The position numbers were made by a program, and so were the translations under genes. The notes below the pieces were generated by a model. It was not told the origin of the DNA and searched no databases. It saw only the letters and a program-made list of their open reading frames with translations. This document shows positions 1 to 64,000 of a stretch of 64,000 bases of DNA, one piece after another. Source of the stretch: Acidobacteriota bacterium (GTDB taxonomy: Bacteria > Acidobacteriota > Terriglobia > Acidiferrales > UBA7541); NCBI GenBank assembly GCA_013287135.1, contig JABDEK010000012.1:1-64000 (forward strand). The letters run 5' to 3'. Positions within the stretch are counted from its first letter, which is position 1. Each line of letters opens with the position of its first letter.

Positions 1-2
1 AC

Positions 3-116
3 CGGCATTCGTCCGCTGAGCGTGGCGCCCTTGGCGGCATGGCAATCGCGAAAAAGATCAAGAATAGCAAGACTGGACACGGGGCCTTCCTTGGAACATT
101 TCTCAAGCCAAAATGA
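3..116 (+). CDS. C-terminal end of an unidentified protein (partial)
   Basis: The frame open from base 3 ends at a TGA at 114-116. It encodes a 37-residue tail with a Gly/Ala stretch (GALGGMAIAKKIKNSK) and a basic end (TFLKPK), which reads like the end of a glycine-zipper or small membrane protein. The rest lies before the window. The reverse strand is also open here, so the assignment is weak. The arrangement, a possible glycine-zipper tail followed by a convergent DUF4239 gene, resembles the one at 32159-33680. Confidence 0.35.
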   Translation, partial: RHSSAERGALGGMAIAKKIKNSKTGHGAFLGTFLKPK

Positions 117-515
117 TTCGGCATCTTTTTTGACTCCTATCGTCAAGCTTGAACAGAAGGTAGAGAGCAGCCAGCGGCCTTTATTTCACTTACGTGTCCT
201 CTCCTTTTCGTTCTGCCCAGCAGGTCCGTGGGACCTATGGTCCCTGGACGCTCACATGACGCGGCCCCCCGCAGCAATTGTCAAAAGTGACAGGTCCGCT
301 GCCGTTAAGGCCAGGATGATCTGCAACTCCTTCCATGAGAAGGCCGGTGAGTGTCAAGCCATTTCTTTCATTTTTCGAGTCAGGAAGAGGCGTTGAAGTG
401 GCTTAAACAATGGCCCCGTTGAGTCGCCTTGAAAAATTTAAGATGAGATCAAACATACGGCGCAAACGCTGCGAATCCGTCAGAGCCTGGCGTTGCTGAG
501 GTTCGCGGTCTGCGA
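117..515. other. Intergenic stretch, about 400 bp
   Basis: No convincing gene is seen. A + frame open across 22-396 has low-complexity, Arg/Ser-rich translation without family resemblance and is treated as chance. The only clear element is the dyad site at 279-292. Confidence 0.5.
279..292 (-). promoter_or_regulatory. TGTCA-N4-TGACA dyad site 1
   Basis: The bases read TGTCAAAAGTGACA on +, which on the - strand is TGTCACTTTTGACA, the exact form seen before 22033 and 28040. The conserved AATT flank lies on its left, so it points left, out of the window. No target gene is assigned; it may control a gene before the window or be a relic. Confidence 0.6.
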
Positions 516-1283
516 TCAATGAGAACGCAAGGACTGTGAAAGCCTCGTTAGATTTTGCGCCTGCACGCGAACAATACCGCCGCGTGGGCTGTCAATGTCC
601 GCTATCAGTGAGAAAGAGATAGACACAATGAGAGGCAGGACGAGAAGCAACATAGTCTTCGCTGGCCCCCGACGCGCGCCATAACCGATCAATAGGTTAC
701 AACAGATGGCGATCGTCGCCATCAAACCCCATGCCGCATTTGGAATGCGGTTCCACCAGGCGGCTAGCGTAGATGCTTTGGAATTCAATACATCGTTCAT
801 TCCGGTGACAGCGATGGTTACCAGGGGAGTCGGCTGCGCGGCGGCCGGAGTCTGGACTGCGGACCAAAGGTCCGTTTCCAGTTGTGCGGTCGTTGCATCA
901 ATCTCTCTAAGATGACGGTCATCTCGGGTTTTATAGAATAAAATACGCTGGTCCAGATAGCTTTTTAGCAGCGAACGTACCCTTGCGGCATCGGCGGCAG
1001 GTAGGAAGTCTACTCGTACATACTCGGTGCCAATCGCATTTGCTTCTGCTTCTTCCAAATTTTTGCGTTGATCGTAGCGGGTGATCGCCATCGAAAAGCT
1101 AAACCCGATAATGAGGCCTAGCAGGGTTAGGATCGCAGCCATGATGATGCCGAAATCGTCTCGCTCATTTTCTTCCAGGCTTCGCCGTCTCTTGCGAAAA
1201 GAAACGCCGATCCGCACCGACAACCACAACATCACAAGAGAAAGAAACAAAACAATAAACGAAAATCTAAGTATGTAGTTCAT
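516..1283 (-). CDS. DUF4239 (bestrophin-like) membrane protein, copy 1
   Basis: A 255-residue inner-membrane protein. Hydrophobic segments lie near residues 5-23, 47-66, 185-204 and 210-230, separated by a charged loop of about 115 residues. The family hallmark is seen after the second segment (SMAITRYDQRKNLEEAEANA), followed by TEYVR and, near the end, IADIDSPRGG. This fits the DUF4239 family, whose function is not established; a distant bestrophin-like channel fold has been proposed. The start is supported by GGAGG nine bases upstream of the ATG. A close paralogue lies at 32925-33680, also on the - strand and also convergent with an upstream + gene. Confidence 0.8.
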   Translation of the reverse strand: MNYILRFSFIVLFLSLVMLWLSVRIGVSFRKRRRSLEENERDDFGIIMAAILTLLGLIIGFSFSMAITRYDQRKNLEEAEANAIGTEYVRVDFLPAADAARVRSLLKSYLDQRILFYKTRDDRHLREIDATTAQLETDLWSAVQTPAAAQPTPLVTIAVTGMNDVLNSKASTLAAWWNRIPNAAWGLMATIAICCNLLIGYGARRGPAKTMLLLVLPLIVSISFSLIADIDSPRGGIVRVQAQNLTRLSQSLRSH

Positions 1284-1473
1284 GAGTTACAACCTCCAGT
1301 CAAGTGGGGCCAATTTACGGCCTATTGCAGCGATAAACTGAATTACCCAGGCATTAGAGAGTTGTTCCGGAAGAAATGCGAGAAGCGCGGTGTACGAAAT
1401 TCGGCAGTCCGGATTGGTAGGGATGGAGTTTCTCCAAGGCTATAGCTGGCAAGCACTCACTTGAGCGCGCCGA

Positions 1474-2097
1474 TTAGATTATTTTTTCCTTTTCCAATTG
1501 TTGAACGATCAGTTTGGCAACTGCATCGATAGCCTTGGTCGGTGAACGAGGATTGACCGTATCGCTGGTTCCGGTCCAGATAAGTTCCCCATCTGCCTTG
1601 GTCGTCGAATAGAAATTCGTTTCAATTTGTGCGGTTTTGTCGACGCGGAGATAGTCGGGGGAATAGACGACCGGATAGATGGCGCCGTAATATCCATAGA
1701 AAGTATTGCAGTAAGGATAGGGAGTGTAAGCTTGGCCTGGAATATAGGTGACCTTCTTGTCCACTTTTACCAACCGAGAGGCCACGACCGCGTCAATATT
1801 TTGCCCGCGAATGATGTCCCTCAATTGATTTATATCAAATGGCGTCGAGTTCGGCCTTGGAAGAAGCGAATAGCTGGGAATAGCTTGAATTCCCGGCCTC
1901 GTGATCGCCGCGGAGAGTTGGTCTTCAAATTCGGCTCGGTTTTCTACCTTACCGTTTATGCCTAACACAAGAATGGTATGGAAGACTGCGCCAGAATAAC
2001 TGGGGTTAGTCCAAGTGAACACGAACTTCGTCGATTTACCGTTCAAAAATGTAAGGCTAGCCAGCACCACTAAAATCAAGATCACCCGTCTTCTCAA
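1474..2097 (-). CDS. Secreted protein of unknown function
   Basis: The frame is open from 2202, but the best start is a TTG at 2097 with AGGAG six bases upstream, which places a basic N-terminus and hydrophobic core (VILILVVLASLTFLNG) at the front as a signal peptide; 207 residues. The mature part contains FTWTNPSYSG near the front, a central VVASRLVKVDKK segment, a Tyr/Pro-rich stretch and a C-terminal strand GELIWTGTSDTV followed by a Lys/Glu helix. The layout loosely recalls DUF4136-type lipoproteins, but there is no Cys lipobox and I do not assign a family. A dyad site lies 214 bp upstream in matching orientation. Confidence 0.65.
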   Translation of the reverse strand: MRRRVILILVVLASLTFLNGKSTKFVFTWTNPSYSGAVFHTILVLGINGKVENRAEFEDQLSAAITRPGIQAIPSYSLLPRPNSTPFDINQLRDIIRGQNIDAVVASRLVKVDKKVTYIPGQAYTPYPYCNTFYGYYGAIYPVVYSPDYLRVDKTAQIETNFYSTTKADGELIWTGTSDTVNPRSPTKAIDAVAKLIVQQLEKEKII

Positions 2098-2310
2098 GCT
2101 ATCTCCTGCCCTCGTGGCACTCCGCTGAAACGAAATTCCCTCTAGAAGCGCCTGGTGACGAACGCTTGACCTTGTTGATCGGGCGCGCTTCGCCCAGGCC
2201 ATTGAAAAATTGAGGAACCCGGAAAGGCCAGGAGGTAGAGGGAAAATAACCCTCCGGGTCCCTTACGTCCAGCCTGTCCGACAATACGGTGCCACGTATC
2301 TGATGTGTAT

Positions 2311-2324
2311 TGTCAATACTAACA
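2311..2324 (-). promoter_or_regulatory. TGTCA-N4-TGACA dyad site 2 (one mismatch)
   Basis: The + strand reads TGTCAATACTAACA; the - strand reads TGTTAGTATTGACA followed by AT, matching the TGTTA variants at 25354 and 30815. It lies between the divergent genes at 1474-2097 and 2541-3377, and its orientation favours the former. Confidence 0.5.
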
Positions 2325-2439
2325 GTAGGAGGCAATTGTTCTATCCTCACCTAGGTCGCATCCCATAGGGCCCGAGAAACCTTCCGAAAGTCCGCTATCG
2401 TGTGCCGCTATCAGATCTGCTGAAGGTTTCGGATTCTCA

Positions 2440-2459
2440 ATATTGACAAAATTCAATAT
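2440..2459. promoter_or_regulatory. AT-rich inverted repeat before the aldolase gene
   Basis: ATATTG and CAATAT arms of six bases are separated by ACAAAATT. It lies 81 bp before the aldolase start. It contains a TTGACA half-site but not the full 14-bp dyad. It could be an operator or chance. Confidence 0.25.
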
Positions 2460-2540
2460 CTTTATTCGCAAACAGGAGATTCCGTCCTGCGATAAGCCCG
2501 CTAGAGAGAACGATGCCATCGCCTTCAAGGAGTTGGTCCC

Positions 2541-3377
2541 ATGATTCGTCAACTGGCAGTAATGATGGGTCGTGGCAAACCCATCGAAGCCGACACGAAG
2601 TATCGGAGAGAGATTTGCAAGGTAGGGCGCTGGATGTACAGGCAAGGTTTCGTGGTTGCGTCGGAGGGTAATTTGTCAGTGAGGCTCGATGCCGATCGCG
2701 TTCTGGTAACGCCTGCAGGAGCGTGTAAGGGACGACTCTTGCCCCACGAGTTGATCGTTACTGATCTTCAAGGAACTGTTGTAGCTGGAACCGGACAGCC
2801 TTCTTCAGAGCTACAAATGCACCTTTTGTACTATCGCTTAAGACCGCTTGTCCGCGCCGTCTGTCACGCACATCCTCCAACAGCAACTGGGTTTGCTGTC
2901 GCGGGGCGCGCACTCGAAGAGGCGATCCTTCCAGAAGTCGTAAGCGTTCTCGACAAAATTCCTCTCGCTCCATACGGGACCCCAGGCACCAAGGAACTCT
3001 GCGCGGGACTTGAATCTCTAGTTCCAAGCTACGACGCAATCCTACTCGAAAATCATGGCGTGGTGACCTGCGGAGAGGACCTAACCACCGCATATCAGCA
3101 CATGGAAACAGTAGAACATTTTGCGCGGGTACTGTTCGTAGCGGAGTCTCTCGGGGGCGCACGTTTTCTAACGCACACGCAGGTACGAAGACTTAATATC
3201 AGCAGGCACGCGCAAGTTAACTCTAACCATTCGACCCTCAATTTGGAGATGTCAGAAAGACGCGTCATCCGTGATGAGGATTATGAAGATCCCGACGAGG
3301 GGGATTCAAAAAAAGCAATAGTCTCGGATCAGTTGACCTTCTCTAGCTGCACGCCTCGGCGTTCTTTAAAGGCTTGA
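2541..3377 (+). CDS. Class II aldolase/adducin family protein (fuculose-phosphate aldolase-like)
   Basis: A 278-residue cytoplasmic zinc enzyme of the FucA/AraD fold. These enzymes cleave or epimerise phosphorylated sugars such as L-fuculose 1-phosphate or L-ribulose 5-phosphate. The phosphate-binding SEGNLSVRL is at about 41-49, PSSE with a likely catalytic Glu90 at 87-90, zinc ligands His109 and His111 in CHAHP, and a third in ENHGVV (His172). AAGGAG lies nine bases before the ATG. About 60 C-terminal residues beyond the fold are charged and look disordered. The 3' end overlaps the convergent regulator gene by 35 bp. The substrate cannot be told; no sugar kinase or isomerase lies nearby. 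Confidence 0.85.
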   Translation: MIRQLAVMMGRGKPIEADTKYRREICKVGRWMYRQGFVVASEGNLSVRLDADRVLVTPAGACKGRLLPHELIVTDLQGTVVAGTGQPSSELQMHLLYYRLRPLVRAVCHAHPPTATGFAVAGRALEEAILPEVVSVLDKIPLAPYGTPGTKELCAGLESLVPSYDAILLENHGVVTCGEDLTTAYQHMETVEHFARVLFVAESLGGARFLTHTQVRRLNISRHAQVNSNHSTLNLEMSERRVIRDEDYEDPDEGDSKKAIVSDQLTFSSCTPRRSLKA

Positions 3378-4542
3378 CCGCCGTAGGCTGATTCTCAAAG
3401 TCGATCGCTAATACGGTAATGTCATCTTGCTGCCCTTCGCCGCGCACATGTCCCGACCATCGCGACAACTCATCCAATAACGCATCAATGAATTCTTCTG
3501 CACCGAGGCTGTGCTTGCTTTCCATCAGCTTCATGAACCGGCCGGTACCAAATTCTTCCCCAGATGGGCTCGAGGTTTCAAGAACTCCGTCGGTATACAG
3601 AACGCAGCGGTCCCCGGATTCGAGCGGCAAGTTCACAGCGGAGTACGTTTCTTCGGGAAATTGGCCGAGCACCAGTCCGTTTTCGGACACCTCAAAGGCT
3701 TTTCCTGAAGAACTGCGCCAGTGCAGTAACGGCGGATGTCCCGCACCTGCGTAAGTCATGGATTTTTTTTCCAGGTCCACAAAGACGTACGCCGCCGTCA
3801 CAAAATTTCTCTGGAATTTGCCGCAAAGCGCCTGATTCAACCCGGACAAGACCTTCCCAGGATCTGACGCGTGTGGGGACTGCGCGGTCAGCGCAACCTG
3901 AAGCATCGATGCGATCAGCGCGGCAGGCAGACCGTGTCCCGAGACATCCGCAATCAAGACGCCCACGTGTTTTTCGTCCACCACGATAAAGTCGTAGAAA
4001 TCGCCGGCTACCGACGTCATCGGGATGTACCGCGCAACGATTTTTAGGCCGCCAAGCTTGGGCGTATCGCTCGGCAGGATGGAGAGTTGGATTTGACGCG
4101 CCATTTCCAGCTCATTATTGATAGCCACCAGCTGTTGTGCGATTTGCTCGTGCGCTTGGCGAAGCATCAAGTGAAGACTCACGCGCACCTTCACGATTGC
4201 AGCGGAGAACGGCTTATGAATATAGTCTACGGCGCCGACTTCGAATCCTTTTGTCTCGTCCTCAGCTCCGGTCTGGCCCGTAAGGAAAATTACCGGAATA
4301 TTTTGAGTGGCAGGATTCGCTTTCAAACGCCGGCAAACTTCGTAGCCGTCCATCCCCGGCATCATCACGTCGAGCAGGATCAAATCCGGTTTTTCCTCGG
4401 CCGAAGCGATCGCCAGCGCCTTCTCCCCATTCGTGGCTACCTTGGTGTTGAACGAGTCTTTCAATGCGCCGGAAATGACTCCTAGATTGATGGGCGTATC
4501 ATCCACGATCAATATCGACTTTTGTGCTGATGTCACAGCCAT
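3343..4542 (-). CDS. Response regulator with PP2C/SpoIIE phosphatase output (RsbU-like)
   Basis: A 399-residue soluble regulator. The receiver domain (about 8-125) has acidic residues Asp14-Asp15, phosphoacceptor Asp58 in LLDVMMPGMDG and the conserved Lys in YIHKPFSA. A short coiled segment leads to a PP2C domain (about 170-390) with metal-binding AGDFYDF, ADVSGHG and YTDGVLE. Such proteins dephosphorylate a Ser/Thr on an anti-sigma-factor antagonist to release a sigma factor. No STAS or anti-sigma gene is in the window, so the target is elsewhere. It starts four bases after the hybrid kinase stop, so the two form one transcription unit and probably one phosphorelay. Confidence 0.9.
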   Translation of the reverse strand: MAVTSAQKSILIVDDTPINLGVISGALKDSFNTKVATNGEKALAIASAEEKPDLILLDVMMPGMDGYEVCRRLKANPATQNIPVIFLTGQTGAEDETKGFEVGAVDYIHKPFSAAIVKVRVSLHLMLRQAHEQIAQQLVAINNELEMARQIQLSILPSDTPKLGGLKIVARYIPMTSVAGDFYDFIVVDEKHVGVLIADVSGHGLPAALIASMLQVALTAQSPHASDPGKVLSGLNQALCGKFQRNFVTAAYVFVDLEKKSMTYAGAGHPPLLHWRSSSGKAFEVSENGLVLGQFPEETYSAVNLPLESGDRCVLYTDGVLETSSPSGEEFGTGRFMKLMESKHSLGAEEFIDALLDELSRWSGHVRGEGQQDDITVLAIDFENQPTAVKPLKNAEACS

Positions 4543-4546
4543 ATTT

Positions 4547-7500
4547 TCACTCCAGATTTAGAGACAAGCGCTCTGCGATCCCAGAAAGGCACTTCAGAGC
4601 CGCCTCAAAATCAAAATTGCCGATGTATCCGCTTAGATCGCCGATTTCCGTACCAGTGAGCACTCTCGATAGATTCGGCCGAACATCCAAAATGAAATCG
4701 GCGGCCGCGCCATCATCGCTCTTCAGCAATTTCTTCAGCCGCCCGAGCGCTTCCGCCACAATTGAGGGATCCGACGACACTTCGCTTCCATCCGTCGGCT
4801 GCTCCACCGGCAAAACCTGGCGAATAGCTTTCACTGTTTTGCGAAGGGAAGCTTCCAGCGAAGCCAATGCCGGATCGATACTCTGTCCTGACTTAACAGC
4901 GGTTTCAGCTCTCGCCGCCTCTTCCGCCAGCGCGGTAGCCCCCAGATTTCCAGCCGCTCCCTTCAACGAATGTGCCGTCCGCTCGGCGGTTGGAATATCT
5001 CCGGCCGCCAGTGCATTGCGAATTTCCCGTACCGCTTCCGCCTGCGAGTCCGCAAATCTACTCAGCAACGATTCGTAACGTTTCCGATTCCCGCCCGTTC
5101 TCCTGAGCGCTGCTTTAGTATCAATCCCCGAAATCTGTAGCACATCGCCATCGGAGTTTGTGGGCGCGGTCTGTGGAGTGTTGCTCGTAGGTGGCACCGT
5201 CTTTGCTGCTTTCGGATTGTCGTCGCGCTTAATCCAACGCAATAGAACGCGGAAGAGTTCGTCCGGATCGATTGGCTTGTCAACGCGATCGTTCATGCCA
5301 GCTTCGTCGCATTTTTCGCGATCGCTGGCCATCACGTTAGCTGTCATTGCGATAATAGGGAGTGCCCTAAAGAGCGGATTGGCGCGAATCAACTTCGTGG
5401 CCTGGATCCCGTCCATCACCGGCATCTGCATATCCATCAGCACCACATCATATTTCTTCGCTCCAACCATGCGCACAGCAACCTCGCCGTTCTGTGCCAC
5501 ATCGATCGACATATTCGCGTCTTTCAGCAGCCCCAGCGCGACTTCCTGATTGAATTCGTTGTCTTCCACCAACAGCACTTGCGCGCCTCGCAGCGGAGCG
5601 AGATCCATAGCGGAATCCGCTTGGCCGTCCCCACCACTTTGGCGGCCTCCGCCGAGCGCTTCCACCGCCGAATCAAAAAGCATGGATGGAGTCACCGGCT
5701 TGATCAACACGCTTGCGAAGGCATTCTCTTCCGCTTGCTTCAGCACTTCTTCGCGGCCGTAGGCTGTTACCATCACCAATTGCGGCCGCACTGTAAGATC
5801 AGGCAACGCGCGAATCCGTTTGCCTGTTTCGATGCCATTAATTCCCGGCATTTGCCAGTCAACAAAGACGATCTCATACGGCTCGTTGCGCTCGGCCGCT
5901 TGCCGCACCATTTCCACGCCTTCCAAACCAGAGGGAGCTTCGTGCGCCACAAACGTCATGCTCGTCAACATGCTCGCCAGCACGGCGCGCGCCTGCGGAT
6001 TATCGTCTATGATCAAAATCCGTCGGCCGCGAAGGTCCGGCTTGGGAGTGCGCCGCGAACTTCCCGCGCCATGGCCCAGCCGCGCCGTAAACCAAAACGT
6101 GCTTCCCCGGCCCGGTTCGCTGTTGACGCCAACATCACCGCCCATCAATTGCGCCAGTCGTTTCGAAATCGCCAGTCCCAACCCAGTGCCGCCATGTTGG
6201 CGGGTGGTGGAGGTGTCCGCCTGCTCAAACGCCTGGAACAGTCGTCCCATCTGCTCTTCGGTAAGCCCTATGCCCGTATCGCTGACTGAAAAACAAACCA
6301 ATTGGCCGTTTTCATCTTTCTGCTCCACACGCGCCTTCACCACAACTTCTCCGCTCTCCGTGAACTTCACCGCGTTGTTGCAAAAATTGATCAGGATTTG
6401 ACCCAACCGCAGTGGGTCGCCCATAAGCTGGCGCGGAATCGCCGAATCGATGTCGAAGATCAATTCCAGACCCTTAGCCGAAGCTTTCTCGGAAATAAGA
6501 TTGCTGACGTTCTCCAGAACTTTTTCCAGATCGAAGTCGATGTTCTCCACCGACAATTTCCCCGCCTCGATCTTCGAGAAATCCAAAATATCGTTGATGA
6601 TCCCCAGCAGATGCTGCCCGGAAAGCTGGATCTTCCTCAAGTAATCGCGCTGACGAGGATTCAGTTCGGTTCTCAGCGTCAAGTGGGACATGCCGATGAT
6701 GGCGTTCATCGGCGTGCGGATCTCGTGGCTCATATTGGCCAGAAAGTCCGCTTTGATTTTTGTCGCTTCCTCCGCCACTTCTTTGGCGCGCCGCAGTTCC
6801 ACTTGTGACTCTTCGAGCGCCTGATTGATCTTTTCAAGTTCTTGTTTGCGTGCCGTGATCTGGCGTTCAGAAGCGGCCAACGTTTCAGTTTGAGCCCGAG
6901 TCTGTTCTAAAAGTTTCTTTGTTTCCAGGTTCGCCGCCAAAATTTCTGCGCTCAACGCCACGGAAGGCATCAGCGCATCGAGCAAAGCTCGCTGGCGCTC
7001 GGTTAACGATGAGACTGTCGCGAGCTCGATCACCGCAATCACGGCATCCTTATCTGCTACCGGCACGAACAGGATTGTGCCCGGCGTCAACGTCCCCATC
7101 CCCGCCGTGATTCGAACATCTTTACTCGCGGCCACTTCCAGCGGCCGCCGCTCTATCGCGGCCTGTCCCGCGAGCCCTTCGCCAAGCTCAAACTCGTTCG
7201 TCGCCCCAGCGTCATTGATGGCAAACGTGCCAGCACGCGAAAATCGCTTCTGACTTTTATCCGCAATATAAACGGCGCCGTAAATCAGTGGGATGCATTC
7301 CGATATGCGCGACAATACAGCAGAAGCAAATCCCGCAAAATCCTGCGCAGCTTGTAAGGGCTGCAAAGTTGCCGCTACTTCAGATTTCACCCAGCCCTGC
7401 ATCTCGCGATCGCGGGCGCCCAGTTGCAGTGTTCGTAGCGCACGCCCAATCTCGCCGATTTCATTCTTGCGTTCGAGGTACGGAATGTTTTGATTCAGCT

Positions 7501-8194
7501 TCCCATCGGCAAGGTCCTGTATACTGCCGCGCAACAACAAAAGTTCTCCAACAACTTTCGTTTGCACGATATAGAACGCGGCCGCAAACGAGCCCGCCAA
7601 GCCGAAGCCGATGACCAACCATGTGATTAGAATGGCGTGATGGGTTCTTCTCGTCAGATCGTCGGAGTCCCGGCTCGCGGACTTTTGGTTTTCGTCCACC
7701 AGCTCGGTCATAGCTTGGTGGGCCTGTTGCAGATCGGCATCGACACCCCCGCGCATGATGCTCATGGCCTTTTCGCGATCGCCCGCCAAGGCAGCACTGC
7801 GCACCGGACGTCCGTTGGATGCAGCTCGATCAAACAAGTCCGCTGCCGCCTTGATTTCTTTTGCGAGACCCGGGTTATGCTGCACTGCATTAGCAAGCAA
7901 TGCCCGGTAGTCGGCTTGAACTCTGTCCAATTCCCTGTCGTCTTCTTGTACGAGGTTCGGGTTGCCTTCATCGAGCAGTTGGTAGAGCAGCAAACGGAAC
8001 CGCATCGTATTCCCTCGAGCTGCGGTCAGCGTTTGAAATGTATTGACGTAATTCTCGATTAAGTTGCTATACCAGGTGTCGATAATCTTGCTTTCAATCG
8101 ACGAATACACCCCCGCGGCAATCGCCATCAGCGCCAGCGGAAGCATGGCGGCCAGCAATTTACGGCGCAGCCCTAAGTTTGCGAATATGCCCAT
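4547..8194 (-). CDS. Hybrid sensor histidine kinase with GAF, two receivers and Hpt
   Basis: A 1215-residue membrane sensor. TM segments lie at about 12-30 and 187-210, enclosing a helical periplasmic sensor domain (4HB-like). A HAMP linker (about 211-262), a GAF domain (about 280-415) and a coiled coil (about 425-480) follow. The HisKA phosphoacceptor is His490 in [13 protein letters not shown]; the ATPase has NNAVKF, DTGIGL and [10 protein letters not shown]. Receiver 1 carries Asp779, receiver 2 Asp921 ([10 protein letters not shown]), and the Hpt domain His1075 ([10 protein letters not shown]). It is a complete His-Asp-His relay in one chain, most simply passing phosphate to the adjacent RsbU-type regulator. 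The ligand is unknown. No clear ribosome site precedes the ATG. Confidence 0.92.
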
Positions 8195-8245
8195 CTATTG
8201 CGGAAGAGTATCGGTTCCATCCACTCGCTTTATCGCCGGAGGATT

Positions 8246-8620
8246 TCAACGACCATCCAGTGCGTCCTCCGGCTGGTTCGCGCCCAAGCCAACAATGGCG
8301 CGTTTCAGATAGTAGTCGCCATAAACGCCCATCGTGTCCGTGTTCATTTGCCAACCGTTGACAACACGGGCAAGCGTCGGCATCTTCGCGTACATGTTTT
8401 TCAGCGCATCCGTGGCAGCTTTGTCCAAAGCCTGTTGGACGCTCGGGTCCAACCGGTCAAAATCAAAACGCTTTCCGAGTTCAACGCCGATTCGCTTTAG
8501 CCGGTCGAGAGCGCCGGAAGTGGATTGTTGGGCACCTGCTGGAGCGACGGCGCACAAAGGCAGCATACACAGGAAACCCAAAAAAGCGAGAAATCGCGCA
8601 CTGATTTTCATCGACCGCAT
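8246..8620 (-). pseudogene. Remnant of a DUF1254/DUF1214 family secreted protein
   Basis: The 124-residue frame has an intact ribosome site (AGGAG seven bases before ATG) and signal peptide ending near APAGA. It continues into a piece that matches the middle of DUF1254 proteins as I remember them: LKRIGVELGKRFDFDRLDP, then VNGWQMNTDTMGVYG and GLGANQPEDA. In that family GANQPEDA is followed by a long C-terminal domain and preceded by an N-terminal domain; both are missing and the frame stops after LDGR. Family members are about 450 residues. I read this as a twice-deleted gene relic. A short functional protein cannot be excluded. Confidence 0.6.
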
Positions 8621-8689
8621 GTCGGATGCTCCTTTTGTTGGTCGAAGGAAAGCGAAGCGATGCTTTCACAGCCGCGTCAAAAGTGGAAC

Positions 8690-8703
8690 TGTCAGAATTG
8701 ACA
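8690..8703 (+). promoter_or_regulatory. TGTCA-N4-TGACA dyad site 3
   Basis: TGTCAGAATTGACA, followed by AATAA. Both half-sites are perfect. It lies 70 bp before the DUF1254 remnant, which is on the - strand, although the flank asymmetry points the other way. Confidence 0.6.
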
Positions 8704-8748
8704 ATAAGCACGGCAACTCTGGAAGTTTTCTACCGCACTAAGTTGACG

Positions 8749-9675
8749 CTAATTGGGTCTGCCTAGCCACGAATACTGCCATGCCACCGATACATTTTGG
8801 TAGTTCCCGCCGAAACTGATATATGTGCCATTGCTGTAACTTACTTTTATCGATTGATGTTTGCTGATCGGAAAAGAAAGCGTGCCTCCGATTCGCGACC
8901 CAGTCTGTTTTGTCTGCAGATTTTGTATGCCGCTCAAACTGGTAATGCCGCCCCGCCAGAAGTTCCCGTCCAGTGACAGCCACAAGCGCGGTTCCACGTC
9001 GTAACTCAAATGTCCTTCCAGAGAAATGATCGGCGCCTGATTCTGTGGCATGCTGATCGGCCCGTCGTAAAAGGCCGAGTTTGTGGTGTAGAACCAGGCT
9101 CCGGCATAGCCGTCCAGCACCCAATGGCCCCAGCTTTCGGAATATCCAAGCTCCGGTTTGAAAGCCCACCGATGGGCGCCCCAGTTGACCAGTTTCGCGC
9201 TGCTGTATTGTCCAGTAGGTGCGAGTACCTTCAGGCTCAGGCCCAGCAGCCTTTTTTGTTTCCAGTTCACCCATTCTTTCGGTTGCATCGCCGGGCCGCC
9301 TATCAAGTTCACAGAAAAGCGGTAGGTGGAATCCAGCAGCCCCGAACGGTATATCGCCATGTGTTGCCCCGCGACGTTGCCCTGAAAAGTTCCCACCCCG
9401 TAGGGCAGCGCGGCCGTGATGTTTGCCGAGCGTCCAAAGAAACTCATCGAATGGTAGTAGCTGATGATCGATACGTGGTAGGCGCCGGTTGCGCCGGTGA
9501 CCGGTATAGTGCCGTTGAAGTTCACGCCTCCGTCGAAGAAGGAATAGGTAAGCGTGACCGCATTCCAGTGCAAGGGAGTGACGACGTAGGCCCGCGGGGC
9601 GAGGTCCTGCGCCGAAACCTGGGCACCCCCTGCCACAAACAAAACTATTAACGCGAGGACGAAGCGAACTCGCAT
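8749..9675 (-). CDS. Outer-membrane beta-barrel protein, MetA-pathway (phenol degradation) porin-like
   Basis: A 308-residue exported protein with a signal peptide ending near VSAQ. It consists of alternating amphipathic strands typical of a beta barrel, with PTGQYSS, GYSESWG and a final aromatic strand (VAWQYSWLG). The NLIGGP and KVLAPTGQYSSAKLVNWG segments fit the family annotated as 'putative MetA-pathway of phenol degradation' (PF13557), thought to be transport porins. Substrate is not predictable and no aromatic catabolism gene is nearby. A second member lies at 22033-23052. The ATG follows GGTAGGTC. Confidence 0.75.
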   Translation of the reverse strand: MRVRFVLALIVLFVAGGAQVSAQDLAPRAYVVTPLHWNAVTLTYSFFDGGVNFNGTIPVTGATGAYHVSIISYYHSMSFFGRSANITAALPYGVGTFQGNVAGQHMAIYRSGLLDSTYRFSVNLIGGPAMQPKEWVNWKQKRLLGLSLKVLAPTGQYSSAKLVNWGAHRWAFKPELGYSESWGHWVLDGYAGAWFYTTNSAFYDGPISMPQNQAPIISLEGHLSYDVEPRLWLSLDGNFWRGGITSLSGIQNLQTKQTGSRIGGTLSFPISKHQSIKVSYSNGTYISFGGNYQNVSVAWQYSWLGRPN

Positions 9676-9733
9676 GACCTACCAGGAATGTTCAATCACA
9701 GGGAAGATACGGCTCTCTCGCCGCAATGGACAC

Positions 9734-9747
9734 TGTTACTTCTGACA
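9734..9747 (+). promoter_or_regulatory. TGTCA-N4-TGACA dyad site 4 (one mismatch)
   Basis: TGTTACTTCTGACA followed by AATTCC. It lies 59 bp before the porin-like gene (- strand) and about 40 bp before the broken gene at 9788 (+ strand). Its orientation matches the latter. Confidence 0.6.
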
Positions 9748-9787
9748 ATTCCGCTGTAGCGGCAATCAAGAAACAAAATCGTCACGT

Positions 9788-10233
9788 TTGGAAGGTTTAA
9801 GACGAATGCTCCGTCAGATTCGTCCCGCATCGCCGTTTTGCAGATCTGGGAGAAATGCAGAGTTGATGAAAACAAGGTGGAGTCGCGGGGTGGGCACGCT
9901 TCGGCCCTTGAGAAAATCAAGGCGGATGCAAATGAATTGCAGCAGAACATGCGAGGTCTACAATCACATCGAACCCTGGCCAGCCCGTGGCAACAAGATG
10001 CCATCGACCGCATTACCGGACTCGCGAATGATCTGGCTGCGAACATGAACGCGGCCATCGATCGCCTGAATAAGAGCAAGAGTCCCTCCGCACCGCCGTA
10101 CCTTGAGTATCTAAAGGCGAACACGCGAATCGCTACTGATCTCGCAGATGAGATCGATGCAACCATCGATTACGCACAGAACAAGGCGAAGCTGGACAAC
10201 TTGCGTAAAAAGTTAGATGCGACCGCAAACTAA
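9788..10233 (+). pseudogene. Broken paralogue of the secreted protein at 42559
   Basis: From about 9897 to the stop, the translation (HASALEKIKAD, ELQQNMRGLQSHRT, SPWQQDAIDRIT, RIATDLADEIDATIDYAQNK) is nearly identical to the C-terminal two thirds of the intact gene at 42559-43101. Upstream, no signal peptide or start with a ribosome site is found in this frame. A relic matching the intact copy (AELMKT for AMQMET) appears in a neighbouring frame, so at least one frameshift lies near 9890. I therefore call it a recent duplicate that has lost its 5' part. A dyad site remains just upstream. Confidence 0.65.
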
Positions 10234-10280
10234 TGTTGTGAGAAGTTTCCTGAGAGCGCGACTAACACCCTCTGCCTTAT

Positions 10281-10294
10281 TGTAAAAACTGACA
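10281..10294 (-). promoter_or_regulatory. TGTCA-N4-TGACA dyad site 5 (one mismatch)
   Basis: The + strand reads TGTAAAAACTGACA; the - strand reads TGTCAGTTTTTACA followed by AT. It lies 79 bp before the FGE start. Flank asymmetry points away from FGE, so it is one of the weaker assignments. Confidence 0.45.
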
Positions 10295-10372
10295 GTACTC
10301 CAATGTTAGCCGTTGTGATAATTTCAGGTTTGCCTTCCGACGCATGTAGCACTTTGAAGGGAATCAAGTCCT

Positions 10373-11566
10373 ATGACAAAAAGAGGTCGCCAGGAGAGAG
10401 CTTCCAAGGTCTCGAGGCAATCAAATTCGCTGAAAATTGTTATATGCCTTGCGGTGTTGCTGGCTGGATTCGGCTTCTGGCGGTATGCGGGCCGTTCTGT
10501 CCAAGCGACCAGGACCGCGGCGTCGGTGGTGACGGCTGAAGGACCGTCCGCTGGCAACAGCAACTTTGCTCCGACAGTCGAAAACAAGAATGCTCCGGCG
10601 CGTTCTGGTCCCGAAGGGATGGCTTGGATTCCCGGCGGTGAATTCTCCATGGGTGCTCAGGATCCACCAGGTAACGACGCCGTGGGCATGCAGGCCACAC
10701 TAGATTCGCGTCCGATTCACCGTGTGTACGTGGACGGCTTCTGGATGGATAAGACGGATGTGACGAACGCCGAGTTCGCGAAATTCGTCAAGGCCACAAG
10801 ATACCTAACGGTTGCGGAACGGAAACCGAAGGCTGAGGATTTTCCCGGCGCACCACCCGAAAATCTGGTGGCTGGTTCTGTAGTTTTTTCGCCGCCTGAT
10901 CATCCGGTTTCGTTGAACGATCACTACCAGTGGTGGTCTTACGTCCACGGCGCGAACTGGCGTCATCCGCTGGGCCCGAACAGTAGCATCCAGGGGAAAC
11001 AGGACTATCCGGTCGTGCAGATTGCGTATGAAGATGCCGCCGCTTATGCAAAATGGGCCGGGAAACGATTACCAACTGAGGCAGAGTGGGAATTCGCCGC
11101 ACGAGGCGGGCTAAGTGGAAAACCCTATGTTTGGGGAGACGAGTTTCGGCCGGGCGGTAAGTGGATGGCGAACACCTTTCAAGGTCAGTTTCCGACTAAA
11201 GATACCGGAGAGGACCATTACGTCGGCATAAGTGGAGCTGCGCGGTTTCCAGCGAACGGCTATGGACTTTACGATATGGCGGGGAACGTCTGGCAATGGA
11301 CAAGTGACTGGTATCGGCCGGATTATTACCAGCAATTGGTCGAGGCTGGGGGCGTAGCACGGAATCCCGAAGGTCCCGATGCGCCGTATGATCCGTCCGA
11401 ACCGAACGAGCGAAAGAAAACTCATCGCGGCGGATCGTTTTTATGCACCGATCAATACTGCTCGCGATATATGGTCGGCACACGGGGCAAGGGCGAGGTT
11501 AGCACCGGCACAAATCACTTGGGTTTTCGCTGCGTGAAAGAGCCGTCATCACACCCCGCACAATGA
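10373..11566 (+). CDS. Formylglycine-generating enzyme (sulfatase-modifying factor), membrane-anchored
   Basis: A 397-residue enzyme that oxidises a Cys in sulfatases to formylglycine, the catalytic aldehyde. An N-terminal anchor (about 20-38) places the FGE domain (about 80-390) outside the cytoplasm. Seen: MAWIPGGEFSMG at 83-94, FWMDKTDVTNAEFAKFV, RLPTEAEWEFAARGG, MAGNVWQWTSDW, and the active-site Cys358 and Cys363 in GGSFLCTDQYCSRY, followed by NHLGFRC. The two Cys fit the copper-dependent, oxygen-using class of FGE rather than generic C-type-lectin-like relatives, which lack them. The two sulfatases at 19225 and 28040 carry the target motif and are likely substrates, inferred from co-occurrence. 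Confidence 0.9.
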   Translation: MTKRGRQERASKVSRQSNSLKIVICLAVLLAGFGFWRYAGRSVQATRTAASVVTAEGPSAGNSNFAPTVENKNAPARSGPEGMAWIPGGEFSMGAQDPPGNDAVGMQATLDSRPIHRVYVDGFWMDKTDVTNAEFAKFVKATRYLTVAERKPKAEDFPGAPPENLVAGSVVFSPPDHPVSLNDHYQWWSYVHGANWRHPLGPNSSIQGKQDYPVVQIAYEDAAAYAKWAGKRLPTEAEWEFAARGGLSGKPYVWGDEFRPGGKWMANTFQGQFPTKDTGEDHYVGISGAARFPANGYGLYDMAGNVWQWTSDWYRPDYYQQLVEAGGVARNPEGPDAPYDPSEPNERKKTHRGGSFLCTDQYCSRYMVGTRGKGEVSTGTNHLGFRCVKEPSSHPAQ

Positions 11567-11577
11567 ATCCCGCCTTC

Positions 11578-12087
11578 TCAGTCTGCGTTTGATTTGGACA
11601 TCGTTCCGGTTCGGAAGAACAGGGATCGAAAGTTGTCCTCGCCCAAAACTCGCTGCAATTCCCGGAATGCAAATAGAGGAATGAAAGTGCAAAATACGAC
11701 CAAACTGCGACAGATCAGGATATCCACACGGATTTGATGGAACGCGCTTGCGATCGTATCTCCGTGTACGAGTTGTTTGATCACTTCTTCGACGACGTGA
11801 AAAGCGAACACCAACAAGGTAAACAGAGCCGCCTTGTGCAGAGCTGAAACCACCAATCGTCGGCCTTCTTGCTTCTTCCCAAGGTGCGCGTATTCTCCGA
11901 TAAGAATGACCTTGGCGATCACAAGAGCGTTGATCAGCGCCGACCCATAACTGAAATAAGAGACATGAAACTTGCCCAACAAGACCGTACTGTAGGCCAC
12001 TACAGCGCAGAAGAAGAATGCCAGATACAAAGAGATTCCGGCAAATTCCTGACCCTCGTGAATGACTTTTTGCTTTATGTCTCTCAT
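11578..12087 (-). CDS. Small integral membrane protein of unknown function
   Basis: A 169-residue protein with four likely TM segments (about 19-40, 46-65, 85-105 and 125-146). The loop after the second segment is basic (HLGKKQEGRR) and ends on the cytoplasmic side. I do not recognise a family. GGGAGG lies eight bases before the ATG. It is divergent from the Crp/Fnr-type regulator, and a perfect dyad site lies 79 bp upstream in the same orientation, which makes it a good candidate for direct control by that regulator. It converges on the FGE gene with an 11-bp gap. Confidence 0.7.
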   Translation of the reverse strand: MRDIKQKVIHEGQEFAGISLYLAFFFCAVVAYSTVLLGKFHVSYFSYGSALINALVIAKVILIGEYAHLGKKQEGRRLVVSALHKAALFTLLVFAFHVVEEVIKQLVHGDTIASAFHQIRVDILICRSLVVFCTFIPLFAFRELQRVLGEDNFRSLFFRTGTMSKSNAD

Positions 12088-12165
12088 GCTAACCCCTCCC
12101 AGAAGGAGATGCGGTCCGCGCCTGCTGAAATCGAATGGTTGAACTACTGAAGTTCCTCTTGGAAT

Positions 12166-12179
12166 TGTCAGTTATGACA
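12166..12179 (-). promoter_or_regulatory. TGTCA-N4-TGACA dyad site 6, between membrane gene and regulator
   Basis: TGTCAGTTATGACA, both half-sites perfect, with AATT on its left so that it points to the membrane protein gene at 11578-12087. It lies 171 bp before the regulator start at 12351, so it could also serve autoregulation. Confidence 0.7.
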
Positions 12180-12276
12180 GTAAGTCGTTTCAGTCTGTTC
12201 AGAGGTCTGGCGAGCAATCCAGAAATTTGACTGGCATGTTGTGGCATACCGCGAAAACCTGTCACCTACTCCCTGT

Positions 12277-12292
12277 TGTACGTTGACGTACA
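12277..12292. promoter_or_regulatory. Palindrome TGTACGT-TG-ACGTACA before the regulator
   Basis: Seven-base perfect arms around a TG centre, 58 bp before the chosen regulator start. A dimeric regulator could bind it. It is a different sequence from the 14-bp dyad, so if it is real, a second factor acts here. Confidence 0.4.
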
Positions 12293-12350
12293 TAAGATGC
12301 GGTGGCATAATTCCCACCGTACTGAGGCTCCATACCCCGAGGTTCCCCCA

Positions 12351-13040
12351 ATGAGCCCGCCTCGCCGCTTACCGCGAACGCGGAATGCCCAAATACCGGC
12401 GAATCGTTTTGATGCTGTAGCCTTTTTAGCAAATACTGGTATCGGCAGGACCCTTCATCGATATAAACCAAAACAAACAATCTTTTCTCAAGGAGAGCGC
12501 CCGGACGCTGTGTTTTACATTCAGGAAGGCAGAGTGCGGGTCAGTGTGTTGTCTAAATTCGGTAAAGAGGCAACCATCACGCTGCTTGGTCCCGGCGATT
12601 TTTTGGGTGAAGGATGCATCGCCTCGGATCAATCAGTCCGCGTTTCGACAGCAACGGCTCTATCAAACTGCTCTCTCCTAAGAGTTGACCGGAATGAGAT
12701 GCTGCGCACGCTCCACGGGGAGAACATTTTCTCTGACATGTTCGTTGCATATGTAGTTAAACGTTACAACCGCACCGAAGCCGATTTGGTCGATCAGCTC
12801 TTCAATTCGAGTGAAAAGCGATTGGCACGAGCTCTACTAACCCAGGCCCGCTTCGGAAAAACCGGAAAGCCCCAAGCAGTGATACCAAATATAAGCCAGA
12901 AGACCCTCGCGGAGATGATCGGTACGACTCGCCAACGAGTGAATTTTTTTATGAACCGATTCAAAAGGCTCGGCCACATTAAGTACAACGATGGATTGCA
13001 GGTACATCGCTCGCTTCTGAGCGTCGTTCTCCATGAATAG
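12351..13040 (+). CDS. Crp/Fnr family transcriptional regulator
   Basis: The frame opens earlier, but ATG 12351 has GAGG eight bases upstream and gives a normal 229-residue protein. A cyclic-nucleotide-type beta barrel spans about 20-125 (FSQGERPDAVFYIQEGRVRV, GPGDFLGE), a dimer helix follows, and a winged helix-turn-helix covers about 155-225 (ISQKTLAEMIGTTRQRVNFF). The recognition helix has RQRV where classical Crp has RETV. Only two cysteines are in the sensor half, so no Fnr-type 4Fe-4S cluster is expected; the Arg-Ser pair that binds cAMP phosphate in Crp is not apparent. The effector is unknown. It is the best local candidate to bind the recurrent dyad. Confidence 0.85.
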   Translation: MSPPRRLPRTRNAQIPANRFDAVAFLANTGIGRTLHRYKPKQTIFSQGERPDAVFYIQEGRVRVSVLSKFGKEATITLLGPGDFLGEGCIASDQSVRVSTATALSNCSLLRVDRNEMLRTLHGENIFSDMFVAYVVKRYNRTEADLVDQLFNSSEKRLARALLTQARFGKTGKPQAVIPNISQKTLAEMIGTTRQRVNFFMNRFKRLGHIKYNDGLQVHRSLLSVVLHE

Positions 13041-13345
13041 TGAAGTGTTGCTTGAAGCTATAAGCGTTCTCATCAATCGGCATCATTTCATTATGAATAT
13101 TCAGGTACCTGTCCTATAGTGGACACCTAGTTTATTGTAATTTTTCTAAACTTTCGCCAGCGTTCCAGGCCAAACACCGAGAAACTGTTTTGAATCTAAA
13201 TCGGCGAGTTCGTCCGTCGAGGACCTGTTGTCTCTGGAAAAAAATGAAAGCTGCGAACTTAGGGATAGGGGTAATGTTCGCACGGTACTGTAGGGTTTTC
13301 CCCTATGCGATTTTCTGCGACTGTTTTCTTCCTGGAAGGTGAGTA
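13041..13345. other. Intergenic stretch before the MASE1 kinase
   Basis: No gene is seen. Two dyads are present: TGTCC and GGACA around TATAGT at 13110-13125, and ATAGGGG (13265-13271) facing CCCCTAT (13300-13306). Either might be a binding site for the downstream two-component system; neither resembles the 14-bp dyad. Confidence 0.35.
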
Positions 13346-16300
13346 ATGGATGCCGTCAGTCGCTCCTCATGGAACCTCTGGGAGCCGAATTCCATTTTTC
13401 GCGCAGCCACTTTAGTTTGTGCTGTTGCCGGCTTAGCTTACCTAGCTGCAAGGCTCGGAGGTGCACTGGTCTTATATCCCCAAAACGTTTGGCCGCTGTG
13501 GCCCGGTTGCGCACTTATCGTGTCCGTATTATTGCTGGTACCGCGTAAGAGCTGGTTACCACTCATCGCCGCAGCTTTTGCAGCATTTGCTATCTACGAT
13601 CTGCAGGCGGGTGTGCCGGCAGGCATGATTCTCCGCCTGATTCTCGCTGACGTGGTAGAAGTCGTCTCGGTAGCCTTGTTGGTCAGCTATTCCTTCAAGG
13701 GAGTGCCCAAGCTAGATAGCATAAGGGCTCTGACCAAGTATTCTTTCTTTGCAGCATTCGTAGCGCCCATCGTTGCATCGTTTCTCGGGGCGCTTGCCTG
13801 GCATGGCAGTTATTGGATTAGTTGGAAGGTTAGCTTTTTATCGGAAGCCATAGCTTTCCTAACTGTCCCGCCTGCTATTTGGGGATGGGCGAGCGGGAGT
13901 TCGGCACGGCCACGGAAATCACATGCGTACTGGCTCGAAGCGGGGGCGCTGCTTTTCGCGCTGATGCTTTTTGGATGGTTAACTTTCGTAGCACTCAAGA
14001 CCAGCAGTCCGCCTATACTGCTTTATTGTTTCGTACCCTTTCTGCTGTGGGCCGCTTTACGTTTCGGATTGACAGGTGTAGCTACTTCGATGCTTGTCAT
14101 CGCCTTACTGTCGATTTGGGGCGCTATCCACGGACGTGGTCCCTTCACCGGGCAAGGAACGCTCGAAAATGTATTATCGCTGCAACTATTTTTATTGTTC
14201 GCAACAGTGCCCTTTATGGTCTTCGCGGCCCTTGCCGAGGAGCGCCAAAGAACAGTAGCGGACCTGCGGGAAGACGAAGAGCGAATACGCTTGGGGATGG
14301 CAGCCGCCAAAATGATGGGGTGGGAATGGGACATCAAGAGCGGGCGCAACCCTTGGTCCGGTGAGACGCGTACAGTGATGGGGATGTCGTCGGCCGATAC
14401 CTCTGGCTCCATACAGGATTTTTGGGATCGTGTGCATCCGGAAGACTATGATCAACTTTCGAAGGCTCTTGAAATTGCAAAACGGGACCACCTGGAGTTT
14501 GAACACGAATTTCGCGTGATTTGGCCAGACAAGACCGTGCACTGGCTGCGGTCGGCAGGCAGATTTTTCTATACAGTCCGGGGCGTGCCTGAACGCATGA
14601 TGGGTGTTTTGCGAAATATCACGGTTCGCAAGCTTGCGCTCGAGGCGGTGCGGCAGAGAGAGGCGGAACTCAGGGAGGCTCAGCGCCTGGCTAAGATTGG
14701 TAGCTGGAAGTGGGATATTGAAACCGATACGGTGATTTGGTCAGAAGAACTGTATCGGATCGCTGGACGCGATCCTAATCTGCCGGCGGTGAGCTATCAG
14801 GAACATCGAGAACTCTACACGCCCGAAAGCTGGGAACGGCTGCAACGCGTTGTAGAAGAAGTATTACGGACGGGAACCCCATACGAACTCGACCTGGAGA
14901 TGATTCGCTCGGATGGGGCCAAACTATGGCTCGTGGCTCGCGGCGAGGCGCTACGCGATTACACGGGGCGCATCGTGCACCTCCACGGCACAGTGCAGGA
15001 CATCACCGAGCGCAAGCGAGCGGAAGAAGAACTGCGCGAAAGCGAGGAAAGGTTTCGCAGCGTCTTCCAGGATGCTGGTGTAGGTATGCTGATTGTTTCA
15101 CCGGAAGGCCGTTTTTTTGCCGGCAACCAGGCATTTTCTAAATTCATTGGATATACAGAAGAGGAACTTCTGGGCCTTACGGTTCAGTCGATCACGCATC
15201 CGGACGACTGGCCGATGTTTTCGCAGAGGTTAATACAAGCACTCTCGGATGGGCTCTGCTTCCAAGGCGTGGAGGAGCGCTATTTGCACAAGAATGGACA
15301 AGTGCTTTTTGCGGAATGCAGTGCTTGCGTGATCCGAGATGTCGACGGCAAGCCTCAGTACTTTGTTGCCGAGGTGATAGATATCACGGGACGCAAGCGA
15401 GCTGACCAGACTCTGCGCGAGAGCGAAGAACGCTTTCGCTTAGTCGCCGACAAAGCTCCAGTTTTGATGTGGATGTCCGGAAGGGAGAAGCTGTGTACTT
15501 TTTTCAACCAAGGCTGGCTAGACTTCACCGGCCAGTCGATGGAGCACGAGATCGGCGAAGGTTGGGTCGCGGGGGTGCATCCCGAAGACCTGACGCGTTG
15601 TCTCGGAATCTACGAAGCTGCGTTTGACGCCCGGGCCGACTTCGAGATGGAGTATCGGCTGAGACGCTTCGATGGCAAATATCGATGGATTGTTGACTAT
15701 GGCGTGCCCAGGTTTGAATCCGATGGCTCCTTCTGTGGCTATATCGGGTCTTGCATTGATATTACGGACCGCAAGGTGTCCGAAGCGTCACTCGAAGAGT
15801 TAAGCGGACGCTTGATCAATGCTCAAGAGCAAGAACGTACCCGTATCGCCAGGGAACTGCACGACGACTTCAGCCAGCGCCTGGCTCTTCAGGGAATCGG
15901 CCTAACCCAGTTATGGAAGAAACTTCCCGAGACAGAAGTGGAGGAGCGAGCTAAAGTTCAGGAGCTAATGAAGAGAACCCAGGAAATCTCTTCCGATTTG
16001 CATTCGCTCTCCCATCAACTGCACTCCAGCAAGCTCGAGCATGTCGGCCTGGCGTCTGCCTTGAAGGGCCTTTGTGAGGAAATGAGCTCGAGATTTAAGA
16101 TTAAGATTGAGTTTACCGAGCGCGCAATTTCCTGCGAAATCCCGAAGGATGTGGCGCTGTGTCTCTTCCGAATTAGTCAGGAAGCCTTAGGCAACGTGGT
16201 TAAACATAGCCGGGCTGAGCAAGCCCGGGCTGAGCTCTGTGACGAAGATAATGAAATTCGTCTGCGGATCGTGGATGCTGGTGTGGGTTTTGATCCTGCG

Positions 16301-16456
16301 GCGCTCAACGGAAAAACGGGATTAGGACTGATCAGTATGCGCGAACGACTTCGACTGGTAGGCGGAAGACTTGCGGTACAATCCGCGCCCATGCTTGGCA
16401 CAGAAATTGTCGCCGAAGTCCCGTTGTCTGTCTTTACTAATTTGAGTCAGAGTTAA
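13346..16456 (+). CDS. MASE1 sensor histidine kinase with four PAS domains (HisKA_3 type)
   Basis: A 1036-residue membrane kinase. The N-terminal 300 residues hold about eight hydrophobic segments of the MASE1 sensor type (ARLGGALVLYPQNVWPLWPG). Four PAS/PAC units follow at about 310-425, 440-555, 565-685 and 690-810 (each ending near ITERKRAEEE-like linkers). The dimerisation domain is of the NarX/DegS kind with phosphoacceptor His839 in ARELHDDFSQRLA, and the ATPase has DAGVGFDP and GLGLISMRERL. The NarL-type regulator 27 bp downstream is the evident partner. The stimulus, possibly redox or a small molecule sensed through PAS, is not known. Confidence 0.92.
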   Translation: MDAVSRSSWNLWEPNSIFRAATLVCAVAGLAYLAARLGGALVLYPQNVWPLWPGCALIVSVLLLVPRKSWLPLIAAAFAAFAIYDLQAGVPAGMILRLILADVVEVVSVALLVSYSFKGVPKLDSIRALTKYSFFAAFVAPIVASFLGALAWHGSYWISWKVSFLSEAIAFLTVPPAIWGWASGSSARPRKSHAYWLEAGALLFALMLFGWLTFVALKTSSPPILLYCFVPFLLWAALRFGLTGVATSMLVIALLSIWGAIHGRGPFTGQGTLENVLSLQLFLLFATVPFMVFAALAEERQRTVADLREDEERIRLGMAAAKMMGWEWDIKSGRNPWSGETRTVMGMSSADTSGSIQDFWDRVHPEDYDQLSKALEIAKRDHLEFEHEFRVIWPDKTVHWLRSAGRFFYTVRGVPERMMGVLRNITVRKLALEAVRQREAELREAQRLAKIGSWKWDIETDTVIWSEELYRIAGRDPNLPAVSYQEHRELYTPESWERLQRVVEEVLRTGTPYELDLEMIRSDGAKLWLVARGEALRDYTGRIVHLHGTVQDITERKRAEEELRESEERFRSVFQDAGVGMLIVSPEGRFFAGNQAFSKFIGYTEEELLGLTVQSITHPDDWPMFSQRLIQALSDGLCFQGVEERYLHKNGQVLFAECSACVIRDVDGKPQYFVAEVIDITGRKRADQTLRESEERFRLVADKAPVLMWMSGREKLCTFFNQGWLDFTGQSMEHEIGEGWVAGVHPEDLTRCLGIYEAAFDARADFEMEYRLRRFDGKYRWIVDYGVPRFESDGSFCGYIGSCIDITDRKVSEASLEELSGRLINAQEQERTRIARELHDDFSQRLALQGIGLTQLWKKLPETEVEERAKVQELMKRTQEISSDLHSLSHQLHSSKLEHVGLASALKGLCEEMSSRFKIKIEFTERAISCEIPKDVALCLFRISQEALGNVVKHSRAEQARAELCDEDNEIRLRIVDAGVGFDPAALNGKTGLGLISMRERLRLVGGRLAVQSAPMLGTEIVAEVPLSVFTNLSQS

Positions 16457-16483
16457 GACAAAACGCTGTAGGAGGAAGATATC

Positions 16484-17122
16484 ATGAAGCGCCCACGTGT
16501 ACTGCTTGCAGACGACCATCAGATGTTGCTGGATGCGCTCGAGAGTCTCCTGGAACCCACCTATGAAGTCGTGGGCTTGGTAACCGATGGACGTGCGCTT
16601 CTGAAAGCTGCCGAGAAGTTGCGACCTGACATCATCGTACTCGACATCGCGATGCCCCAGTTGAACGGGCTGGATGCCGGCCGACAACTCAAACAATCAA
16701 TACCGAGCATAAAGCTCATCTTCATGACAATGAACGAAGATCCTTATCTGGTAGGGGAAGCGTTTCGAGCGGGTGCTTCGGCGTACTTGCTTAAGCAGGC
16801 AGCAGGGCTAGAGCTAAACGAGGCAATCCAGAGAGTACTGAAAGGTGGTTCCTATGTAACGCCGAGTGTGGCGAAAGGTCTCGGCGATATCTCTACGAGA
16901 GATCCGAAGAACCGTGAGCTCGCGCCCGAGCCTACTGCGCGGCAGCGGGAAGTCATTCAATTATTGGCGGAAGGCCGCACCATGAAAGAAATAGCAAGCC
17001 TTCTCTACATTACTCCGCGGACCGTCGCTGCTCACAAGTACACCGCTATGGAATTGTTACACGTAAAGACTAGCGCCCAGTTGATACAGTACGCCATCAA
17101 GCACCGGATCATCTCCGTATAG
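16484..17122 (+). CDS. NarL/FixJ-type response regulator
   Basis: A 212-residue DNA-binding regulator. The receiver (about 4-120) has Asp10-Asp11, phosphoacceptor Asp54 (VLDIAMPQLNG), Thr in FMTMNED and Lys in YLLKQAAG. The LuxR-type helix-turn-helix (about 145-205) has PTARQREVIQLLAEGRTMKE and TPRTVAAHKYTAMELL. AGGAGG precedes the ATG. It is co-transcribed with the MASE1 kinase and is its probable phosphate acceptor. Target promoters are not visible. Confidence 0.92.
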   Translation: MKRPRVLLADDHQMLLDALESLLEPTYEVVGLVTDGRALLKAAEKLRPDIIVLDIAMPQLNGLDAGRQLKQSIPSIKLIFMTMNEDPYLVGEAFRAGASAYLLKQAAGLELNEAIQRVLKGGSYVTPSVAKGLGDISTRDPKNRELAPEPTARQREVIQLLAEGRTMKEIASLLYITPRTVAAHKYTAMELLHVKTSAQLIQYAIKHRIISV

Positions 17123-17284
17123 CCTCAACCATTTTTTCACTCCCGATTGTAAATTCTACCAATAGCAATAGACCTCAATTGCGCTCATGTTGGTTGCAGA
17201 GGAAATGCTCCGCTGTGAGTGAAAAACGCCAGGCAGGGATAACCCCCGCAGGCTCAACTTGCAAGTAGCCAGAGGCAAACTTTC

Positions 17285-17692
17285 ATGACTCGAACGCGCG
17301 TGGTAGTGGCGGAGGATCTTCCTCCCGTATTGACCACAGTGGTCGCTCTGTTGCGAGAGTCATTCGATGTTGTTGACAGCGTCACCGATGGCCGAGCGGC
17401 TTTGGCAGCAACGCTAAAGCTCGAACCCGACTTAGTAGTACTGGACATCTCGATGCCGCTCATGAGCGGAATTGAAGTGGCGCAAGAGCTGAAGAAACTA
17501 GGGAATAAGGCCAAGATCGTGTTCCTCACCGTGCATGAAGACACTGACATTCTGAACACTTGTCATGCCGCAGGAGGACTGGGTTACGTAGTTAAGCTGT
17601 TCATGGAAACTGATTTGATTCCAGCGATGAATGAGGCGCTAGCTGGCCATATGTTTACGTCCAATTTTCCTTCCCAGCAAGACGTGGTTTGA
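17285..17692 (+). CDS. Stand-alone receiver domain protein
   Basis: A 135-residue receiver with no output domain. Acidic Glu10-Asp11, phosphoacceptor Asp54 (VVLDISMPLMSG), Thr in VFLTVHED and Lys in GYVVKLF are all present, so it should be phosphorylatable. It is similar to the receiver of the upstream NarL-type regulator, including the shared VTDGRAAL segment, and may be a duplicate that lost its DNA-binding half. It could act as a phosphate sink or shuttle for the MASE1 kinase. The spacing of 162 bp leaves room for its own promoter. Confidence 0.85.
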   Translation: MTRTRVVVAEDLPPVLTTVVALLRESFDVVDSVTDGRAALAATLKLEPDLVVLDISMPLMSGIEVAQELKKLGNKAKIVFLTVHEDTDILNTCHAAGGLGYVVKLFMETDLIPAMNEALAGHMFTSNFPSQQDVV

Positions 17693-17760
17693 GCGCGACC
17701 TGCGAAACTGCAAGAGCTAAACAGCGTCAGAATTCGCGATGTGTACAAGGAGAAAAGAAG

Positions 17761-18375
17761 ATGAGACAGAATCACTTTAGTTTCAAGTTTCTGTTGCGAT
17801 TAGCCGTTCTCTGTTTCTCGGCATTTGCCGCGTCAGCGGGTCCCATCCGAGCACAGGGACCTCCCGTTTTCGTGATTACGCCGGTAGAAAGTTCCGTTAA
17901 GTTCGGCGTGGATGCGTCTGTGGCTATAAAAGGGGACTTCAACAAGTGGGACGCCACGCTAACATTTACGTCGCCGGATCTTTCGACAGGTGTATTAGAT
18001 GTCAAGATTCAAGCAGGCAGTGTGAATACCGGCAGCAGCATGAAAGACGGCAAGCTGAAAGGCAAGGACTTCTTCAACGTCGAGCACGATCCGTTGATCA
18101 CGTTTAAGTCAACGAAGATTGTACAGACCGGTCCCGACACTTTCGAAGTAGATGGCGACTTTACGATACGCGGAGTTACCAAACCCGAGAAGCTCATACT
18201 GACGCTTTCCGGGAAAGGGACCGGCTCCGGCGAGGTGAATGGAACCATGGCATTCGACCGCAAGGACTACGGCATGAACAGTGGCATTCCCTTCATCAAG
18301 ATTGCCGATCGCGTTGAGGTAACCGTTGACCTCAAAGCGAAACGAGTCAGCGGACCTCCGGTGAACTTAAAGTGA
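17761..18375 (+). CDS. YceI family periplasmic protein
   Basis: A 204-residue secreted lipocalin-like protein. The frame opens at 17689, but ATG 17761 has GGAG upstream and begins a signal peptide ending near IRAQ. The YceI fold is evident: VESSVKFGVDASVAIKGDF, LDVKIQAGSVNTG, KGKDFFNVEHDPLITFKS, FTIRGVTKPEKLIL and a closing strand VEVTVDLKAKR. YceI proteins bind isoprenoid-like amphipathic molecules in the periplasm and are often induced by base or osmotic stress; the ligand here is unknown. No dyad site precedes it. Confidence 0.9.
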   Translation: MRQNHFSFKFLLRLAVLCFSAFAASAGPIRAQGPPVFVITPVESSVKFGVDASVAIKGDFNKWDATLTFTSPDLSTGVLDVKIQAGSVNTGSSMKDGKLKGKDFFNVEHDPLITFKSTKIVQTGPDTFEVDGDFTIRGVTKPEKLILTLSGKGTGSGEVNGTMAFDRKDYGMNSGIPFIKIADRVEVTVDLKAKRVSGPPVNLK

Positions 18376-18520
18376 TACCCACGGATCGTCGGATGCTCGA
18401 TCCGCCAGTGGCGCGAACATTTTGTGAAAAGTCAAATTTGTCTATCCATAAAATCAAAAGGCCCACGCACTGCGGACCTGGTCAATGCTGTCGTTCGGGA
18501 ATTTATTACCGGAGGGTAAA

Positions 18521-19063
18521 ATGACCAGAAAAAATTCTACCAGAATAGCAAAGGGGGCCATGGGACTCGCGTTCGCGTTACTGGCGTGCAGCACGGCCTT
18601 GGCGCAGGATGTTACAACGAACGCGATGCCGGGAACTAACTTTGCAAAATACCACACATACAAGTGGGTAACAGTCGAAGGCGTGTCGTATCCGAACCAA
18701 ATTGTAGATACCCAGATCAAGAATTCCATCGATTCTCAGTTGGCCGCCAAGGGATTGGCCAAGGTGGATACCGACAAGGCCGATCTCTATGTGGCCTACC
18801 AAGTTTCCGTCGATCAAGAAAAACAGTGGAACGCCTACGGTATGGGCGGCGGGCTGCGATGGGGTGGCGGAATGGCCACCGCCCAAAGCTCGACGATCAG
18901 TACTGGAACTCTGGTCCTCGATATGTACGACCCCTCGACTAAACAACTGGTTTGGACCGGACGTGTAACCAAGACAATCGATGCCTCAGCTAACCAGGCG
19001 AAGAAACAGAAGAATCTTGACAAAGCCATGCAGAAGTTGCTGAAGGGCTTTCCACCCAGCTAG
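18521..19063 (+). CDS. DUF4136 exported protein
   Basis: The start ATG at 18521 has GGAGGG eight bases upstream, after which come a basic N-terminus and a signal peptide ending at ALAQ; 180 residues. DUF4136 features: TNFAKYHTYKWV at the mature N-terminus, KADLYVAYQVS, a Gly-rich loop, GTLVLDMYDPSTKQLVWTG and a Lys-rich terminal helix. The peptide has a Cys (LLACS) before the cleavage site, so lipidation is conceivable. Function of the family is unknown; members are periplasmic or outer-membrane associated. Confidence 0.8.
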   Translation: MTRKNSTRIAKGAMGLAFALLACSTALAQDVTTNAMPGTNFAKYHTYKWVTVEGVSYPNQIVDTQIKNSIDSQLAAKGLAKVDTDKADLYVAYQVSVDQEKQWNAYGMGGGLRWGGGMATAQSSTISTGTLVLDMYDPSTKQLVWTGRVTKTIDASANQAKKQKNLDKAMQKLLKGFPPS

Positions 19064-19091
19064 CCCGAAGAGCTACGGTGCTCTTTGAGGC

Positions 19092-19105
19092 TGTCACTTT
19101 TGCCA
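19092..19105 (+). promoter_or_regulatory. TGTCA-N4-TGACA dyad site 7 (one mismatch)
   Basis: TGTCACTTTTGCCA followed by ATAACATC, close to the ATTACATC flank of other copies. It lies 120 bp before the sulfatase start at 19225 and points towards it. Confidence 0.65.
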
Positions 19106-19224
19106 ATAACATCCCGCGTGCGCAACGAACAGAATCGCGGCGCTCGCGAAGCTTGATCTGGCCCTTCCGCTGAAATTCGGCCCTCGTCATCGCGCTGCCG
19201 ATCGGAAAAAATAGGAGAATGTGC

Positions 19225-20856
19225 ATGAATACGAAGTGGATGAAACCAGAGGGTTTCGTTTTGGCGGCATTTGTCGCTGTCATTGGGCTTGCAGTCGCGC
19301 CGACCGTTTCAGCGCAGGAAAAGAGACCCAACATCGTGATGATAATGACCGACGACGTGGGCGTTTGGAACATCAGCGCATACCACCGCGGCATGATGGG
19401 AGGGCGCACACCGAACATTGACCGGATTGCCGCTGAAGGCGCGCTGTTCACTGATTACTACGCGCAACAATCCTGCACAGCAGGACGGGCCGCTTTTATT
19501 CTGGGCCAAGTGCCGTTTCGCACGGGCCTTCTGATGGTGGGTTTGCCGGGTGCCAAACAAGGCATCCAAGATAAGGACCCGACCATTGCCGAACTCCTGA
19601 AACCGCTCGGCTATGCTACTTCTCAGATTGGCAAGAACCATCTCGGCGACCGCAACGAATATCTGCCCACGGTCCATGGTTTCGATGAATTCTACGGAAT
19701 TCTCTACCACTTGAACGCAATGGAAGAACCATATGAGTACGACTATCCGAAAATGGCTAATTTCAAGCAACGTTTCGGCCCGCGCAACGTTATCTCCGCT
19801 ACAGCTTCCAACGTGGACGATCCAACGACTGATCCGCGCTGGGGCCGTGTCGGCAAGCAGGTCATTAAGGATGAAGGCCCATTGCCTCCACATCCAAATA
19901 TGGATCCGACAGCCACGACCAACATGGAGGATATTGAGCCTGTACTCGTTCAGCGTTCTACGGATTTCATGGAGCGTTCTGTAAAAGCTAATAAGCCGTT
20001 TTTTCTTTGGTACAACTCCACTCGCATGCATGTATGGACCCACCTCTCGCCAAAGTGGCAGAACAAGAGCGGCTTTGGCCTTTATGCCGACGGCATGATG
20101 GAGCTGGATTGGGAAGTCGGCGAGTTGATGAAAAAGCTTGATGATCTGGGAATCGCCGACAACACGATCGTGCTGTTCACCAGCGACAACGGCCCAGAGA
20201 TCTTTACATGGCCGGATGGGGGCAACCAGCCGTTCCGCGGTGAGAAAGGCGTTACCTATGAGGGTGGATTCCGCGTCCCCATGCTGGTCCGGTGGCCCGG
20301 CGTCGTGAAGTCCGGCATCATTGTTAACGACATTATGTCGATGGAGGACTGGTTGCCGACACTGGTCGCTGCTGCCGGCGACCCTGACATGAAAGACAAA
20401 CTGCTGAAAGGTCTGAAAGTGGGAGACAAAACGTTCAAGACTCACCTGGACGGCTACAACTTTATGCCCTACTTCAAAGGTGAAGTGCCTGCTGGCCCGC
20501 GTCACGAATTTTTCTACTTCAGTAATACCGCGGACCTGATGGCCATGCGTTATGACCAGTGGAAGGTCAGCTTCAAAACCATCAAAGGCAACCTGTTCAC
20601 CGGCGAAGCGTCCAGCACACAGGCTCCAATCGTGACCAACTTGCGGCAGGACCCGTGGGAACGCTACCAGGACGAGTCAATGAATTACGGCAAATGGTGG
20701 GGCGATAAGCTGTGGACCATGGTTCCTGCAACCGTAATCGTGAGCCAGTTCTTGGAGACCTTTAAGGAATATCCACCCAGCCAGGCGAGCGGCGGACTTA
20801 CGGTCACCCAGTTCCTTGAAGCTGTCTCGAAAGGTGCCTCTGGGGCAGGTAAATAG
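19225..20856 (+). CDS. Secreted arylsulfatase, copy 1
   Basis: A 543-residue exported sulfatase. ATG 19225 is preferred over the one at 19219, which would sit directly on the AGGAG. Signal peptide ends near VSAQ. Metal-binding MIMTDDVG is at 40-47, and the formylglycine target is Cys84 in QQSCTAGRAAF, a Cys-x-Ala-x-Arg variant of the usual Cys-x-Pro-x-Arg. IGKNHLGD, FLWYNSTRMHVWTH, TSDNGPE and GGFRVPMLVRWPG supply further active-site residues. It hydrolyses a sulfate ester after activation by FGE, presumably the enzyme at 10373. The natural substrate is unknown. A close paralogue is at 28040. Confidence 0.92.
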   Translation: MNTKWMKPEGFVLAAFVAVIGLAVAPTVSAQEKRPNIVMIMTDDVGVWNISAYHRGMMGGRTPNIDRIAAEGALFTDYYAQQSCTAGRAAFILGQVPFRTGLLMVGLPGAKQGIQDKDPTIAELLKPLGYATSQIGKNHLGDRNEYLPTVHGFDEFYGILYHLNAMEEPYEYDYPKMANFKQRFGPRNVISATASNVDDPTTDPRWGRVGKQVIKDEGPLPPHPNMDPTATTNMEDIEPVLVQRSTDFMERSVKANKPFFLWYNSTRMHVWTHLSPKWQNKSGFGLYADGMMELDWEVGELMKKLDDLGIADNTIVLFTSDNGPEIFTWPDGGNQPFRGEKGVTYEGGFRVPMLVRWPGVVKSGIIVNDIMSMEDWLPTLVAAAGDPDMKDKLLKGLKVGDKTFKTHLDGYNFMPYFKGEVPAGPRHEFFYFSNTADLMAMRYDQWKVSFKTIKGNLFTGEASSTQAPIVTNLRQDPWERYQDESMNYGKWWGDKLWTMVPATVIVSQFLETFKEYPPSQASGGLTVTQFLEAVSKGASGAGK

Positions 20857-21035
20857 ATGCGCAGGCCGTTTTATCGGATGCGGCCTGCGCAGCCTAACAG
20901 ATCGAAGGAGTGTAGCATCACAAGCCCTTTCACGTTCTTTACGGCTCCAAGTCGTATTGGAATTCATAATTATTGAAAGCCGCAGCGGATACCGATGTGC
21001 AAGCACAGTCAACGCGGCCAAAAGTTAAGTGTCTG

Positions 21036-21794
21036 ATGGTCTTGTTGAATCATGCGATTCCGGATTACTTCCCCGCTGCTGAAAAGATTAAGAAATTGAA
21101 CTGTATTCGTGGCGGGCTGCTGGTTACAGCTTTTCTCTTGTTGTTTCGCAGTTCAACTGCATGTGCCCAGTCGTCGGTTACCGAGTTCTTTCCAGAGGTC
21201 GACGCGTACTTCAAACTGAATTCGAATATTCGCTCCGTGTTTCAGGCGAAAGAAACCAGAGAAGGTGGCGATCCGACGCAAGCGGAGATAGGCCCCAGCA
21301 TCGAATTCTATTTGAAGCCGCTCATCAAGTTGAAAAAGGTTACTGCATTCGATCTAGACGACGCAAAATCGAGACCGCTGGTCTTGGCGATCGGATATCG
21401 CTATGTTCCTACTCCCGGGAAGCCGACCGTGAACAGACTGGAGCCCGTCATCACTTCTCATTTTCCAATTGTTGCTCGCATACTAATTTCCGATCGGAAC
21501 CGGGCAGACCTCGATTGGTCCAGTGGAAACTTCACTTGGCGCTACCGCAACCGTCTGACGCTCGAACGTCGCGTCACCATTCGCTCCTACCATCCCGCAC
21601 CGTACGCTAGTGCCGAGGTCTTCTACGAAAGCAAATACAGCAAATGGAGCACAACCGCACTTTACTTGGGTTGTCTATTCCCACTGGGCAAGCACATCGA
21701 GTTGGATCCGTACTACGAACATGAGAACAACACCGGCAAGGCCCCCAACCAAATAATTAACGCCGCTGGATTTATGCTCAATCTCCATTTTTAG
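21036..21794 (+). CDS. DUF2490 family exported protein
   Basis: The frame opens at a TTG at 20973; ATG 21036 better frames the signal peptide (GGLLVTAFLLLFRSSTACAQ), although no ribosome site is obvious. The mature part starts TEFFPEVDAYFKLNSNIR, has an LVLAIGYRYVPTP strand, NFTWRYRNRLTLERRV and ends HIELDPYYEHENN and AAGFMLNLHF. This fits DUF2490, a beta-barrel outer-membrane family of unknown role. It follows sulfatase copy 1 by 180 bp and may be its cotranscribed partner, for instance a surface channel for the released product; that is inference. Confidence 0.75.
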   Translation: MVLLNHAIPDYFPAAEKIKKLNCIRGGLLVTAFLLLFRSSTACAQSSVTEFFPEVDAYFKLNSNIRSVFQAKETREGGDPTQAEIGPSIEFYLKPLIKLKKVTAFDLDDAKSRPLVLAIGYRYVPTPGKPTVNRLEPVITSHFPIVARILISDRNRADLDWSSGNFTWRYRNRLTLERRVTIRSYHPAPYASAEVFYESKYSKWSTTALYLGCLFPLGKHIELDPYYEHENNTGKAPNQIINAAGFMLNLHF

Positions 21795-21879
21795 CTTTGA
21801 CGATAGAGATCAGAGAAGTTTTACCGCGATTCGAATTTCTTAACCTGGTTCGCATGAAACACTGCTCGCGAGCCGGACC

Positions 21880-21893
21880 TGTCACTTTTGACA
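21880..21893 (+). promoter_or_regulatory. TGTCA-N4-TGACA dyad site 8 (perfect)
   Basis: TGTCACTTTTGACA preceded by CC and followed by ATTCCATC. It is 140 bp before the porin-like gene at 22033 and points to it. Confidence 0.75.
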
Positions 21894-22032
21894 ATTCCAT
21901 CCTCATATACAAAGAGGGGAGTATTCGGTTAGCAAATGCCAGACACGGACCTGCTGGTTTGAAACACCAGGACGCCAAGGGCAGGCAACGAACAGTTCCG
22001 GAATAATCGAGAACAAGAGAGGAAAAACAGAA

Positions 22033-23052
22033 ATGACATTCCGACTCAGATGTGGACTAGCGGCTCTAATATGCCTTGCCCTGGGCTGCGTTTCGCCATT
22101 GTTGGCACAACAGAAGGGGCAATACGTCCCGGGACAGTTCGGTCTTAACGCTGGCGCAATTCCCGACCCTGGGATTACGTATGCGAATCTCGCACTCAAT
22201 TATTCCGCTAGCACACTTAATGGTCCGAACGGGAATTCCATCAACGGTATAACCGGAACATATGCGTTCTGGGTGGACGAGAACATTTTCTACTATGTCC
22301 CGGATCACAAATTCCTGGGCGGGTATTTTATGCCCTATATTGTGCTACCTGTTGCGAATGGTTCTTTGACGGCGAGCGGTCCTCTCGAAATTCCCGAATT
22401 CGGTATCAATGGAGGAGGTTTTGGTTTCGCGGATATGTACGTCCAGCCGCTGAATCTGGGTTGGCATCTGAAGCGCGCTGACGTAAACGTCGGATATGGC
22501 TTCACCGCCCCGACGGGCCGATACTCTTCCGCTCCCGGAACGACGAATAATATCGGCTCGGGCTACTGGGGCAATAACGTAACGACCAATACTACTTTCT
22601 ATTTGACGAAGAACAAGGGAACCAGCGCTAACCTATCTACTGTCTGGGAAATTCACGGGCAAAAACCAATCACAAACGCTGTCTCGGGTGCACCCCTCAA
22701 AAAGACTCCGGGTCAGGCCTTCACTATTGAGTGGGGAGTCGGGCAGGTTCTTCCTTTGAAGAAGGATTTCAGCAGGCTCTTGCAAATTGGCCTGGTCGCA
22801 TATGACCAATGGCAGGTTTCCGATAACAGCGGCTCGACTGTTCTCGGCACCCCTGCGAGCGCGCTTCCTTTCTATTCGGTTCATGCGCTTGGTTTTCAGA
22901 CTAATTTCATTCTGCCGCCTAAGGCGTTGAATTTCTTTTTCAAATTCTACGACGAGTATCGCGCCCTGGCTCGACCCGAAGGACGCACGATCGTGTTCGG
23001 TGGTTCTTGGACGCTACGTATTCCAAAGCCGAAAGCAGCTGCAAAGCCGTAG
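22033..23052 (+). CDS. Outer-membrane beta-barrel protein, MetA-pathway porin-like, copy 2
   Basis: A 339-residue exported beta barrel. The signal peptide ends near LLAQ. Strand signatures: GINGGGFGFADMYVQPL, VNVGYGFTAPTGRYSS, TTFYLTKN, LLQIGLVAYDQWQVSDN, FFFKFYDEYRALARPEGRT and a C-terminal FGGSWTLRIP. The combination of APTGRY with ARPEGRT is typical of PF13557 transporters as I know them. It heads a run of secreted genes after the perfect dyad site 8. GAGAGGAAA precedes the ATG. Substrate unknown. Confidence 0.78.
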   Translation: MTFRLRCGLAALICLALGCVSPLLAQQKGQYVPGQFGLNAGAIPDPGITYANLALNYSASTLNGPNGNSINGITGTYAFWVDENIFYYVPDHKFLGGYFMPYIVLPVANGSLTASGPLEIPEFGINGGGFGFADMYVQPLNLGWHLKRADVNVGYGFTAPTGRYSSAPGTTNNIGSGYWGNNVTTNTTFYLTKNKGTSANLSTVWEIHGQKPITNAVSGAPLKKTPGQAFTIEWGVGQVLPLKKDFSRLLQIGLVAYDQWQVSDNSGSTVLGTPASALPFYSVHALGFQTNFILPPKALNFFFKFYDEYRALARPEGRTIVFGGSWTLRIPKPKAAAKP

Positions 23053-23158
23053 CGGCGTTTTTCCAGAGTTAAGGAGAGCTCCTCGGAATGTGCGGACGCT
23101 CCCAAACTTATTCGCGTTTGTGGGGAGATTGCTTGGGGCTTTGAGGGTAGGATCAAAA

Positions 23159-23546
23159 ATGAAAACAATTCTCTTAACTTTTCTTCTCTTCCTTGCGTCC
23201 GTTAGCACGGTTTTCGCCCAAGACCTGGGATGGCCCCGCCAAATTACCAAACACTGGCAGCGGTTGGCAAAAGGCTGGCAGCAATGGCAGCTGGAATTCG
23301 GTGAACTCGACCAGCGCCGAACAACGCAATACTTCGGGCTATTCGTCTGCGTCGTCGTATCAGCAGCATCCTTCCAGTTCGTCGGGTTCCTCTTACCAGC
23401 AACACCCGCAAAGCAGCAGCGAAACGCAGAGCATGCAGCAAGAAGCGCAAAACAGGCAGCGGGGTGAACAATCTAACCAACGCTATCAGCAACAGAGGTC
23501 CAGCGGCTGGGGCGGCGAAAGCCGCGGAGGCGGTCGCAGGCGCTGA
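23159..23546 (+). pseudogene. Internally deleted, frameshifted relic of a large secreted protein
   Basis: An intact signal peptide (TILLTFLLFLASVSTVFAQ) is followed by DLGWPRQITK, the typical mature start of a large acidobacterial secreted family, but this frame then degenerates. From about 23255 another frame reads SGWQKAGSNGSWNSVNS, then a Ser/Gln-rich tail ending SSGWGGESRGGGRRR, which is what the C-terminus of that family looks like as I recall it. So the start and the end survive while several hundred residues between them are gone and the join is out of frame. A frame reading through either part alone would make no sensible protein. Confidence 0.6.
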
Positions 23547-23606
23547 TCGTTGTCGAATACAATCGTCGGAAACAAAGAGATTTCGAAAAGCCAAAGGAGG
23601 ATTTTA

Positions 23607-24350
23607 ATGAATCGTGCTCTTGCAAGCGTGAACAAGAATCAACCCGAGATCAGTGCCGCTATTCTGATGATCACACAATTGGTACTTGCCGGTGCATTGC
23701 TGCTTATCTTGGCGGTGTCAGCGTCAGCTCAAAGTGCTGAAATGCAGCAAAAGCTCGCCGCCGTGAAACAGGCTGCTGCAGAGAATAAGCAGAAACTGCG
23801 CCAGTATCAGTGGACAGAAACAACACAGCTCACGCTGAAGGGAGATGCGAAGCCCCCCGCACAAAAATTGTGTCAGTACGGTCCGGATGGCCAGGTTCAG
23901 AAGACTCCCATCGGTCCTCCGCCGGAGCAACCCGGCGGTGGCAGAGTAAAGCAGCGAGTAGTTGCGAAGAAAAAAGCAGAGATGACGGATTATATGGATG
24001 ACGTCAAGGGTCTCCTAACCATGTACGTTCCACCTGACCCACAGAACATGCAACAAGCCTTTCAGGCCGGCAAAGTTTCATTTAATCCTGCGGGAGGCGT
24101 CATGAATTTAATCTTCACGGATTATGCTCAGCCCGGCGACCGAATGACCCTCACTTTTGACCCAGCTTCGAAAAAAATAATTGCTTTGAGCGTGGATACC
24201 TTTATGGGACAGGCAAAAGATGCGGTCACGCTGCAGGTGCGAATGGCTAGCCTGCCAGATGGGACAAACTATTCGCAGCAGACAGTTCTTAACGCTAGCG
24301 CCAAGCAGCTTGTCGTCACCACTACCAATTCAAATTACCAGAGGCTGTAA
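23607..24350 (+). CDS. Secreted protein of unknown function
   Basis: AAGGAGG seven bases before ATG 23607 fixes the start; 247 residues. An unusually long N-terminus precedes the signal core (LVLAGALLLILAVSASAQ). The mature part has a Gln/Lys-rich helix (QQKLAAVKQAAAENKQKLRQ), QWTETTQLTLKGDAK, a Pro-rich turn with QYGPDGQVQKTPIGPPP, a basic segment and strands FNPAGGVMNLIFTDYAQPGD and LSVDTFMGQAKDAVTLQVRM. I know similar proteins from acidobacterial genomes but no assigned function. It lies in the unit that starts at dyad site 8. Confidence 0.7.
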   Translation: MNRALASVNKNQPEISAAILMITQLVLAGALLLILAVSASAQSAEMQQKLAAVKQAAAENKQKLRQYQWTETTQLTLKGDAKPPAQKLCQYGPDGQVQKTPIGPPPEQPGGGRVKQRVVAKKKAEMTDYMDDVKGLLTMYVPPDPQNMQQAFQAGKVSFNPAGGVMNLIFTDYAQPGDRMTLTFDPASKKIIALSVDTFMGQAKDAVTLQVRMASLPDGTNYSQQTVLNASAKQLVVTTTNSNYQRL

Positions 24351-24559
24351 CGCGTAGTAGTGAAAGCTCTGAATCAGAGAGTAGATTGTACCGGTTTTGT
24401 CCGCGTCGGTTCGAATTCGATTCAACACATAAATTATTCGATGCCTTGTTCAGTAGGAATTTCACCTAGTGCGTCATATATTGAGCCATCGCTCGAGTCG
24501 TCGTTTGGATTAATAGGCGGAGAAACTTCTTTCCCCGTCATGATCCTAGGAGCCCAGTT

Positions 24560-25246
24560 ATGAGAGGAAGACAATCAATCCCTTGGTTGCTGATTGCATC
24601 GTTCCTGGTTGTGTGCGGCACGGTGTCAGCCCAGGACACAAACCAGAACAGAACGCTGATCATAAGTGGGCAGTCCGGAAACGTGCCGGTGATCCAAGTG
24701 AACGGTCGGTCGTACGTTGATCTTGAGGCTTTAGCACGCGTATCTAATGCCTCCCTCAGTTTTACGGGGAACCACATCGTACTGAGTCTTCCCGGCGGAT
24801 CTGCAAGCACACCAGTAACAGCGGTGGCTGTACCCGTCCAAGCCTCGAATCCGGGATTTTCAAAAGGCTTTTTGAATGCGGGCATAGAGGAAGCCGCGAC
24901 TCTCCGGGAATGGCACACCGCTCTCGCGAGTGCCATACAAAATGGATACTCGGTCACGAGCGACGCAGTCAGTCCGTATCGCGCTCAAGCGACTACGAAC
25001 CTGCGTTTGGCGTCGGCAGCGGTTTCCACCGACTCGGATCGTAAAGCCTATCAGTTATTGAGCAACGAGTTTCAGAACATGGCAAGGTTGAGCGACAAGT
25101 ACGTCGCTGCGCGTGCCAATCTGACTTATATTTCTCCCGACGCGCTCCAGAACGATAGTTTGAACCAACGATTCGTGGCCTGCGGTCACTCACTAGGAGC
25201 CATGGCAGCCAGCGGCCAGTTTGTAGACGACGGTTCGTGCAATTGA
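24560..25246 (+). CDS. Secreted protein with copper-amine-oxidase-N-like domain
   Basis: A 228-residue exported protein; AGGAG lies eight bases before the ATG and the signal peptide ends at VSAQ. Residues about 45-78 (VIQVNGRSYVDLEALARVSN followed by a hydrophobic strand) resemble the repeat found in copper amine oxidase N-terminal/stalk-like domains. The rest is helical (TLREWHTALASAIQNGY, AYQLLSNEFQNMARLSDKYV) with a Cys pair near the end (FVACGH, DDGSC) that may form a disulfide. No known function. About 210 bp of apparently empty DNA separate it from the preceding gene. Confidence 0.7.
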   Translation: MRGRQSIPWLLIASFLVVCGTVSAQDTNQNRTLIISGQSGNVPVIQVNGRSYVDLEALARVSNASLSFTGNHIVLSLPGGSASTPVTAVAVPVQASNPGFSKGFLNAGIEEAATLREWHTALASAIQNGYSVTSDAVSPYRAQATTNLRLASAAVSTDSDRKAYQLLSNEFQNMARLSDKYVAARANLTYISPDALQNDSLNQRFVACGHSLGAMAASGQFVDDGSCN

Positions 25247-25353
25247 TTTCAAATTACCATTTAAAAATTAGCAGCCTGACTTCAGTGCTATTCCCACCAC
25301 TCGCATTGGTGATGCGCCGAGCCGATAAGACATTTAATCGGTCATAGTCCCAC

Positions 25354-25367
25354 TGTTACTTTTGACA
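25354..25367 (+). promoter_or_regulatory. TGTCA-N4-TGACA dyad site 9 (one mismatch)
   Basis: TGTTACTTTTGACA followed by GTTACATT. It is 99 bp before the first DUF3300 gene and in the same orientation. Confidence 0.7.
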
Positions 25368-25465
25368 GTTACATTCCCACAGCGCGGGGAACACCATAAT
25401 AAAACCAGCAAAGACATCGTCCGAGGACAGGGCTTTTTCTTCGCCACCTGCATCAGGAGGCCATT

Positions 25466-26824
25466 ATGGAAAGGTCGAGCATGCTTGTTAAACAAACAAT
25501 TATTGTGATCCTTGCGGTTTGCATGAATATGAGCCTTGCAGGCGGAGCCCCAGCATTCTTTCAGTCGGCAGACTCGGCCGCATCGTCGCCGGAACAACTC
25601 GATAAACTTCTTGCTCCGGTCGCGTTGTACCCGGACGCCTTGCTCATGCAAGTTTTAGCGGCTTCGGTGGACTCCCAGGAAGTTCTCGACGGAGGGAACT
25701 GGCTGTTGCAGAACAAGACTCTGGATGGAACCCAACTCGACACAGCTGCGAAGAGCGCAGGGTTTGGTCCTGCTATGATCGCCTTATTTCATTTCCCTCA
25801 AGTGGTTGACATGATGTGCTCGGAGATTGACTGGACCAAGCAGCTTGGCGCGGCGTTCACTGCGAGCCAGAGCGCGGTTCTCGACTCGGTCCAGCGGCTT
25901 CGGCTCCAGGCGAAACAAGCTGGTAATCTGCAAACCACTCCGCAACAAACGGTGGTTACACAACAAGCGGGCACCCAGCAGGTGATCGTCATCCAGCCTG
26001 CAAACCCTCAAATAATTTACGTGCCGCAATATAATCCGGTGCAAGTGTATGTTGCGCCCGCGCCTGCACAGCCGGCAACCGGTCTAATCGTTGCATTCGG
26101 TGTTGGCGTCGCGGTCGGCGCCATGTTCAGCAGTAACAATTATTATTACCCGCATTGGGGTTACGGTGGCGGAGTGTACTACCGAGGCGGCCCCTGGGTA
26201 GTAAATCATTATGTTTACCGTCCCGTTTATGGCCCAAACTATCATCGCGCGACGCTTTACTATCGTCCGCCAAATTATGCGTACGCCTACAACCGGCCGT
26301 ATCCAGGGAACGTGCACTACAATTCGAGCAACTACTACAACAATTATCGCGGCGGCTCGAACAATCAAAACAAGAGCAACAACACCATTAATCGAAACGT
26401 TAGCGGGAATAACGTCACGATCAATACCGGCAGCCAGGTCAACAATCAGGGTAATAAGACACGAAACTCGACTACGAACAGCGGTAACACGCAGTCGAAT
26501 CAAAGTTGGAAAGGGCAATCGACGTACAACAGCGGAAATAAGAATAATGGAAACTCGGTTAACAACGCGTCGAGGAATCCATCGACAACGAACGCTAGAC
26601 CTAATTCTTCGGGACAGGCAAATACTCAAGCCGTGAAGCCAGACCGAGGCTATTCGCCTAGCTCGCCCAATTCATCCCATGCGGCATCAACTCAGAAACC
26701 GGCCGCTCAAGCGCAAAGCCGGCCAGCAGGCGCATTTGAAGGAGCCGGAAACAACGGCAAATCAGAGAGAAGCGCCAGCCAACGTGGCGCAGCGAGCACG
26801 CAGGGAAGAAGGGGAAAACAATGA
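25466..26824 (+). CDS. DUF3300 secreted protein, copy 1
   Basis: A 452-residue exported protein; AGGAGG precedes the ATG. The conserved DUF3300 domain covers about 40-230: EQLDKLLAPVALYPDALLMQ, FGPAMIALFHFPQVVDMM, DWTKQLGAAFTASQSAVL and PANPQIIYVPQYNPVQVYV, followed by a hydrophobic Gly-rich segment (TGLIVAFGVGVAVGAMF). The C-terminal 200 residues are Tyr/Asn/Ser-rich, repetitive and probably disordered, suggesting wall or surface association. Family function is unknown. Its stop overlaps the start of the DUF2950 gene by four bases, so the two are translationally coupled. Confidence 0.88.
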   Translation: MERSSMLVKQTIIVILAVCMNMSLAGGAPAFFQSADSAASSPEQLDKLLAPVALYPDALLMQVLAASVDSQEVLDGGNWLLQNKTLDGTQLDTAAKSAGFGPAMIALFHFPQVVDMMCSEIDWTKQLGAAFTASQSAVLDSVQRLRLQAKQAGNLQTTPQQTVVTQQAGTQQVIVIQPANPQIIYVPQYNPVQVYVAPAPAQPATGLIVAFGVGVAVGAMFSSNNYYYPHWGYGGGVYYRGGPWVVNHYVYRPVYGPNYHRATLYYRPPNYAYAYNRPYPGNVHYNSSNYYNNYRGGSNNQNKSNNTINRNVSGNNVTINTGSQVNNQGNKTRNSTTNSGNTQSNQSWKGQSTYNSGNKNNGNSVNNASRNPSTTNARPNSSGQANTQAVKPDRGYSPSSPNSSHAASTQKPAAQAQSRPAGAFEGAGNNGKSERSASQRGAASTQGRRGKQ

Positions 26825-27774
26825 CATTTCAACACACGGTTTGTCTTCACGCATGCAAACTGGCAATGCTTTCGTTGATAGCTCTGTTGGGGCCGGTGAC
26901 CACGGTGCCGCTGATGGCGCAAGCAATCAGTGGGCAGAAAACTTTCGTTTCATCTTCGGAAGCCGTTCAGGCTTTGGTCACGGCAGCTCGTTCGGGCGAT
27001 CCCGCCGAACTCGAGCCACTACTCGGGTCGCAAGCGAAGGAGCTAATAGCATCGGGCAATTTGGGCGACGCAAAACAAGTTCTCGCAGACTTCGTTAAGG
27101 CTTATGGGCAGAAACATTCGATCTCGGTTGAAGCACAAGGTATTGAATACCTGCAAGTGGGGCCGGGTAACTGGCCCTTCCCGTTTCCGATCGTCCGCGA
27201 TGGCAAGATGTGGTATTTCGACGTCGATCGTGGCAATGAAGAAATCGTCTATCGTCGAGTCGGCCGGAACGAACTAGGTGCAATTGCCGTCTGTGAAGGC
27301 TATGTGCAAAGTCAGATCGAATATGCCTCCCATGGACATGACGGCAATCCAAGTGGCGTTTATGCATCAAGATTTCACAGTGATGCGGGTGAACAGGATG
27401 GTCTTTATTGGGGTACGTCGGAAGGTAAACCCGCCAGCCCCATGGGTCCTTTGGTCGCGGACGCGGCGGCCGCAGAGCCACAGCAATCCGGAGCAACCAC
27501 AACGCCCTATTACGGTTACCTTTATAAGATACTCACCGCGCAGGGGCCGGAAGCCGAGGGAGGCGCGAAGAGCTACATCGTAGATGGAAAACTGACGGGA
27601 GGCTTTGCTTTGATTGCCTACCCGGCTCACTACGGTTCAAGCGGCATCATGACTTTCATCGTCAACCAAGACGGTGTCATATATCAGCAGGATCTCGGTG
27701 ACAACACGGCTGACCTCGCATCTCAGATCACTGCTTACAATCCCGATAGCTCCTGGAATGCGGCTCAAGACTGA
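26821..27774 (+). CDS. DUF2950 secreted protein, copy 1
   Basis: A 317-residue exported protein coupled to DUF3300 through the overlap at 26821-26824. The signal peptide ends at LMAQ. Family marks: KTFVSSSEAVQALVTAARSG, LLGSQAKELIASG, WPFPFPIVRDGKMWYFD, EEIVYRRVGRNELGAI, QDGLYWGTSEGKPASPMGPL, YYGYLYKILTAQGP, TGGFALIAYPAHYGSSGIMT and a closing NPDSSW. Nearly every DUF2950 gene I know sits beside DUF3300; the pair probably works together at the envelope. Function unknown. Copy 2 is at 40342. Confidence 0.9.
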   Translation: MTFQHTVCLHACKLAMLSLIALLGPVTTVPLMAQAISGQKTFVSSSEAVQALVTAARSGDPAELEPLLGSQAKELIASGNLGDAKQVLADFVKAYGQKHSISVEAQGIEYLQVGPGNWPFPFPIVRDGKMWYFDVDRGNEEIVYRRVGRNELGAIAVCEGYVQSQIEYASHGHDGNPSGVYASRFHSDAGEQDGLYWGTSEGKPASPMGPLVADAAAAEPQQSGATTTPYYGYLYKILTAQGPEAEGGAKSYIVDGKLTGGFALIAYPAHYGSSGIMTFIVNQDGVIYQQDLGDNTADLASQITAYNPDSSWNAAQD

Positions 27775-27874
27775 TTTGCCAAGCGGATTTAGTGAAATTT
27801 TCTGATTCTCAAAGCTGTTGGCAGACGTCGTCTGCTAAGGTCAGTTGCGCGAATTAACTCTCCACATTTGAATC

Positions 27875-27888
27875 TGTCACTTTTGACA
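27875..27888 (+). promoter_or_regulatory. TGTCA-N4-TGACA dyad site 10 (perfect)
   Basis: TGTCACTTTTGACA followed by ATTACATC. It is 152 bp before the second sulfatase start and points to it. Confidence 0.75.
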
Positions 27889-28039
27889 ATTACATCTGAT
27901 AACCATTTGGGCGAGCATCGCGAAGCTTGTGACTTCGTCGGAGTGGATCACACTTCGCGCCGCGCGAAACAATCGCGTTAGTCAAACACAAAACTTGTAA
28001 GGTCGCGGTGACGTGTCCAAGAAATCGAGGGAGATTACC

Positions 28040-29605
28040 ATGACGCGAAGAGTGAGCATAGTCTGTATTATCTGCTCAGTATTGCTTACAGCGTTTGGAG
28101 CGAATGCTCAGCAGAAAAAACCCAACATTCTCGTCATCATGACCGATGACGTCGGCGTTTGGAATATCAGCGCCTATCATCGCGGGATGATGGGGGGCCG
28201 AACGCCCAACATCGACCGCATAGCCAACGAAGGGGCGCTTTTCACAGATTACTACGCCCAGCAGAGCTGCACGGCGGGGCGCGCCGCGTTTATTACGGGA
28301 CAGCATCCCTTCCGTACCGGTCTTTTGACCGTCGGCATGCCCGGTTCGCCTCTTGGCTTGCAGAAAGAAGACCCTACAATCGCCGATCTGCTCAAGCCCC
28401 TCGGATACATCAGCGCCCAAATTGGCAAGAACCACCTCGGCGACCGCAACGAATTCCTGCCCACGGTTCACGGATTCGATGAATTTTACGGAAACCTCTA
28501 CCACCTGAATGCCGAGGAGGAGCCGGAAGACCCGGACTACCCGAAATTACCCGCCTTTCACGAAAAGTTCGGGCCGCGCGGTGTGCTTCGTTGCGTCGCG
28601 TTGACTTCTGACAATCCGACACCCGCCGACCCACGATTTGGCGCCTGGGGCAAACAGAAGTGCGAAGACACCGGTCCGCTAACTCGCGAGCGAATGGAGA
28701 CGGTTGAAGAAGACCTGCTCCAGGTCTCGCTCGATTTCATGGACAAATCCGCGAAAAGCGGAAAGCCATTCTTTCTTTGGCACAACACCACGCGCATGCA
28801 TGTCTGGACCCGTTTGAGCCCGCAGTGGGAAAACAAGAGCGGTTACGGTCTGTACGCGGACGGGATGATGGAACTGGATTGGGTCGTCGGCCAGCTTCTG
28901 AAAAAACTCGATGACCTGGGCATCGCCGACAACACCATTGTTGTGCTGACCTCGGATAATGGCGCCGAAAAGTTTACCTGGCCGGACGGCGGTACCGAGC
29001 CTTTTCGCGGAGAAAAGGGCACCACTTGGGAGGGTGGGTTCCGCGTACCTTGCGTGGCTCGCTGGCCCGGCGTCATCAAGCCGAACACCATCATCAACGA
29101 CATCGCTTCGCATGAAGACTGGGCACCTACTTTCCTCGCCGCAGCTGGTGCGCCGAACGTGAAGCAGCAACTGCTCACAGGTTATCGGTCCGGTGACAAG
29201 ACCTTCAAAGTTCACCTCGACGCCTATGACATGACCGACGTGCTCTCCGGTAAAGGACCCGGCCAGCGCAAGGAGATTTTCTATTTCGACGATTCAGGAA
29301 GCCTGAATGCGTTTCGCTACGGCGACTGGAAAGTCACGTTTGCTACCAAGGATTCCTGGTGGGCCGACGTTGCGAAACCCCGTACCGTGCCACTAGTGAT
29401 TAACCTTCGGCAGGACCCTTTCGAAGTGACGATGGATTCCCAGTTGTACGCCCGTTGGTATGGAGACAAGCTCTGGGTCATGGTTCCCGCCCAGGCCATC
29501 GTAGGACAATTCCTTATGAGCTTCAAAGAATTCCCACAACGGCAGAAATCTGCGTCCGTTAACATTCAACAAGTGCTGGATCAGATGAAGACGCAAACCG
29601 ACTGA
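28040..29605 (+). CDS. Secreted arylsulfatase, copy 2
   Basis: A 521-residue exported sulfatase. The frame opens at a GTG at 28013, but ATG 28040 has GAGGGAG at the right distance and starts the signal peptide (ending ANAQ). MTDDVG is at 34-39, the formylglycine target is Cys77 in QQSCTAGRAAF, and IGKNHLGDRNE, FLWHNTTRMHVWTR, TSDNGAE and GGFRVPCVARWPG complete the site. Long stretches are identical to copy 1, such as GVWNISAYHRGMMGGRTPNI, so the two arose by duplication. The central region (about 165-215) and the tail differ, which may change the substrate. Confidence 0.92.
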   Translation: MTRRVSIVCIICSVLLTAFGANAQQKKPNILVIMTDDVGVWNISAYHRGMMGGRTPNIDRIANEGALFTDYYAQQSCTAGRAAFITGQHPFRTGLLTVGMPGSPLGLQKEDPTIADLLKPLGYISAQIGKNHLGDRNEFLPTVHGFDEFYGNLYHLNAEEEPEDPDYPKLPAFHEKFGPRGVLRCVALTSDNPTPADPRFGAWGKQKCEDTGPLTRERMETVEEDLLQVSLDFMDKSAKSGKPFFLWHNTTRMHVWTRLSPQWENKSGYGLYADGMMELDWVVGQLLKKLDDLGIADNTIVVLTSDNGAEKFTWPDGGTEPFRGEKGTTWEGGFRVPCVARWPGVIKPNTIINDIASHEDWAPTFLAAAGAPNVKQQLLTGYRSGDKTFKVHLDAYDMTDVLSGKGPGQRKEIFYFDDSGSLNAFRYGDWKVTFATKDSWWADVAKPRTVPLVINLRQDPFEVTMDSQLYARWYGDKLWVMVPAQAIVGQFLMSFKEFPQRQKSASVNIQQVLDQMKTQTD

Positions 29606-29651
29606 TACATGCGCGTCTCGCGTAGCCGAATCTAAACGCAGGGGAAATCAA

Positions 29652-30643
29652 ATGCGGCATGTCGGAGTTCGTCTCGGCGAGGCTCTAAGAACGGCGCTCG
29701 CATTATCCCTGGTGCTGCTCGCAACAAGCGCGCGAGCCCATCGTGGAAGGACGGAGCCGCGAAAAAAACGATCATCGCGTTCGTGAAGGATACTACCGAG
29801 AAGTCCAGCCCCGAGTATGTCGAACCCAAGGACCGCATCGCCACCTTCGACCAAGATGGCTCACTTTTCTTTGGACCGAGCATCCTTTAATACACGCAAG
29901 CTGTGTTCGCGCTCGACCGCTTGACCAAACTCGCTCCGCAGCACCCCGAATGGAAAGAGACCGAACCATTTAAGTCGGTCTTCGCCGGCGACCGCGAAGC
30001 GATGGCTAAGTTCACGGATAGAAATTATCACCGTGACGCACGCGGGGATGAGTGCGGCAGAGTTTCAGGTCGCTTGAAAAGAGTGGCTCGCCACCGCCAA
30101 AGCTCTCCGCTTGGACCGGCCATACAGCGATCTTGTTTACAAGCCCATATTGGAGGTTATGAGATATCTGCGAGAGAAGGGCTATCGTACATACATCGTC
30201 ACCGGTGGGGCGGTCAGGCGTTCCTGCGCGTTTACAGCGAACAGGTTTATGGCGTTCCGCCGGCGCAAGTGATTGGGTCGATTGCGCAAACCGGCTTCTA
30301 TGATTGGAGCGGTAAGCCAGTAATGATGCGGGAGCCGAAAGCGTTTTTCATTGACGGCCCCGGCAAGCAATCGGCATCAATATGTTCATCGGCAAGCGGC
30401 CCTACGCGTCCTTTGGAAATGCCGAAGGCGACGCCCCAATGTCGGAATGGACTCAAGCAGGCGATGGCGCTCGGCTGATGATGCTCTTCTTCACGACGAT
30501 GCGACGCGCGAGTACGCGTATGGGCCGGCCTATGGTATTCCAGACACTCCCGAAGCTGTAATGACCAAACCAAATAAGAACAGTGGATCGTGATAAGCAT
30601 GAAGGACGACTGGAAGTACGTTTATTCCTTCGAAAAGTATTGA
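29652..30643 (+). pseudogene. Decayed HAD-family phosphatase gene
   Basis: Pieces of one secreted HAD hydrolase appear in order but in different frames: a signal peptide (TALALSLVLLATSARA), SWKDGAAKKTIIAFVKDTT, then KDRIATFDQDGS with the nucleophile Asp motif, an in-frame TAA near 29888, FALDRLTKLAPQHPEWKETE, GDREAMAKFT, RVYSEQVYGVPPAQVIGS, REPKAFFIDG, DGARLMML, REYAYGPAYGIPDTPEA and a final SMKDDWKYVYSFEKY before TGA. At least four frameshifts and one stop separate them. The gene follows sulfatase copy 2 by 46 bp and was probably in its transcript. Confidence 0.85.
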
Positions 30644-30814
30644 TCCATTTTTACATATCTCTGTCTGCCAGTATGAAGGCAGGCGGATGACATGAAAGGT
30701 TTTCATTCTACGATCCCGGACGAATGGAGGGACTCAAGCCGCTGGATATAAGTGACCCGCTCGGACGGGTGATTTATCTCGCTCATCCGCAACTGTAAGC
30801 ACAACCCTCCCACC

Positions 30815-30828
30815 TGTTACTTTTGACA
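30815..30828 (+). promoter_or_regulatory. TGTCA-N4-TGACA dyad site 11 (one mismatch)
   Basis: TGTTACTTTTGACA, preceded by CC and followed by ATTAGCAA. It is 59 bp before the secreted-protein gene at 30887, the closest spacing in the set for a same-orientation pair. Confidence 0.72.
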
Positions 30829-30886
30829 ATTAGCAACCGAGACGAGTTCTGTCATCGTGCAGTCGCCCAGGGTGGAGCCGGTGCAT

Positions 30887-31474
30887 ATGAAATGTTCTCG
30901 TTCAGGTCGCATCATGATGGCTACTTTACTGGTTCTAGTTGTCTTGGCAGTGTCGGCCTTTGAAATTTACCCGCAGGACCAAACTAAGCGGGAAACAATT
31001 CAAGCACAAGCGATGGGGCAGAGTACTTCAGCCGGCAAGCAGTTCAACGTAACCATCTCAATCAATTCTTATTCCACTCCGGATGATCAAAAGACCCTGA
31101 TTGACGCGTTCACTCAAGGCGGCCAGCGGGCACTCACAAAAGCATTGTCCAAAATGAAATCCAAGGGTCGAGTAGGAGTCACCGGTACTCTGGGCTACAA
31201 CATCGCATACATCCGAACTTTTCCCGCGGAAAATGGCCGGAAAATTCGTTTGATCACCGATCGCCCTATTCAGTTGGCCGAGGCCCGCGAAAGTACACGT
31301 TCGAAGGAGTACGACCTGTCCGCGCTCGAAGTGAATCTTAACAACGACCCCTCAAAAAGTTCCGGAAGCTTGATCATTGGATTGCGAGTGAAAGTAGATA
31401 AGGACAATCAGTTGGTTTTCGAGAGTTACGGTTCCGGACCGTGGAAGCTCGTAAACGTAATGGAACGAGATTAG
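30887..31474 (+). CDS. Secreted protein of unknown function
   Basis: The start at ATG 30887 is preferred over the GTG at 30857: GGAG lies upstream and the signal core (MMATLLVLVVLAVSAFEIY) then sits properly; 195 residues. The mature protein reads KQFNVTISINSYSTPDDQK, ALTKALSKMKSKGRVGVTG, GYNIAYIRTFPAENGRKIRL, DLSALEVNLNNDPSKSSGSL, IIGLRVKVDKDNQLVFESYG and GPWKLVNV: alternating strands of a small beta-rich fold. I know similar acidobacterial proteins but no function. It begins a three-gene run behind dyad site 11. Confidence 0.7.
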   Translation: MKCSRSGRIMMATLLVLVVLAVSAFEIYPQDQTKRETIQAQAMGQSTSAGKQFNVTISINSYSTPDDQKTLIDAFTQGGQRALTKALSKMKSKGRVGVTGTLGYNIAYIRTFPAENGRKIRLITDRPIQLAEARESTRSKEYDLSALEVNLNNDPSKSSGSLIIGLRVKVDKDNQLVFESYGSGPWKLVNVMERD

Positions 31475-31586
31475 ATTTTTTCTCTCTCAGAACTTGGAAA
31501 GTCCGAAGGTTGGTCCCGGGCATCTCGCTTTCAGCAGAGTCCGGCGAGTAGGCATCACAATGCGATTCCTTGGAGGAGGGTACAAG

Positions 31587-32132
31587 ATGAAGAAACGAAT
31601 ATCAGTGTGGCTTCCGCTTTTCATGCTTATTGCTTCTTGCCCAGCGGTTCTAGCTCAGGCTAATTCCCAGCCGCAAAAGACAAAAACCCAACCCGCGGAT
31701 TCGTCCGCTAGCGACACGCAGAAAAAGAATGTTCAAGAATACATCGAACTCTTGCGCAGTAATGTCCGCCAGCAGAAATCGGAAATAATGGGCGCCGTCA
31801 TGGCGTTGAGCGCTGATGACGCAGCGAAATTCTGGCCTATTTACAGCGAATACGATGCGGAATTGACCAAACTCAACAATCTCAGGGTCCAAAACATTCA
31901 AGACTATGCTCAGAATTATACGCAGATGAGTGATGAAAAGGCTGACGAGTTGATTCAGAAGGCCCTCGATTATCAAAGACAACGTTCGGAGCTTCTTGCA
32001 AAAACCTACGATCGTATGAAGCAGCCCCTGGGCGCCATCACGGCTGCGCGTTTCCTCCAGGTTGAGCACCAACTACTGCTCATCATCGATCTTCAGATCG
32101 CTTCTTCTCTGCCCATCGTTGGAGAAAACTAA
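31587..32132 (+). CDS. Periplasmic helical protein, possibly Spy/CpxP-like
   Basis: GGAGGAGGG before ATG 31587 fixes the start; 181 residues. After a signal peptide ending VLAQ, most of the mature part is charged helix: NVQEYIELLRSNVRQQKSEI, MALSADDAAKFWPIYSEYDA, MSDEKADELIQKALDYQRQR, LLAKTYDRMKQPLGAI. The layout, including an aromatic turn FWPIY between helices, recalls periplasmic Spy/CpxP-type coiled-coil proteins, which chaperone or sense misfolded proteins, but no LTxxQ motif is seen, so this is only a structural guess. Its stop overlaps the next frame's first ATG. Confidence 0.6.
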   Translation: MKKRISVWLPLFMLIASCPAVLAQANSQPQKTKTQPADSSASDTQKKNVQEYIELLRSNVRQQKSEIMGAVMALSADDAAKFWPIYSEYDAELTKLNNLRVQNIQDYAQNYTQMSDEKADELIQKALDYQRQRSELLAKTYDRMKQPLGAITAARFLQVEHQLLLIIDLQIASSLPIVGEN

Positions 32133-32158
32133 TGAACGTGACGAAGGAGAGAAAGAAT

Positions 32159-32812
32159 ATGAAAAATTCTATTGTCTGCGCCGCCGTTCTGTTGCTCGGC
32201 TTCACAGCTCTACAAATAAATTCATTCGGTAAGGTCCCTTCAGCGCGCGTGAATGCGAGCCTTACTCGGCTTGCGGATCCTGCGCAACAAAAGACCAAGG
32301 TCACTGTTCCAGCCGGAACACGCATCTTGATTCGCACGATCGATCCAATCGATTCTAGCAAACAGAAAGCCGGGTATCGCTTCACCGCGAGTCTGGAAAC
32401 GAATCTTCAGGTCGACGACATCGTGGTGGCTCCTAGGGGAACTATGGTTTATGGCCGTTTAGCGGCCGCTCAGTCGGCCGGGCGCATGTCTGGCAGTTCT
32501 CAACTCACTCTTGAACTAACCGACATTATGATCAAGGGTACGGCTTATCCGTTACTTACCAGCACTTATGAAGTGAAGGGACAAGGAGAAGGTTCGAAGA
32601 CGGCAAAGAAAGTTGTCGGTGGCGCAGGCCTTGGCGCACTTATCGGGGGAATCGCAGGAGGCGGAAAAGGTGCCGGGATCGGTGCGCTCGCGGGCGCCGG
32701 AGCCGGGACCGCAGTCGCCGCGTCCAAAAAGGGTCAGCAGCTCACTATACCGAGCGAGACTCTGCTCGAATTTCGGCTGCAACAACCGGCACCGCTGCCG
32801 GTTTCCTCGTGA
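32159..32812 (+). CDS. Secreted glycine-zipper protein
   Basis: ATG 32159 with AAGGAG upstream is preferred to the ATG at 32132; 217 residues. A signal sequence is followed by VTVPAGTRILIRTIDPIDSS, FTASLETNLQVDDIVVAPRG and TMVYGRLAAAQSAG, a beta-domain with the look of a TrbI/pilus-channel or SH3-like fold. Residues about 160-195 form a glycine zipper (VVGGAGLGALIGGIAGGGKG) able to insert in or pack on a membrane. The tail ends QLTIPSETLLEFRLQQP, a common ending of this type. Function unknown; it may stabilise the envelope together with its two upstream neighbours. Confidence 0.72.
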   Translation: MKNSIVCAAVLLLGFTALQINSFGKVPSARVNASLTRLADPAQQKTKVTVPAGTRILIRTIDPIDSSKQKAGYRFTASLETNLQVDDIVVAPRGTMVYGRLAAAQSAGRMSGSSQLTLELTDIMIKGTAYPLLTSTYEVKGQGEGSKTAKKVVGGAGLGALIGGIAGGGKGAGIGALAGAGAGTAVAASKKGQQLTIPSETLLEFRLQQPAPLPVSS

Positions 32813-32924
32813 ATATAGCCGGCATCGAGTTCTGTTGCGCCCGTGTTCCTTGATGTCCCGTAGCAGGCACAGCTCATCATAAAAGCAAATAAGTCTTTCG
32901 AGCGATTGCTGAGGTTAGCTCGGA

Positions 32925-33680
32925 TTACTGGACATGCAGGGAGCGAGCGAGGCTTATCAGATTCTGCGGACTCACGCGAATAACGCCTCTACGCGGGCTG
33001 TCAATGTCGGCTATGAGAAAAAATGCGATGGACAGAACGAGGGGTAGAACCAGCATATGGATGACACCCGCTTTACGACGGCGCGCACCGTAGCCGAACA
33101 TCATATTGGCGAAAACAGCGATCGTTATCATTAGTACCCATGCCGCAATCGGAATTCGATTCCACCAGGCAGCCTGCGTGTATCCTTGCGAGTTCAACAC
33201 GTCGTTCATGCCTGAAAGGGCCAGAGGGAGCACCGGTGTTGTCGGCCGCGCCGCAGCCGGTGCTAGGACAGCGGACCACAGATCATTCTGCAGTTGGGCG
33301 GTGGCACGATTGATCTGTCCAAGCCGCTCCTCATTCTGGGATTGGTAGAACAAAATACGTTGATCCAGATAGTCCCTTAGAAGCGCACGCACTCTCGTTG
33401 CATCGGCGTCAGGCAATAGGTTTGCTCGCACGTATTCGGTGCTAATCGCGTTAGCCTCTGCCTCCTCGTCGTTCTTGCGCTGATCGTACCGGCTGACCGC
33501 CATCGAAAAGGTGAATCCGATAATGAGACCGAGCAATGTTAAGGTAGCGCCGACGACAACATCTAGGTCATGGCGTAAGTCGTCTTCCAGCAGTTGTTGT
33601 TTGCGAAACTCAGCACCGAGACGCGCCGAGAGCCACAACACGACGAAAGAAAGGAAGAGAACAAAGTATGGCGAGTTCAC
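32925..33680 (-). CDS. DUF4239 (bestrophin-like) membrane protein, copy 2
   Basis: A 251-residue paralogue of the protein at 516-1283, starting with GTG. It has the same four hydrophobic segments, the hallmark SMAVSRYDQRKNDEEAEANA, ISTEYVRANLLPDADATRVR and IADIDSPRRGVIRV. The two copies differ mainly in the loop (about 115-155) and C-terminus. It converges on the glycine-zipper gene, 112 bp apart. No dyad site lies upstream of either DUF4239 copy in their own direction, so they seem to be outside that regulon. Confidence 0.8.
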   Translation of the reverse strand: MNSPYFVLFLSFVVLWLSARLGAEFRKQQLLEDDLRHDLDVVVGATLTLLGLIIGFTFSMAVSRYDQRKNDEEAEANAISTEYVRANLLPDADATRVRALLRDYLDQRILFYQSQNEERLGQINRATAQLQNDLWSAVLAPAAARPTTPVLPLALSGMNDVLNSQGYTQAAWWNRIPIAAWVLMITIAVFANMMFGYGARRRKAGVIHMLVLPLVLSIAFFLIADIDSPRRGVIRVSPQNLISLARSLHVQ

Positions 33681-34098
33681 GGACTGTTAGTGCTTCATAC
33701 TAACTAGATTTTGGCCGCGGATCGTACCCAGCTGATCTTGCACAGTCATGTTTCCACTCGTAATGATGCATTAAGACGGGGCATGAAGGCTCCGCTAACA
33801 TATGCCAGAAAACGGTATCGTTCAATTGTTAAAACTTAAAGGTCTCGGAGTGCAGCTTATTTTCTTGTCGAATTGAATGCCTTCCCGTTTACGCAAATCC
33901 GTCGAGCTTCACTCCCTTAGCCGCGAGGTCAGCACCGGTCACCCAGTCCTGGTAGTTTTGACAATGTCAGAACTGCCTTTCGTTTCCTACCATGTTCGGA
34001 TGACGATCGGCCCTGGAAAACAGCGATGCTTCCGTGCCTATCGCTTTGATTTGAATCCACAAGGGCGCCGAACGGCTGGACCGATAAAAGCTGATTAC
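33681..34098. other. Divergent intergenic stretch
   Basis: A + frame is open from ATG 33877, but its translation up to about 34098 has no family resemblance and would put 75 residues before the signal peptide of the next protein. I treat it as noncoding leader. It contains dyad site 12 at 33950-33963. Confidence 0.45.
33950..33963 (+). promoter_or_regulatory. TGTCA-N4-TGACA dyad site 12 (two mismatches)
   Basis: TGGTAGTTTTGACA, preceded by CC and followed by ATG. The right half and flank fit; the left half deviates. It is 136 bp before the chosen start at 34099, within the spacing range of the other sites, which supports that start over ATG 33877. Confidence 0.45.
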
Positions 34099-35370
34099 AT
34101 GGGACTTGAAACCGGGACTCCACGAAAATCCGAGCGCGTGCGCAAGGCGACGTTCACCGATCTCTTGCTGCTACTTTCGCTTGTCTTTGTAGGATGCTTT
34201 TCGCTCAGCATCCCATGCTTGGGTCAGGAAAATCAACAAGTCGACGAATCAACAGCCCGAACGGCTTCTCAGGAGAATTCGCCGAAGCCGCCCGTCCAGG
34301 ACCAGCAGCCAACTCCACCCGCTCAGGCTAAGGTCGAATCAAAAAAGAAAAAGAAGCATCTCGGTCCGGGAGCGTTTGTAGTTGCGCCTCTTCCAATTTC
34401 TAGTCCCGCTATCGGTTCCGGAATTGTCCCAGTTCTTGGATATATCTTCCCGTTCAGTTCGAAGGACAAGGTTTCGCCTCCCTCCACAATAGGAGCGGCA
34501 GGTCTTATTACGAATAATGGCAGCCGGGGATTCGCAATAGGGGGACAACTTTTCCTAAAACAAAATACTTATGAAATCACATCCGGATTTGTTCACGGTA
34601 ACGTCGATTACAATGTCTACGGCAACGGAGTTTTAGCGAATGTCAAACTGCCACTGGTACAAACCGGTGATGCGTTTCTGGGGGAATTCTTGCGCCGCAT
34701 CGGTTGGAAAATTTTTGTAGGACCTCGCTTTATCACAGGACGTTCCTTTCTCACAGTTAAGCCGAATAATGACAAGAATTTCCCAATCCCTCCCGAAGTC
34801 GGGCTTCACACGAATCTAACGTCCGTCGGCGCAAGGTTGACCAGGGACACTAGACCCAACCATTTCTATCCCGTCGCTGGAACTTTTTTCACTTTCACAT
34901 CGGATTTCTTTTCTCAAGATTTGGGCAGCAAATATTCTTTTCAGTCTTATAGGTCTGCTTTCGACAAATATTGGAGCCTGACTAAAAACCAGGTGATCGC
35001 CTATGATGCCAATTTCTGTGGGACCAGCGGGAAGCCGCCCTTCTTTGGTAATTGCATATACGGAACCAATAACGAATTACGTGGATATACTGCCGGCCGC
35101 TACTTCACTCGCTACACTCTAGCTACTCAAGTGGAGTATCGACTGGTACTGCCGAAAAGGTTTGGGGCGGTGGTGTTCGGGGGGCTGGGTGGCACGATTC
35201 CTGGTGGAAATCAATTACTACAGAGAGTGCAGAATGGCCGTTTCCTGCCCGCCGGCGGCGGCGGATTGCGATTTGAGCTAAGCAAAAAGTATCACGTTAA
35301 TCTTCGAGCTGATATAGCCCAAGGCGTAGACGGTCACACTTTCGGAATGGGCGTTGGCGAGGCGTTTTGA
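34099..35370 (+). CDS. Omp85/BamA-like surface antigen barrel protein
   Basis: A 423-residue exported protein if ATG 34099 is used; there is no clear ribosome site. The signal peptide (LLLLLSLVFVGCFSLSIPCL) is followed by a Gln/Pro-rich linker and a Lys-rich run (KKKKKH). The barrel begins GAFVVAPLPISSPAIGSGIV and has RRIGWKIFVGPRF, VGARLTRDTRPNHFYPVAG with the conserved Arg-Asp-Thr pattern, NELRGYTAGRYFTRYTL, VEYRLVLPKRFGAVVFGGLG and a terminal FGMGVGEAF. This is the D15/bacterial surface antigen barrel without POTRA repeats. It could be a translocator or a lone barrel; no partner passenger is evident. Confidence 0.78.
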   Translation: MGLETGTPRKSERVRKATFTDLLLLLSLVFVGCFSLSIPCLGQENQQVDESTARTASQENSPKPPVQDQQPTPPAQAKVESKKKKKHLGPGAFVVAPLPISSPAIGSGIVPVLGYIFPFSSKDKVSPPSTIGAAGLITNNGSRGFAIGGQLFLKQNTYEITSGFVHGNVDYNVYGNGVLANVKLPLVQTGDAFLGEFLRRIGWKIFVGPRFITGRSFLTVKPNNDKNFPIPPEVGLHTNLTSVGARLTRDTRPNHFYPVAGTFFTFTSDFFSQDLGSKYSFQSYRSAFDKYWSLTKNQVIAYDANFCGTSGKPPFFGNCIYGTNNELRGYTAGRYFTRYTLATQVEYRLVLPKRFGAVVFGGLGGTIPGGNQLLQRVQNGRFLPAGGGGLRFELSKKYHVNLRADIAQGVDGHTFGMGVGEAF

Positions 35371-35558
35371 TACAACAGCGCGCTACCGAAGGACGGGAGT
35401 CTCACTTCTAAGGCCGTGTCGCCTAAGCCAGTTCTTCAAGAACCCACAACGTTTTGTCATTGTGGAGTAGATCCCGATGTATTCGTCTTCTACCGTGCGG
35501 TTCTGTTGATAAGTAGTGCCCGTGTTACTGCAATGTCATCGATAGCAGGAGTCAAAAA

Positions 35559-36623
35559 ATGATCATGCAGATTCTTGCGTTTCCTAGCGTAAGGCGGTCT
35601 TTGTTTGTCACCCTGCTCTTGCTATTCATCTGTTGTCCGGCTCGCGCACGACGAAAGGATGTGGTGATCATGAATAACGGCGATCATTTCACAGGAGAAG
35701 TAAAGCGGCTGCAAAACGGCTTGTTAATGGTTGAGACAGATTACGTGACGGGACCTATTGCCCTGGATTGGAATCAAGTGGAATCGGTTCAGAGCACAGC
35801 GACATTCCAAATCGTGTTGAATAACGGCAAAAGAATAGTCGGCAAATTTGAAAAGGTTTCTAGTGACAAAGCAAAAGAACAAGACTTCCTTATTCACGAA
35901 GCCAACGAGGAAGTTGAAGTGCCGTCGCGTTCAATCGCGAAGATAGACGCACAAAAACCTACCTTCTGGCGTCAATTACAAGGTGCCATCGATTTTGGTT
36001 ATAGCTTCACCAGTGGCAATAGTCAGTCCACTTTTAATGCCGACACAAGCGCGGCGTATCGGACTGCGGCATGGGAGGCTGCGACCTCGTTCGATTCGAC
36101 GTTTGGCGGTCAGTCGGGAGGATCCAAAACAAATCGCGAAGACTTACAGTCTACGTTCGCCAAGTTTCTGAACAGAAATTCATACGTGTTGGCTTTATCT
36201 GATTTCCTTCATAGTAGTCAGCAAGATTTGACCTTGCGCACTACTCTTGGCGGGGCTTATGGACGCTACTTGAAACGGACTACGAACAGCAACTTCTCTT
36301 GGCTGGGCGGCATTGTGTACATTCATGAATCCTTCGATACGATCGCCGGCCAACCAACCAATCAAAACATGGAAGCTGTGGTCGGCTTACAATACAATCT
36401 GGTCCGCTTCAACTTCGGTGAGTTCGATTCCCAAGTTCTGACTTTTCCAGGGCTGACGGACGCTGGCCGCGTCCGCGTGACCACGAATAATTCCCTCACG
36501 ATCAAACTAAGAAACAATTTCCATTTGGCCTTCACTTTTTGGGATAACTTCGACAGCAGACCACCCACGACCGCAAAACGTAATGAGCTTGGTCTGAGCA
36601 CCGGAATCGGCTGGTCTTTTTAA
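35559..36623 (+). CDS. DUF481 outer-membrane protein
   Basis: A 354-residue exported protein; AGGAG lies upstream of the ATG. After the signal peptide (ending near CPARA), an N-terminal beta-domain (DVVIMNNGDHFTGEVKRLQN, GPIALDWNQVESVQS) resembles the repeat often fused in front of DUF481 barrels. The barrel from about 140 has GAIDFGYSFTSGNSQSTFNA, AAYRTAAWEAATSFDS, GGAYGRYLKRTTNSNFSWLG, VGLQYNLVRFNFGEFDSQ and a terminal LGLSTGIGWSF. DUF481 proteins are salt-induced outer-membrane proteins in some bacteria; function is not known. It may be in one unit with the preceding barrel gene (188-bp gap). Confidence 0.82.
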   Translation: MIMQILAFPSVRRSLFVTLLLLFICCPARARRKDVVIMNNGDHFTGEVKRLQNGLLMVETDYVTGPIALDWNQVESVQSTATFQIVLNNGKRIVGKFEKVSSDKAKEQDFLIHEANEEVEVPSRSIAKIDAQKPTFWRQLQGAIDFGYSFTSGNSQSTFNADTSAAYRTAAWEAATSFDSTFGGQSGGSKTNREDLQSTFAKFLNRNSYVLALSDFLHSSQQDLTLRTTLGGAYGRYLKRTTNSNFSWLGGIVYIHESFDTIAGQPTNQNMEAVVGLQYNLVRFNFGEFDSQVLTFPGLTDAGRVRVTTNNSLTIKLRNNFHLAFTFWDNFDSRPPTTAKRNELGLSTGIGWSF

Positions 36624-37090
36624 AAGACTGCGCCGTGCGTTCCACCTTTGTGAGCTGCTGATTGGATCCCTAGTCCCATTGCGGCATTAACCTCCTAGGA
36701 GATGCTTTCTCCCAGCTAGCGCAAACTCCTCGGAATAGCTAAGACAACTCATTCGAGTTTCGTGGGTTCGAGCATATATATGATCGAACAGCTGACTTTT
36801 TACCTCGATTTCGATCCCCAGTAAGTAGAGCCGGGTTGCGCCGGTAAAGGGAAATCCTAACTCCCGATGAGCCCTGACTGAGTCTTCGACGCGTCACTGA
36901 TGCCAGAAATTTGTCCATAGTTCCCCGCTATTGCAATTCTAGTCCAGGATTCGATTCGACAAGCTAAGGCCGATATCCGACGGGCGCTTCGTGCCCGACG
37001 ATTAGCATGGCTCCGGTACTGGCGATCACTTGTCTGGTGGCGAGTAAACCGCGCACCCTGAATCCGCGGGGCAGCGGCATCGAGGACGCA
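36624..37090. other. Intergenic stretch, about 470 bp, between convergent genes
   Basis: I see no gene. GTCTTTTTAAAAGAC at about 36614-36628 overlaps the DUF481 stop and is an AT-rich dyad that could help end transcription. A + frame at 37007-37213 runs into the carbonic anhydrase gene antisense and has no family resemblance. Confidence 0.4.
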
Positions 37091-37825
37091 CTACTTCAGG
37101 AACTCAACGACTCCTGTTTCGAGGTTGTACATCGAGCCCGCAATCTTTATGCTGCCGCTGGATTCAAGGTCCCGAAGCACAGAGCTCTTTTCTCGAATGT
37201 TGGCGATAGTTAGTGATACATTCTTTCGCGCTACTGCGTCTACGAACGCGTAGTTTTTAGCTGAACGGTCTCCAGTGTATTGAGTGGCTTCAACGGCTGG
37301 ACGGATTTTCGCCAACAACGCGGTGAGATTGCCAAGCTGCACCCCGTCAATGGCACCCTTGATGGCGCCGCAGGCGGTGTGGCCCATGACAAGCACGACT
37401 TTCGAGCCGGCCACCTTGCAAGCGAATTCCATGCTGCCCAATATGTCCTCGTCAGCAACGTTGCCTGCCACACGACCGCTGAAGATATCGCCGATACCAA
37501 AGTCGAGAATCAACTCGGCGGGTGCTCGCGAGTCAACACAGCTGAAGACAATCGCGGCAGGATACTGTCCCTTTGCAGTCGCCTTAGCCTCGCGCATGAG
37601 ATCGCGATGTTGTGGTTTGCCCGACCGGAACCGTTCGTTGCCAGCTTTCATCTGCTGGATGATTTCGTCCGGCGTCATCTTGTCACGCTGTTCCTTGGTG
37701 AGGTCTGCGTGGGCCAACGCGCTTCCCAGGCTCGCCTCTACCACACCCACAGCGGTCGCAGCTACGGCAGCCTTGCAAAAGGCCCTGCGGTCAAATCGAT
37801 CTCTTCCATCGTTTAATTGTTGCAT
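37091..37825 (-). CDS. Beta-class carbonic anhydrase, Tat-exported
   Basis: A 244-residue enzyme interconverting carbon dioxide and bicarbonate. The frame opens at 37879, but ATG 37825 has GGAG upstream and gives a twin-arginine leader (DRRAFCKAAVAATAVG, Arg13-Arg14), predicting export of the folded zinc enzyme. Zinc ligands Cys96 (SCVDSR), His149 and Cys152 (GHTACGA) and the Asp98-Arg100 dyad are present; KNYAFVDAVARKNVSLTI and GSMYNLETGVVEFL complete the fold. A periplasmic enzyme would help supply bicarbonate or buffer pH outside the membrane. Confidence 0.93.
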   Translation of the reverse strand: MQQLNDGRDRFDRRAFCKAAVAATAVGVVEASLGSALAHADLTKEQRDKMTPDEIIQQMKAGNERFRSGKPQHRDLMREAKATAKGQYPAAIVFSCVDSRAPAELILDFGIGDIFSGRVAGNVADEDILGSMEFACKVAGSKVVLVMGHTACGAIKGAIDGVQLGNLTALLAKIRPAVEATQYTGDRSAKNYAFVDAVARKNVSLTIANIREKSSVLRDLESSGSIKIAGSMYNLETGVVEFLK

Positions 37826-38069
37826 CGCCACACTCCTTCCGTCGGTATTATATAAGCGTATAAGCCCGTAACGCCTCATGAACTTTTAAGGTGGACAGGG
37901 TCGCACAGAGGAGCTTCGGGGCTCGCGGGATTGCTCCCGAGTGATCGGCAAGAACGAAGCCGCAACTTGGAAGTGATTCCACCTGATTAGCCGGACATCA
38001 ACCAAAGCCACTCGAGTGTAGGGGCCGACATTGTTATCGCGCTGGGAAAGGCTTGGAAGAGGAGGAACC
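37826..38069. other. Upstream region of the carbonic anhydrase gene
   Basis: No gene is seen. It contains GC-rich dyads (CACTCGAGTG at 38009-38018; GGGATTGCTCCC at about 37928-37939). Frames on the - strand across 37886-38347 are Arg/Ser/Pro-rich and look like chance translation of hairpin-rich DNA. Confidence 0.35.
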
Positions 38070-38630
38070 GAAGATGAGGAGGTGAAACCTCTTGATGGAG
38101 TCCAGCGGGTGCAAGTCCCGTACGGCCAAAGCAAGCATGCAGGCCGGGAGCGAGTGATTCCATTCACCGGGCGACTGGTGAGTGCGAAGCGTAGACAGCA
38201 AAGAAGCAGGCCGCGAAGATTCAGCTCCGAAAACCGGCTCATCGCGATGCCGATGCTGCTAACAAGGCGGAAGGCAGCATCCAGACGACCGATACTGCGA
38301 GGTCGCGCCGGGGTCGCCCGAGTCACTAGCTCGGGGCATTTTTCCAAAGGGATTCCCCAGGAACCCAGGAGAGCTCGCTATCTCTGCTCGCAATAGCGGA
38401 AACGCGGTGGCCAGGGGCGACCGGAGGCGACTGCATACGGATGGACCTAAACGGGCACACAGCTGGAAACGGCGGATACAGCCAAGGAAGACCTACAGCG
38501 CGCCGGGTTCTCCTCTACTCGGATGGTGCAGCAACGCTAGCTGTCATTCCAAAGGGTGAAAGTCCTTTTGGCAGAACAGTCCAGTAACTGTCGCATGGAC
38601 GGCAATTTGTTGCCCGCCATCCGCGAAGCT
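38070..38630 (+). ncRNA. Hairpin-rich region, possible structured RNA or group II intron/HEARO-like relic
   Basis: Neither strand gives a recognisable protein, yet strong local hairpins follow one another: GAGG/CCTC around TGAAA near 38078-38091; CGGG/CCCG (38106-38109 with 38117-38120) around TGCAAGT; GATGCTGC/GCAGCATC (38252-38259 with 38274-38281); CCCGAG/CTCGGG (38317-38322 with 38330-38335); AAAGG/CCTTT (38551-38555 with 38564-38568) around GTGAAAGT; GGCAA/TTGCC (38601-38605 with 38610-38614). The loops GTGCAAGTCC and GTGAAAGTCC are purine-rich on the + strand and recall group II intron or HEARO/omega-RNA elements. No reverse transcriptase or HNH gene and no intron domain V were found. 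The class is a guess. Confidence 0.35.
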
Positions 38631-38762
38631 CTCACCGGCCGTATTTTTCTTTCCGGAAGGGGCGAGTATCAGAACTAAGGGTCTTGTCACGGAACAAGGG
38701 TACCTAGGGCTCGCACTGATCAGGATTTAATCTTCGGCGTTCTTACCGGGCTGAAAGCGACC

Positions 38763-38776
38763 TGTCACTTTTAACA
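38763..38776 (+). promoter_or_regulatory. TGTCA-N4-TGACA dyad site 13 (one mismatch)
   Basis: TGTCACTTTTAACA, preceded by CC and followed by ATTACATC. It is 207 bp before the second DUF3300 gene, pointing to it; no site was found further right in the window. Confidence 0.68.
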
Positions 38777-38982
38777 ATTACATCTCTGGACCGTCGCAAA
38801 TAAAGTTCGCATATCGGTGAATCTGGACTGCGACTCAGTTTTGCGCCGTATCTGGCGCAGTGATTTCAGTATGAGTTTTTGACAGATAACCGGAATGGCT
38901 TCGTTTCAGAAACTCGCGTGATGGGCTCGTTCACTGATTGCCGTGCCGTTCGGACGAGGCGATCGCTAGAATCCAGGAGAAT

Positions 38983-40263
38983 ATGACTCTTCCACTAAAA
39001 GCGGTGGCCGTGCTGATGAGCTTCCTTCTCGTCTTGACGACGATTCCCATTGATGCGAGCGCACAGGCCCCTTCTACACCGGCCTCGTCGGCATCGGCCA
39101 GCAAGGGGGAGGAGTACGCGCCTCTTACTCCTGACGAACTGGATGGGCTCGTCGCTCCCATTGCCCTTTATCCAGATGCTCTTGTCGCGCAAGTTCTCGG
39201 CGCTGCCACTTTTCCGTACGAAATAGTGGATGCAGTTGTCTGGCTCAAGCAAAACTCCTCTTTGACCGGGGAGTCGCTTATGAAGGCAGTCGATAAACAG
39301 TCGTGGGATCCGGCGGTGAAGGCCCTAACGCAGTTCCCATCCGTTCTAGACAATCTGGCGAAGAATCTCGCTTGGACCTCGGCGCTTGGCGAAGCTTCCG
39401 CTACACAGCAACAGGACGTGATGACCGCCATCCAAAGAATGCGCGCGAAAGCCTACGCGGTAGGTAACTTGAAATCGAGTCCCGAGATCAAGGTTGTGCA
39501 GGAAAGCCCGCAGACGATCGTGATACAACCGGCGAATCCTCAGATCGTGTACGTGCCCGTGTACAGCCCGACTGTAGTCTATGGCGCTCCCGTCGTGACA
39601 CCCGGCTATAGTTCGGCCGATGTAGCTGCTGCCGCTATCCTCTCGTTCGGTCTGGGGATTGCCGTTGGAGCGGCGATTAATGGAGGCTGCTGCGGATGGG
39701 GTTGGGGCTACTGGGGCACGAGCTGGCACAGCCACACGATTGTTTACAATCGCAACATTTATGTCGGGAACAGCTATTGGCGCGGCGGCTACTACGGAGG
39801 CGGCTATCGGCCCCCCGGCTATGTGCCTCCCCGCTATCCATCACACCGACCTCCGGGCTATCCCGGATATGGCCGGCCGTCCTATCCGTCCAATCGTCCG
39901 CCGGCTACCACTCTTCCTGCGAACGGGGGTAGTCGCCCCAACGGAGGCAATCGTCCGCCGGCTAGCACTCTTCCCGCGAACGGGGGTAATCGCCCCAACG
40001 CAGGAAATCCAAGCACTCGGCCGAGTGCACCGGGAAACCGTCCGAATCAAACACCATCTCAGCTCCCCGCAACGACTGGGAACACGCGGCCTGGTACAAA
40101 CGAGGCGCGCGGCTATCAACGTCCGCAGACGTCAAATGCTCCTGCCACGCAGCAGTCGCGTCCTAACGCTCTCTCGGGATCGGGTGGAGGCCGCGCACAA
40201 AGCGCTCGCGGAAACCAAAGTCTGGGCGGCGGAAATCGGGGAGGAGGAGCGTCTCGTCGATAG
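38983..40263 (+). CDS. DUF3300 secreted protein, copy 2
   Basis: The frame opens at a TTG at 38938, but ATG 38983 has AGGAGA just upstream and starts the signal peptide (VLMSFLLVLTTIPIDASAQ); 426 residues. The DUF3300 domain is clear: LDGLVAPIALYPDALVAQVL, WDPAVKALTQFPSVLDNLAK, LAWTSALGEASATQQQDVMT and IVIQPANPQIVYVPVYSPTV, then an AxxxG-rich membrane-like segment and a Cys pair (GGCCGWGWG). Unlike copy 1, the tail is Pro/Arg/Gly-rich (RPPGYVPPRYPSHRPPGYPG), with a 19-residue tandem repeat. The DUF2950 partner follows 79 bp downstream. Confidence 0.88.
   Translation: MTLPLKAVAVLMSFLLVLTTIPIDASAQAPSTPASSASASKGEEYAPLTPDELDGLVAPIALYPDALVAQVLGAATFPYEIVDAVVWLKQNSSLTGESLMKAVDKQSWDPAVKALTQFPSVLDNLAKNLAWTSALGEASATQQQDVMTAIQRMRAKAYAVGNLKSSPEIKVVQESPQTIVIQPANPQIVYVPVYSPTVVYGAPVVTPGYSSADVAAAAILSFGLGIAVGAAINGGCCGWGWGYWGTSWHSHTIVYNRNIYVGNSYWRGGYYGGGYRPPGYVPPRYPSHRPPGYPGYGRPSYPSNRPPATTLPANGGSRPNGGNRPPASTLPANGGNRPNAGNPSTRPSAPGNRPNQTPSQLPATTGNTRPGTNEARGYQRPQTSNAPATQQSRPNALSGSGGGRAQSARGNQSLGGGNRGGGASRR
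39892..40005 (+). repeat. 57-bp tandem repeat, two copies, in the DUF3300 tail
   Basis: The unit starting AATCGTCCGCCGGCTA recurs at 39949 after exactly 57 bases with few changes. It keeps frame and encodes NRPPATTLPANGGSRPNGG and NRPPASTLPANGGNRPNAG. Confidence 0.85.
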
Positions 40264-40341
40264 CGACTGACGACGCGAATTCCCGTGAGAACAGAAAACA
40301 AAGCTCCGGAACGGTTCAGTGGGAACCATGGAGGAGTTGGG

Positions 40342-41307
40342 ATGACATGCCTGAGGCTTACCGAAACGAACGCCTATCCGCGGTGCATCCGTCTTCTTGC
40401 CTTGGCCGCGATCATTATGCTCCCGACGGGATGCCAGAAATCCCAGCCGGCCCCGGCCACAAGCGGACCGAAAACATTCGCTTCGCCGGACGATGCCTCG
40501 CGGTCTCTCTATGAAGCTGCAAAAGCAGGGGACAGCAATGCTCTGTTGGCTATTTTCGGACCGGGCGCGACGGAGCTAATCATTTCCGGTGATCCAGTTC
40601 AAGACAAAGCGGCCCGCGAGAAATTCGTAGCCAACTACGATGAAATGCATCGCTGGGGGACGCTGACCAACGGTAAGGTCCTCAATATTGGCGCCGAGAA
40701 CTATCCATTTCCTTTTCCATTGGAGAAGAACGCATCAGGGCAGTGGTATTTTGACAGCGACTCAGCGAAGGAAGAAATTTTAGCTCGCCGTATCGGCGAC
40801 AACGAGCTGGCTGCGATTGACGTGCTCAACGCCATGGCCGATGCGCAGGCCGATTATTTTAGTCAGACACACGACGGCAGCAACGTGCATCAATATGCCC
40901 AGAAAATCGGTAGTGACGAGGGCAAACAGAACGGCCTGTACTGGAAGTCCGCAGATGATCAAGCGGAAAGCCCGCTTGGGCCGCTTGCAGCTAGTGCGAG
41001 CGCAGAGGGCTATGGTGGCAATGCCCAACCGGCACCACAGCCATTCCACGGATATTTTTATCGGATCCTCACAAAGCAAGGCAACCACGCTCATGGCGGG
41101 ACGAAAGACTATGTCGTCAACGGAAACATGACCGGGGGTTTCGCAGTCCTCGCCTATCCCGCCGATTATCGCAATTCGGGAGTGATGACGTTAATCATCA
41201 ATCAGGATGGTCTAGTGTTTCAAAAAGATCTCGGTGAAAAGACTGCCGAACTTGCCAAGGCCATGAACGAGTTCAATCCTGATGATACTTGGAGTCCTGT
41301 CGAATGA
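40342..41307 (+). CDS. DUF2950 lipoprotein, copy 2
   Basis: ATG 40342 has GGAGG upstream; 321 residues. The leader ends in a lipobox, LPTGC, so this copy should be a lipoprotein while copy 1 is not. Family marks: KTFASPDDASRSLYEAAKAG, FGPGATELIISGDPV, YPFPFPLEKNASGQWYFDSD, EEILARRIGDNELAAIDV, QNGLYWKSADDQAESPLGPL, FHGYFYRILTKQG, TGGFAVLAYPADYRNSGVMT and NPDDTWSP. It follows DUF3300 copy 2 by 79 bp. The pair is thus a second version of 25466-27774. Confidence 0.9.
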   Translation: MTCLRLTETNAYPRCIRLLALAAIIMLPTGCQKSQPAPATSGPKTFASPDDASRSLYEAAKAGDSNALLAIFGPGATELIISGDPVQDKAAREKFVANYDEMHRWGTLTNGKVLNIGAENYPFPFPLEKNASGQWYFDSDSAKEEILARRIGDNELAAIDVLNAMADAQADYFSQTHDGSNVHQYAQKIGSDEGKQNGLYWKSADDQAESPLGPLAASASAEGYGGNAQPAPQPFHGYFYRILTKQGNHAHGGTKDYVVNGNMTGGFAVLAYPADYRNSGVMTLIINQDGLVFQKDLGEKTAELAKAMNEFNPDDTWSPVE

Positions 41308-41430
41308 CTCTGGTCAGACATAAGATTTCAACCACACCGTTTCCACTCCCGGAAGGAGAAGCGTGGAAACTTGCGCGTCTGATAGGCGCGATCGGGACAG
41401 CCCTTGCATGAATGAGGTTAGGAGGAAAAC

Positions 41431-42483
41431 ATGAAGCGTCTGAAGCATCCTCTCGGGTTGCTGATTGTCCTGGCTCTACTAGGATTTGGGGCGCGGATCG
41501 TTTCATCACAAGGAAGTTCCGGCGGGTCGGGTACCGTTCAGGTTCACATGGTGATTACGGACCAGGCGGTTCGCGACGATCGTGAAATCCCGATTCTTCG
41601 CCCCGAAAATGTGCAGGTGAGGCAAGGCAATACCCCCCTCAAAATTGACACGGTAATTCCCGCTCGCGGAGACAATGCAGCGCTTCAGTTTTTCGTTTTG
41701 ATCGACGATACTTGCGACTCAGGTATCGGAAATAGCCTCAACGATCTCCGCGACTTCATCAATGCTCAGCCCGCAACAACCGCTATCGGTGTGGGATATA
41801 TGTCCAACGCTACAATCCAAATCGCGCAGAACTTCACAGCCGACCACGCTGCGGCGGCCAAAGCGATCCGTTTGCCCCGTGGCACTTTGTCTTCTATGGA
41901 CAGTCCGTACCTATCGCTCATTAGCCTGATTAAGGGTTGGCCAGAACAGAAAGTGCGTCGCGAGGTTCTTATGGTGAGCGACGGCATCGACCGTTTGCGT
42001 GGCGAGAGGATGTCGGACCGTCGAACCGCTCCTGCTCCCGGTCGCGCACCTCGCAGTACGACGTCCAGCATGCCCCTGTCCACTGGTATGACGACGATGA
42101 GTCCGGATGTGGATACCGCCAGCGCGGCGGCGCAGCGCTATGGAGTAATCGTTCACGGAATCTACGCTACCGGGGTCGGGCGCGCCGGTCGGAACAGCTG
42201 GGAAGCACAGATCGGTCAATCCGGCGTAGCCAAGATCACTGACGAAGCCGGTGGAGAATATTTCTCTCTCGGGACGCAAAGCCTAGTCAGCTTCAAGCCG
42301 TACCTAGATCGTCTTCAGAAGATCCTAGACAACCAGTATTATCTGGTGTTCCGAGCCGTCCCAAGGGGCAAAGCCAGTTTGCAGCGCGTCAGAATCTCAA
42401 CGGACGCTCCGGCTTTCGAAATTGCCGCCGCTGACAATGTTTGGGTTCCCGCAGCCGATGCCGCTCCCACGAAAAAAGACTAG
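41431..42483 (+). CDS. Secreted VWFA-domain protein
   Basis: A 350-residue exported protein; AGGAGG lies upstream of the ATG. The mature N-terminus (GTVQVHMVITDQAVRDDREI) is the small beta-domain that precedes the von Willebrand A fold in acidobacterial VWFA-related proteins. The A domain (about 85-320) starts LQFFVLIDDTCDSGIG, in which the usual DxSxS metal site reads DDTCDS, so it is only partly conserved. VRREVLMVSDGIDRL, YGVIVHGIYATGVG and DNQYYLVFRAVPRGKASLQR follow. It probably binds a partner protein or ligand outside the membrane. It may be cotranscribed with the DUF3300/DUF2950 pair 123 bp upstream. Confidence 0.8.
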   Translation: MKRLKHPLGLLIVLALLGFGARIVSSQGSSGGSGTVQVHMVITDQAVRDDREIPILRPENVQVRQGNTPLKIDTVIPARGDNAALQFFVLIDDTCDSGIGNSLNDLRDFINAQPATTAIGVGYMSNATIQIAQNFTADHAAAAKAIRLPRGTLSSMDSPYLSLISLIKGWPEQKVRREVLMVSDGIDRLRGERMSDRRTAPAPGRAPRSTTSSMPLSTGMTTMSPDVDTASAAAQRYGVIVHGIYATGVGRAGRNSWEAQIGQSGVAKITDEAGGEYFSLGTQSLVSFKPYLDRLQKILDNQYYLVFRAVPRGKASLQRVRISTDAPAFEIAAADNVWVPAADAAPTKKD

Positions 42484-42558
42484 TCGGCGGGATTTTTGGT
42501 CTCAGAGTTTCACCGGTCGCGACAATTTACGAAATCTAACCGAGGAGGAGATCTGAAT

Positions 42559-43101
42559 ATGAATGCAAGAAAAGGGCCCTGCGTTTTGCTTCTCTGTATC
42601 GTGTGTGTACTGATTCCCAGTATCTCGTATGCGCAGGCCACCAGTGATAACCCCAGCGTCACTGCACAGTTGAACGATGCAAAAACGATCGTAGCAAAGA
42701 TTAAGAAAGACGCTATGCAGATGGAGACTTACACACGAACTGGCGGGCCGAGTTGGAAAACTCATGCTTCAGCCCTTGAGAAAATCAAGGCGGACGTAAA
42801 TGAATTGCAGCAGAACATGCGAGGTTTGCAATCGCACCGAACCGTTGCCAGCCCCTGGCAGCAGGATGCCATCGATCGCATAACCGCTCTCGCGAATGAC
42901 TTAGCTACAAACATGAACGCGGCCATCGATCGCCTGAATAAAAGCAAAAACCCCACTACGCCGCCTTACCCTGAGTATCTGAAGGCCAATACGCGAATTG
43001 CCACCGATCTCGCGGATGAGATCGATGCTACGATCGATTACGCGCAAAATAAAGCGAAGCTGGACAGCCTAGGTCAACAGTTAGATTCTTCAGCAAAATA
43101 A
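42559..43101 (+). CDS. Secreted helical protein of unknown function (intact copy)
   Basis: ATG 42559 with GGAGGAG upstream is the best start; 180 residues. A signal peptide (VLLLCIVCVLIPSISYAQ) precedes an all-helical mature part: AQLNDAKTIVAKIKKDAMQM, ETYTRTGGPSWKTHASALEK, ELQQNMRGLQSHRTVASPWQ, DAIDRITALANDLATNMNAA and ATDLADEIDATIDYAQNKAK. I do not recognise a named family. The C-terminal two thirds are almost identical to the broken copy at 9788-10233, so the duplication between these loci is recent. It is the last of a run of exported proteins starting at the second DUF3300 gene. Confidence 0.72.
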   Translation: MNARKGPCVLLLCIVCVLIPSISYAQATSDNPSVTAQLNDAKTIVAKIKKDAMQMETYTRTGGPSWKTHASALEKIKADVNELQQNMRGLQSHRTVASPWQQDAIDRITALANDLATNMNAAIDRLNKSKNPTTPPYPEYLKANTRIATDLADEIDATIDYAQNKAKLDSLGQQLDSSAK

Positions 43102-43180
43102 CGCAGGAAAAAATTCCTGGGTGAGATCGCCGCGATCGCGCGTGCCGTGTTAGCGAGCACGGTTTAGGGCTCTGTTCTAA

Positions 43181-44473
43181 ATGATCCAGATGCGGGCTCG
43201 AAATCGAACCACTCCATTCACGCCATGTGCGTATGCCGTTTTCGGAATCATAGCAATATGTTTCGCATCGGCATGTGCGGGTTACTCCGTTCTTACGCAT
43301 GAAGCTATTATCGACGCCGCGTGGAAGGACGGCATCGAGCCCGCGCTGTTAAAGCGCTTCCCAAACGCGACCCCCGACGAACTGCTCCAGGCTCATGCGT
43401 ACGTCTATGGCGGCGCAATTATTCAGGACATGGGTTACTACCCTTTCGGCAACAAATTCTTCAGCGACCTGACGCACTACGTCCGCAGTGGTGATTTCGT
43501 ACTCGCCTTAATCGAAGAATCCAGAGATCTGAATGAATACGCCTTCGCGCTGGGCGCATTGGCGCACTATGCTGCTGACTCCTCGGGTCATCCGCTTGCG
43601 ACCAATCGCGCGGTTGCAATCATGTACCCCGAACTAGAGAAGAAATACGGACCGGTCGTTACGTACGAGGATAAGCCTTCGGCCCACATGAAAGTTGAGT
43701 TTGGTTTTGACGTGGACCAAGTAGCCAAGGGACATTACGCGCCCAAGGCCTATCATGACTTCATCGGCTTCGAGGTCTCCAAGCCGGTGTTGGAAAGAGC
43801 ATTCGCAAAAACATATTCAGTCGATATGTCCAGCGTATTTTTTTCCGTGGATCTGGCAATCGGCAGCTATCGCCACGCTGTTTCCACCGTAATTCCACGC
43901 ACCACCAAAGTAGCGTGGCATCTGAAAAGACGCGAGATTCAGCACAGCGACCCGAGCGAGACCAAGACGAAATTCGTTTACAATATTTCAAATTCCGGAT
44001 ATCGCAAGGATTGGGGCGACATATACGAGAAGCCAGACTTCTTCGCGCGCCTCAAGGCGTTCTTCGTACGCCTGGTGCCCAAAATCGGTCCATTCAAAGC
44101 GCTCGCGTTCCATCCGCCCCCGCCAACTATAGAACAGATGTATATGCACAGTTTCAACGAAACACTAGACCATTATCGAGCGATGCTGCTTGCTCAACGG
44201 GAAGGCAGATTGCAATTGCCAAATGACAACCTCGATACGGGTGGAATAACGGGACCAGCGGACTACAGACTCACGGATGTAACCTACGCGAGGCTGCTGG
44301 ACAAGACAACCGGAAAACCTATTTCGGACGCTCTGCGGCTGGACATTCTCGCCTATTACGCTGATCCGGATAAGGCCTTCGTCACAAAGCAGAACCCGGA
44401 AGCCTGGCAGAAAGTACTCGATCAACTGAATAGTTTGAAATCGAGTCCGACCTCCGGCGTACCCACCCGCTGA
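43181..44473 (+). CDS. Zinc-dependent phospholipase C family protein
   Basis: A 430-residue exported hydrolase-like protein. A hydrophobic leader (AVFGIIAICFASACAGYS) is followed by the metal-binding start YSVLTHEAIIDAAW. Further His/Asp ligands are visible in IQDMGYYPFGNKFFSDLTHY and FALGALAHYAADSSGHPLAT, the pattern of the zinc-dependent phospholipase C/S1-P1 nuclease fold. About 200 residues beyond the usual domain are unassigned. The natural substrate could be a phospholipid or another phosphodiester. ATG 43181 or the next one at 43190 may be used; no strong ribosome site is seen. Confidence 0.8.
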   Translation: MIQMRARNRTTPFTPCAYAVFGIIAICFASACAGYSVLTHEAIIDAAWKDGIEPALLKRFPNATPDELLQAHAYVYGGAIIQDMGYYPFGNKFFSDLTHYVRSGDFVLALIEESRDLNEYAFALGALAHYAADSSGHPLATNRAVAIMYPELEKKYGPVVTYEDKPSAHMKVEFGFDVDQVAKGHYAPKAYHDFIGFEVSKPVLERAFAKTYSVDMSSVFFSVDLAIGSYRHAVSTVIPRTTKVAWHLKRREIQHSDPSETKTKFVYNISNSGYRKDWGDIYEKPDFFARLKAFFVRLVPKIGPFKALAFHPPPPTIEQMYMHSFNETLDHYRAMLLAQREGRLQLPNDNLDTGGITGPADYRLTDVTYARLLDKTTGKPISDALRLDILAYYADPDKAFVTKQNPEAWQKVLDQLNSLKSSPTSGVPTR

Positions 44474-44556
44474 TTTCTTCTTTAACACAAGGGTTGAAGG
44501 AAATCTTGCAGGTGGGGCGCGGTAAGGTATAGGTTCATAAACAGATTGGAGATGCA

Positions 44557-45663
44557 GTGACCTCGATTGCATCCAGAACTTGGGACATGCTGCGGCTCAT
44601 CCGCCGCGGGGGTCCTGCACTCTGCAATATTGCCGTTACGAATTCCTGCAACGCCTCCTGCGATTTCTGCAACTTTTCCCGCGGAAAGGTCGCGTCCCGC
44701 GATTTGCGTTGGATTGACGCTGATCGGTTCGGTAGCGCTTTGGACATCCTGTACAAGCGTGACGTTCGCTATGTCAGTTTTTTTGGCGGTGAAACTCTAC
44801 TCCACCCGCGGCTTGCCGAAATGATCGAGGTGTCTATCAAAAGAGGCATGGGTCCTGCGGTGATCACAAACGGTTGGCTGCTCCCGATGCAGCTCAACCA
44901 GCTCGCGGCGGCCGGCCTCAAGACGGTGTACATATCAATCGACGCCGCCGCGATGGCGGACCACGAAGAAAATCGCGGGCTGAAGGGTCTCGGCGAGCGC
45001 ATCCGCTTGGCCACGGCGCGGATGCCCAGCTTGGGTATGACCGCGCTCGCTCAAGTGACCATGAGTAAATTGATCGGCGACTACCGCGCGCTGGTCCCCT
45101 TGCTGCGAGATCTCGGATTTTCCGCCGTCGCATTCTCTTACCCTCAGCAGGCGCGTCTGGGATCTTCTTCCCTCGCCTGGTCGTCTGACTCGCGTCTGGT
45201 CAACTTCGAATCCACCGAATTGATCGAAGCCTTCGACGCGGTTGATGATTTGCGCGACTTGTTTCCCGTCAATAATCCGCGAGGTTCGGTCGCCGACATG
45301 AAGCAGCATCTGCGTGGTAAGCCGGAGCGCTTCGTTTGTTATGGCGGATACAAAAGTTTCTACATGGATTGGAACTTCGATATGTGGCGCTGCGATGCGT
45401 GGGACAAACCCATCTGTTCGGTATGGGAGTTTGGGGAGGCGCCGCCGATTCGCGATGGCTGCACTGCGTGCATAGCCGATTGCTATCGCGATTCCAGCGT
45501 CATGCTGCATTTCGCGGTCTCCCTAGGCGATGCCATCGATCGCCTGGGAGAGGGACGCGTGCTCGCCGCATTGCGGACATTGGTTACGGGGAGCAATGTC
45601 ACATCCCTAAAGGCCGTCATCGAAAACGCAGGCGTCCTCGCCGGACTTGCCAAACGGGGTTGA
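44557..45663 (+). CDS. Radical SAM protein with C-terminal cysteine cluster
   Basis: A 368-residue cytoplasmic enzyme starting with GTG after TTGGAGATGCA. The 4Fe-4S site is Cys31-x3-Cys35-x2-Cys38 (CNASCDFCNF), followed by FFGGETLLHPRL (the GGE motif), VITNGWLLP and VYISIDA. The C-terminal part has further Cys in FVCYGG, WRCDAW and CTACIADC, which could bind an auxiliary cluster of the SPASM/twitch type. Such enzymes often modify peptides or build cofactors and lipids. No precursor peptide was recognised nearby. The tail after about 325 is helical. Substrate unknown. Confidence 0.85.
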   Translation: MTSIASRTWDMLRLIRRGGPALCNIAVTNSCNASCDFCNFSRGKVASRDLRWIDADRFGSALDILYKRDVRYVSFFGGETLLHPRLAEMIEVSIKRGMGPAVITNGWLLPMQLNQLAAAGLKTVYISIDAAAMADHEENRGLKGLGERIRLATARMPSLGMTALAQVTMSKLIGDYRALVPLLRDLGFSAVAFSYPQQARLGSSSLAWSSDSRLVNFESTELIEAFDAVDDLRDLFPVNNPRGSVADMKQHLRGKPERFVCYGGYKSFYMDWNFDMWRCDAWDKPICSVWEFGEAPPIRDGCTACIADCYRDSSVMLHFAVSLGDAIDRLGEGRVLAALRTLVTGSNVTSLKAVIENAGVLAGLAKRG

Positions 45664-45784
45664 CATTCTCTTTCTATCTGTTGCATATCTTCGAACGGTT
45701 AACCCGACCGCCAGGATAAGTCCCCGTTAGTTTTTTTAGTGGATTCCATATCCACTCACGATATTGCATTTTTGCTGTTGGATA

Positions 45785-48496
45785 TTACTGGCTTACAACA
45801 ACATCTCTACTCGACGACGAATCCGTTCGTGCAGTACAGATTGGCCCACCGATAGCTACATCGCCTATTGCGGTAACGTTCTGTGCGAACGACAACACCA
45901 ACGCGGATTTCGATTCTGAGCCGAAATAAGAGTAGATAGGGTCGGCGTCGGGCACAGCGGCACAGCCGGCGAAGCGATTGCCATCGATACGGTCGTTTAC
46001 AGTTCCGGCCAAGAAAACGCCGGCGCCGCTTACGCTTTGGATGGTGTTGCCCGAAATCTCGATATCTTGAAACAGCGGGTAGATTCCCGTGACCTCGTTG
46101 GAAACGCCGTCGTAGTTCGACGTTATGTCGGGGAGCATCGAAATGGAGGCCTCCCGGGATGGGTAGTAGTTGGTGCCATCGACACTGCTTTGAAAGAGCT
46201 TCGGCACGTAATTGGTTCCAAGAATCGAGTTGTTGCGAATGGCGACGTCCGACACGCCCACGCTTTCACCGAAATAGCTTGAAATGATGGAGGCGATCGC
46301 AGTGTTGGTCAGATTTTGAAACGTCGAGTCTTGGATCAGCATGTGGAATCCGCCGAGGAGCATACCCCGTCCGACTTTGTCGTGAATGCTGACACTCGAT
46401 ACGTAGACGCGCGAAGGCGCGTGATTGATGTTGATGGCATGCATGCCGGGAGCCAGCCAATTGAGCGGCGTATTGAGTTGCACGGTAATCGGCTGCACTC
46501 CCCACGGGGGCAAGTTAGGCGGGCTGATCGCCTGCACGGTGGACGAACCGAGATATCCGAAAGCCGCATCGAAGAAGGCCAGAGTATCCCCTGTGTTGGG
46601 GATTGCATCCCCGCCGCTCATCATGAAGGAATTCGGGGAGTTCACGGCCGTCAAACTGTCCCAGACCACCGTGATATTCATCACGTCGTCGCCTTCATGT
46701 TGAAAATCCCCGCCTTCGACCACAATGTCTCCGCCAACGCCCGTAAAGTGCGACCCATCGGCGACCGTGGAAATCGGCCGGCCCTGGCTCGGCTTCTCAA
46801 TTACATTCTCTAAAGAGAGGCCTCGTCCACGCTGGCCCGCGGTGATTCCCATATAAGGCGAACTGAGAACGGTAGTATTGATGATGCGGATGTCGCTCGA
46901 ACCGTAGTCATCCTGTATGACCATTCCCCAAAATTCCTGAAAGCGGACCAGAACGGTCCGGTTGGGGTATGGCACGAGTTGTGAGGCTACCCACAGACCG
47001 GCTGGGTTGGCTTTCGGATAGAGACTACCCTTCTCGAAAAGCATCGACTGCTGGCTGGGATCTTGCTGGCCGTGGCTTTGTATGCAGGCATAGTCGCAGC
47101 CCTGATCGTTCGGCCCGGTATTGAGATAGTCGTCCGCAGCGACCTCATTCTTCTCGCGGTCCCACAAGTTAAAAGCATAAATGTAGGGCGAGAAACCTGG
47201 AGGAACGGGCGTATCGGCATCGAGAACAATATGGGCGGAAGCCGTTCCGTCCGGAACGATCGTACCGATAGCAGCGAAAAGAGGTCCGCGCCAAAGGGCG
47301 TTCGAATCGACGGGGTTTCCCCAGTCGAGCGTCAGATTCTCAATCACAACCCGCTGACTGTTGTTAATATCGATCCCCGTCACCGGCCCGGTGAAATAAA
47401 GAGTGGAACCGTTCCCATCGAAAACGAAATCCTGGACGTTGTTGATCTGCAGCGAGGGCCAGTGATTGAGGACATAATTGAGCGACGGCGGTTGATTCGA
47501 CGGCAGAACGAGATGGTACGAGCTGTTCGGCGCGAGCCGAACCACATCGCACCCCGCCTGAACTCCGGCAGGAGTTAAGAACGTCGTTAGCGTCTTCCAA
47601 TCATTGTTGCCGTCGGGAGGCGGCACGTCACAAACGTGAACGCTCGAAGGGAATGGCTCGGAAGGTGAAGTGAACCATTTCGGGGACTTCACGATAACCG
47701 TTGTCGGCTTGCCGTTGGCAGCGATGAAGTTCCGGACGACATCATTGGGGGCGGCGGTGACAACGGATGCCTGGGTAGTGGCGACGAGCGCGTTCCACTC
47801 TGACGGATCGACCCAAAGAGCTCTGCCGAGCCTGCGCTGGGCTTGTCCCTCGGCGACGTATCGAAAAAGGGTGCGATCGGGAGAAAGCCCGGCCACGTCA
47901 GGATAGCGCTCGCGATATTCCTTGATGTTGAAAAATGCCGAGGCTCCGCGGAGTTCGGCGATGCCGTGTTGCAGCCACTGAATCTGCACATCCACCTGGT
48001 CCCAAGTGCCGTCACTATAAAGCTGGTTAAGGTCGGGATTGTTGCCGACATCAACGTAGTAATTGAAATCGAAAACGATGGGGTAACTTTCGAAAGCGCC
48101 GATACGGCCCTGGTTGAAACCGAAGGTCACAAATTGTCGAATGGCGGAATTGCAGGTCCCGGGAGTTGCGGGTGACAAGCCTAGGTCAGAATAGCGATTC
48201 AGATAGTCGGTCGCGTAAAAATTGAACGACCCCCTCAGACAGTGATTTGCTCCGGGACTTGTCCATTGCTGGACCGCATCAGCATCCGTAGAAAGGTTTA
48301 GGTCGGGATTAAATTTCCGATAGAACTCGGGATTAAATATACGGGCATCGAGCAGAGGGTTCTTCGATGGCGTCGGTAGCACCGCGTCGCTCAAAACGAG
48401 CGGCTCCTGTTTATCCTCGGTTTGTGCCAGGACGGGCGCCACAGGAAAGCGCAAAACGCATGCGAGAAGAAAGGCGAGATAGAAGAGTTTCTTCAT
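45785..48496 (-). CDS. Large secreted right-handed beta-helix protein with N-terminal tandem repeats
   Basis: A 903-residue exported protein with a signal peptide ending VLAQ. Residues about 50-235 contain four imperfect repeats built around F/Y-x-x-x-Y-x-x-x-N/Y-P/S-D-L (FNPEFYRKFNPDL, YATDYLNRYSDLG, FDFNYYVDVGNNPDL, FNIKEYRERYPDV), of the kind found in several surface hydrolases. From about 330 on, a parallel beta-helix is indicated by INNVQDFVFDGNGSTLYFTG, RVVIENLTLDWG, DIRIINTTVL, DVAIRNNSILG and DIEISGNTIQSVSGAGVFLA. It may bind or cleave polysaccharide; catalytic residues are not evident. Confidence 0.75.
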   Translation of the reverse strand: MKKLFYLAFLLACVLRFPVAPVLAQTEDKQEPLVLSDAVLPTPSKNPLLDARIFNPEFYRKFNPDLNLSTDADAVQQWTSPGANHCLRGSFNFYATDYLNRYSDLGLSPATPGTCNSAIRQFVTFGFNQGRIGAFESYPIVFDFNYYVDVGNNPDLNQLYSDGTWDQVDVQIQWLQHGIAELRGASAFFNIKEYRERYPDVAGLSPDRTLFRYVAEGQAQRRLGRALWVDPSEWNALVATTQASVVTAAPNDVVRNFIAANGKPTTVIVKSPKWFTSPSEPFPSSVHVCDVPPPDGNNDWKTLTTFLTPAGVQAGCDVVRLAPNSSYHLVLPSNQPPSLNYVLNHWPSLQINNVQDFVFDGNGSTLYFTGPVTGIDINNSQRVVIENLTLDWGNPVDSNALWRGPLFAAIGTIVPDGTASAHIVLDADTPVPPGFSPYIYAFNLWDREKNEVAADDYLNTGPNDQGCDYACIQSHGQQDPSQQSMLFEKGSLYPKANPAGLWVASQLVPYPNRTVLVRFQEFWGMVIQDDYGSSDIRIINTTVLSSPYMGITAGQRGRGLSLENVIEKPSQGRPISTVADGSHFTGVGGDIVVEGGDFQHEGDDVMNITVVWDSLTAVNSPNSFMMSGGDAIPNTGDTLAFFDAAFGYLGSSTVQAISPPNLPPWGVQPITVQLNTPLNWLAPGMHAININHAPSRVYVSSVSIHDKVGRGMLLGGFHMLIQDSTFQNLTNTAIASIISSYFGESVGVSDVAIRNNSILGTNYVPKLFQSSVDGTNYYPSREASISMLPDITSNYDGVSNEVTGIYPLFQDIEISGNTIQSVSGAGVFLAGTVNDRIDGNRFAGCAAVPDADPIYSYFGSESKSALVLSFAQNVTAIGDVAIGGPICTARTDSSSSRDVVVSQ

Positions 48497-48542
48497 AACC
48501 GGAACCTAGCACCCCTGTTCGAAATCGGAGCTCCTGGCTATT

Positions 48543-49990
48543 TTAGTTTGAAATGATTGGGAGAAGCGCCGTGGGCGGTATGTCCCAATAATTACCAACG
48601 TAAACCATGCTGCCGGTACCATGGAGGTCCACGCTTTTGCCGGAGCTGTTGGTATTGAACGACGTATTGCCGGTCACCACGACTCTGTTATTGGTAGTAC
48701 CAACGATCGAGTCGTCGAGGAAGTCGAATACGCAGTTCTGAATAATCGTGCTCCCCATCGTGTTGATTCCAATGTTGATTCCGTGCACGTGGCTATTCGA
48801 CGGCGAGCCTCTGAGTTGGCTGTTTCGCACCACCAGCGAATTGGTCGCTGCCCTGAAGTCGACCACGTAATAGTTGCGTCCGTCGTTTGCGCGGCCGATA
48901 GTGGCGATATCGACGTTATTTATTTCCACAGTGTTGTTGCCAGCGCCCAGCTTCCTAAGCTGCCGTCCGTGCGAAAGTCGTAGATGAAAAGGCCGCTGCC
49001 GACACCGAGATTAAAGCAGGGCGTGGGCTCGGTCGGGGTACCGCCGTACACCACGACACTGCATTCCGACATCGATCCCGTGAAGTTGTTCTGGAACGCA
49101 TACAGCCCGCCTGAGCTTGAGTCAATCAGCGTTCCCATGCCGTCCCAAGCGACATCAAAGATCGATGCACCCAGAAGCGCACCGGAGTCGATGAGAATGC
49201 CGTAACGCCAGGAGAAAGTTTCCGTGCTATGCACAACCAGCGTCACGGTTCCTCCCGCCGTTATGTGGAAAAGAGCATTGACGTGGTTGGCCTCGTTGAT
49301 TGCTGCCTCGCACGCTGCCGAGAAACTGCAAATATTCAAGAGTGGCCCAGGAGTGAAGCGGTTATTGCTGAGCGCCCAGCTGTCCCCGGTATTCGTCAGA
49401 TTGAAGAGATGATGGTACGCCCACATGGTCGAGTTGGAAATTTTCACATCCCCCGAGCCGCCTCCGGGCGTTGTTGTCATGCCATCGTAGGCGTTGACGA
49501 TCACGATGTTATTAATCACGCCGTGGTTAAATCCCTTGCCCTTGCCACCGTCGCTGAACAACGGTGGATACGGCCTCGCGCCGCTCGTCTGATTCGGCCA
49601 ATAAAAGTTGATGCCGGAAATCTGCCATCCGGTTTCCAGTTGAAAAGGAGGCACCGCTTCGCTGGTCAGGAGAATGGTAGTGCCGTAGTCTCCGGTATCG
49701 TCCCCTGCTGGAGCTCCCACGCCCATCATGGCGCAGTGGTTGAGCATGACGGTCGCGGCGCCGGTCAAAAGAATTTTTCCCGCGGGAAGCACGAGCCTCG
49801 TTCCGGCCGCGTCACATGCTGCGGCTGCTTTGGCAAGGGCGACATCGTCGGAGGTAACGCCGTCGGCGGCGAGGCTCGGGTGAATGTACTTATCGCTATC
49901 GAGGGAACTCGAGGCGCTGGCGATATGAGCTGAAATGACAACCAAAGACACAGCGGCTACAGTGATCAGAGCAAAGTGCCTGACAGCCAT
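48543..49990 (-). pseudogene. Secreted pectate-lyase-like beta-helix gene split by a frameshift
   Basis: The gene starts at ATG 49990 (signal peptide ALITVAAVSLVVISAHIASA), with the pectate-lyase-like opening DDVALAKAAAACDAAGTRLV, LPAGKILLTGAAT and helix rungs such as NHGVINNIVIVNAYDGM and DVKISNSTMWAYHHLFNLTN. At about 48945 the frame runs into a stop (TTLWK end), while the next frame continues with LRKLGAGNNTVEINNVDIAT, SLVVRNSQLRGSP and IIQNCVFDFLDDSIVG to a stop at 48543. A single one-base change within a few bases of 48950 would restore one protein of about 480 residues. It may be a recent mutation or a sequencing error. Confidence 0.7.
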
Positions 49991-50357
49991 CTTGCTCACA
50001 GTTTTTCTCCCACAGTAGACAGCAGGTCGGTCGTCAGCGGCGAAAAACCGCATCGCCAATGATGCTACCCCTAGTCTAGATTGTTGACGGATAGCGCTCA
50101 AGCACTCACTGCTCATCCAGGGCAGAAACTGCCCTGCGGCTAGAACCCCGAGTTCATGGGAGAGTTGCGCGGGTCAAGTCAGTCGTCCGCAGTCTCTTAA
50201 GATTCTCCTCCCTCGGAATAGCCGTGCATCTTGAGGTTGGAGGATCCCGTTTCATCCCCAAAACACATGAACCCAGATCCTAATTGAACCAATCTCCTCA
50301 ATCTCCAACACTCCTGAGGAGTCAATTCTCTAATGCGTTCCTTGCATATTCGAACGA
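49991..50357. other. Intergenic stretch, about 370 bp
   Basis: An open frame extends the beta-helix gene upstream to 50116 but without a signal peptide at its front, so it is not used. ACTCCT and AGGAGT arms around one base at 50310-50322 form a dyad just beyond the carbamoylase stop. No U-run follows, so I do not call it a terminator. Confidence 0.35.
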
Positions 50358-51596
50358 TTAGCGGAGTATCCAGCCGACAGTTTTGGAGGCGAGGCGATCA
50401 AGTGCAGTGACGGAGAGTTCGAGGTGATCTTCGCGAGTGTCCTCAATCTTGTTGTGGCTAATGCCGCGGAGAGATTGTACGAACATCATGGCCGTGGGAA
50501 TACCGGCGCGTGAAACTTCGGCAGCGTCGTGCAGTGGGCCGGAAGGCAATCGGTGGAAAGAGCCAGACACTTCGCGAACGGCCTGCTCACAGAGAGCAAG
50601 AAGCTCGGTGTGGAACGGGACCGGCTCGATGCTCCAGAGACGCGACCACTCGACAGTGCATTTCTCTTCTTCGGCGAAGCGGTGGCTCGCTTCTTGAGCC
50701 TCGCGGTACATCCGGGCCAGGATGCGTGGATCGAGATCGCGCTGGTCGAGCGTGGCTTCACAACGGCCGACGACAGCCGTAGCGATGCCGGGAAAGGTTT
50801 TGAGACTACCCACGGTGCAGACCGCGTCTGGATGCCTGCGGGCGATGTCGCGAATCTCGAGCGCGAGCTTTGCCGCGGCTGCAAGAGCGTCGCGGCGGGC
50901 GCTCATGGGGGTTGAGCCAGAATGTGCTTCCTGTCCATGAAACGTAATGATGTGGCGCTCGACGCCCTTGGTGCCGAGGACAACGCCGAGAGGAAGATCA
51001 AGCCGCTCAAGCACAGGACCTTGTTCGATGTGCAGTTCGATATAGGCGGCGGCGTCCTTGCGTTCCTGTTCGGCTTCCGCGAAGCGATCTATTTCAACGC
51101 CGCAGTGGCGGAGAGCGTCCTCCAGCTTGATGCCACTGCGGTCTGTGCGAGCACGATCGGAGGAAATGGAGTGTGTGCCGGCGAACGCCGAGGAACCAAG
51201 CAAGCTGCGGCCAAACCGCGCCCCTTCTTCGTCGGCCCAGTCGACGATGCGGATCGTGACGGGCGGCCGGCCGTTGAACTCAGAGGCGAAACGACGAAGG
51301 ACTTCGAGGGCTGCGAGAATATTCAGCGAACCGTCCAGCCAGCCGCCGTTCGGAACCGAATCCAGATGCCCACCAATGAGAAGGCTTTTTTTCGATGCGC
51401 CTCGCAAGGTTGCCCAGTTATTTCCCGCTGAATCGTAGTGATGTTCGACCGGAAGCTCGGCAAGTTTTTTTGCGAACCATTCGCGCGCGCGCAACCAAGT
51501 GTCTGTCCAGGCGAGACGTTGGGCGCCGCTGTCATCAGAAGTGAGCTCGCGGAGCTCTTTGAGTTCGTCGACGGCACGTTGGGGACTTAACGGCAT
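50358..51596 (-). CDS. M20-family N-carbamoyl amino acid amidohydrolase (beta-ureidopropionase type)
   Basis: A 412-residue cytoplasmic metalloenzyme. It should hydrolyse the N-carbamoyl-beta-amino acid made by the dihydropyrimidinase, releasing beta-alanine, carbon dioxide and ammonia. Metal ligands of the hydantoinase/carbamoylase subfamily are seen: His in GGHLDSVPNGG, Asp in GWLDG, Glu-Glu in DEEGARFGRSLLGSSA, His in AYIELHIEQGPVLE and His in GISHNKIED. The dimerisation domain begins IITFHGQEAHSGSTPM. It ends the pyrimidine operon, 12 bp after the dihydropyrimidinase stop. Allantoate amidohydrolase is the main alternative but fits the context less well. Confidence 0.88.
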   Translation of the reverse strand: MPLSPQRAVDELKELRELTSDDSGAQRLAWTDTWLRAREWFAKKLAELPVEHHYDSAGNNWATLRGASKKSLLIGGHLDSVPNGGWLDGSLNILAALEVLRRFASEFNGRPPVTIRIVDWADEEGARFGRSLLGSSAFAGTHSISSDRARTDRSGIKLEDALRHCGVEIDRFAEAEQERKDAAAYIELHIEQGPVLERLDLPLGVVLGTKGVERHIITFHGQEAHSGSTPMSARRDALAAAAKLALEIRDIARRHPDAVCTVGSLKTFPGIATAVVGRCEATLDQRDLDPRILARMYREAQEASHRFAEEEKCTVEWSRLWSIEPVPFHTELLALCEQAVREVSGSFHRLPSGPLHDAAEVSRAGIPTAMMFVQSLRGISHNKIEDTREDHLELSVTALDRLASKTVGWILR

Positions 51597-51608
51597 CCGT
51601 AATCTCGC

Positions 51609-52985
51609 TTAGAAATGCTTGGGCTCGCGCTTCAAAAAGCGGCCGCGGCCCCGTTCACCCACAAACTTTCCGTCTCGCGCCTGTACCTTGCCGCGTACGG
51701 TCACTAGGGACGGTCGCCCTTCTATGGTCATGCCTTCGAAGCCGTTATAGTCGTTGTTGACGTGTTGGGTCTTGACGCTGACCGTGCCGCGATAGTTGGT
51801 GTCGAAGACAACGAGATCGGCATCACTGCCGATAGCGATGGTGCCCTTGCGCGGAAAGAGGCCGAAAAGTTTTGCGGCGCGGGTGCTGGCGAAATCTACG
51901 AAACGATCGAGACCGATGCGTTTTCGTTTCCCGATGGTGTAGAGCAGATTGACGCGATCCTCGATGCCGGGAATGCCGTTGGGAATGTTTACGAATGAAT
52001 CTTTGCCGAGGAGCTTCTGGTCGGTGTCGAAAGGGCAGTGATCAGTGCCAACAGTGTCAACGAAACCGAGCGCGAGCGCACTCCAGAGAGTTTCATTATT
52101 ATATTTGGCACGAAGGGGGGGTGACATGACGTACTTCATGCCTTCAATGCCGGGACGTTCGGCAAACGACTTGTCGAGCAAGAGATGGGGAAGCACGACT
52201 TCGACGCTGAGGCGCACACCGCGCTGTTTGGCTGCCAGAGCGGCATTCAGGGCCTTTTCGCAAGAAAGATGAACGACATAGCCAGCGGCACCAGTATTTT
52301 CTAGAAAGGTGGCGAAACGGCCGGTACCTTCAGCTTCGACCGATTCGGGGCGGCTAGGCTCATGCCACTCGGGTTCGGTCTTGCCTTCGGCGACGAGTTG
52401 CTCCTGGAGGCGGGCCACGAGTTCGGCGTTTTCGCAGTGCGCCGTTACGATCACACCGAGGCGCCCTGCGAGCGCGAGAGTCTGGTACATTTCGCCGTCA
52501 TCGACGCCGAAGAAATTCTTGTAGGCGAGAAAAATCTTGAAGGAGGAGGTGCCGTCGGCAACAATCTCGCGAAGTTGGGATTCGGTTTCCCGGACGAACT
52601 TGGTGACTGACATGTGAAACGCGTAATCACAGGCACTGTTTCCGCTGGCCTTGGATTTCCATAGCTGATAACCGGCGAGTGCGTCGTCATTGCGATTGGG
52701 ACAACACATTTCGATGTAAGTGGTGGTGCCCCCGATGAGTGCCGCGATGCTGGCGGTCTCGTGAGTATCTTTGGCGTAGGTGGCCATGAAGGGAAGATAG
52801 ATGTGGACGTGCGGATCGATGAACCCCGGGAAGACGAGCTTGCCAGTTGCGTCGACGATTTCGGTGCCGGGCGGGACGACGAGATTTTTCCCGATCGTCG
52901 TGACCGTTTCGTTTTCGGCGTAGACGTCGGCCTGAACGCGCGAGCCGACTGTTACGATCTCTCCATTTCGGATCAGCAAAGCCAT
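51609..52985 (-). CDS. hydA: Dihydropyrimidinase/D-hydantoinase
   Basis: A 458-residue amidohydrolase that opens the ring of dihydrouracil or dihydrothymine. ATG 52985 has TAGGAG upstream; a TTG one codon earlier is not needed. Zinc ligands His59 and His61 (GFIDPHVHIYLP), the carboxylated Lys150 (SSFKIFLAYKNFF), His in TAHCENAELV and YVVHLSCEKAL, and Asp in VGTDHCPF are all present; SPPLR and the closing GSDADLVVFD fit the subfamily. It is the second step of the reductive pathway, between PreTA and the carbamoylase. Confidence 0.92.
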   Translation of the reverse strand: MALLIRNGEIVTVGSRVQADVYAENETVTTIGKNLVVPPGTEIVDATGKLVFPGFIDPHVHIYLPFMATYAKDTHETASIAALIGGTTTYIEMCCPNRNDDALAGYQLWKSKASGNSACDYAFHMSVTKFVRETESQLREIVADGTSSFKIFLAYKNFFGVDDGEMYQTLALAGRLGVIVTAHCENAELVARLQEQLVAEGKTEPEWHEPSRPESVEAEGTGRFATFLENTGAAGYVVHLSCEKALNAALAAKQRGVRLSVEVVLPHLLLDKSFAERPGIEGMKYVMSPPLRAKYNNETLWSALALGFVDTVGTDHCPFDTDQKLLGKDSFVNIPNGIPGIEDRVNLLYTIGKRKRIGLDRFVDFASTRAAKLFGLFPRKGTIAIGSDADLVVFDTNYRGTVSVKTQHVNNDYNGFEGMTIEGRPSLVTVRGKVQARDGKFVGERGRGRFLKREPKHF

Positions 52986-53004
52986 CAATTGCTCCTACTC
53001 AAGA

Positions 53005-54390
53005 TCAATGGATTTGGATACCCATTTTTTTACGGTATCGCTCCATCTGTTTCCAGTCTTCGGCCACTTCGGGCTGCTTCTGGGTTAGTTCCTCCCAGGT
53101 GACCGAGGGCCGCCCCGAAGGGACTTGCAGCATATGAATGCAATTCTCGACCGGGCAAACGTTAAAACAGAGCCGGCAGCCGACGCAATCCTCTTCCCGG
53201 ACAACGACTGTAGGGCGAGTGGAGATTGCTTCAAGCTTCCCGTTGGAGCTTTGATCGTAAGCGGTCGGGGGACTAGCAATACCGTGTTTGTCGAATAGGT
53301 CGATGCACTGGTGGGCTGAGTCGTTGCAGGCGACATAGCAAAGCTCGCAGCGAATGCACTTGTCTTGGTCGATCCGCGCGATGGCCTTGAAGGACAGATC
53401 GAAATCTTTGAAGTCGGTGACATGATGAAGGCTTCGACCGACGACCTGGGGGATAGTGGCGAAGCCCTTTTCGTCCATCCAGTTAGAAAGGCCGTCGCAT
53501 AGATCTTCGACAACGCGGAATCCGTAGTGCATGACGGCAGTGCAGACCTGAAGGCTGCTTGCGCCAAGAAGGAGGAATTCAGCGGCATCGCGCCAGGTGG
53601 AGATGCCGCCCATACCGGAGATCGGAAGTCCCGATCCGCGCACAATGGAATCTCGGCCGAGAGCAGCCAGCATGTTAAGCGCGATGGGCTTGACGGCGGG
53701 ACCGGCGTATCCGCCGTGGCCGCCGCGTCCGCCGATGCTCGGCGTAATTTCCAGCGTCTCCAGGTCGACCCCGATTATGGAGTTAACCGTGTTGATCAAA
53801 GAGAGAGCGTTAGCACCCGCAGCGACCGCTGCGCGGGCGGGCATGACAATGTCGGAAATGTTGGGTGTGAGCTTGACGATGACCGGAATCTTGGCAACGT
53901 CCATGACCCAGCGAGTGATCTGCTCGCAATATTCAGGGACCTGCCCAACGGCGCTGCCCATACCGCGCTCGCTCATGCCATGAGGACAGCCATAGTTCAG
54001 CTCGATTCCATCGGCGCCGGTGTCTTGAATGCGACGGATGACGTCGTGCCACGCGACAGGCTTGGATTCGACCATGGCGGAGACGACGACGGCTCGATCA
54101 GGCCATGCGCGTTTGACGTCGGAGATTTCGCGGAGGTTGACCTCAATAGGGCGATCAGAGATTAACTCGACGTTGTTAATGGCGAGCATTTTCTCGTTGC
54201 CATAGCGCCAAGCACCATAGCGGTTGGAGACATTCAGGACAGGAGCACCGATAGTCTTCCAGACCGCACCACCCCAGCCGTTTTCAAAAGCGCGATGGAT
54301 CTGCGCGCCTGAGTTCGTAGGAGGTGCAGAAGCAAGCCAAAAAGGATTGGGCGAGCGGATTCCCGAGAAATTGACACTGAGATCAGCCAT
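53005..54390 (-). CDS. preA: Dihydropyrimidine dehydrogenase, PreA subunit
   Basis: A 461-residue flavin and iron-sulfur subunit reducing uracil or thymine. The FMN barrel (about 1-320) has NPFWLASAPPTN, ELNYGCPHGMSERGMGSAVG, PVIVKLTPNISDI and GMGGISTWRDAAEFLLLGA. The C-terminal ferredoxin part binds two 4Fe-4S clusters through CIRCELCYVAC and CVGCRLCFNVC, each completed by a distal Cys. Its first eight bases overlap the end of the PreT gene, a sign of coupled translation of the two subunits. Close to full length for the family. Confidence 0.94.
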   Translation of the reverse strand: MADLSVNFSGIRSPNPFWLASAPPTNSGAQIHRAFENGWGGAVWKTIGAPVLNVSNRYGAWRYGNEKMLAINNVELISDRPIEVNLREISDVKRAWPDRAVVVSAMVESKPVAWHDVIRRIQDTGADGIELNYGCPHGMSERGMGSAVGQVPEYCEQITRWVMDVAKIPVIVKLTPNISDIVMPARAAVAAGANALSLINTVNSIIGVDLETLEITPSIGGRGGHGGYAGPAVKPIALNMLAALGRDSIVRGSGLPISGMGGISTWRDAAEFLLLGASSLQVCTAVMHYGFRVVEDLCDGLSNWMDEKGFATIPQVVGRSLHHVTDFKDFDLSFKAIARIDQDKCIRCELCYVACNDSAHQCIDLFDKHGIASPPTAYDQSSNGKLEAISTRPTVVVREEDCVGCRLCFNVCPVENCIHMLQVPSGRPSVTWEELTQKQPEVAEDWKQMERYRKKMGIQIH

Positions 54391-55801
54391 GGTTCACCAA
54401 CCTTTGGTGGATGGAACGAGCGGCAAGTTTGCCATCTTGGACGGCCATAACTGTAGAGGCGGAGCCGCGCGCTCGAATGCAATCGCCTCCTGCAAAAATT
54501 CCGGGTGAGCTCGTTTCGAAATCGGAATTTATGTGGATAAAGCCGCCTTCAGTTTTTAGATTGAGAGTAGAAATTAGCGAGGTCTTGTTCTGGCCGATGG
54601 CTTTGACGATCTGGTCAGCCCGTAACAGCATGGTGGCCCCAGGAACGGGTTTGGGAAAGGGCCGCCCTGAACAGTCGGGATCACCAAGGGTCATGCGAAC
54701 GCATTCGAGGGCCTTCACGCCACCGTTTTCGTGATGAACTTTGGTGGGCTGCACAAGGAACCGAAAAGTGACGCCTTCGCGCTTCACGAAATCATACTCG
54801 TGCGGGTAGGCGGTCATTTCTTTTTCGGTGCGGCGATAGATCATCGTGACACGTTCAGCGCCGAGGCGACGCGCGAGGGTGGCACAGTCAATGGCGGTGT
54901 TGCCGGCGCCAATAACTATCACGTTGCGCCCAACGCGGAGTTGTGAGGGCTCAAGTTTGCTTCGTTCGATGTACTCCAGGCCGTCGAGTACGTATTCTTC
55001 CCCGGGAATTTCAAGGGCGCGAGTGTGGCCGAGGCCGATAGCGATGAAGACAGCGTGAAAGTTCTCTTGGAGGTCAGCTACGGTGGGGTCGATGCCAATT
55101 TCCTTGCCGATTTCTATGCGCACACCGAGACGCTGGATCATGGCGACTTCGGTAAGGGCGACTTCGATGGGCTCGCGCAGAACAATGATGCCATAGGTGG
55201 AAAGTCCGCCGCCAAGTTCGCGCTTTTCGTAGAGCGTGACGGAATGACCGAGCTTCGCGAGCTCCCCTGCGCAGGATAGTCCCGCGGGGCCGGCGCCGAC
55301 AACTGCCACTTTCTTGCCCGTGGAATTTGCGGGATGGAAGATGTCGATTTTATTGCCCTTGAGGTTGTCCATGGCGTGTCGCTGGAGACGACCGATGGCA
55401 ATCGGTTTGTGTTCCGAACCGAGAACGCAGGCGCCTTCGCACAATTCTTGGACCGGACAGACGCGCGCACAGGTGGCGCCGAGCAAATTGGACTCGAGAA
55501 TAGTACGGGCGGACCCCAGTAGATTTCCCGTCGAGATTTTTTTAATGAATTTTGGTATGTCGATATGCGTGGGGCAAGCATGGGTGCAAGGGGCATCGAA
55601 ACACATAATACAGCGCGCCGATTCTGTTATCGCTTCGTTGACAGTCAGGGGAGGCAGGAGTTCTTGCAGTGCGTGCGGCGAAGGCTTATTGATCAACGAA
55701 GGCTCCAGTGGACATTCATACCATAACCAGGGTTGGGTTGGCAGCCAATGAAGACTAGCGGAACTTAGAATCAAGCGACGACCAGTTTCCGTCTCAACCA
55801 A
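54383..55801 (-). CDS. preT: Dihydropyrimidine dehydrogenase, PreT subunit
   Basis: The NAD- and FAD-binding partner of PreA. The N-terminal iron-sulfur part has ESARCIMCFDAPCTHACPTH and NLLGATCARVCPVQELCEGA; the FAD site is VAVVGAGPAGLSCAGELAKL, the NAD site VIVIGAGNTAIDCATLARRL, and FAGGDCIRARGSASTVMAVQ closes the fold. The frame allows a TTG start at 55801 (472 residues) or at 55696 (437 residues, GGAG six bases upstream). The second is nearer the usual length of about 410-450, so the true start is uncertain. It lies 13 bp after the transporter stop if the long form is used. Confidence 0.93.
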   Translation of the reverse strand: MVETETGRRLILSSASLHWLPTQPWLWYECPLEPSLINKPSPHALQELLPPLTVNEAITESARCIMCFDAPCTHACPTHIDIPKFIKKISTGNLLGSARTILESNLLGATCARVCPVQELCEGACVLGSEHKPIAIGRLQRHAMDNLKGNKIDIFHPANSTGKKVAVVGAGPAGLSCAGELAKLGHSVTLYEKRELGGGLSTYGIIVLREPIEVALTEVAMIQRLGVRIEIGKEIGIDPTVADLQENFHAVFIAIGLGHTRALEIPGEEYVLDGLEYIERSKLEPSQLRVGRNVIVIGAGNTAIDCATLARRLGAERVTMIYRRTEKEMTAYPHEYDFVKREGVTFRFLVQPTKVHHENGGVKALECVRMTLGDPDCSGRPFPKPVPGATMLLRADQIVKAIGQNKTSLISTLNLKTEGGFIHINSDFETSSPGIFAGGDCIRARGSASTVMAVQDGKLAARSIHQRLVNHG

Positions 55802-55814
55802 ACGATTGATCCAA

Positions 55815-57212
55815 CTAGTCGGCAGTGGTCCCGGAGTGCCGCATCAGGAACCAATACAGAGAAGCGGAAACGAGAAAGCCGATAAACCATGCGTAGTCGT
55901 AGAGCCAACGGAATAACGGCACGACCAGACCTATAAGCGCTATTAAAATTCCAGCAGCAAGAGCGAGAAGCGCTTTGAAGTTGAAGCCCCGAAAATATTC
56001 GTAGCGGCCTCCACGTCGATAGAGTTCGGACAGGTCAAGGGAGCGGTGACGAATAATGTAGTAATCGCAAATCATGATGCCCGTGATAGGACCCAGAAAA
56101 GCCGAGCAACCGACTAGCCAGCCGAAAATATAGGAGCTGTAGCTGGTCATGAGTTTCCACGGCATCATGAGGATCCCGACAAAACCAGTTAGGAGGCCGC
56201 CGGTGCGGAAGGAGATGAGACTCGGGCGGAGATTTGAGAAATCGTTAGACGGAGAAACTACGTTGGCGGCAACGTTGGTGTTGAGCGTAGCAAGTAGCAG
56301 AGCGATCAGGGCGATGAAAGCAACCAGCGGTTGATGGAAGCGGCCGAGCAGAGCGACAGGATCCCAGATGGGCTCGCCAAACAGAATGACTGAAGCAGAG
56401 GTGACCGCTACGCCGATGAAGGAATAGAGCGTCATGGCGGTAGGAAGCCCCAAGACTTGACCAACCATTTGTGCGCGCTGGGATTTGGCGTAGCGTGTGA
56501 AGTCCGGAATGTTGAGGGCAACCGTAGCCCAAAAGCCAACCATGCCAGTGAGAGAGGGAAAAAACAACCGAAAGAACTCGGCTGCGGAATGGAATTTGCT
56601 GGGTGCATGAAGAACCGGACCCATGCCGCCCGCTTTACGCGTAACCCAAAGAAGAAGGACAAACCCGATGATAAGCATAAACGGAGCGCCGAAACCTTCG
56701 AGGAACTTGATAGTTTCAATGCCGCGCCAGATGACGAACATGTTGGCACACCAAAAAAAGAAGAAGCAGAAAGAAGAGCAGCCCGGAAGAGTTGCCGCGC
56801 CAGGCCAAGTAATGCGCAGCATCGAGTAGATGGCTTGGCCGCCGATCCAGGTTTGGATGCCAAACCAGCCGCAGGCCACAAGGGCGCGTAGGACGGCGGG
56901 TACATTGGCCCCGCGAACGCCGAACGAGGCACGTACAAAAACCGGGAAAGGGATGCCATATTTTGCGCCGGCATGCGCGTTAAGAAGCATCGGAATCAGA
57001 ACGATCAGATTGCCGAGAAGTATGGTGACAATGGCCTGCACCCAGTTCATGCCTACAGCTATGAGGCCTGAGGCCAGCATATACGTCGGAATGCAAACGC
57101 TCATGGCCACCCAGAGGGAAGCGTAATTGTAGATACCCCAGGACCGTTTCTCCTGTGGGATGGGAGCGAGATCAGGGTTGTATAAAGACGGATCGGTTTG
57201 TGTAAGGGACAT
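55815..57212 (-). CDS. NCS1 family nucleobase:cation symporter
   Basis: A 465-residue inner-membrane transporter with about twelve TM segments. NCS1 marks: SWGIYNYASLWVAMSVCIPT near residue 25, then GMNWVQAIVTILLGNLIVLI, YGIPFPVFVRASFGVRGANV, LVACGWFGIQTWIGGQAIYS, ALNIPDFTRYAKS and TLNTNVAANVVSPSNDFSNL. These positions hold the substrate and sodium sites in Mhp1-type carriers. Being first in the operon with preTA and hydA, it likely imports uracil or thymine; allantoin and hydantoin carriers are close relatives. The ATG lacks a strong ribosome site. Confidence 0.92.
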   Translation of the reverse strand: MSLTQTDPSLYNPDLAPIPQEKRSWGIYNYASLWVAMSVCIPTYMLASGLIAVGMNWVQAIVTILLGNLIVLIPMLLNAHAGAKYGIPFPVFVRASFGVRGANVPAVLRALVACGWFGIQTWIGGQAIYSMLRITWPGAATLPGCSSFCFFFFWCANMFVIWRGIETIKFLEGFGAPFMLIIGFVLLLWVTRKAGGMGPVLHAPSKFHSAAEFFRLFFPSLTGMVGFWATVALNIPDFTRYAKSQRAQMVGQVLGLPTAMTLYSFIGVAVTSASVILFGEPIWDPVALLGRFHQPLVAFIALIALLLATLNTNVAANVVSPSNDFSNLRPSLISFRTGGLLTGFVGILMMPWKLMTSYSSYIFGWLVGCSAFLGPITGIMICDYYIIRHRSLDLSELYRRGGRYEYFRGFNFKALLALAAGILIALIGLVVPLFRWLYDYAWFIGFLVSASLYWFLMRHSGTTAD

Positions 57213-58030
57213 TTACTCGCCGAGGCTCGCGTTAGGTGAAGGTAGAGAAGGTAGCGGAAGTGAGCGGAGATTTCCAGCATTCGGAGCTGCCTATGCCAAT
57301 CTGATCTCTCCTGGCCCGGGCGAACACTTAAACGAGTACTGGGTTTGACTAGGAGCTCGTCGAGTTCGCGAACTCACGTAATCCTGATAAGGCCAAAAAA
57401 TCCACGATGTTCGAAGCGTCGATCGTCGAGTAGCCGAGCACGCGAGTGCGAGGGTTTTGCCAGGGGGTGGCTCAGTAGAAACTGACTGGACTAGCTCGCC
57501 AGCAGAACCGTGCCCATGGTCCCAACCTCCAAGTAAAAGTCATTCTTGGGACCTGCTTCCGCCGCCGATCGGAAAACGAAGTTGATTGCCGGTGCCGGGT
57601 GACTGGTGGCAGCTGGAGGGATGGTCGGAAATCGGGCGAATCTTCAATCAGGTCTTTGAAGTAGCACTTCCGTCAATCGGGAGCTAGGCAGCCCGAAGAT
57701 TTCATGCGAAGTCGCTCTGGGGTTGTAATCCAGGTCCCACCATTAAAATAGAAGAGGCCTGCCGAGCCATTTCGAGCCGCCGCCTGCCGGCCTTGGTTCT
57801 ATTCGTTACCCCAGAATGTATCGGCATCCTGTCAGCCTTGAGATTTCTCTGTTCTTTGTCATCCGGGCAGAAACAGGGAATTTGCGGCCCAATTTTCTTC
57901 GGGTTGTATGCGCTATATTGGAAGAGCAATGCGAGAGGGGTGATCGCCGGCTTGCCACGTTCTTTCTACTGGATAGAGTAAGTCGCGTTCATCCCCGAAA
58001 GAGAACGATTTCGCCTAGTAGGACCAGCAA
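57213..58030. other. Intergenic stretch, about 820 bp, upstream of the pyrimidine operon
   Basis: I find no gene: open frames are under 80 codons and lack ribosome sites or family resemblance. The clear element is the 14-bp palindrome at 57362-57375. The size suggests a lost gene or a long control region. Confidence 0.4.
57362..57375. promoter_or_regulatory. Perfect palindrome GAGTTCGCGAACTC
   Basis: A perfect 14-bp palindrome located 150 bp upstream of the transporter start, the first gene of the pyrimidine operon. It may be the operator of an unlinked repressor; no regulator gene lies beside the operon. Confidence 0.4.
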
Positions 58031-58891
58031 TTACGATCTGGGAAGAAGGCGGCTGAAGATTTTCCAACATGAAGTGGGCGCGACGCGTTCGAGGAATGCC
58101 AGGAATTTTGCGTCGCTCCCCACCAGGACACGCGGCGAGCGGCGTTCGATGCCCTTCACGATAATTTCGCCGGCGGCTTCGGGCGGCATCCGCAACGCTT
58201 TTTTCGCGATGGCTTTGCTCTTCGCGATTTCTTCCGGAGGCATGCCCTTAGGGACTCGAGCGCTATCTGCAATCGAAGTTGCGACGCCGCCTGGGTGAAC
58301 AACGGTAACCCCGACTTTCGAACCCGCGAGTTCGTGCCGCAGTGAATTCGAAAATCCGCGCACTGCAAACTTGCTTGCCGAGTAGGCGGTTTGTCCCGGC
58401 GGCGAAATTATCCCGTAAATGCTCGAAAGATTCACCAGGCGCGCGTCATCGCTTTTTTGCAAAAGGGGCAGAAACGCTCGCGTCATACGAACCATGCCCC
58501 AGAAGTTAATCTCGAACAGCCACTCGAAGTCTTCTTCGCTGACCGCTTCGAAGGTGCCGCCGATGGCCACGCCGGCATTGTTGACGAGGATGTCGACCCC
58601 GGGATGCGCAGCGATCACAGCTTGTGGAAAGGCTGCGACCGCATGGCGGCCTGCAACGTCAAGGTGATGTTGGGTGATGCGCAGGGCAATTGTCGGGGCG
58701 GTCGCGTTTGCCGGATGTGTTCGTGCGGATTGCGCCATATGCGCAGTTTCTGAAAGTCCCGCATCGTTCACGTCAGCGAGTGCAAGGTTGCAGCCGCGGC
58801 GAGCGAGCGATATGGCGATGGCGCGGCCGATGCCGCTCGCGGCGCCAGTGATCACTGCCGTGCGGTTCTCGAGGTTCGTTGCGCTAGTCAT
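58031..58891 (-). CDS. Short-chain dehydrogenase/reductase
   Basis: A 286-residue NAD(P)-dependent oxidoreductase starting at ATG 58891 rather than the frame opening at 58921. Rossmann motif TGAASGIGRAIAISLARRG, Asp in ADVNDAG that suggests NAD preference, NNAGVAIGG, catalytic Ser in NLSSIYG, Tyr-x3-Lys in YSASKFAV and HPGGV are all seen. A segment of about 25 residues between ADVND and PGVDILVNN differs from the usual spacing. It follows the alpha/beta hydrolase on the same strand and probably acts on a hydroxy/keto acid or alcohol in the neighbouring acyl-CoA pathway. Confidence 0.88.
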   Translation of the reverse strand: MTSATNLENRTAVITGAASGIGRAIAISLARRGCNLALADVNDAGLSETAHMAQSARTHPANATAPTIALRITQHHLDVAGRHAVAAFPQAVIAAHPGVDILVNNAGVAIGGTFEAVSEEDFEWLFEINFWGMVRMTRAFLPLLQKSDDARLVNLSSIYGIISPPGQTAYSASKFAVRGFSNSLRHELAGSKVGVTVVHPGGVATSIADSARVPKGMPPEEIAKSKAIAKKALRMPPEAAGEIIVKGIERRSPRVLVGSDAKFLAFLERVAPTSCWKIFSRLLPRS

Positions 58892-58968
58892 AATTTCCCG
58901 CTCACAAGCAAGCGCAGGCACATTGTCACAATTTCTTCAGGCGCGATGACTCTACTCCAGGTATCGGT

Positions 58969-59781
58969 CTAAGTCGCGGAGGCTTGCACATAGCCACGCT
59001 GAGTGGCGAGATATTCTAAGATTGCGTGGGTTGCTACGCCTGGCTGGTCGGTCTCGAAAATGTGGCTGGCTCGAGGGATCATCATCAGCTGGGCCCCAGG
59101 AATACGTTCAGCGATTAAACGGCCGTTTGCGGGTGGAATGAGCAAGTCGGTCTCGCCGTGAATGACCATCGTTGGAGCCGTTATTTGTGCGATACGGCTG
59201 TAGGCCTCCCAACCGAGAATCCCTTGTAATTGACTTATGTAGCCCTGCGCAGTGGGATACCACTTCATGCGGATAGCCATATCTTCCTCGATTCGCTGGC
59301 GCGGCGTGCCAGGATCGTAGATGAACGGGATGATGGCCTCCTTGGCTTCTTCTGGGGTCATACCTTGGCGCATAAGAATTTCAAGCACTTCCGGTTCCGC
59401 CCGCACCGCATGAGGGCCGCCCGCAGCCGTACAGCCCAAAATCAGCGAACGGACGCGCTTCGGATATTGCAGGGCGAATTCCTGCGCAATCATGCCTCCC
59501 ATCGAAACACCGAATATGTGCGCGCTTGGGACCCCCGCGGCGTCGAGGACCGCTGCTGCATCGGAAGCCATCAATTCGATGGAATAAACGCCAGGGGGTA
59601 CGTCGCTTTGTCCCACGCCGCGATTATCCAGAGAGATGGTGCGGTAGGTTTGCGCAAGAATAGGCCGGGTGCGATGCCACATGTATGACGGATAGCTCAG
59701 GCCCTCGATGAGCAGCAGGGATTCGCCAGAGCCTTGTTCATCCCAGTAAATTTTGGCGCCTTGATTCTCAACAAACGGCAT
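58969..59781 (-). CDS. Alpha/beta-fold hydrolase
   Basis: A 270-residue hydrolase. Oxyanion region near LLIEGLSYPSYMWHRTR, LDNRGVGQSD, nucleophile elbow GVSMGGM with the catalytic Ser, acid in HGETDLLIPP and catalytic His in PRASHIFETDQPG make a complete triad. The closest general type is the 3-oxoadipate enol-lactonase/lipolytic esterase group, but the substrate cannot be named. It is divergent from the enoyl-CoA hydratase and likely cotranscribed with the downstream dehydrogenase. Confidence 0.85.
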   Translation of the reverse strand: MPFVENQGAKIYWDEQGSGESLLLIEGLSYPSYMWHRTRPILAQTYRTISLDNRGVGQSDVPPGVYSIELMASDAAAVLDAAGVPSAHIFGVSMGGMIAQEFALQYPKRVRSLILGCTAAGGPHAVRAEPEVLEILMRQGMTPEEAKEAIIPFIYDPGTPRQRIEEDMAIRMKWYPTAQGYISQLQGILGWEAYSRIAQITAPTMVIHGETDLLIPPANGRLIAERIPGAQLMMIPRASHIFETDQPGVATHAILEYLATQRGYVQASAT

Positions 59782-59888
59782 AGATACTCCGATTGGCCGA
59801 TATATTAGACCGTCTGGCGGGCGTAGGGAAAATCATTGAATCAGATAGTGACCAACAGTTGAACGTTACTAACGCGGTTGGCATTGTA

Positions 59889-59894
59889 TATAAT
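59889..59894 (+). promoter_or_regulatory. Possible -10 box TATAAT for a near-leaderless transcript
   Basis: TATAAT ends ten bases before ATG 59905. Transcription starting about seven bases downstream would leave only three or four bases before the start codon. No ribosome site is present. A convincing -35 box is not seen. Confidence 0.4.
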
Positions 59895-59904
59895 CCGCCT
59901 CACC

Positions 59905-60735
59905 ATGCCAAACCAAGAAACGCAGTATCACGTCGCTGACCGAATCGCCACGATTACGCTCAACCGGCCCGATAAACTGAACGCTTGGACAGCAACCATG
60001 GAGCACGAAGTGCGCTCTGCGATGGCAGCAGCGGAGAGCGACGAAAACGTCCGGGTGATCATTTTGGCCGGTGCCGGACGCGGATTTTGCGCGGGCGCGG
60101 ATATATCACTTCTGAGCACGATCGCGGAAAAAGGAATCGGCTCTGCGCAGCTGGTGCAGGCCAGGCAGCGTGACGGCAGGATCAGCGAAGACACGCGATC
60201 CGATTTCCAGAGGAAGTACTCCTATTTTCCGGCGCTCACCAAGCCCGTGATTGCGGCCATCAACGGCCCGGTGGTGGGGTTGGGTTTGGTGATTACTTTA
60301 TATTGCGATTTACGTTTTGCTTCTGATGCGGCGCGCTTTAGTACGGCGTTCGCGCGGCGGGGACTGGTTGCAGAGTACGGAATGGCATGGATGTTGCCGC
60401 GTCTGGTGGGACACGCAAACGCGCTGGACCTGCTTTTTTCCGCGAGAATGATCGATGCCGCAGAAGCGTCGAGGATGGGGCTTGTGAATCAGGTCTACCC
60501 GCAGGAGACGTTTCATGAGAAGGTGCGGGGATACGCGCTAGATTTGGCGTCCAACGTTAGCCCGCGCTCGTTGCGCGTGATCAAGCGGCAAGTGTACGAT
60601 GCGATGTTCCAAACACTCGCCGAATCGTTTGAAATCTCCGAGCAGGAAATGCTTGCGAGCCTGAAAAGCGAGGATTTCAAGGAAGGAGTGGCGCACTTTG
60701 TCGAAAAGCGTCCGCCGGTTTTCACCGGGAAATAA
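59905..60735 (+). CDS. Enoyl-CoA hydratase/isomerase family protein
   Basis: A 276-residue crotonase-fold enzyme. ATG 59905 is chosen over TTG 59878 because the protein then begins directly at the fold (VADRIATITLNRPDKLNAWT). The oxyanion hole is in AGAGRGFCAGADIS and NGPVVGLGLVITLYCDLRFA; a Glu in RRGLVAEYGMAWMLPRLVG sits where the catalytic acid is expected. VSPRSLRVIKRQVYDAMF ends the domain. It would hydrate or isomerise enoyl-CoA made by the next gene, an acyl-CoA dehydrogenase-like protein nine bases downstream. Confidence 0.9.
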   Translation: MPNQETQYHVADRIATITLNRPDKLNAWTATMEHEVRSAMAAAESDENVRVIILAGAGRGFCAGADISLLSTIAEKGIGSAQLVQARQRDGRISEDTRSDFQRKYSYFPALTKPVIAAINGPVVGLGLVITLYCDLRFASDAARFSTAFARRGLVAEYGMAWMLPRLVGHANALDLLFSARMIDAAEASRMGLVNQVYPQETFHEKVRGYALDLASNVSPRSLRVIKRQVYDAMFQTLAESFEISEQEMLASLKSEDFKEGVAHFVEKRPPVFTGK

Positions 60736-60744
60736 CCGAGATCT

Positions 60745-61971
60745 ATGAGCTTTGAACTCAGCGCCAAGGCCAAGGAACTCCAACGGCGATTGCAGCGATT
60801 CATGGCTGCTTACCTGTATCCCAACGAGCAGCGATTCCACGAGGAAGTAGCGCGCGAGCGATGGAAACCAACGAAGATTGTCGAAGAACTCAAGTCGAAG
60901 GCGCGGGACGAGGGATTGTGGAATTTGTTCTTGCCGCGAGATCCAAACGGCGCGGGCCTAACGAACCTAGAGTACGCGCCGCTTTGCGAAATTATGGGCC
61001 GCAGTCATATGGCGCCAGAAGTATTCAATTGTTCTGCGCCTGACACTGGAAATATGGAAGTGCTGGCGCGTTATGGAACGCTCGAGCAGAAAGAGAAATG
61101 GCTGAAGCCGCTCCTCGCCGGCGAAATTCGATCCTGCTTTGCGATGACTGAGCCGGACGTGGCTTCCTCAGATGCCACCAACATCTCGGCGAGCATCGTG
61201 CGAGACGGCGAGGATTACCTAATCAACGGACGGAAATGGTGGTCTTCTGGAGCAGGCGATCCGCGGTGCAAGATCGCGATCTTTATGGGCAAGAGCGATC
61301 CCGCGGCGCCGGCGCACAAACAGCAATCGATGATCCTGGTTCCGCTCGACACGCCGGGAGTCGCAATCGTCCGGCTTTTAACTGTTTTCGGCTACGACCA
61401 CGCACCACACGGCCACGCTGAGATTAATTTCGAGAATGTGCGTGTGCCGGCCACAAACATGCTGCTTGGCGAGGGCCGCGGATTCGAGATTGCGCAGGGA
61501 CGCCTAGGCCCTGGGCGAATTCATCACTGCATGCGTTGCATCGGCATCGCGGAACGCGCGCTGGAAGCCATGTGCAAAAGGGTGGAGTCGAGGGTGGCCT
61601 TCGGAAAACCGCTGGCTAAGCAGGGAACGATTCGCGCGGGCATCGCCGAGTCTCGGATGGAAATTGAACAGGCGCGTCTGCTTACGTTGAAGGCGGCATA
61701 TATGATGGACACGGTCGGGAACAAGGCGGCGCGGGCCGAAATTGCAATGATCAAAGTTGTGGCGCCTAACGTCGCGTTGCGCGTTCTGGATCGGGCGATT
61801 CAAGCACACGGTGGCGCCGGAGTATCGCAGGATACTTTTCTGGCTAGTTCCTGGGCCATGGCTCGCACGTTGCGGTTAGCCGACGGACCGGATGAAGTAC
61901 ATGTCGAATCGATCGCCAAATGGGAACTGGCCAAAAATAAAAATACGGAAGGAACATCAGAGCCACGCTAA
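60745..61971 (+). CDS. Acyl-CoA dehydrogenase, ACAD10/11-like
   Basis: A 408-residue flavoenzyme. It has [20 protein letters not shown] at the flavin-binding strand, [60 protein letters not shown] and the C-terminal QAHGGAGVS followed by [12 protein letters not shown]. The early segment [19 protein letters not shown] is, as I recall, characteristic of ACAD10/ACAD11 and their bacterial relatives, which act on 4-phosphorylated acyl-CoA made from 4-hydroxy acids. A phosphotransferase like the kinase half of ACAD11 is encoded at 62546, which supports that role. Confidence 0.88.
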
Positions 61972-62026
61972 TAGATTTTGATAATCAACGTTCGATGTGG
62001 CGAGGAATTCTGATTGGAAGAAATCG

Positions 62027-62491
62027 ATGAGGGCCCTCGTTATCAACGATCTGCAATCGCTGAAAGAACTGGTTGGCCGAGAGATTGGCGTCTCGGAATG
62101 GTTTTGTGTTACGTCAGAGCGCGTCGAACGCTTCGCCGAGGCCACCGGAGACCGGCAATGGATTCATCTAGACCGCGAGCGCGCAAGCAAGGAGTCACCC
62201 TATGGCGGCACAATCGCTCATGGGTTTCTAACGCTATCTCTGATCAGCCATTTAATGAAAGACGTGATGGAAATACGCAGCGGCGTGCGGCTGGCGGTGA
62301 ATTACGGGTTGAATCGCGTGCGCTTTCCCGCCGCCGTGCGTACAGATTCCAGGATCCGGGCCCGGGTCACGCTGCTCGCTTTGAAGGAGCTTCCTGACTC
62401 CGCGGAAGCTATTTTTATGGTTACGGTGGAGATCGACAAATCCGAGAAGCCTGGATGCGTTGCCGAGTGGATCGTGCGCTACTACCAATAA
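62027..62491 (+). CDS. MaoC-like (R)-specific enoyl-CoA hydratase
   Basis: A 154-residue hotdog-fold protein starting at ATG 62027 with GGAAGAA upstream. The hydratase motif is present: FAEATGDRQWIHLDRERASK supplies the catalytic Asp/His pair, followed by SPYGGTIAHGFLTLSL. VNYGLNRVRFPAAVRTDSRI is the usual middle strand. It hydrates trans-2-enoyl-CoA to the (R)-3-hydroxy form. It is the third gene in the + strand run and offers a stereochemical alternative to the crotonase-type enzyme upstream. Confidence 0.88.
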   Translation: MRALVINDLQSLKELVGREIGVSEWFCVTSERVERFAEATGDRQWIHLDRERASKESPYGGTIAHGFLTLSLISHLMKDVMEIRSGVRLAVNYGLNRVRFPAAVRTDSRIRARVTLLALKELPDSAEAIFMVTVEIDKSEKPGCVAEWIVRYYQ

Positions 62492-62545
62492 TGAGCCCGA
62501 CATTTTAATGTGATTTGGGCGAACCAACGCGACGCGAAATATACG

Positions 62546-63613
62546 TTAGATTTGCCCGGTCTGCGCGGCATATAAAGAAGCGCGCAAGAGCATTCGGACT
62601 GTTTCGGGCATGGATGCAAAGCGTTCATCTTTTGTCAGACCTTGGTGATAGCGAAAATAAATTTGTTGAACGATAACGGCCAGTTTGAAGCGCGCGAATG
62701 CAAGGTAGAAACCGATTTGGGAAGCATCACATCCGGTTTTCTTAGAATAATAGTGCACGATTTCCGCACGGGTAAGGCTGCCTGGTTCGGTGGTAGGTCC
62801 CCAACGATTTTCTTGCAGCTCCTCTGGATCCGTTGCATCCACCCAATAGCTTAATGCAGTGCCCAGATCCGAAAGGGAGTCTCCGATGGTGCACATCTCC
62901 CAATCTAGCACTCCCACGATTTTAGTGATCTCACTCGAATCGAGGACGACATTGTCATATTTGTAGTCGTTATGAATCAGCGAGACGGCGTTTGTGGCTG
63001 GCGTGTGTTCCTGCATCCGATGAGAAATTTTCTCTACTTCCGGATAATCGTGTGTTTTGGAACCGTAGTAGCGCTCTGTCCATCCGCGGACCTGCCGTTG
63101 CAGGTATCCGTCCGGCTTACCAAGATCGGAAAGTCCTGCGGATGCGTAGTCCACACGATGCAGGCGAATGAGATTGTCGATAAACGATTCGCTGAGCCGG
63201 AGTGCGGTTGCTGCGGGGAAATCCAAACCGGACGGGAGATGTTTACGAATGATGATGCCGTGGACCGGTTGCATGACATAGAACGGTGCGCCGATCACGG
63301 AAGCGTCGTCGCAATAAAGAAGTACTTCCGGAGCCGGAGCATAGACGGAGTGAAGTCTTGAGAGCACGCGGAATTCGCGGCTCATATCGTGGGCGGATTT
63401 CACCTTGCTTCCGAGAGGCGGCCGCCGAAGAACCAATTCCTTGGCACCGAGATGCAATGAGTAAGTCAAATTCGAATGGCCGCTGGGAAATTGGCGAATC
63501 TCGAGCGTACCTGTTTCGTTAGGGAAGTGACGGCGCAAAAAGGGCTCGAGCTTATTAACATCCAGTTCTTCGCCGGATCGCATGGCCTCTGGATGGTCTA
63601 GCAAATCGCTCAT
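62546..63613 (-). CDS. APH-type phosphotransferase, ACAD10/11 kinase-like
   Basis: A 355-residue kinase-fold protein. FPSGHSNLTYSLHLGAKELV begins the N-lobe, LVLRRPPLG carries the lysine-lobe signature, SREFRVLSRLH the helix-C Glu, SLIHNDYKYDNVVLD the catalytic loop Asp and VLDWEMCTIGDSLSDLG the metal-binding Asp. This is the pattern of the kinase domain of ACAD10/11 and of bacterial LvaA-like enzymes that phosphorylate 4-hydroxyacyl-CoA, rather than of antibiotic kinases. It converges on the MaoC gene and is followed, on the 5' side, by a histidine phosphatase gene in the same direction. Confidence 0.85.
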   Translation of the reverse strand: MSDLLDHPEAMRSGEELDVNKLEPFLRRHFPNETGTLEIRQFPSGHSNLTYSLHLGAKELVLRRPPLGSKVKSAHDMSREFRVLSRLHSVYAPAPEVLLYCDDASVIGAPFYVMQPVHGIIIRKHLPSGLDFPAATALRLSESFIDNLIRLHRVDYASAGLSDLGKPDGYLQRQVRGWTERYYGSKTHDYPEVEKISHRMQEHTPATNAVSLIHNDYKYDNVVLDSSEITKIVGVLDWEMCTIGDSLSDLGTALSYWVDATDPEELQENRWGPTTEPGSLTRAEIVHYYSKKTGCDASQIGFYLAFARFKLAVIVQQIYFRYHQGLTKDERFASMPETVRMLLRASLYAAQTGQI

Positions 63614-63625
63614 AGGAAGCCTCCC

Positions 63626-64000
63626 CTAGCGGTGAGTCAGCATTGCGAGATCGTCGAGATGCCCGTGGACGTTGAAAGAACTGAGCGTAAACCGGTCTGC
63701 GGAGTAAAGAAATTCGCTCCAGGAAGAATTCCGCGACATCCAGCTCACTTGCAAGGTGCTTTCTGGCGACAGTCGCAAAGCACGCTGCATAGAAACTGCG
63801 ATGGGGCCGCCGGAAGTAAAAATCGCGACGCGTTCGCCGCGCCCGCCGGCAGAGAGAAAGTTCGCGAGACCGGAATTCACTCGTGAGCAAAACTCTAACC
63901 AGGTTTCAACACCTTGCACACGAATCGCGCCGCGGACCCACTTACCGATAACGGCCTCGAAAAGCTTTTGAAAGGACACACGTTGCTCCGCCTTGCTAGC
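63626..64000 (-). CDS. Histidine phosphatase family protein (C-terminal part, cut by window end)
   Basis: The frame continues past base 64000, so only the last 125 or so residues are seen. WLEFCSRVNSGLANFLSAGG, then VAIFTSGGPIAVSMQRAL, is typical of the second half of phosphoglycerate-mutase-like phosphatases, whose second catalytic His usually stands at the TSG/H position; here the segment reads FTSGGPI, as in several members next to acyl-CoA genes. It stops 12 bp before the phosphotransferase start, so the two form an operon. Confidence 0.65.
   Translation of the reverse strand, partial: ASKAEQRVSFQKLFEAVIGKWVRGAIRVQGVETWLEFCSRVNSGLANFLSAGGRGERVAIFTSGGPIAVSMQRALRLSPESTLQVSWMSRNSSWSEFLYSADRFTLSSFNVHGHLDDLAMLTHR

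Follow-up and report, generated by a model that had tools for sequence, protein, structure and literature searches.

The inverted repeat TGTCA-N4-TGACA, which recurs between the genes of an island of envelope and secreted proteins, is very probably the operator of a NarL/FixJ-family response regulator (16484-17122), which would act as a kinase-controlled activator of this island. Comparison of the sequences shows that the dyad is associated with the clade of this regulator and keeps a preferred distance to a -10-like element.

The window, i.e. the whole 64-kb stretch of DNA that was analysed, contains 5 exact copies of the dyad (279, 8690, 12166, 21880, and 27875) compared to 0.05 in shuffles. 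Together with 9 one-mismatch copies this gives 14 copies with at most one mismatch versus 1.4 expected, which confirms the observation. The first 39 kb hold 13 of the 14 (5 exact, 8 with one mismatch), and the remaining one-mismatch copy at 57830 looks like chance. The original prediction had listed 13 copies and none after 38.8 kb. From this list 5 exact and 7 one-mismatch copies stand, while 33950 has two mismatches (TGGTAGTTTTGACA) and 2435 had been missed; the second statement holds apart from the copy at 57830. The sites and the target genes assigned by Pfam are as follows.

279..292, dyad, exact; close to the end of the contig
2311..2324, dyad, 1 mismatch; TATTGT as -10-like element on the minus strand at 2281-2286, towards gene 1474-2202 (-)
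2435..2448, dyad, 1 mismatch; 100 bp ahead of a class II aldolase gene, without a full TANNNT at the expected place
8690..8703, dyad, exact; ahead of gene 8246-8620 (-)
9734..9747, dyad, 1 mismatch; ahead of Phenol_MetA_deg porin-like gene 8749-9675 (-), -10-like TATCTT at 9704-9709 (-)
10281..10294, dyad, 1 mismatch; ahead of the FGE gene, -10-like TAATTT at 10319-10324 (+)
10373..11566, +, FGE (sulfatase-modifying factor) gene
12166..12179, dyad, exact; flanked by a 169-aa gene 11578-12087 (-) and the CRP, kinase, and regulator genes (+)
19092..19105, dyad, 1 mismatch; ahead of the sulfatase on the next line
19219..20856, +, sulfatase
21880..21893, dyad, exact; ahead of porin-like gene 22033-23052 (+)
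25354..25367, dyad, 1 mismatch; ahead of the pair on the next line
25466..27774, +, DUF3300 and DUF2950 genes
27875..27888, dyad, exact; ahead of the sulfatase on the next line
28013..29605, +, sulfatase
30815..30828, dyad, 1 mismatch; ahead of gene 30857-31474 (+)
33950..33963, dyad, 2 mismatches; at the 5' end of an Omp85-like ORF (called start 33877), -10-like TACCAT at 33988-33993 (+)
38763..38776, dyad, 1 mismatch; ahead of the pair on the next line, -35-like TTACAT, -10-like TAAAGT at 38801-38806
38938..41307, +, DUF3300 and DUF2950 genes

Within the first 39 kb, all 13 copies that are exact or have a single mismatch lie outside called genes; 21% of the bases there are non-coding. This bears out their predicted placement between genes, although some fall inside unselected frames of the mechanical ORF list (9734 in 9696-10166 (-) and 279 in 22-396 (+)). 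At the 12 first-39-kb sites with a suitable gene, the dyad centre is 66-224 bp from the gene start, in agreement with the claim that the dyads point to nearby starts; these starts are approximate, as the genes were called by a simple home-made caller. For the Omp85-like ORF a later start than the called one is plausible, and its dyad at 33950 has a perfect TACCAT at the same position found for other sites. When every 5-mer dyad with gaps of 0-12 was counted in the intergenic DNA of the window, TGTCA-N4-TGACA ranked first with 5 copies and no other was found twice. It was also the top dyad in the stretches of relatives, which had been fetched for holding dyads. Together with its extension CTGTC-N6-GACAG it was jointly top both in 11 selected loci with dyads and across the full set of 79 loci of regulator relatives (24 and 25, compared to shuffle maxima of 2-3 and 4-7). 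Across the genome (4.38 Mb, 79% complete) there are 12 exact dyads, 11 of which are intergenic, and 0 copies of the reversed pattern.

The original prediction described a regulon of exported proteins. By a home-made rule, a signal-peptide-like start was found for 61 out of 112 genes behind dyads and for 140 of the 333 remaining genes at these loci (p 0.03), which is weak support for this idea. However, such genes abound in the first 46 kb of the window whether or not they have a dyad (27 out of 38 versus 1 out of 14 beyond). "Exported" fits the island more than the regulon, and the notion of an export-specific regulon is weakened. Outside the window, Pfam covered 96 of 98 target genes, the two over 900 aa being left out. 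DUF3300 and DUF2950 are reported elsewhere to be co-localized, equipped with signal peptides, induced in root nodule bacteria, and of unknown function (PMC4653623).

The gene cluster that encodes the regulator comprises the following features, all assigned by Pfam.

12276..13040, +, CRP/FNR-family regulator with cNMP_binding and HTH_Crp_2 (start 12351 according to our own caller)
13346..16456, +, sensor histidine kinase with MASE1, PAS domains, HisKA_3, and HATPase_c; proposed partner of the regulator
16484..17122, +, response regulator (P0002) with receiver and LuxR/NarL-type HTH (Response_reg, GerE), recognition helix TPRTVAAHKYTAM
17285..17692, +, stand-alone receiver protein of the same cluster (Response_reg)

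The original prediction named no regulator; the best candidate now is the response regulator 16484-17122. Its receiver (Response_reg, 1.5e-24) and C-terminal LuxR-type HTH (GerE, 1e-11) are accompanied by an adjacent kinase of the HisKA_3 type (HisKA_3 4.6e-08, plus HATPase_c). The residues D10, D11, D54, T82, and K104, which we take to be the phospho-acceptor residues of the receiver, are invariant in 9 aligned regulator sequences. The helix of the window regulator reads AAHKY, the commoner form being AFHKY. The related genome G011 keeps the kinase-regulator gene order (kinase 72% over 484 residues, regulator 75%), and the order kinase-regulator-receiver is also seen in G011, G035, and G005.

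Among 41 genomes (our own and 40 relatives), the helix-codon pattern was present in 4 (G000, G008, G010, and G011), each with 5-12 exact dyads. At least 5 exact dyads were thus found in 4 out of 4 genomes with the pattern versus 1 out of 37 without it (Fisher p 5e-5), the single case being G029 with 7 exact dyads. From 80 loci of regulator relatives drawn from genome_contigs 79 were counted, since L198 is on the same contig as G011:C3. Exact dyads were located at 10 out of 21 A-type-helix loci compared to none of the 58 others (p 2e-7). When one mismatch was allowed, there were 61 sites in 334 kb of A-type loci versus 20 in 818 kb of the others. Among the A-type loci 11 are without an exact dyad, including 3 without any even at one mismatch. 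Dyad-bearing loci of regulator relatives include those of Nitrospira (5 sites, 4 exact), Granulicella (10), and gp2 Acidobacteria (9). A restriction to Acidobacteriota does not hold, because regulator relatives and dyads also occur together in Nitrospirota and Pseudomonadota loci. As several phyla have relatives of the putative activator next to this palindrome, a switchable gene set may be predictable from sequence alone.

The A-type helix forms one group in the tree, hence the link between helix and dyad is close to one evolutionary contrast. Phylum-wide, at least 4 exact dyads are present in 54 out of 338 genomes that lack the strict helix pattern (hand count), which indicates that other factors or chance produce them too. 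Held-out regions picked by helix alone contained 1 exact dyad and 9 sites with at most one mismatch (6 intergenic) in 139 kb, compared to 1 site in 90 kb of control; L215 and L216, which by their length are contigs already included (L146 and L208), do not enter these counts, and the remaining contigs are presumed new by length. This weakly agrees with the association.

Promoter geometry was analyzed in sites from the window, 4 own and 14 relative stretches, and 15 of the 21 A-type loci, the relatives' stretches having mostly been chosen for holding exact dyads. From 110 intergenic sites 105 had a suitable gene, in 95 cases within 350 bp. A TANNNT was located exactly +31.5 bp from the dyad centre in 33 of these 95 gene-oriented sites, the same set in which the offset was first noticed, whereas other offsets gave a mean of 0.86 and a maximum of 8, and the reversed orientation as control gave 4. 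Where only a single direction was possible the figures were 15 out of 45 versus 0 out of 45. In other species 18 out of 44 sites had the element at +31.5, as had 2 out of 6 held-out sites at the expected place; in the window, only 5 out of 14 sites have a full TANNNT there in either direction. A fixed spacing between operator and -10, as for an activator overlapping the -35 (class II-like), is hence present. This supports the fixed promoter architecture put forward in the original prediction. The alternative offered there, recent copying of whole promoter blocks, is not supported, since the flanks beyond the promoter elements are unrelated (25-28% identical on average, 12 window sites compared). 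The reported asymmetric context ATTACATC is shared only loosely, being exact at 27875 and 38763 and similar at 19092, 21880, and 25354. We predict that it represents the -35 of dyad promoters, where the activator would sit.

The full operator would be the 18-bp palindrome ACTGTCA-N4-TGACAGT, in a more degenerate form in this genome. Upon stimulation, the kinase 13346-16456 would phosphorylate the regulator, which then may bind as a dimer. The dyad centre would be located about 43.5 bp ahead of the transcription start, and a weak -35 hexamer would begin with the last T of the palindrome, separated by 17 bp from the -10-like TANNNT. From the -35 the bound regulator would recruit RNA polymerase, thereby switching on sulfatases and FGE, DUF3300/DUF2950 pairs, porins, and often its own neighborhood. 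Binding, phosphorylation, activation rather than repression, and the start site are inferred from these sequence features.

CRP/FNR proteins use short inverted repeats as binding sites, and the exact dyad at 12166 is located just upstream of the CRP/FNR-family gene 12276-13040, an arrangement kept in G011. That this protein binds the dyad nevertheless is improbable. Homologs (E <= 1e-20) are present in 16 of the 41 genomes, 13 of them outside the four dyad-rich ones of this genus, yet none was found in G010 (82% complete) with its 5 exact dyads. The 28 CRP-homolog loci (about 3.5 kb each, 98 kb) contain 1 dyad site and 0 exact dyads. Given this absence of co-occurrence, the CRP-family gene was rejected as dyad binder. 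In 11 out of 12 regulator loci no called gene best-matches the window CRP, and L140 has one with 24%. Moreover, the dyad at 12166 may belong to the divergent 169-aa gene instead; the G011 paralog of this gene has a dyad as well.

There is likewise little chance that the dyad is bound by some other product of the island, be it the receiver 17285, the BarA-like hybrid kinase pair 3343-8194, or a sigma factor, with the response regulator merely travelling along. These genes adjoin, and G011 has kept the hybrid kinase, but Pfam finds no DNA-binding domain in the receiver, the hybrid kinase, or the SpoIIE-type protein, the dyads accompany the response regulator at loci without most of the island, and the operator sequence varies with its helix. 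It is very improbable that the dyad is part of a promoter element for an alternative sigma factor, or a structural or repeat element without dedicated activator, although the preferred -10 distance speaks for this. The dyad is a two-fold palindrome, and sister regulators are accompanied by a sister version with identical geometry, which suits a dimeric activator rather than a sigma factor. A dispersed repeat would be expected to have similar flanks, which in the window are dissimilar.

This sister version, ACTAGG-N6-CCTAGT, has the same spacing as the dyad and was found (at most 2 mismatches) at 27 out of 31 loci of sister regulators with K-type helix versus 5 out of 48 others. Within the Nitrospirota it was present at 23 out of 24 KTVE loci versus 1 out of 12 RTVE loci. 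ACTGTCA-N4-TGACAGT was the top dyad in A-type loci and ACTAGG-N6-CCTAGT in KTVE loci; RTVE-type loci gave no dyad above shuffles, with N runs cluttering the count in some. With somewhat less than even confidence, we suggest that the clade is a natural specificity series in which the change of the helix from KTVE to RT[VI]A tracks that of the operator from ACTAGG to ACTGTC in one frame (ACT, then three variable bases and N6, followed by the mirror image), with dimer spacing and -10 distance kept (the latter clearly for the ACTGTC form), and that regulator, operator, and island spread jointly between phyla as a portable regulon. If so, target sets could be read from the regulator helix alone. 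For uncultured bacteria few regulons are known. Here, an island whose envelope proteins (DUF3300/DUF2950, sulfatase/FGE sets) are uncharacterised is assigned a regulator together with an operator and a promoter geometry, and the relation between helix and operator is directly testable for a large regulator family.

Neither the motif nor the regulon was found among the matches listed from one open-access library. VraR, which likewise joins a receiver to a LuxR-type HTH, gave the best match among solved structures (5hev, as labelled; 152 bits with profile A1); it is a Gram-positive cell-wall stress regulator with different operators. The CrbR acetate regulon (ACTU motif) is reported to be also defined by a conserved inverted repeat and a LuxR-family response regulator, but differs in repeat and target genes (PMC5715377). 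BarA-UvrY likewise involves a FixJ-family regulator and an 18-bp inverted repeat of 6-N6-6 geometry. In contrast, the UvrY half-site is TGTAAG (operator TGTAAG-N6-CTTACA) instead of ACTGTC, and the csrB repeat is centred at -183/-182 instead of the predicted -43.5 or so (PMC4682653). The UvrY operator was not the top dyad in A-type or KTVE loci, and our regulator reached 100.6 bits with the UvrY/SirA/GacA NCBIfam equivalog (cut-off 280). NarL belongs to the same two-domain family (profile match of 135.9 bits to 1a04), but its recognition helix is STVKVHVK, with K188, V189, and K192 as contact residues, compared to RTVAAHKY here. Its two 7-base elements also form an inverted repeat, although of 7-2-7 instead of 7-4-7 arrangement and other sequence. 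At the ogt1052 promoter, activation is reported from just one NarL site, which is located at -44.5 and thus 32 bp above the -10 and is enough for NarL-dependent induction (PMC9314961).

The dyad TGTCA-N4-TGACA is present in five exact copies in the window against 0.05 expected from shuffles, and in 14 copies with at most one mismatch against 1.4 expected. Thirteen of these 14 are located in the first 39 kb and, according to our own gene caller, all 13 are extragenic in a region with a non-coding share of 21%, with some dyads overlapping unselected ORFs of a mechanical ORF list. Hence, the original observation of a dyad repeated between genes in this region was confirmed. A motif-free count of all 5-mer dyads in the intergenic DNA of the window also ranked this dyad top with 5 copies, all others reaching at most one. 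Within the 4.38 Mb genome 12 exact copies were found, 11 of them intergenic, 5 in the window and 3 on contig C38; the reversed control pattern was absent (0 copies).

Pfam agrees with the proposed gene identities (FGE, two sulfatases, two DUF3300/DUF2950 pairs, Phenol_MetA_deg porin-like genes and an Omp85-like gene) and added DUF4136, YceI and carbonic anhydrase families. Two regulators and two further signalling genes were assigned by Pfam in the dyad block:

12276-13040, CRP/FNR-family protein, regulator in the dyad block
13346-16456, MASE1-PAS histidine kinase, alongside the response regulator
16484-17122, NarL/FixJ-type response regulator, regulator in the dyad block
17285-17692, stand-alone receiver, alongside the response regulator and kinase

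A BarA-like hybrid histidine kinase with an Hpt domain (4547-8194) adjoins the gene of a receiver-SpoIIE phosphatase protein (3343-4542). Both are kept together in G011, a genome of the same genus (70% identity over 715 residues and 75%, respectively), and the stretch 3343-8194 is a second signalling pair of the island. The window G+C content, taken in 4-kb steps, is about 53% up to 40 kb versus about 55% in the remainder, which is compatible with an acquired island. A 169-aa gene (11578-12087) without a match in Pfam and its G011 paralog (L070:15809-16345, 32% identical) each carry an exact dyad upstream.

Among 41 genomes (our own, G000, and 40 relatives), the codon pattern of the response regulator's recognition helix was present in exactly four, G000, G008, G010 and G011, which contain 12, 9, 5 and 6 exact dyads. 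36 of the other 37 genomes have 0 to 3 (helix pattern versus at least 5 exact dyads, Fisher p 5e-5). CRP homologs (E <= 1e-20) occur in 16 of the 41 genomes, 13 of them outside these four, and none was found in G010 at this threshold. G011 keeps much of the block, with identities of 63% for the CRP, 72% for the kinase (over 484 residues) and 75% for the regulator. Dyads there stand at the same sulfatase, in the gap between the CRP and 169-aa genes, and ahead of a DUF3300 gene. G008 and G010 retain several targets plus the regulator (54 and 51% identical); the stretches examined there contain no close CRP. In a phylum sample of 347 genomes, a hand count gave at least 4 exact dyads in 8 of 9 genomes with the strict helix pattern versus 54 of 338 without (Fisher p 5e-6).

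In G008, an exact dyad lies about 76 bp ahead of the start of a different CRP-like protein (L073:17679-18287, contig C119), whose gene is truncated at the contig end. The remaining relative, G029, has 7 exact dyads without a helix match. Several of these have a GC-rich centre, for example TGTCACCGGTGACA, and the factor involved is perhaps another one whose half-site is similar. The reversed control ACAGT-N4-ACTGT reached 26 and 23 exact copies in G161 and G219 of the phylum sample, both of genus g61, and at most 8 in the other listed genomes; there it is another dyad family.

Scanning species genomes with a profile of the regulator alignment yielded at least 592 candidate stretches, of whose best 80 loci 79 were analysed, L198 being already represented. 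The recognition-helix position tested is A in 21 (20 RT[VI]A, one GTVA), as in the window regulator (RTVAAHKY), and another residue in 58. Exact dyads were found in 10 of the 21 A-type loci versus none of the 58 others (p 2e-7). With at most one mismatch, the A-type loci among the best 80 contain 61 dyads in 334 kb (53 intergenic) and the non-A loci 20 in 818 kb (5 intergenic). Control loci of CRP (28 loci, 98 kb) and of other NarL-type regulators (21 loci, 74 kb) gave 1 and 3 dyads, none exact. An intergenic dyad lies less than 500 bp from the regulator gene in 9 of 12 loci mapped gene by gene, and in one Nitrospira locus four exact dyads accompany relatives of the sulfatase (50%) and of FGE (63%). 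A single branch of the regulator tree (support 100/89) sets apart the A-type helix, whose members come from Acidobacteriota, Nitrospirota, Pseudomonadota and Verrucomicrobiota. Thus, the link between helix and dyad is close to a single evolutionary contrast, whatever the number of loci. Eleven held-out regions from 7 other genomes, selected solely by the helix codon pattern, contained 9 dyads with at most one mismatch in 139 kb (1 exact, 6 intergenic), compared to 1 in arbitrary stretches totalling 90 kb from five of these genomes; 2 of the 6 had a TANNNT box at the expected offset. The direction was the same, with a far smaller effect than in the islands; it seems that many A-type regulators have only one or a few operators nearby.

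The motif-free count also yielded ACTAGG-N6-CCTAGT, which shares the outer ACT and the spacing with the ACTGTC form. Among the best 80 loci it was found (at most 2 mismatches) in 27 of 31 with K for R in the helix versus 5 of 48 others and, among the Nitrospirota, in 23 of 24 KTVE versus 1 of 12 RTVE loci; the motif was discovered and tested in the same loci, helix labels being unused in discovery. RTVE loci gave no outstanding dyad in such a count. The KTVE label requires five changes on the regulator tree, at least three of them forced by well-supported branches. Probably, this 18-bp dyad is the operator of the KTVE sister clade; Nitrospira examples near KTVE-type regulators lie among loci L144-L211 (e.g. 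L181, L211 and L175).

Each of 95 intergenic dyads was oriented to the closest suitable gene no more than 350 bp away. In 33 of them a TANNNT box occupies exactly +31.5 to +36.5 relative to the dyad centre, compared to a mean of 0.86 and a maximum of 8 (at the adjacent base) at other offsets and 4 with orientation reversed. Sites with a single possible direction gave 15 of 45 versus 0 of 45 reversed, and the box recurred in our own genome (5/18), its relatives (10/33) and other species (18/44). The ACTAGG sites share the best offset with a weaker signal (7/35, reversed 4). A -10 hexamer at -12 to -7 would place the dyad centre at about -43.5, and with a 17-bp spacer the -35 hexamer would occupy +8.5 to +13.5, its first base being the last T of the palindrome. 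This predicted hexamer reads TTACAT at 25354, 27875 and 38763 in the window, which explains the ATTACATC context originally noted. The preferred offset supports the suggested fixed promoter architecture. Counting either direction, 5 of the 14 window sites have the full TANNNT. The copy proposed at 33950 has 2 mismatches, yet its -10-like box is perfect and correctly spaced. The arrangement has a precedent in E. coli NarL, for which one site at -44.5 is enough for activation (PMC9314961).

Of the 98 target genes that lie beyond the window, 96 were searched with Pfam; the most frequent matches were response-regulator receivers (11), Sigma70_r4_2 (7, a model that hits the LuxR-type HTH of the window regulator too) and GerE (6), followed by cNMP_binding (5), DUF3300, HTH_Crp_2 and outer-membrane beta-barrels (4 each). 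Hence, besides envelope proteins and sulfatase sets, regulators are themselves among the recurring targets. Signal-peptide-like starts, by a home-made rule, were only mildly commoner in targets (61 of 112) than in other genes (140 of 333), so that a regulon of exported proteins is weakly supported. The first 46 kb of the window form an island of such proteins (27 of 38 genes signal-peptide-like versus 1 of 14 beyond).

By its domain content the window regulator is a member of the NarL/FixJ family. It scored below the cut-off of all 25 NCBIfam models listed, of 90 matched; the best among them was MctR (144 bits versus a cut-off of 300). Among the matches listed from one open-access library, none described this motif or such a regulon. 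By geometry, the nearest known operator found is that of UvrY, TGTAAG-N6-CTTACA (PMC4682653).
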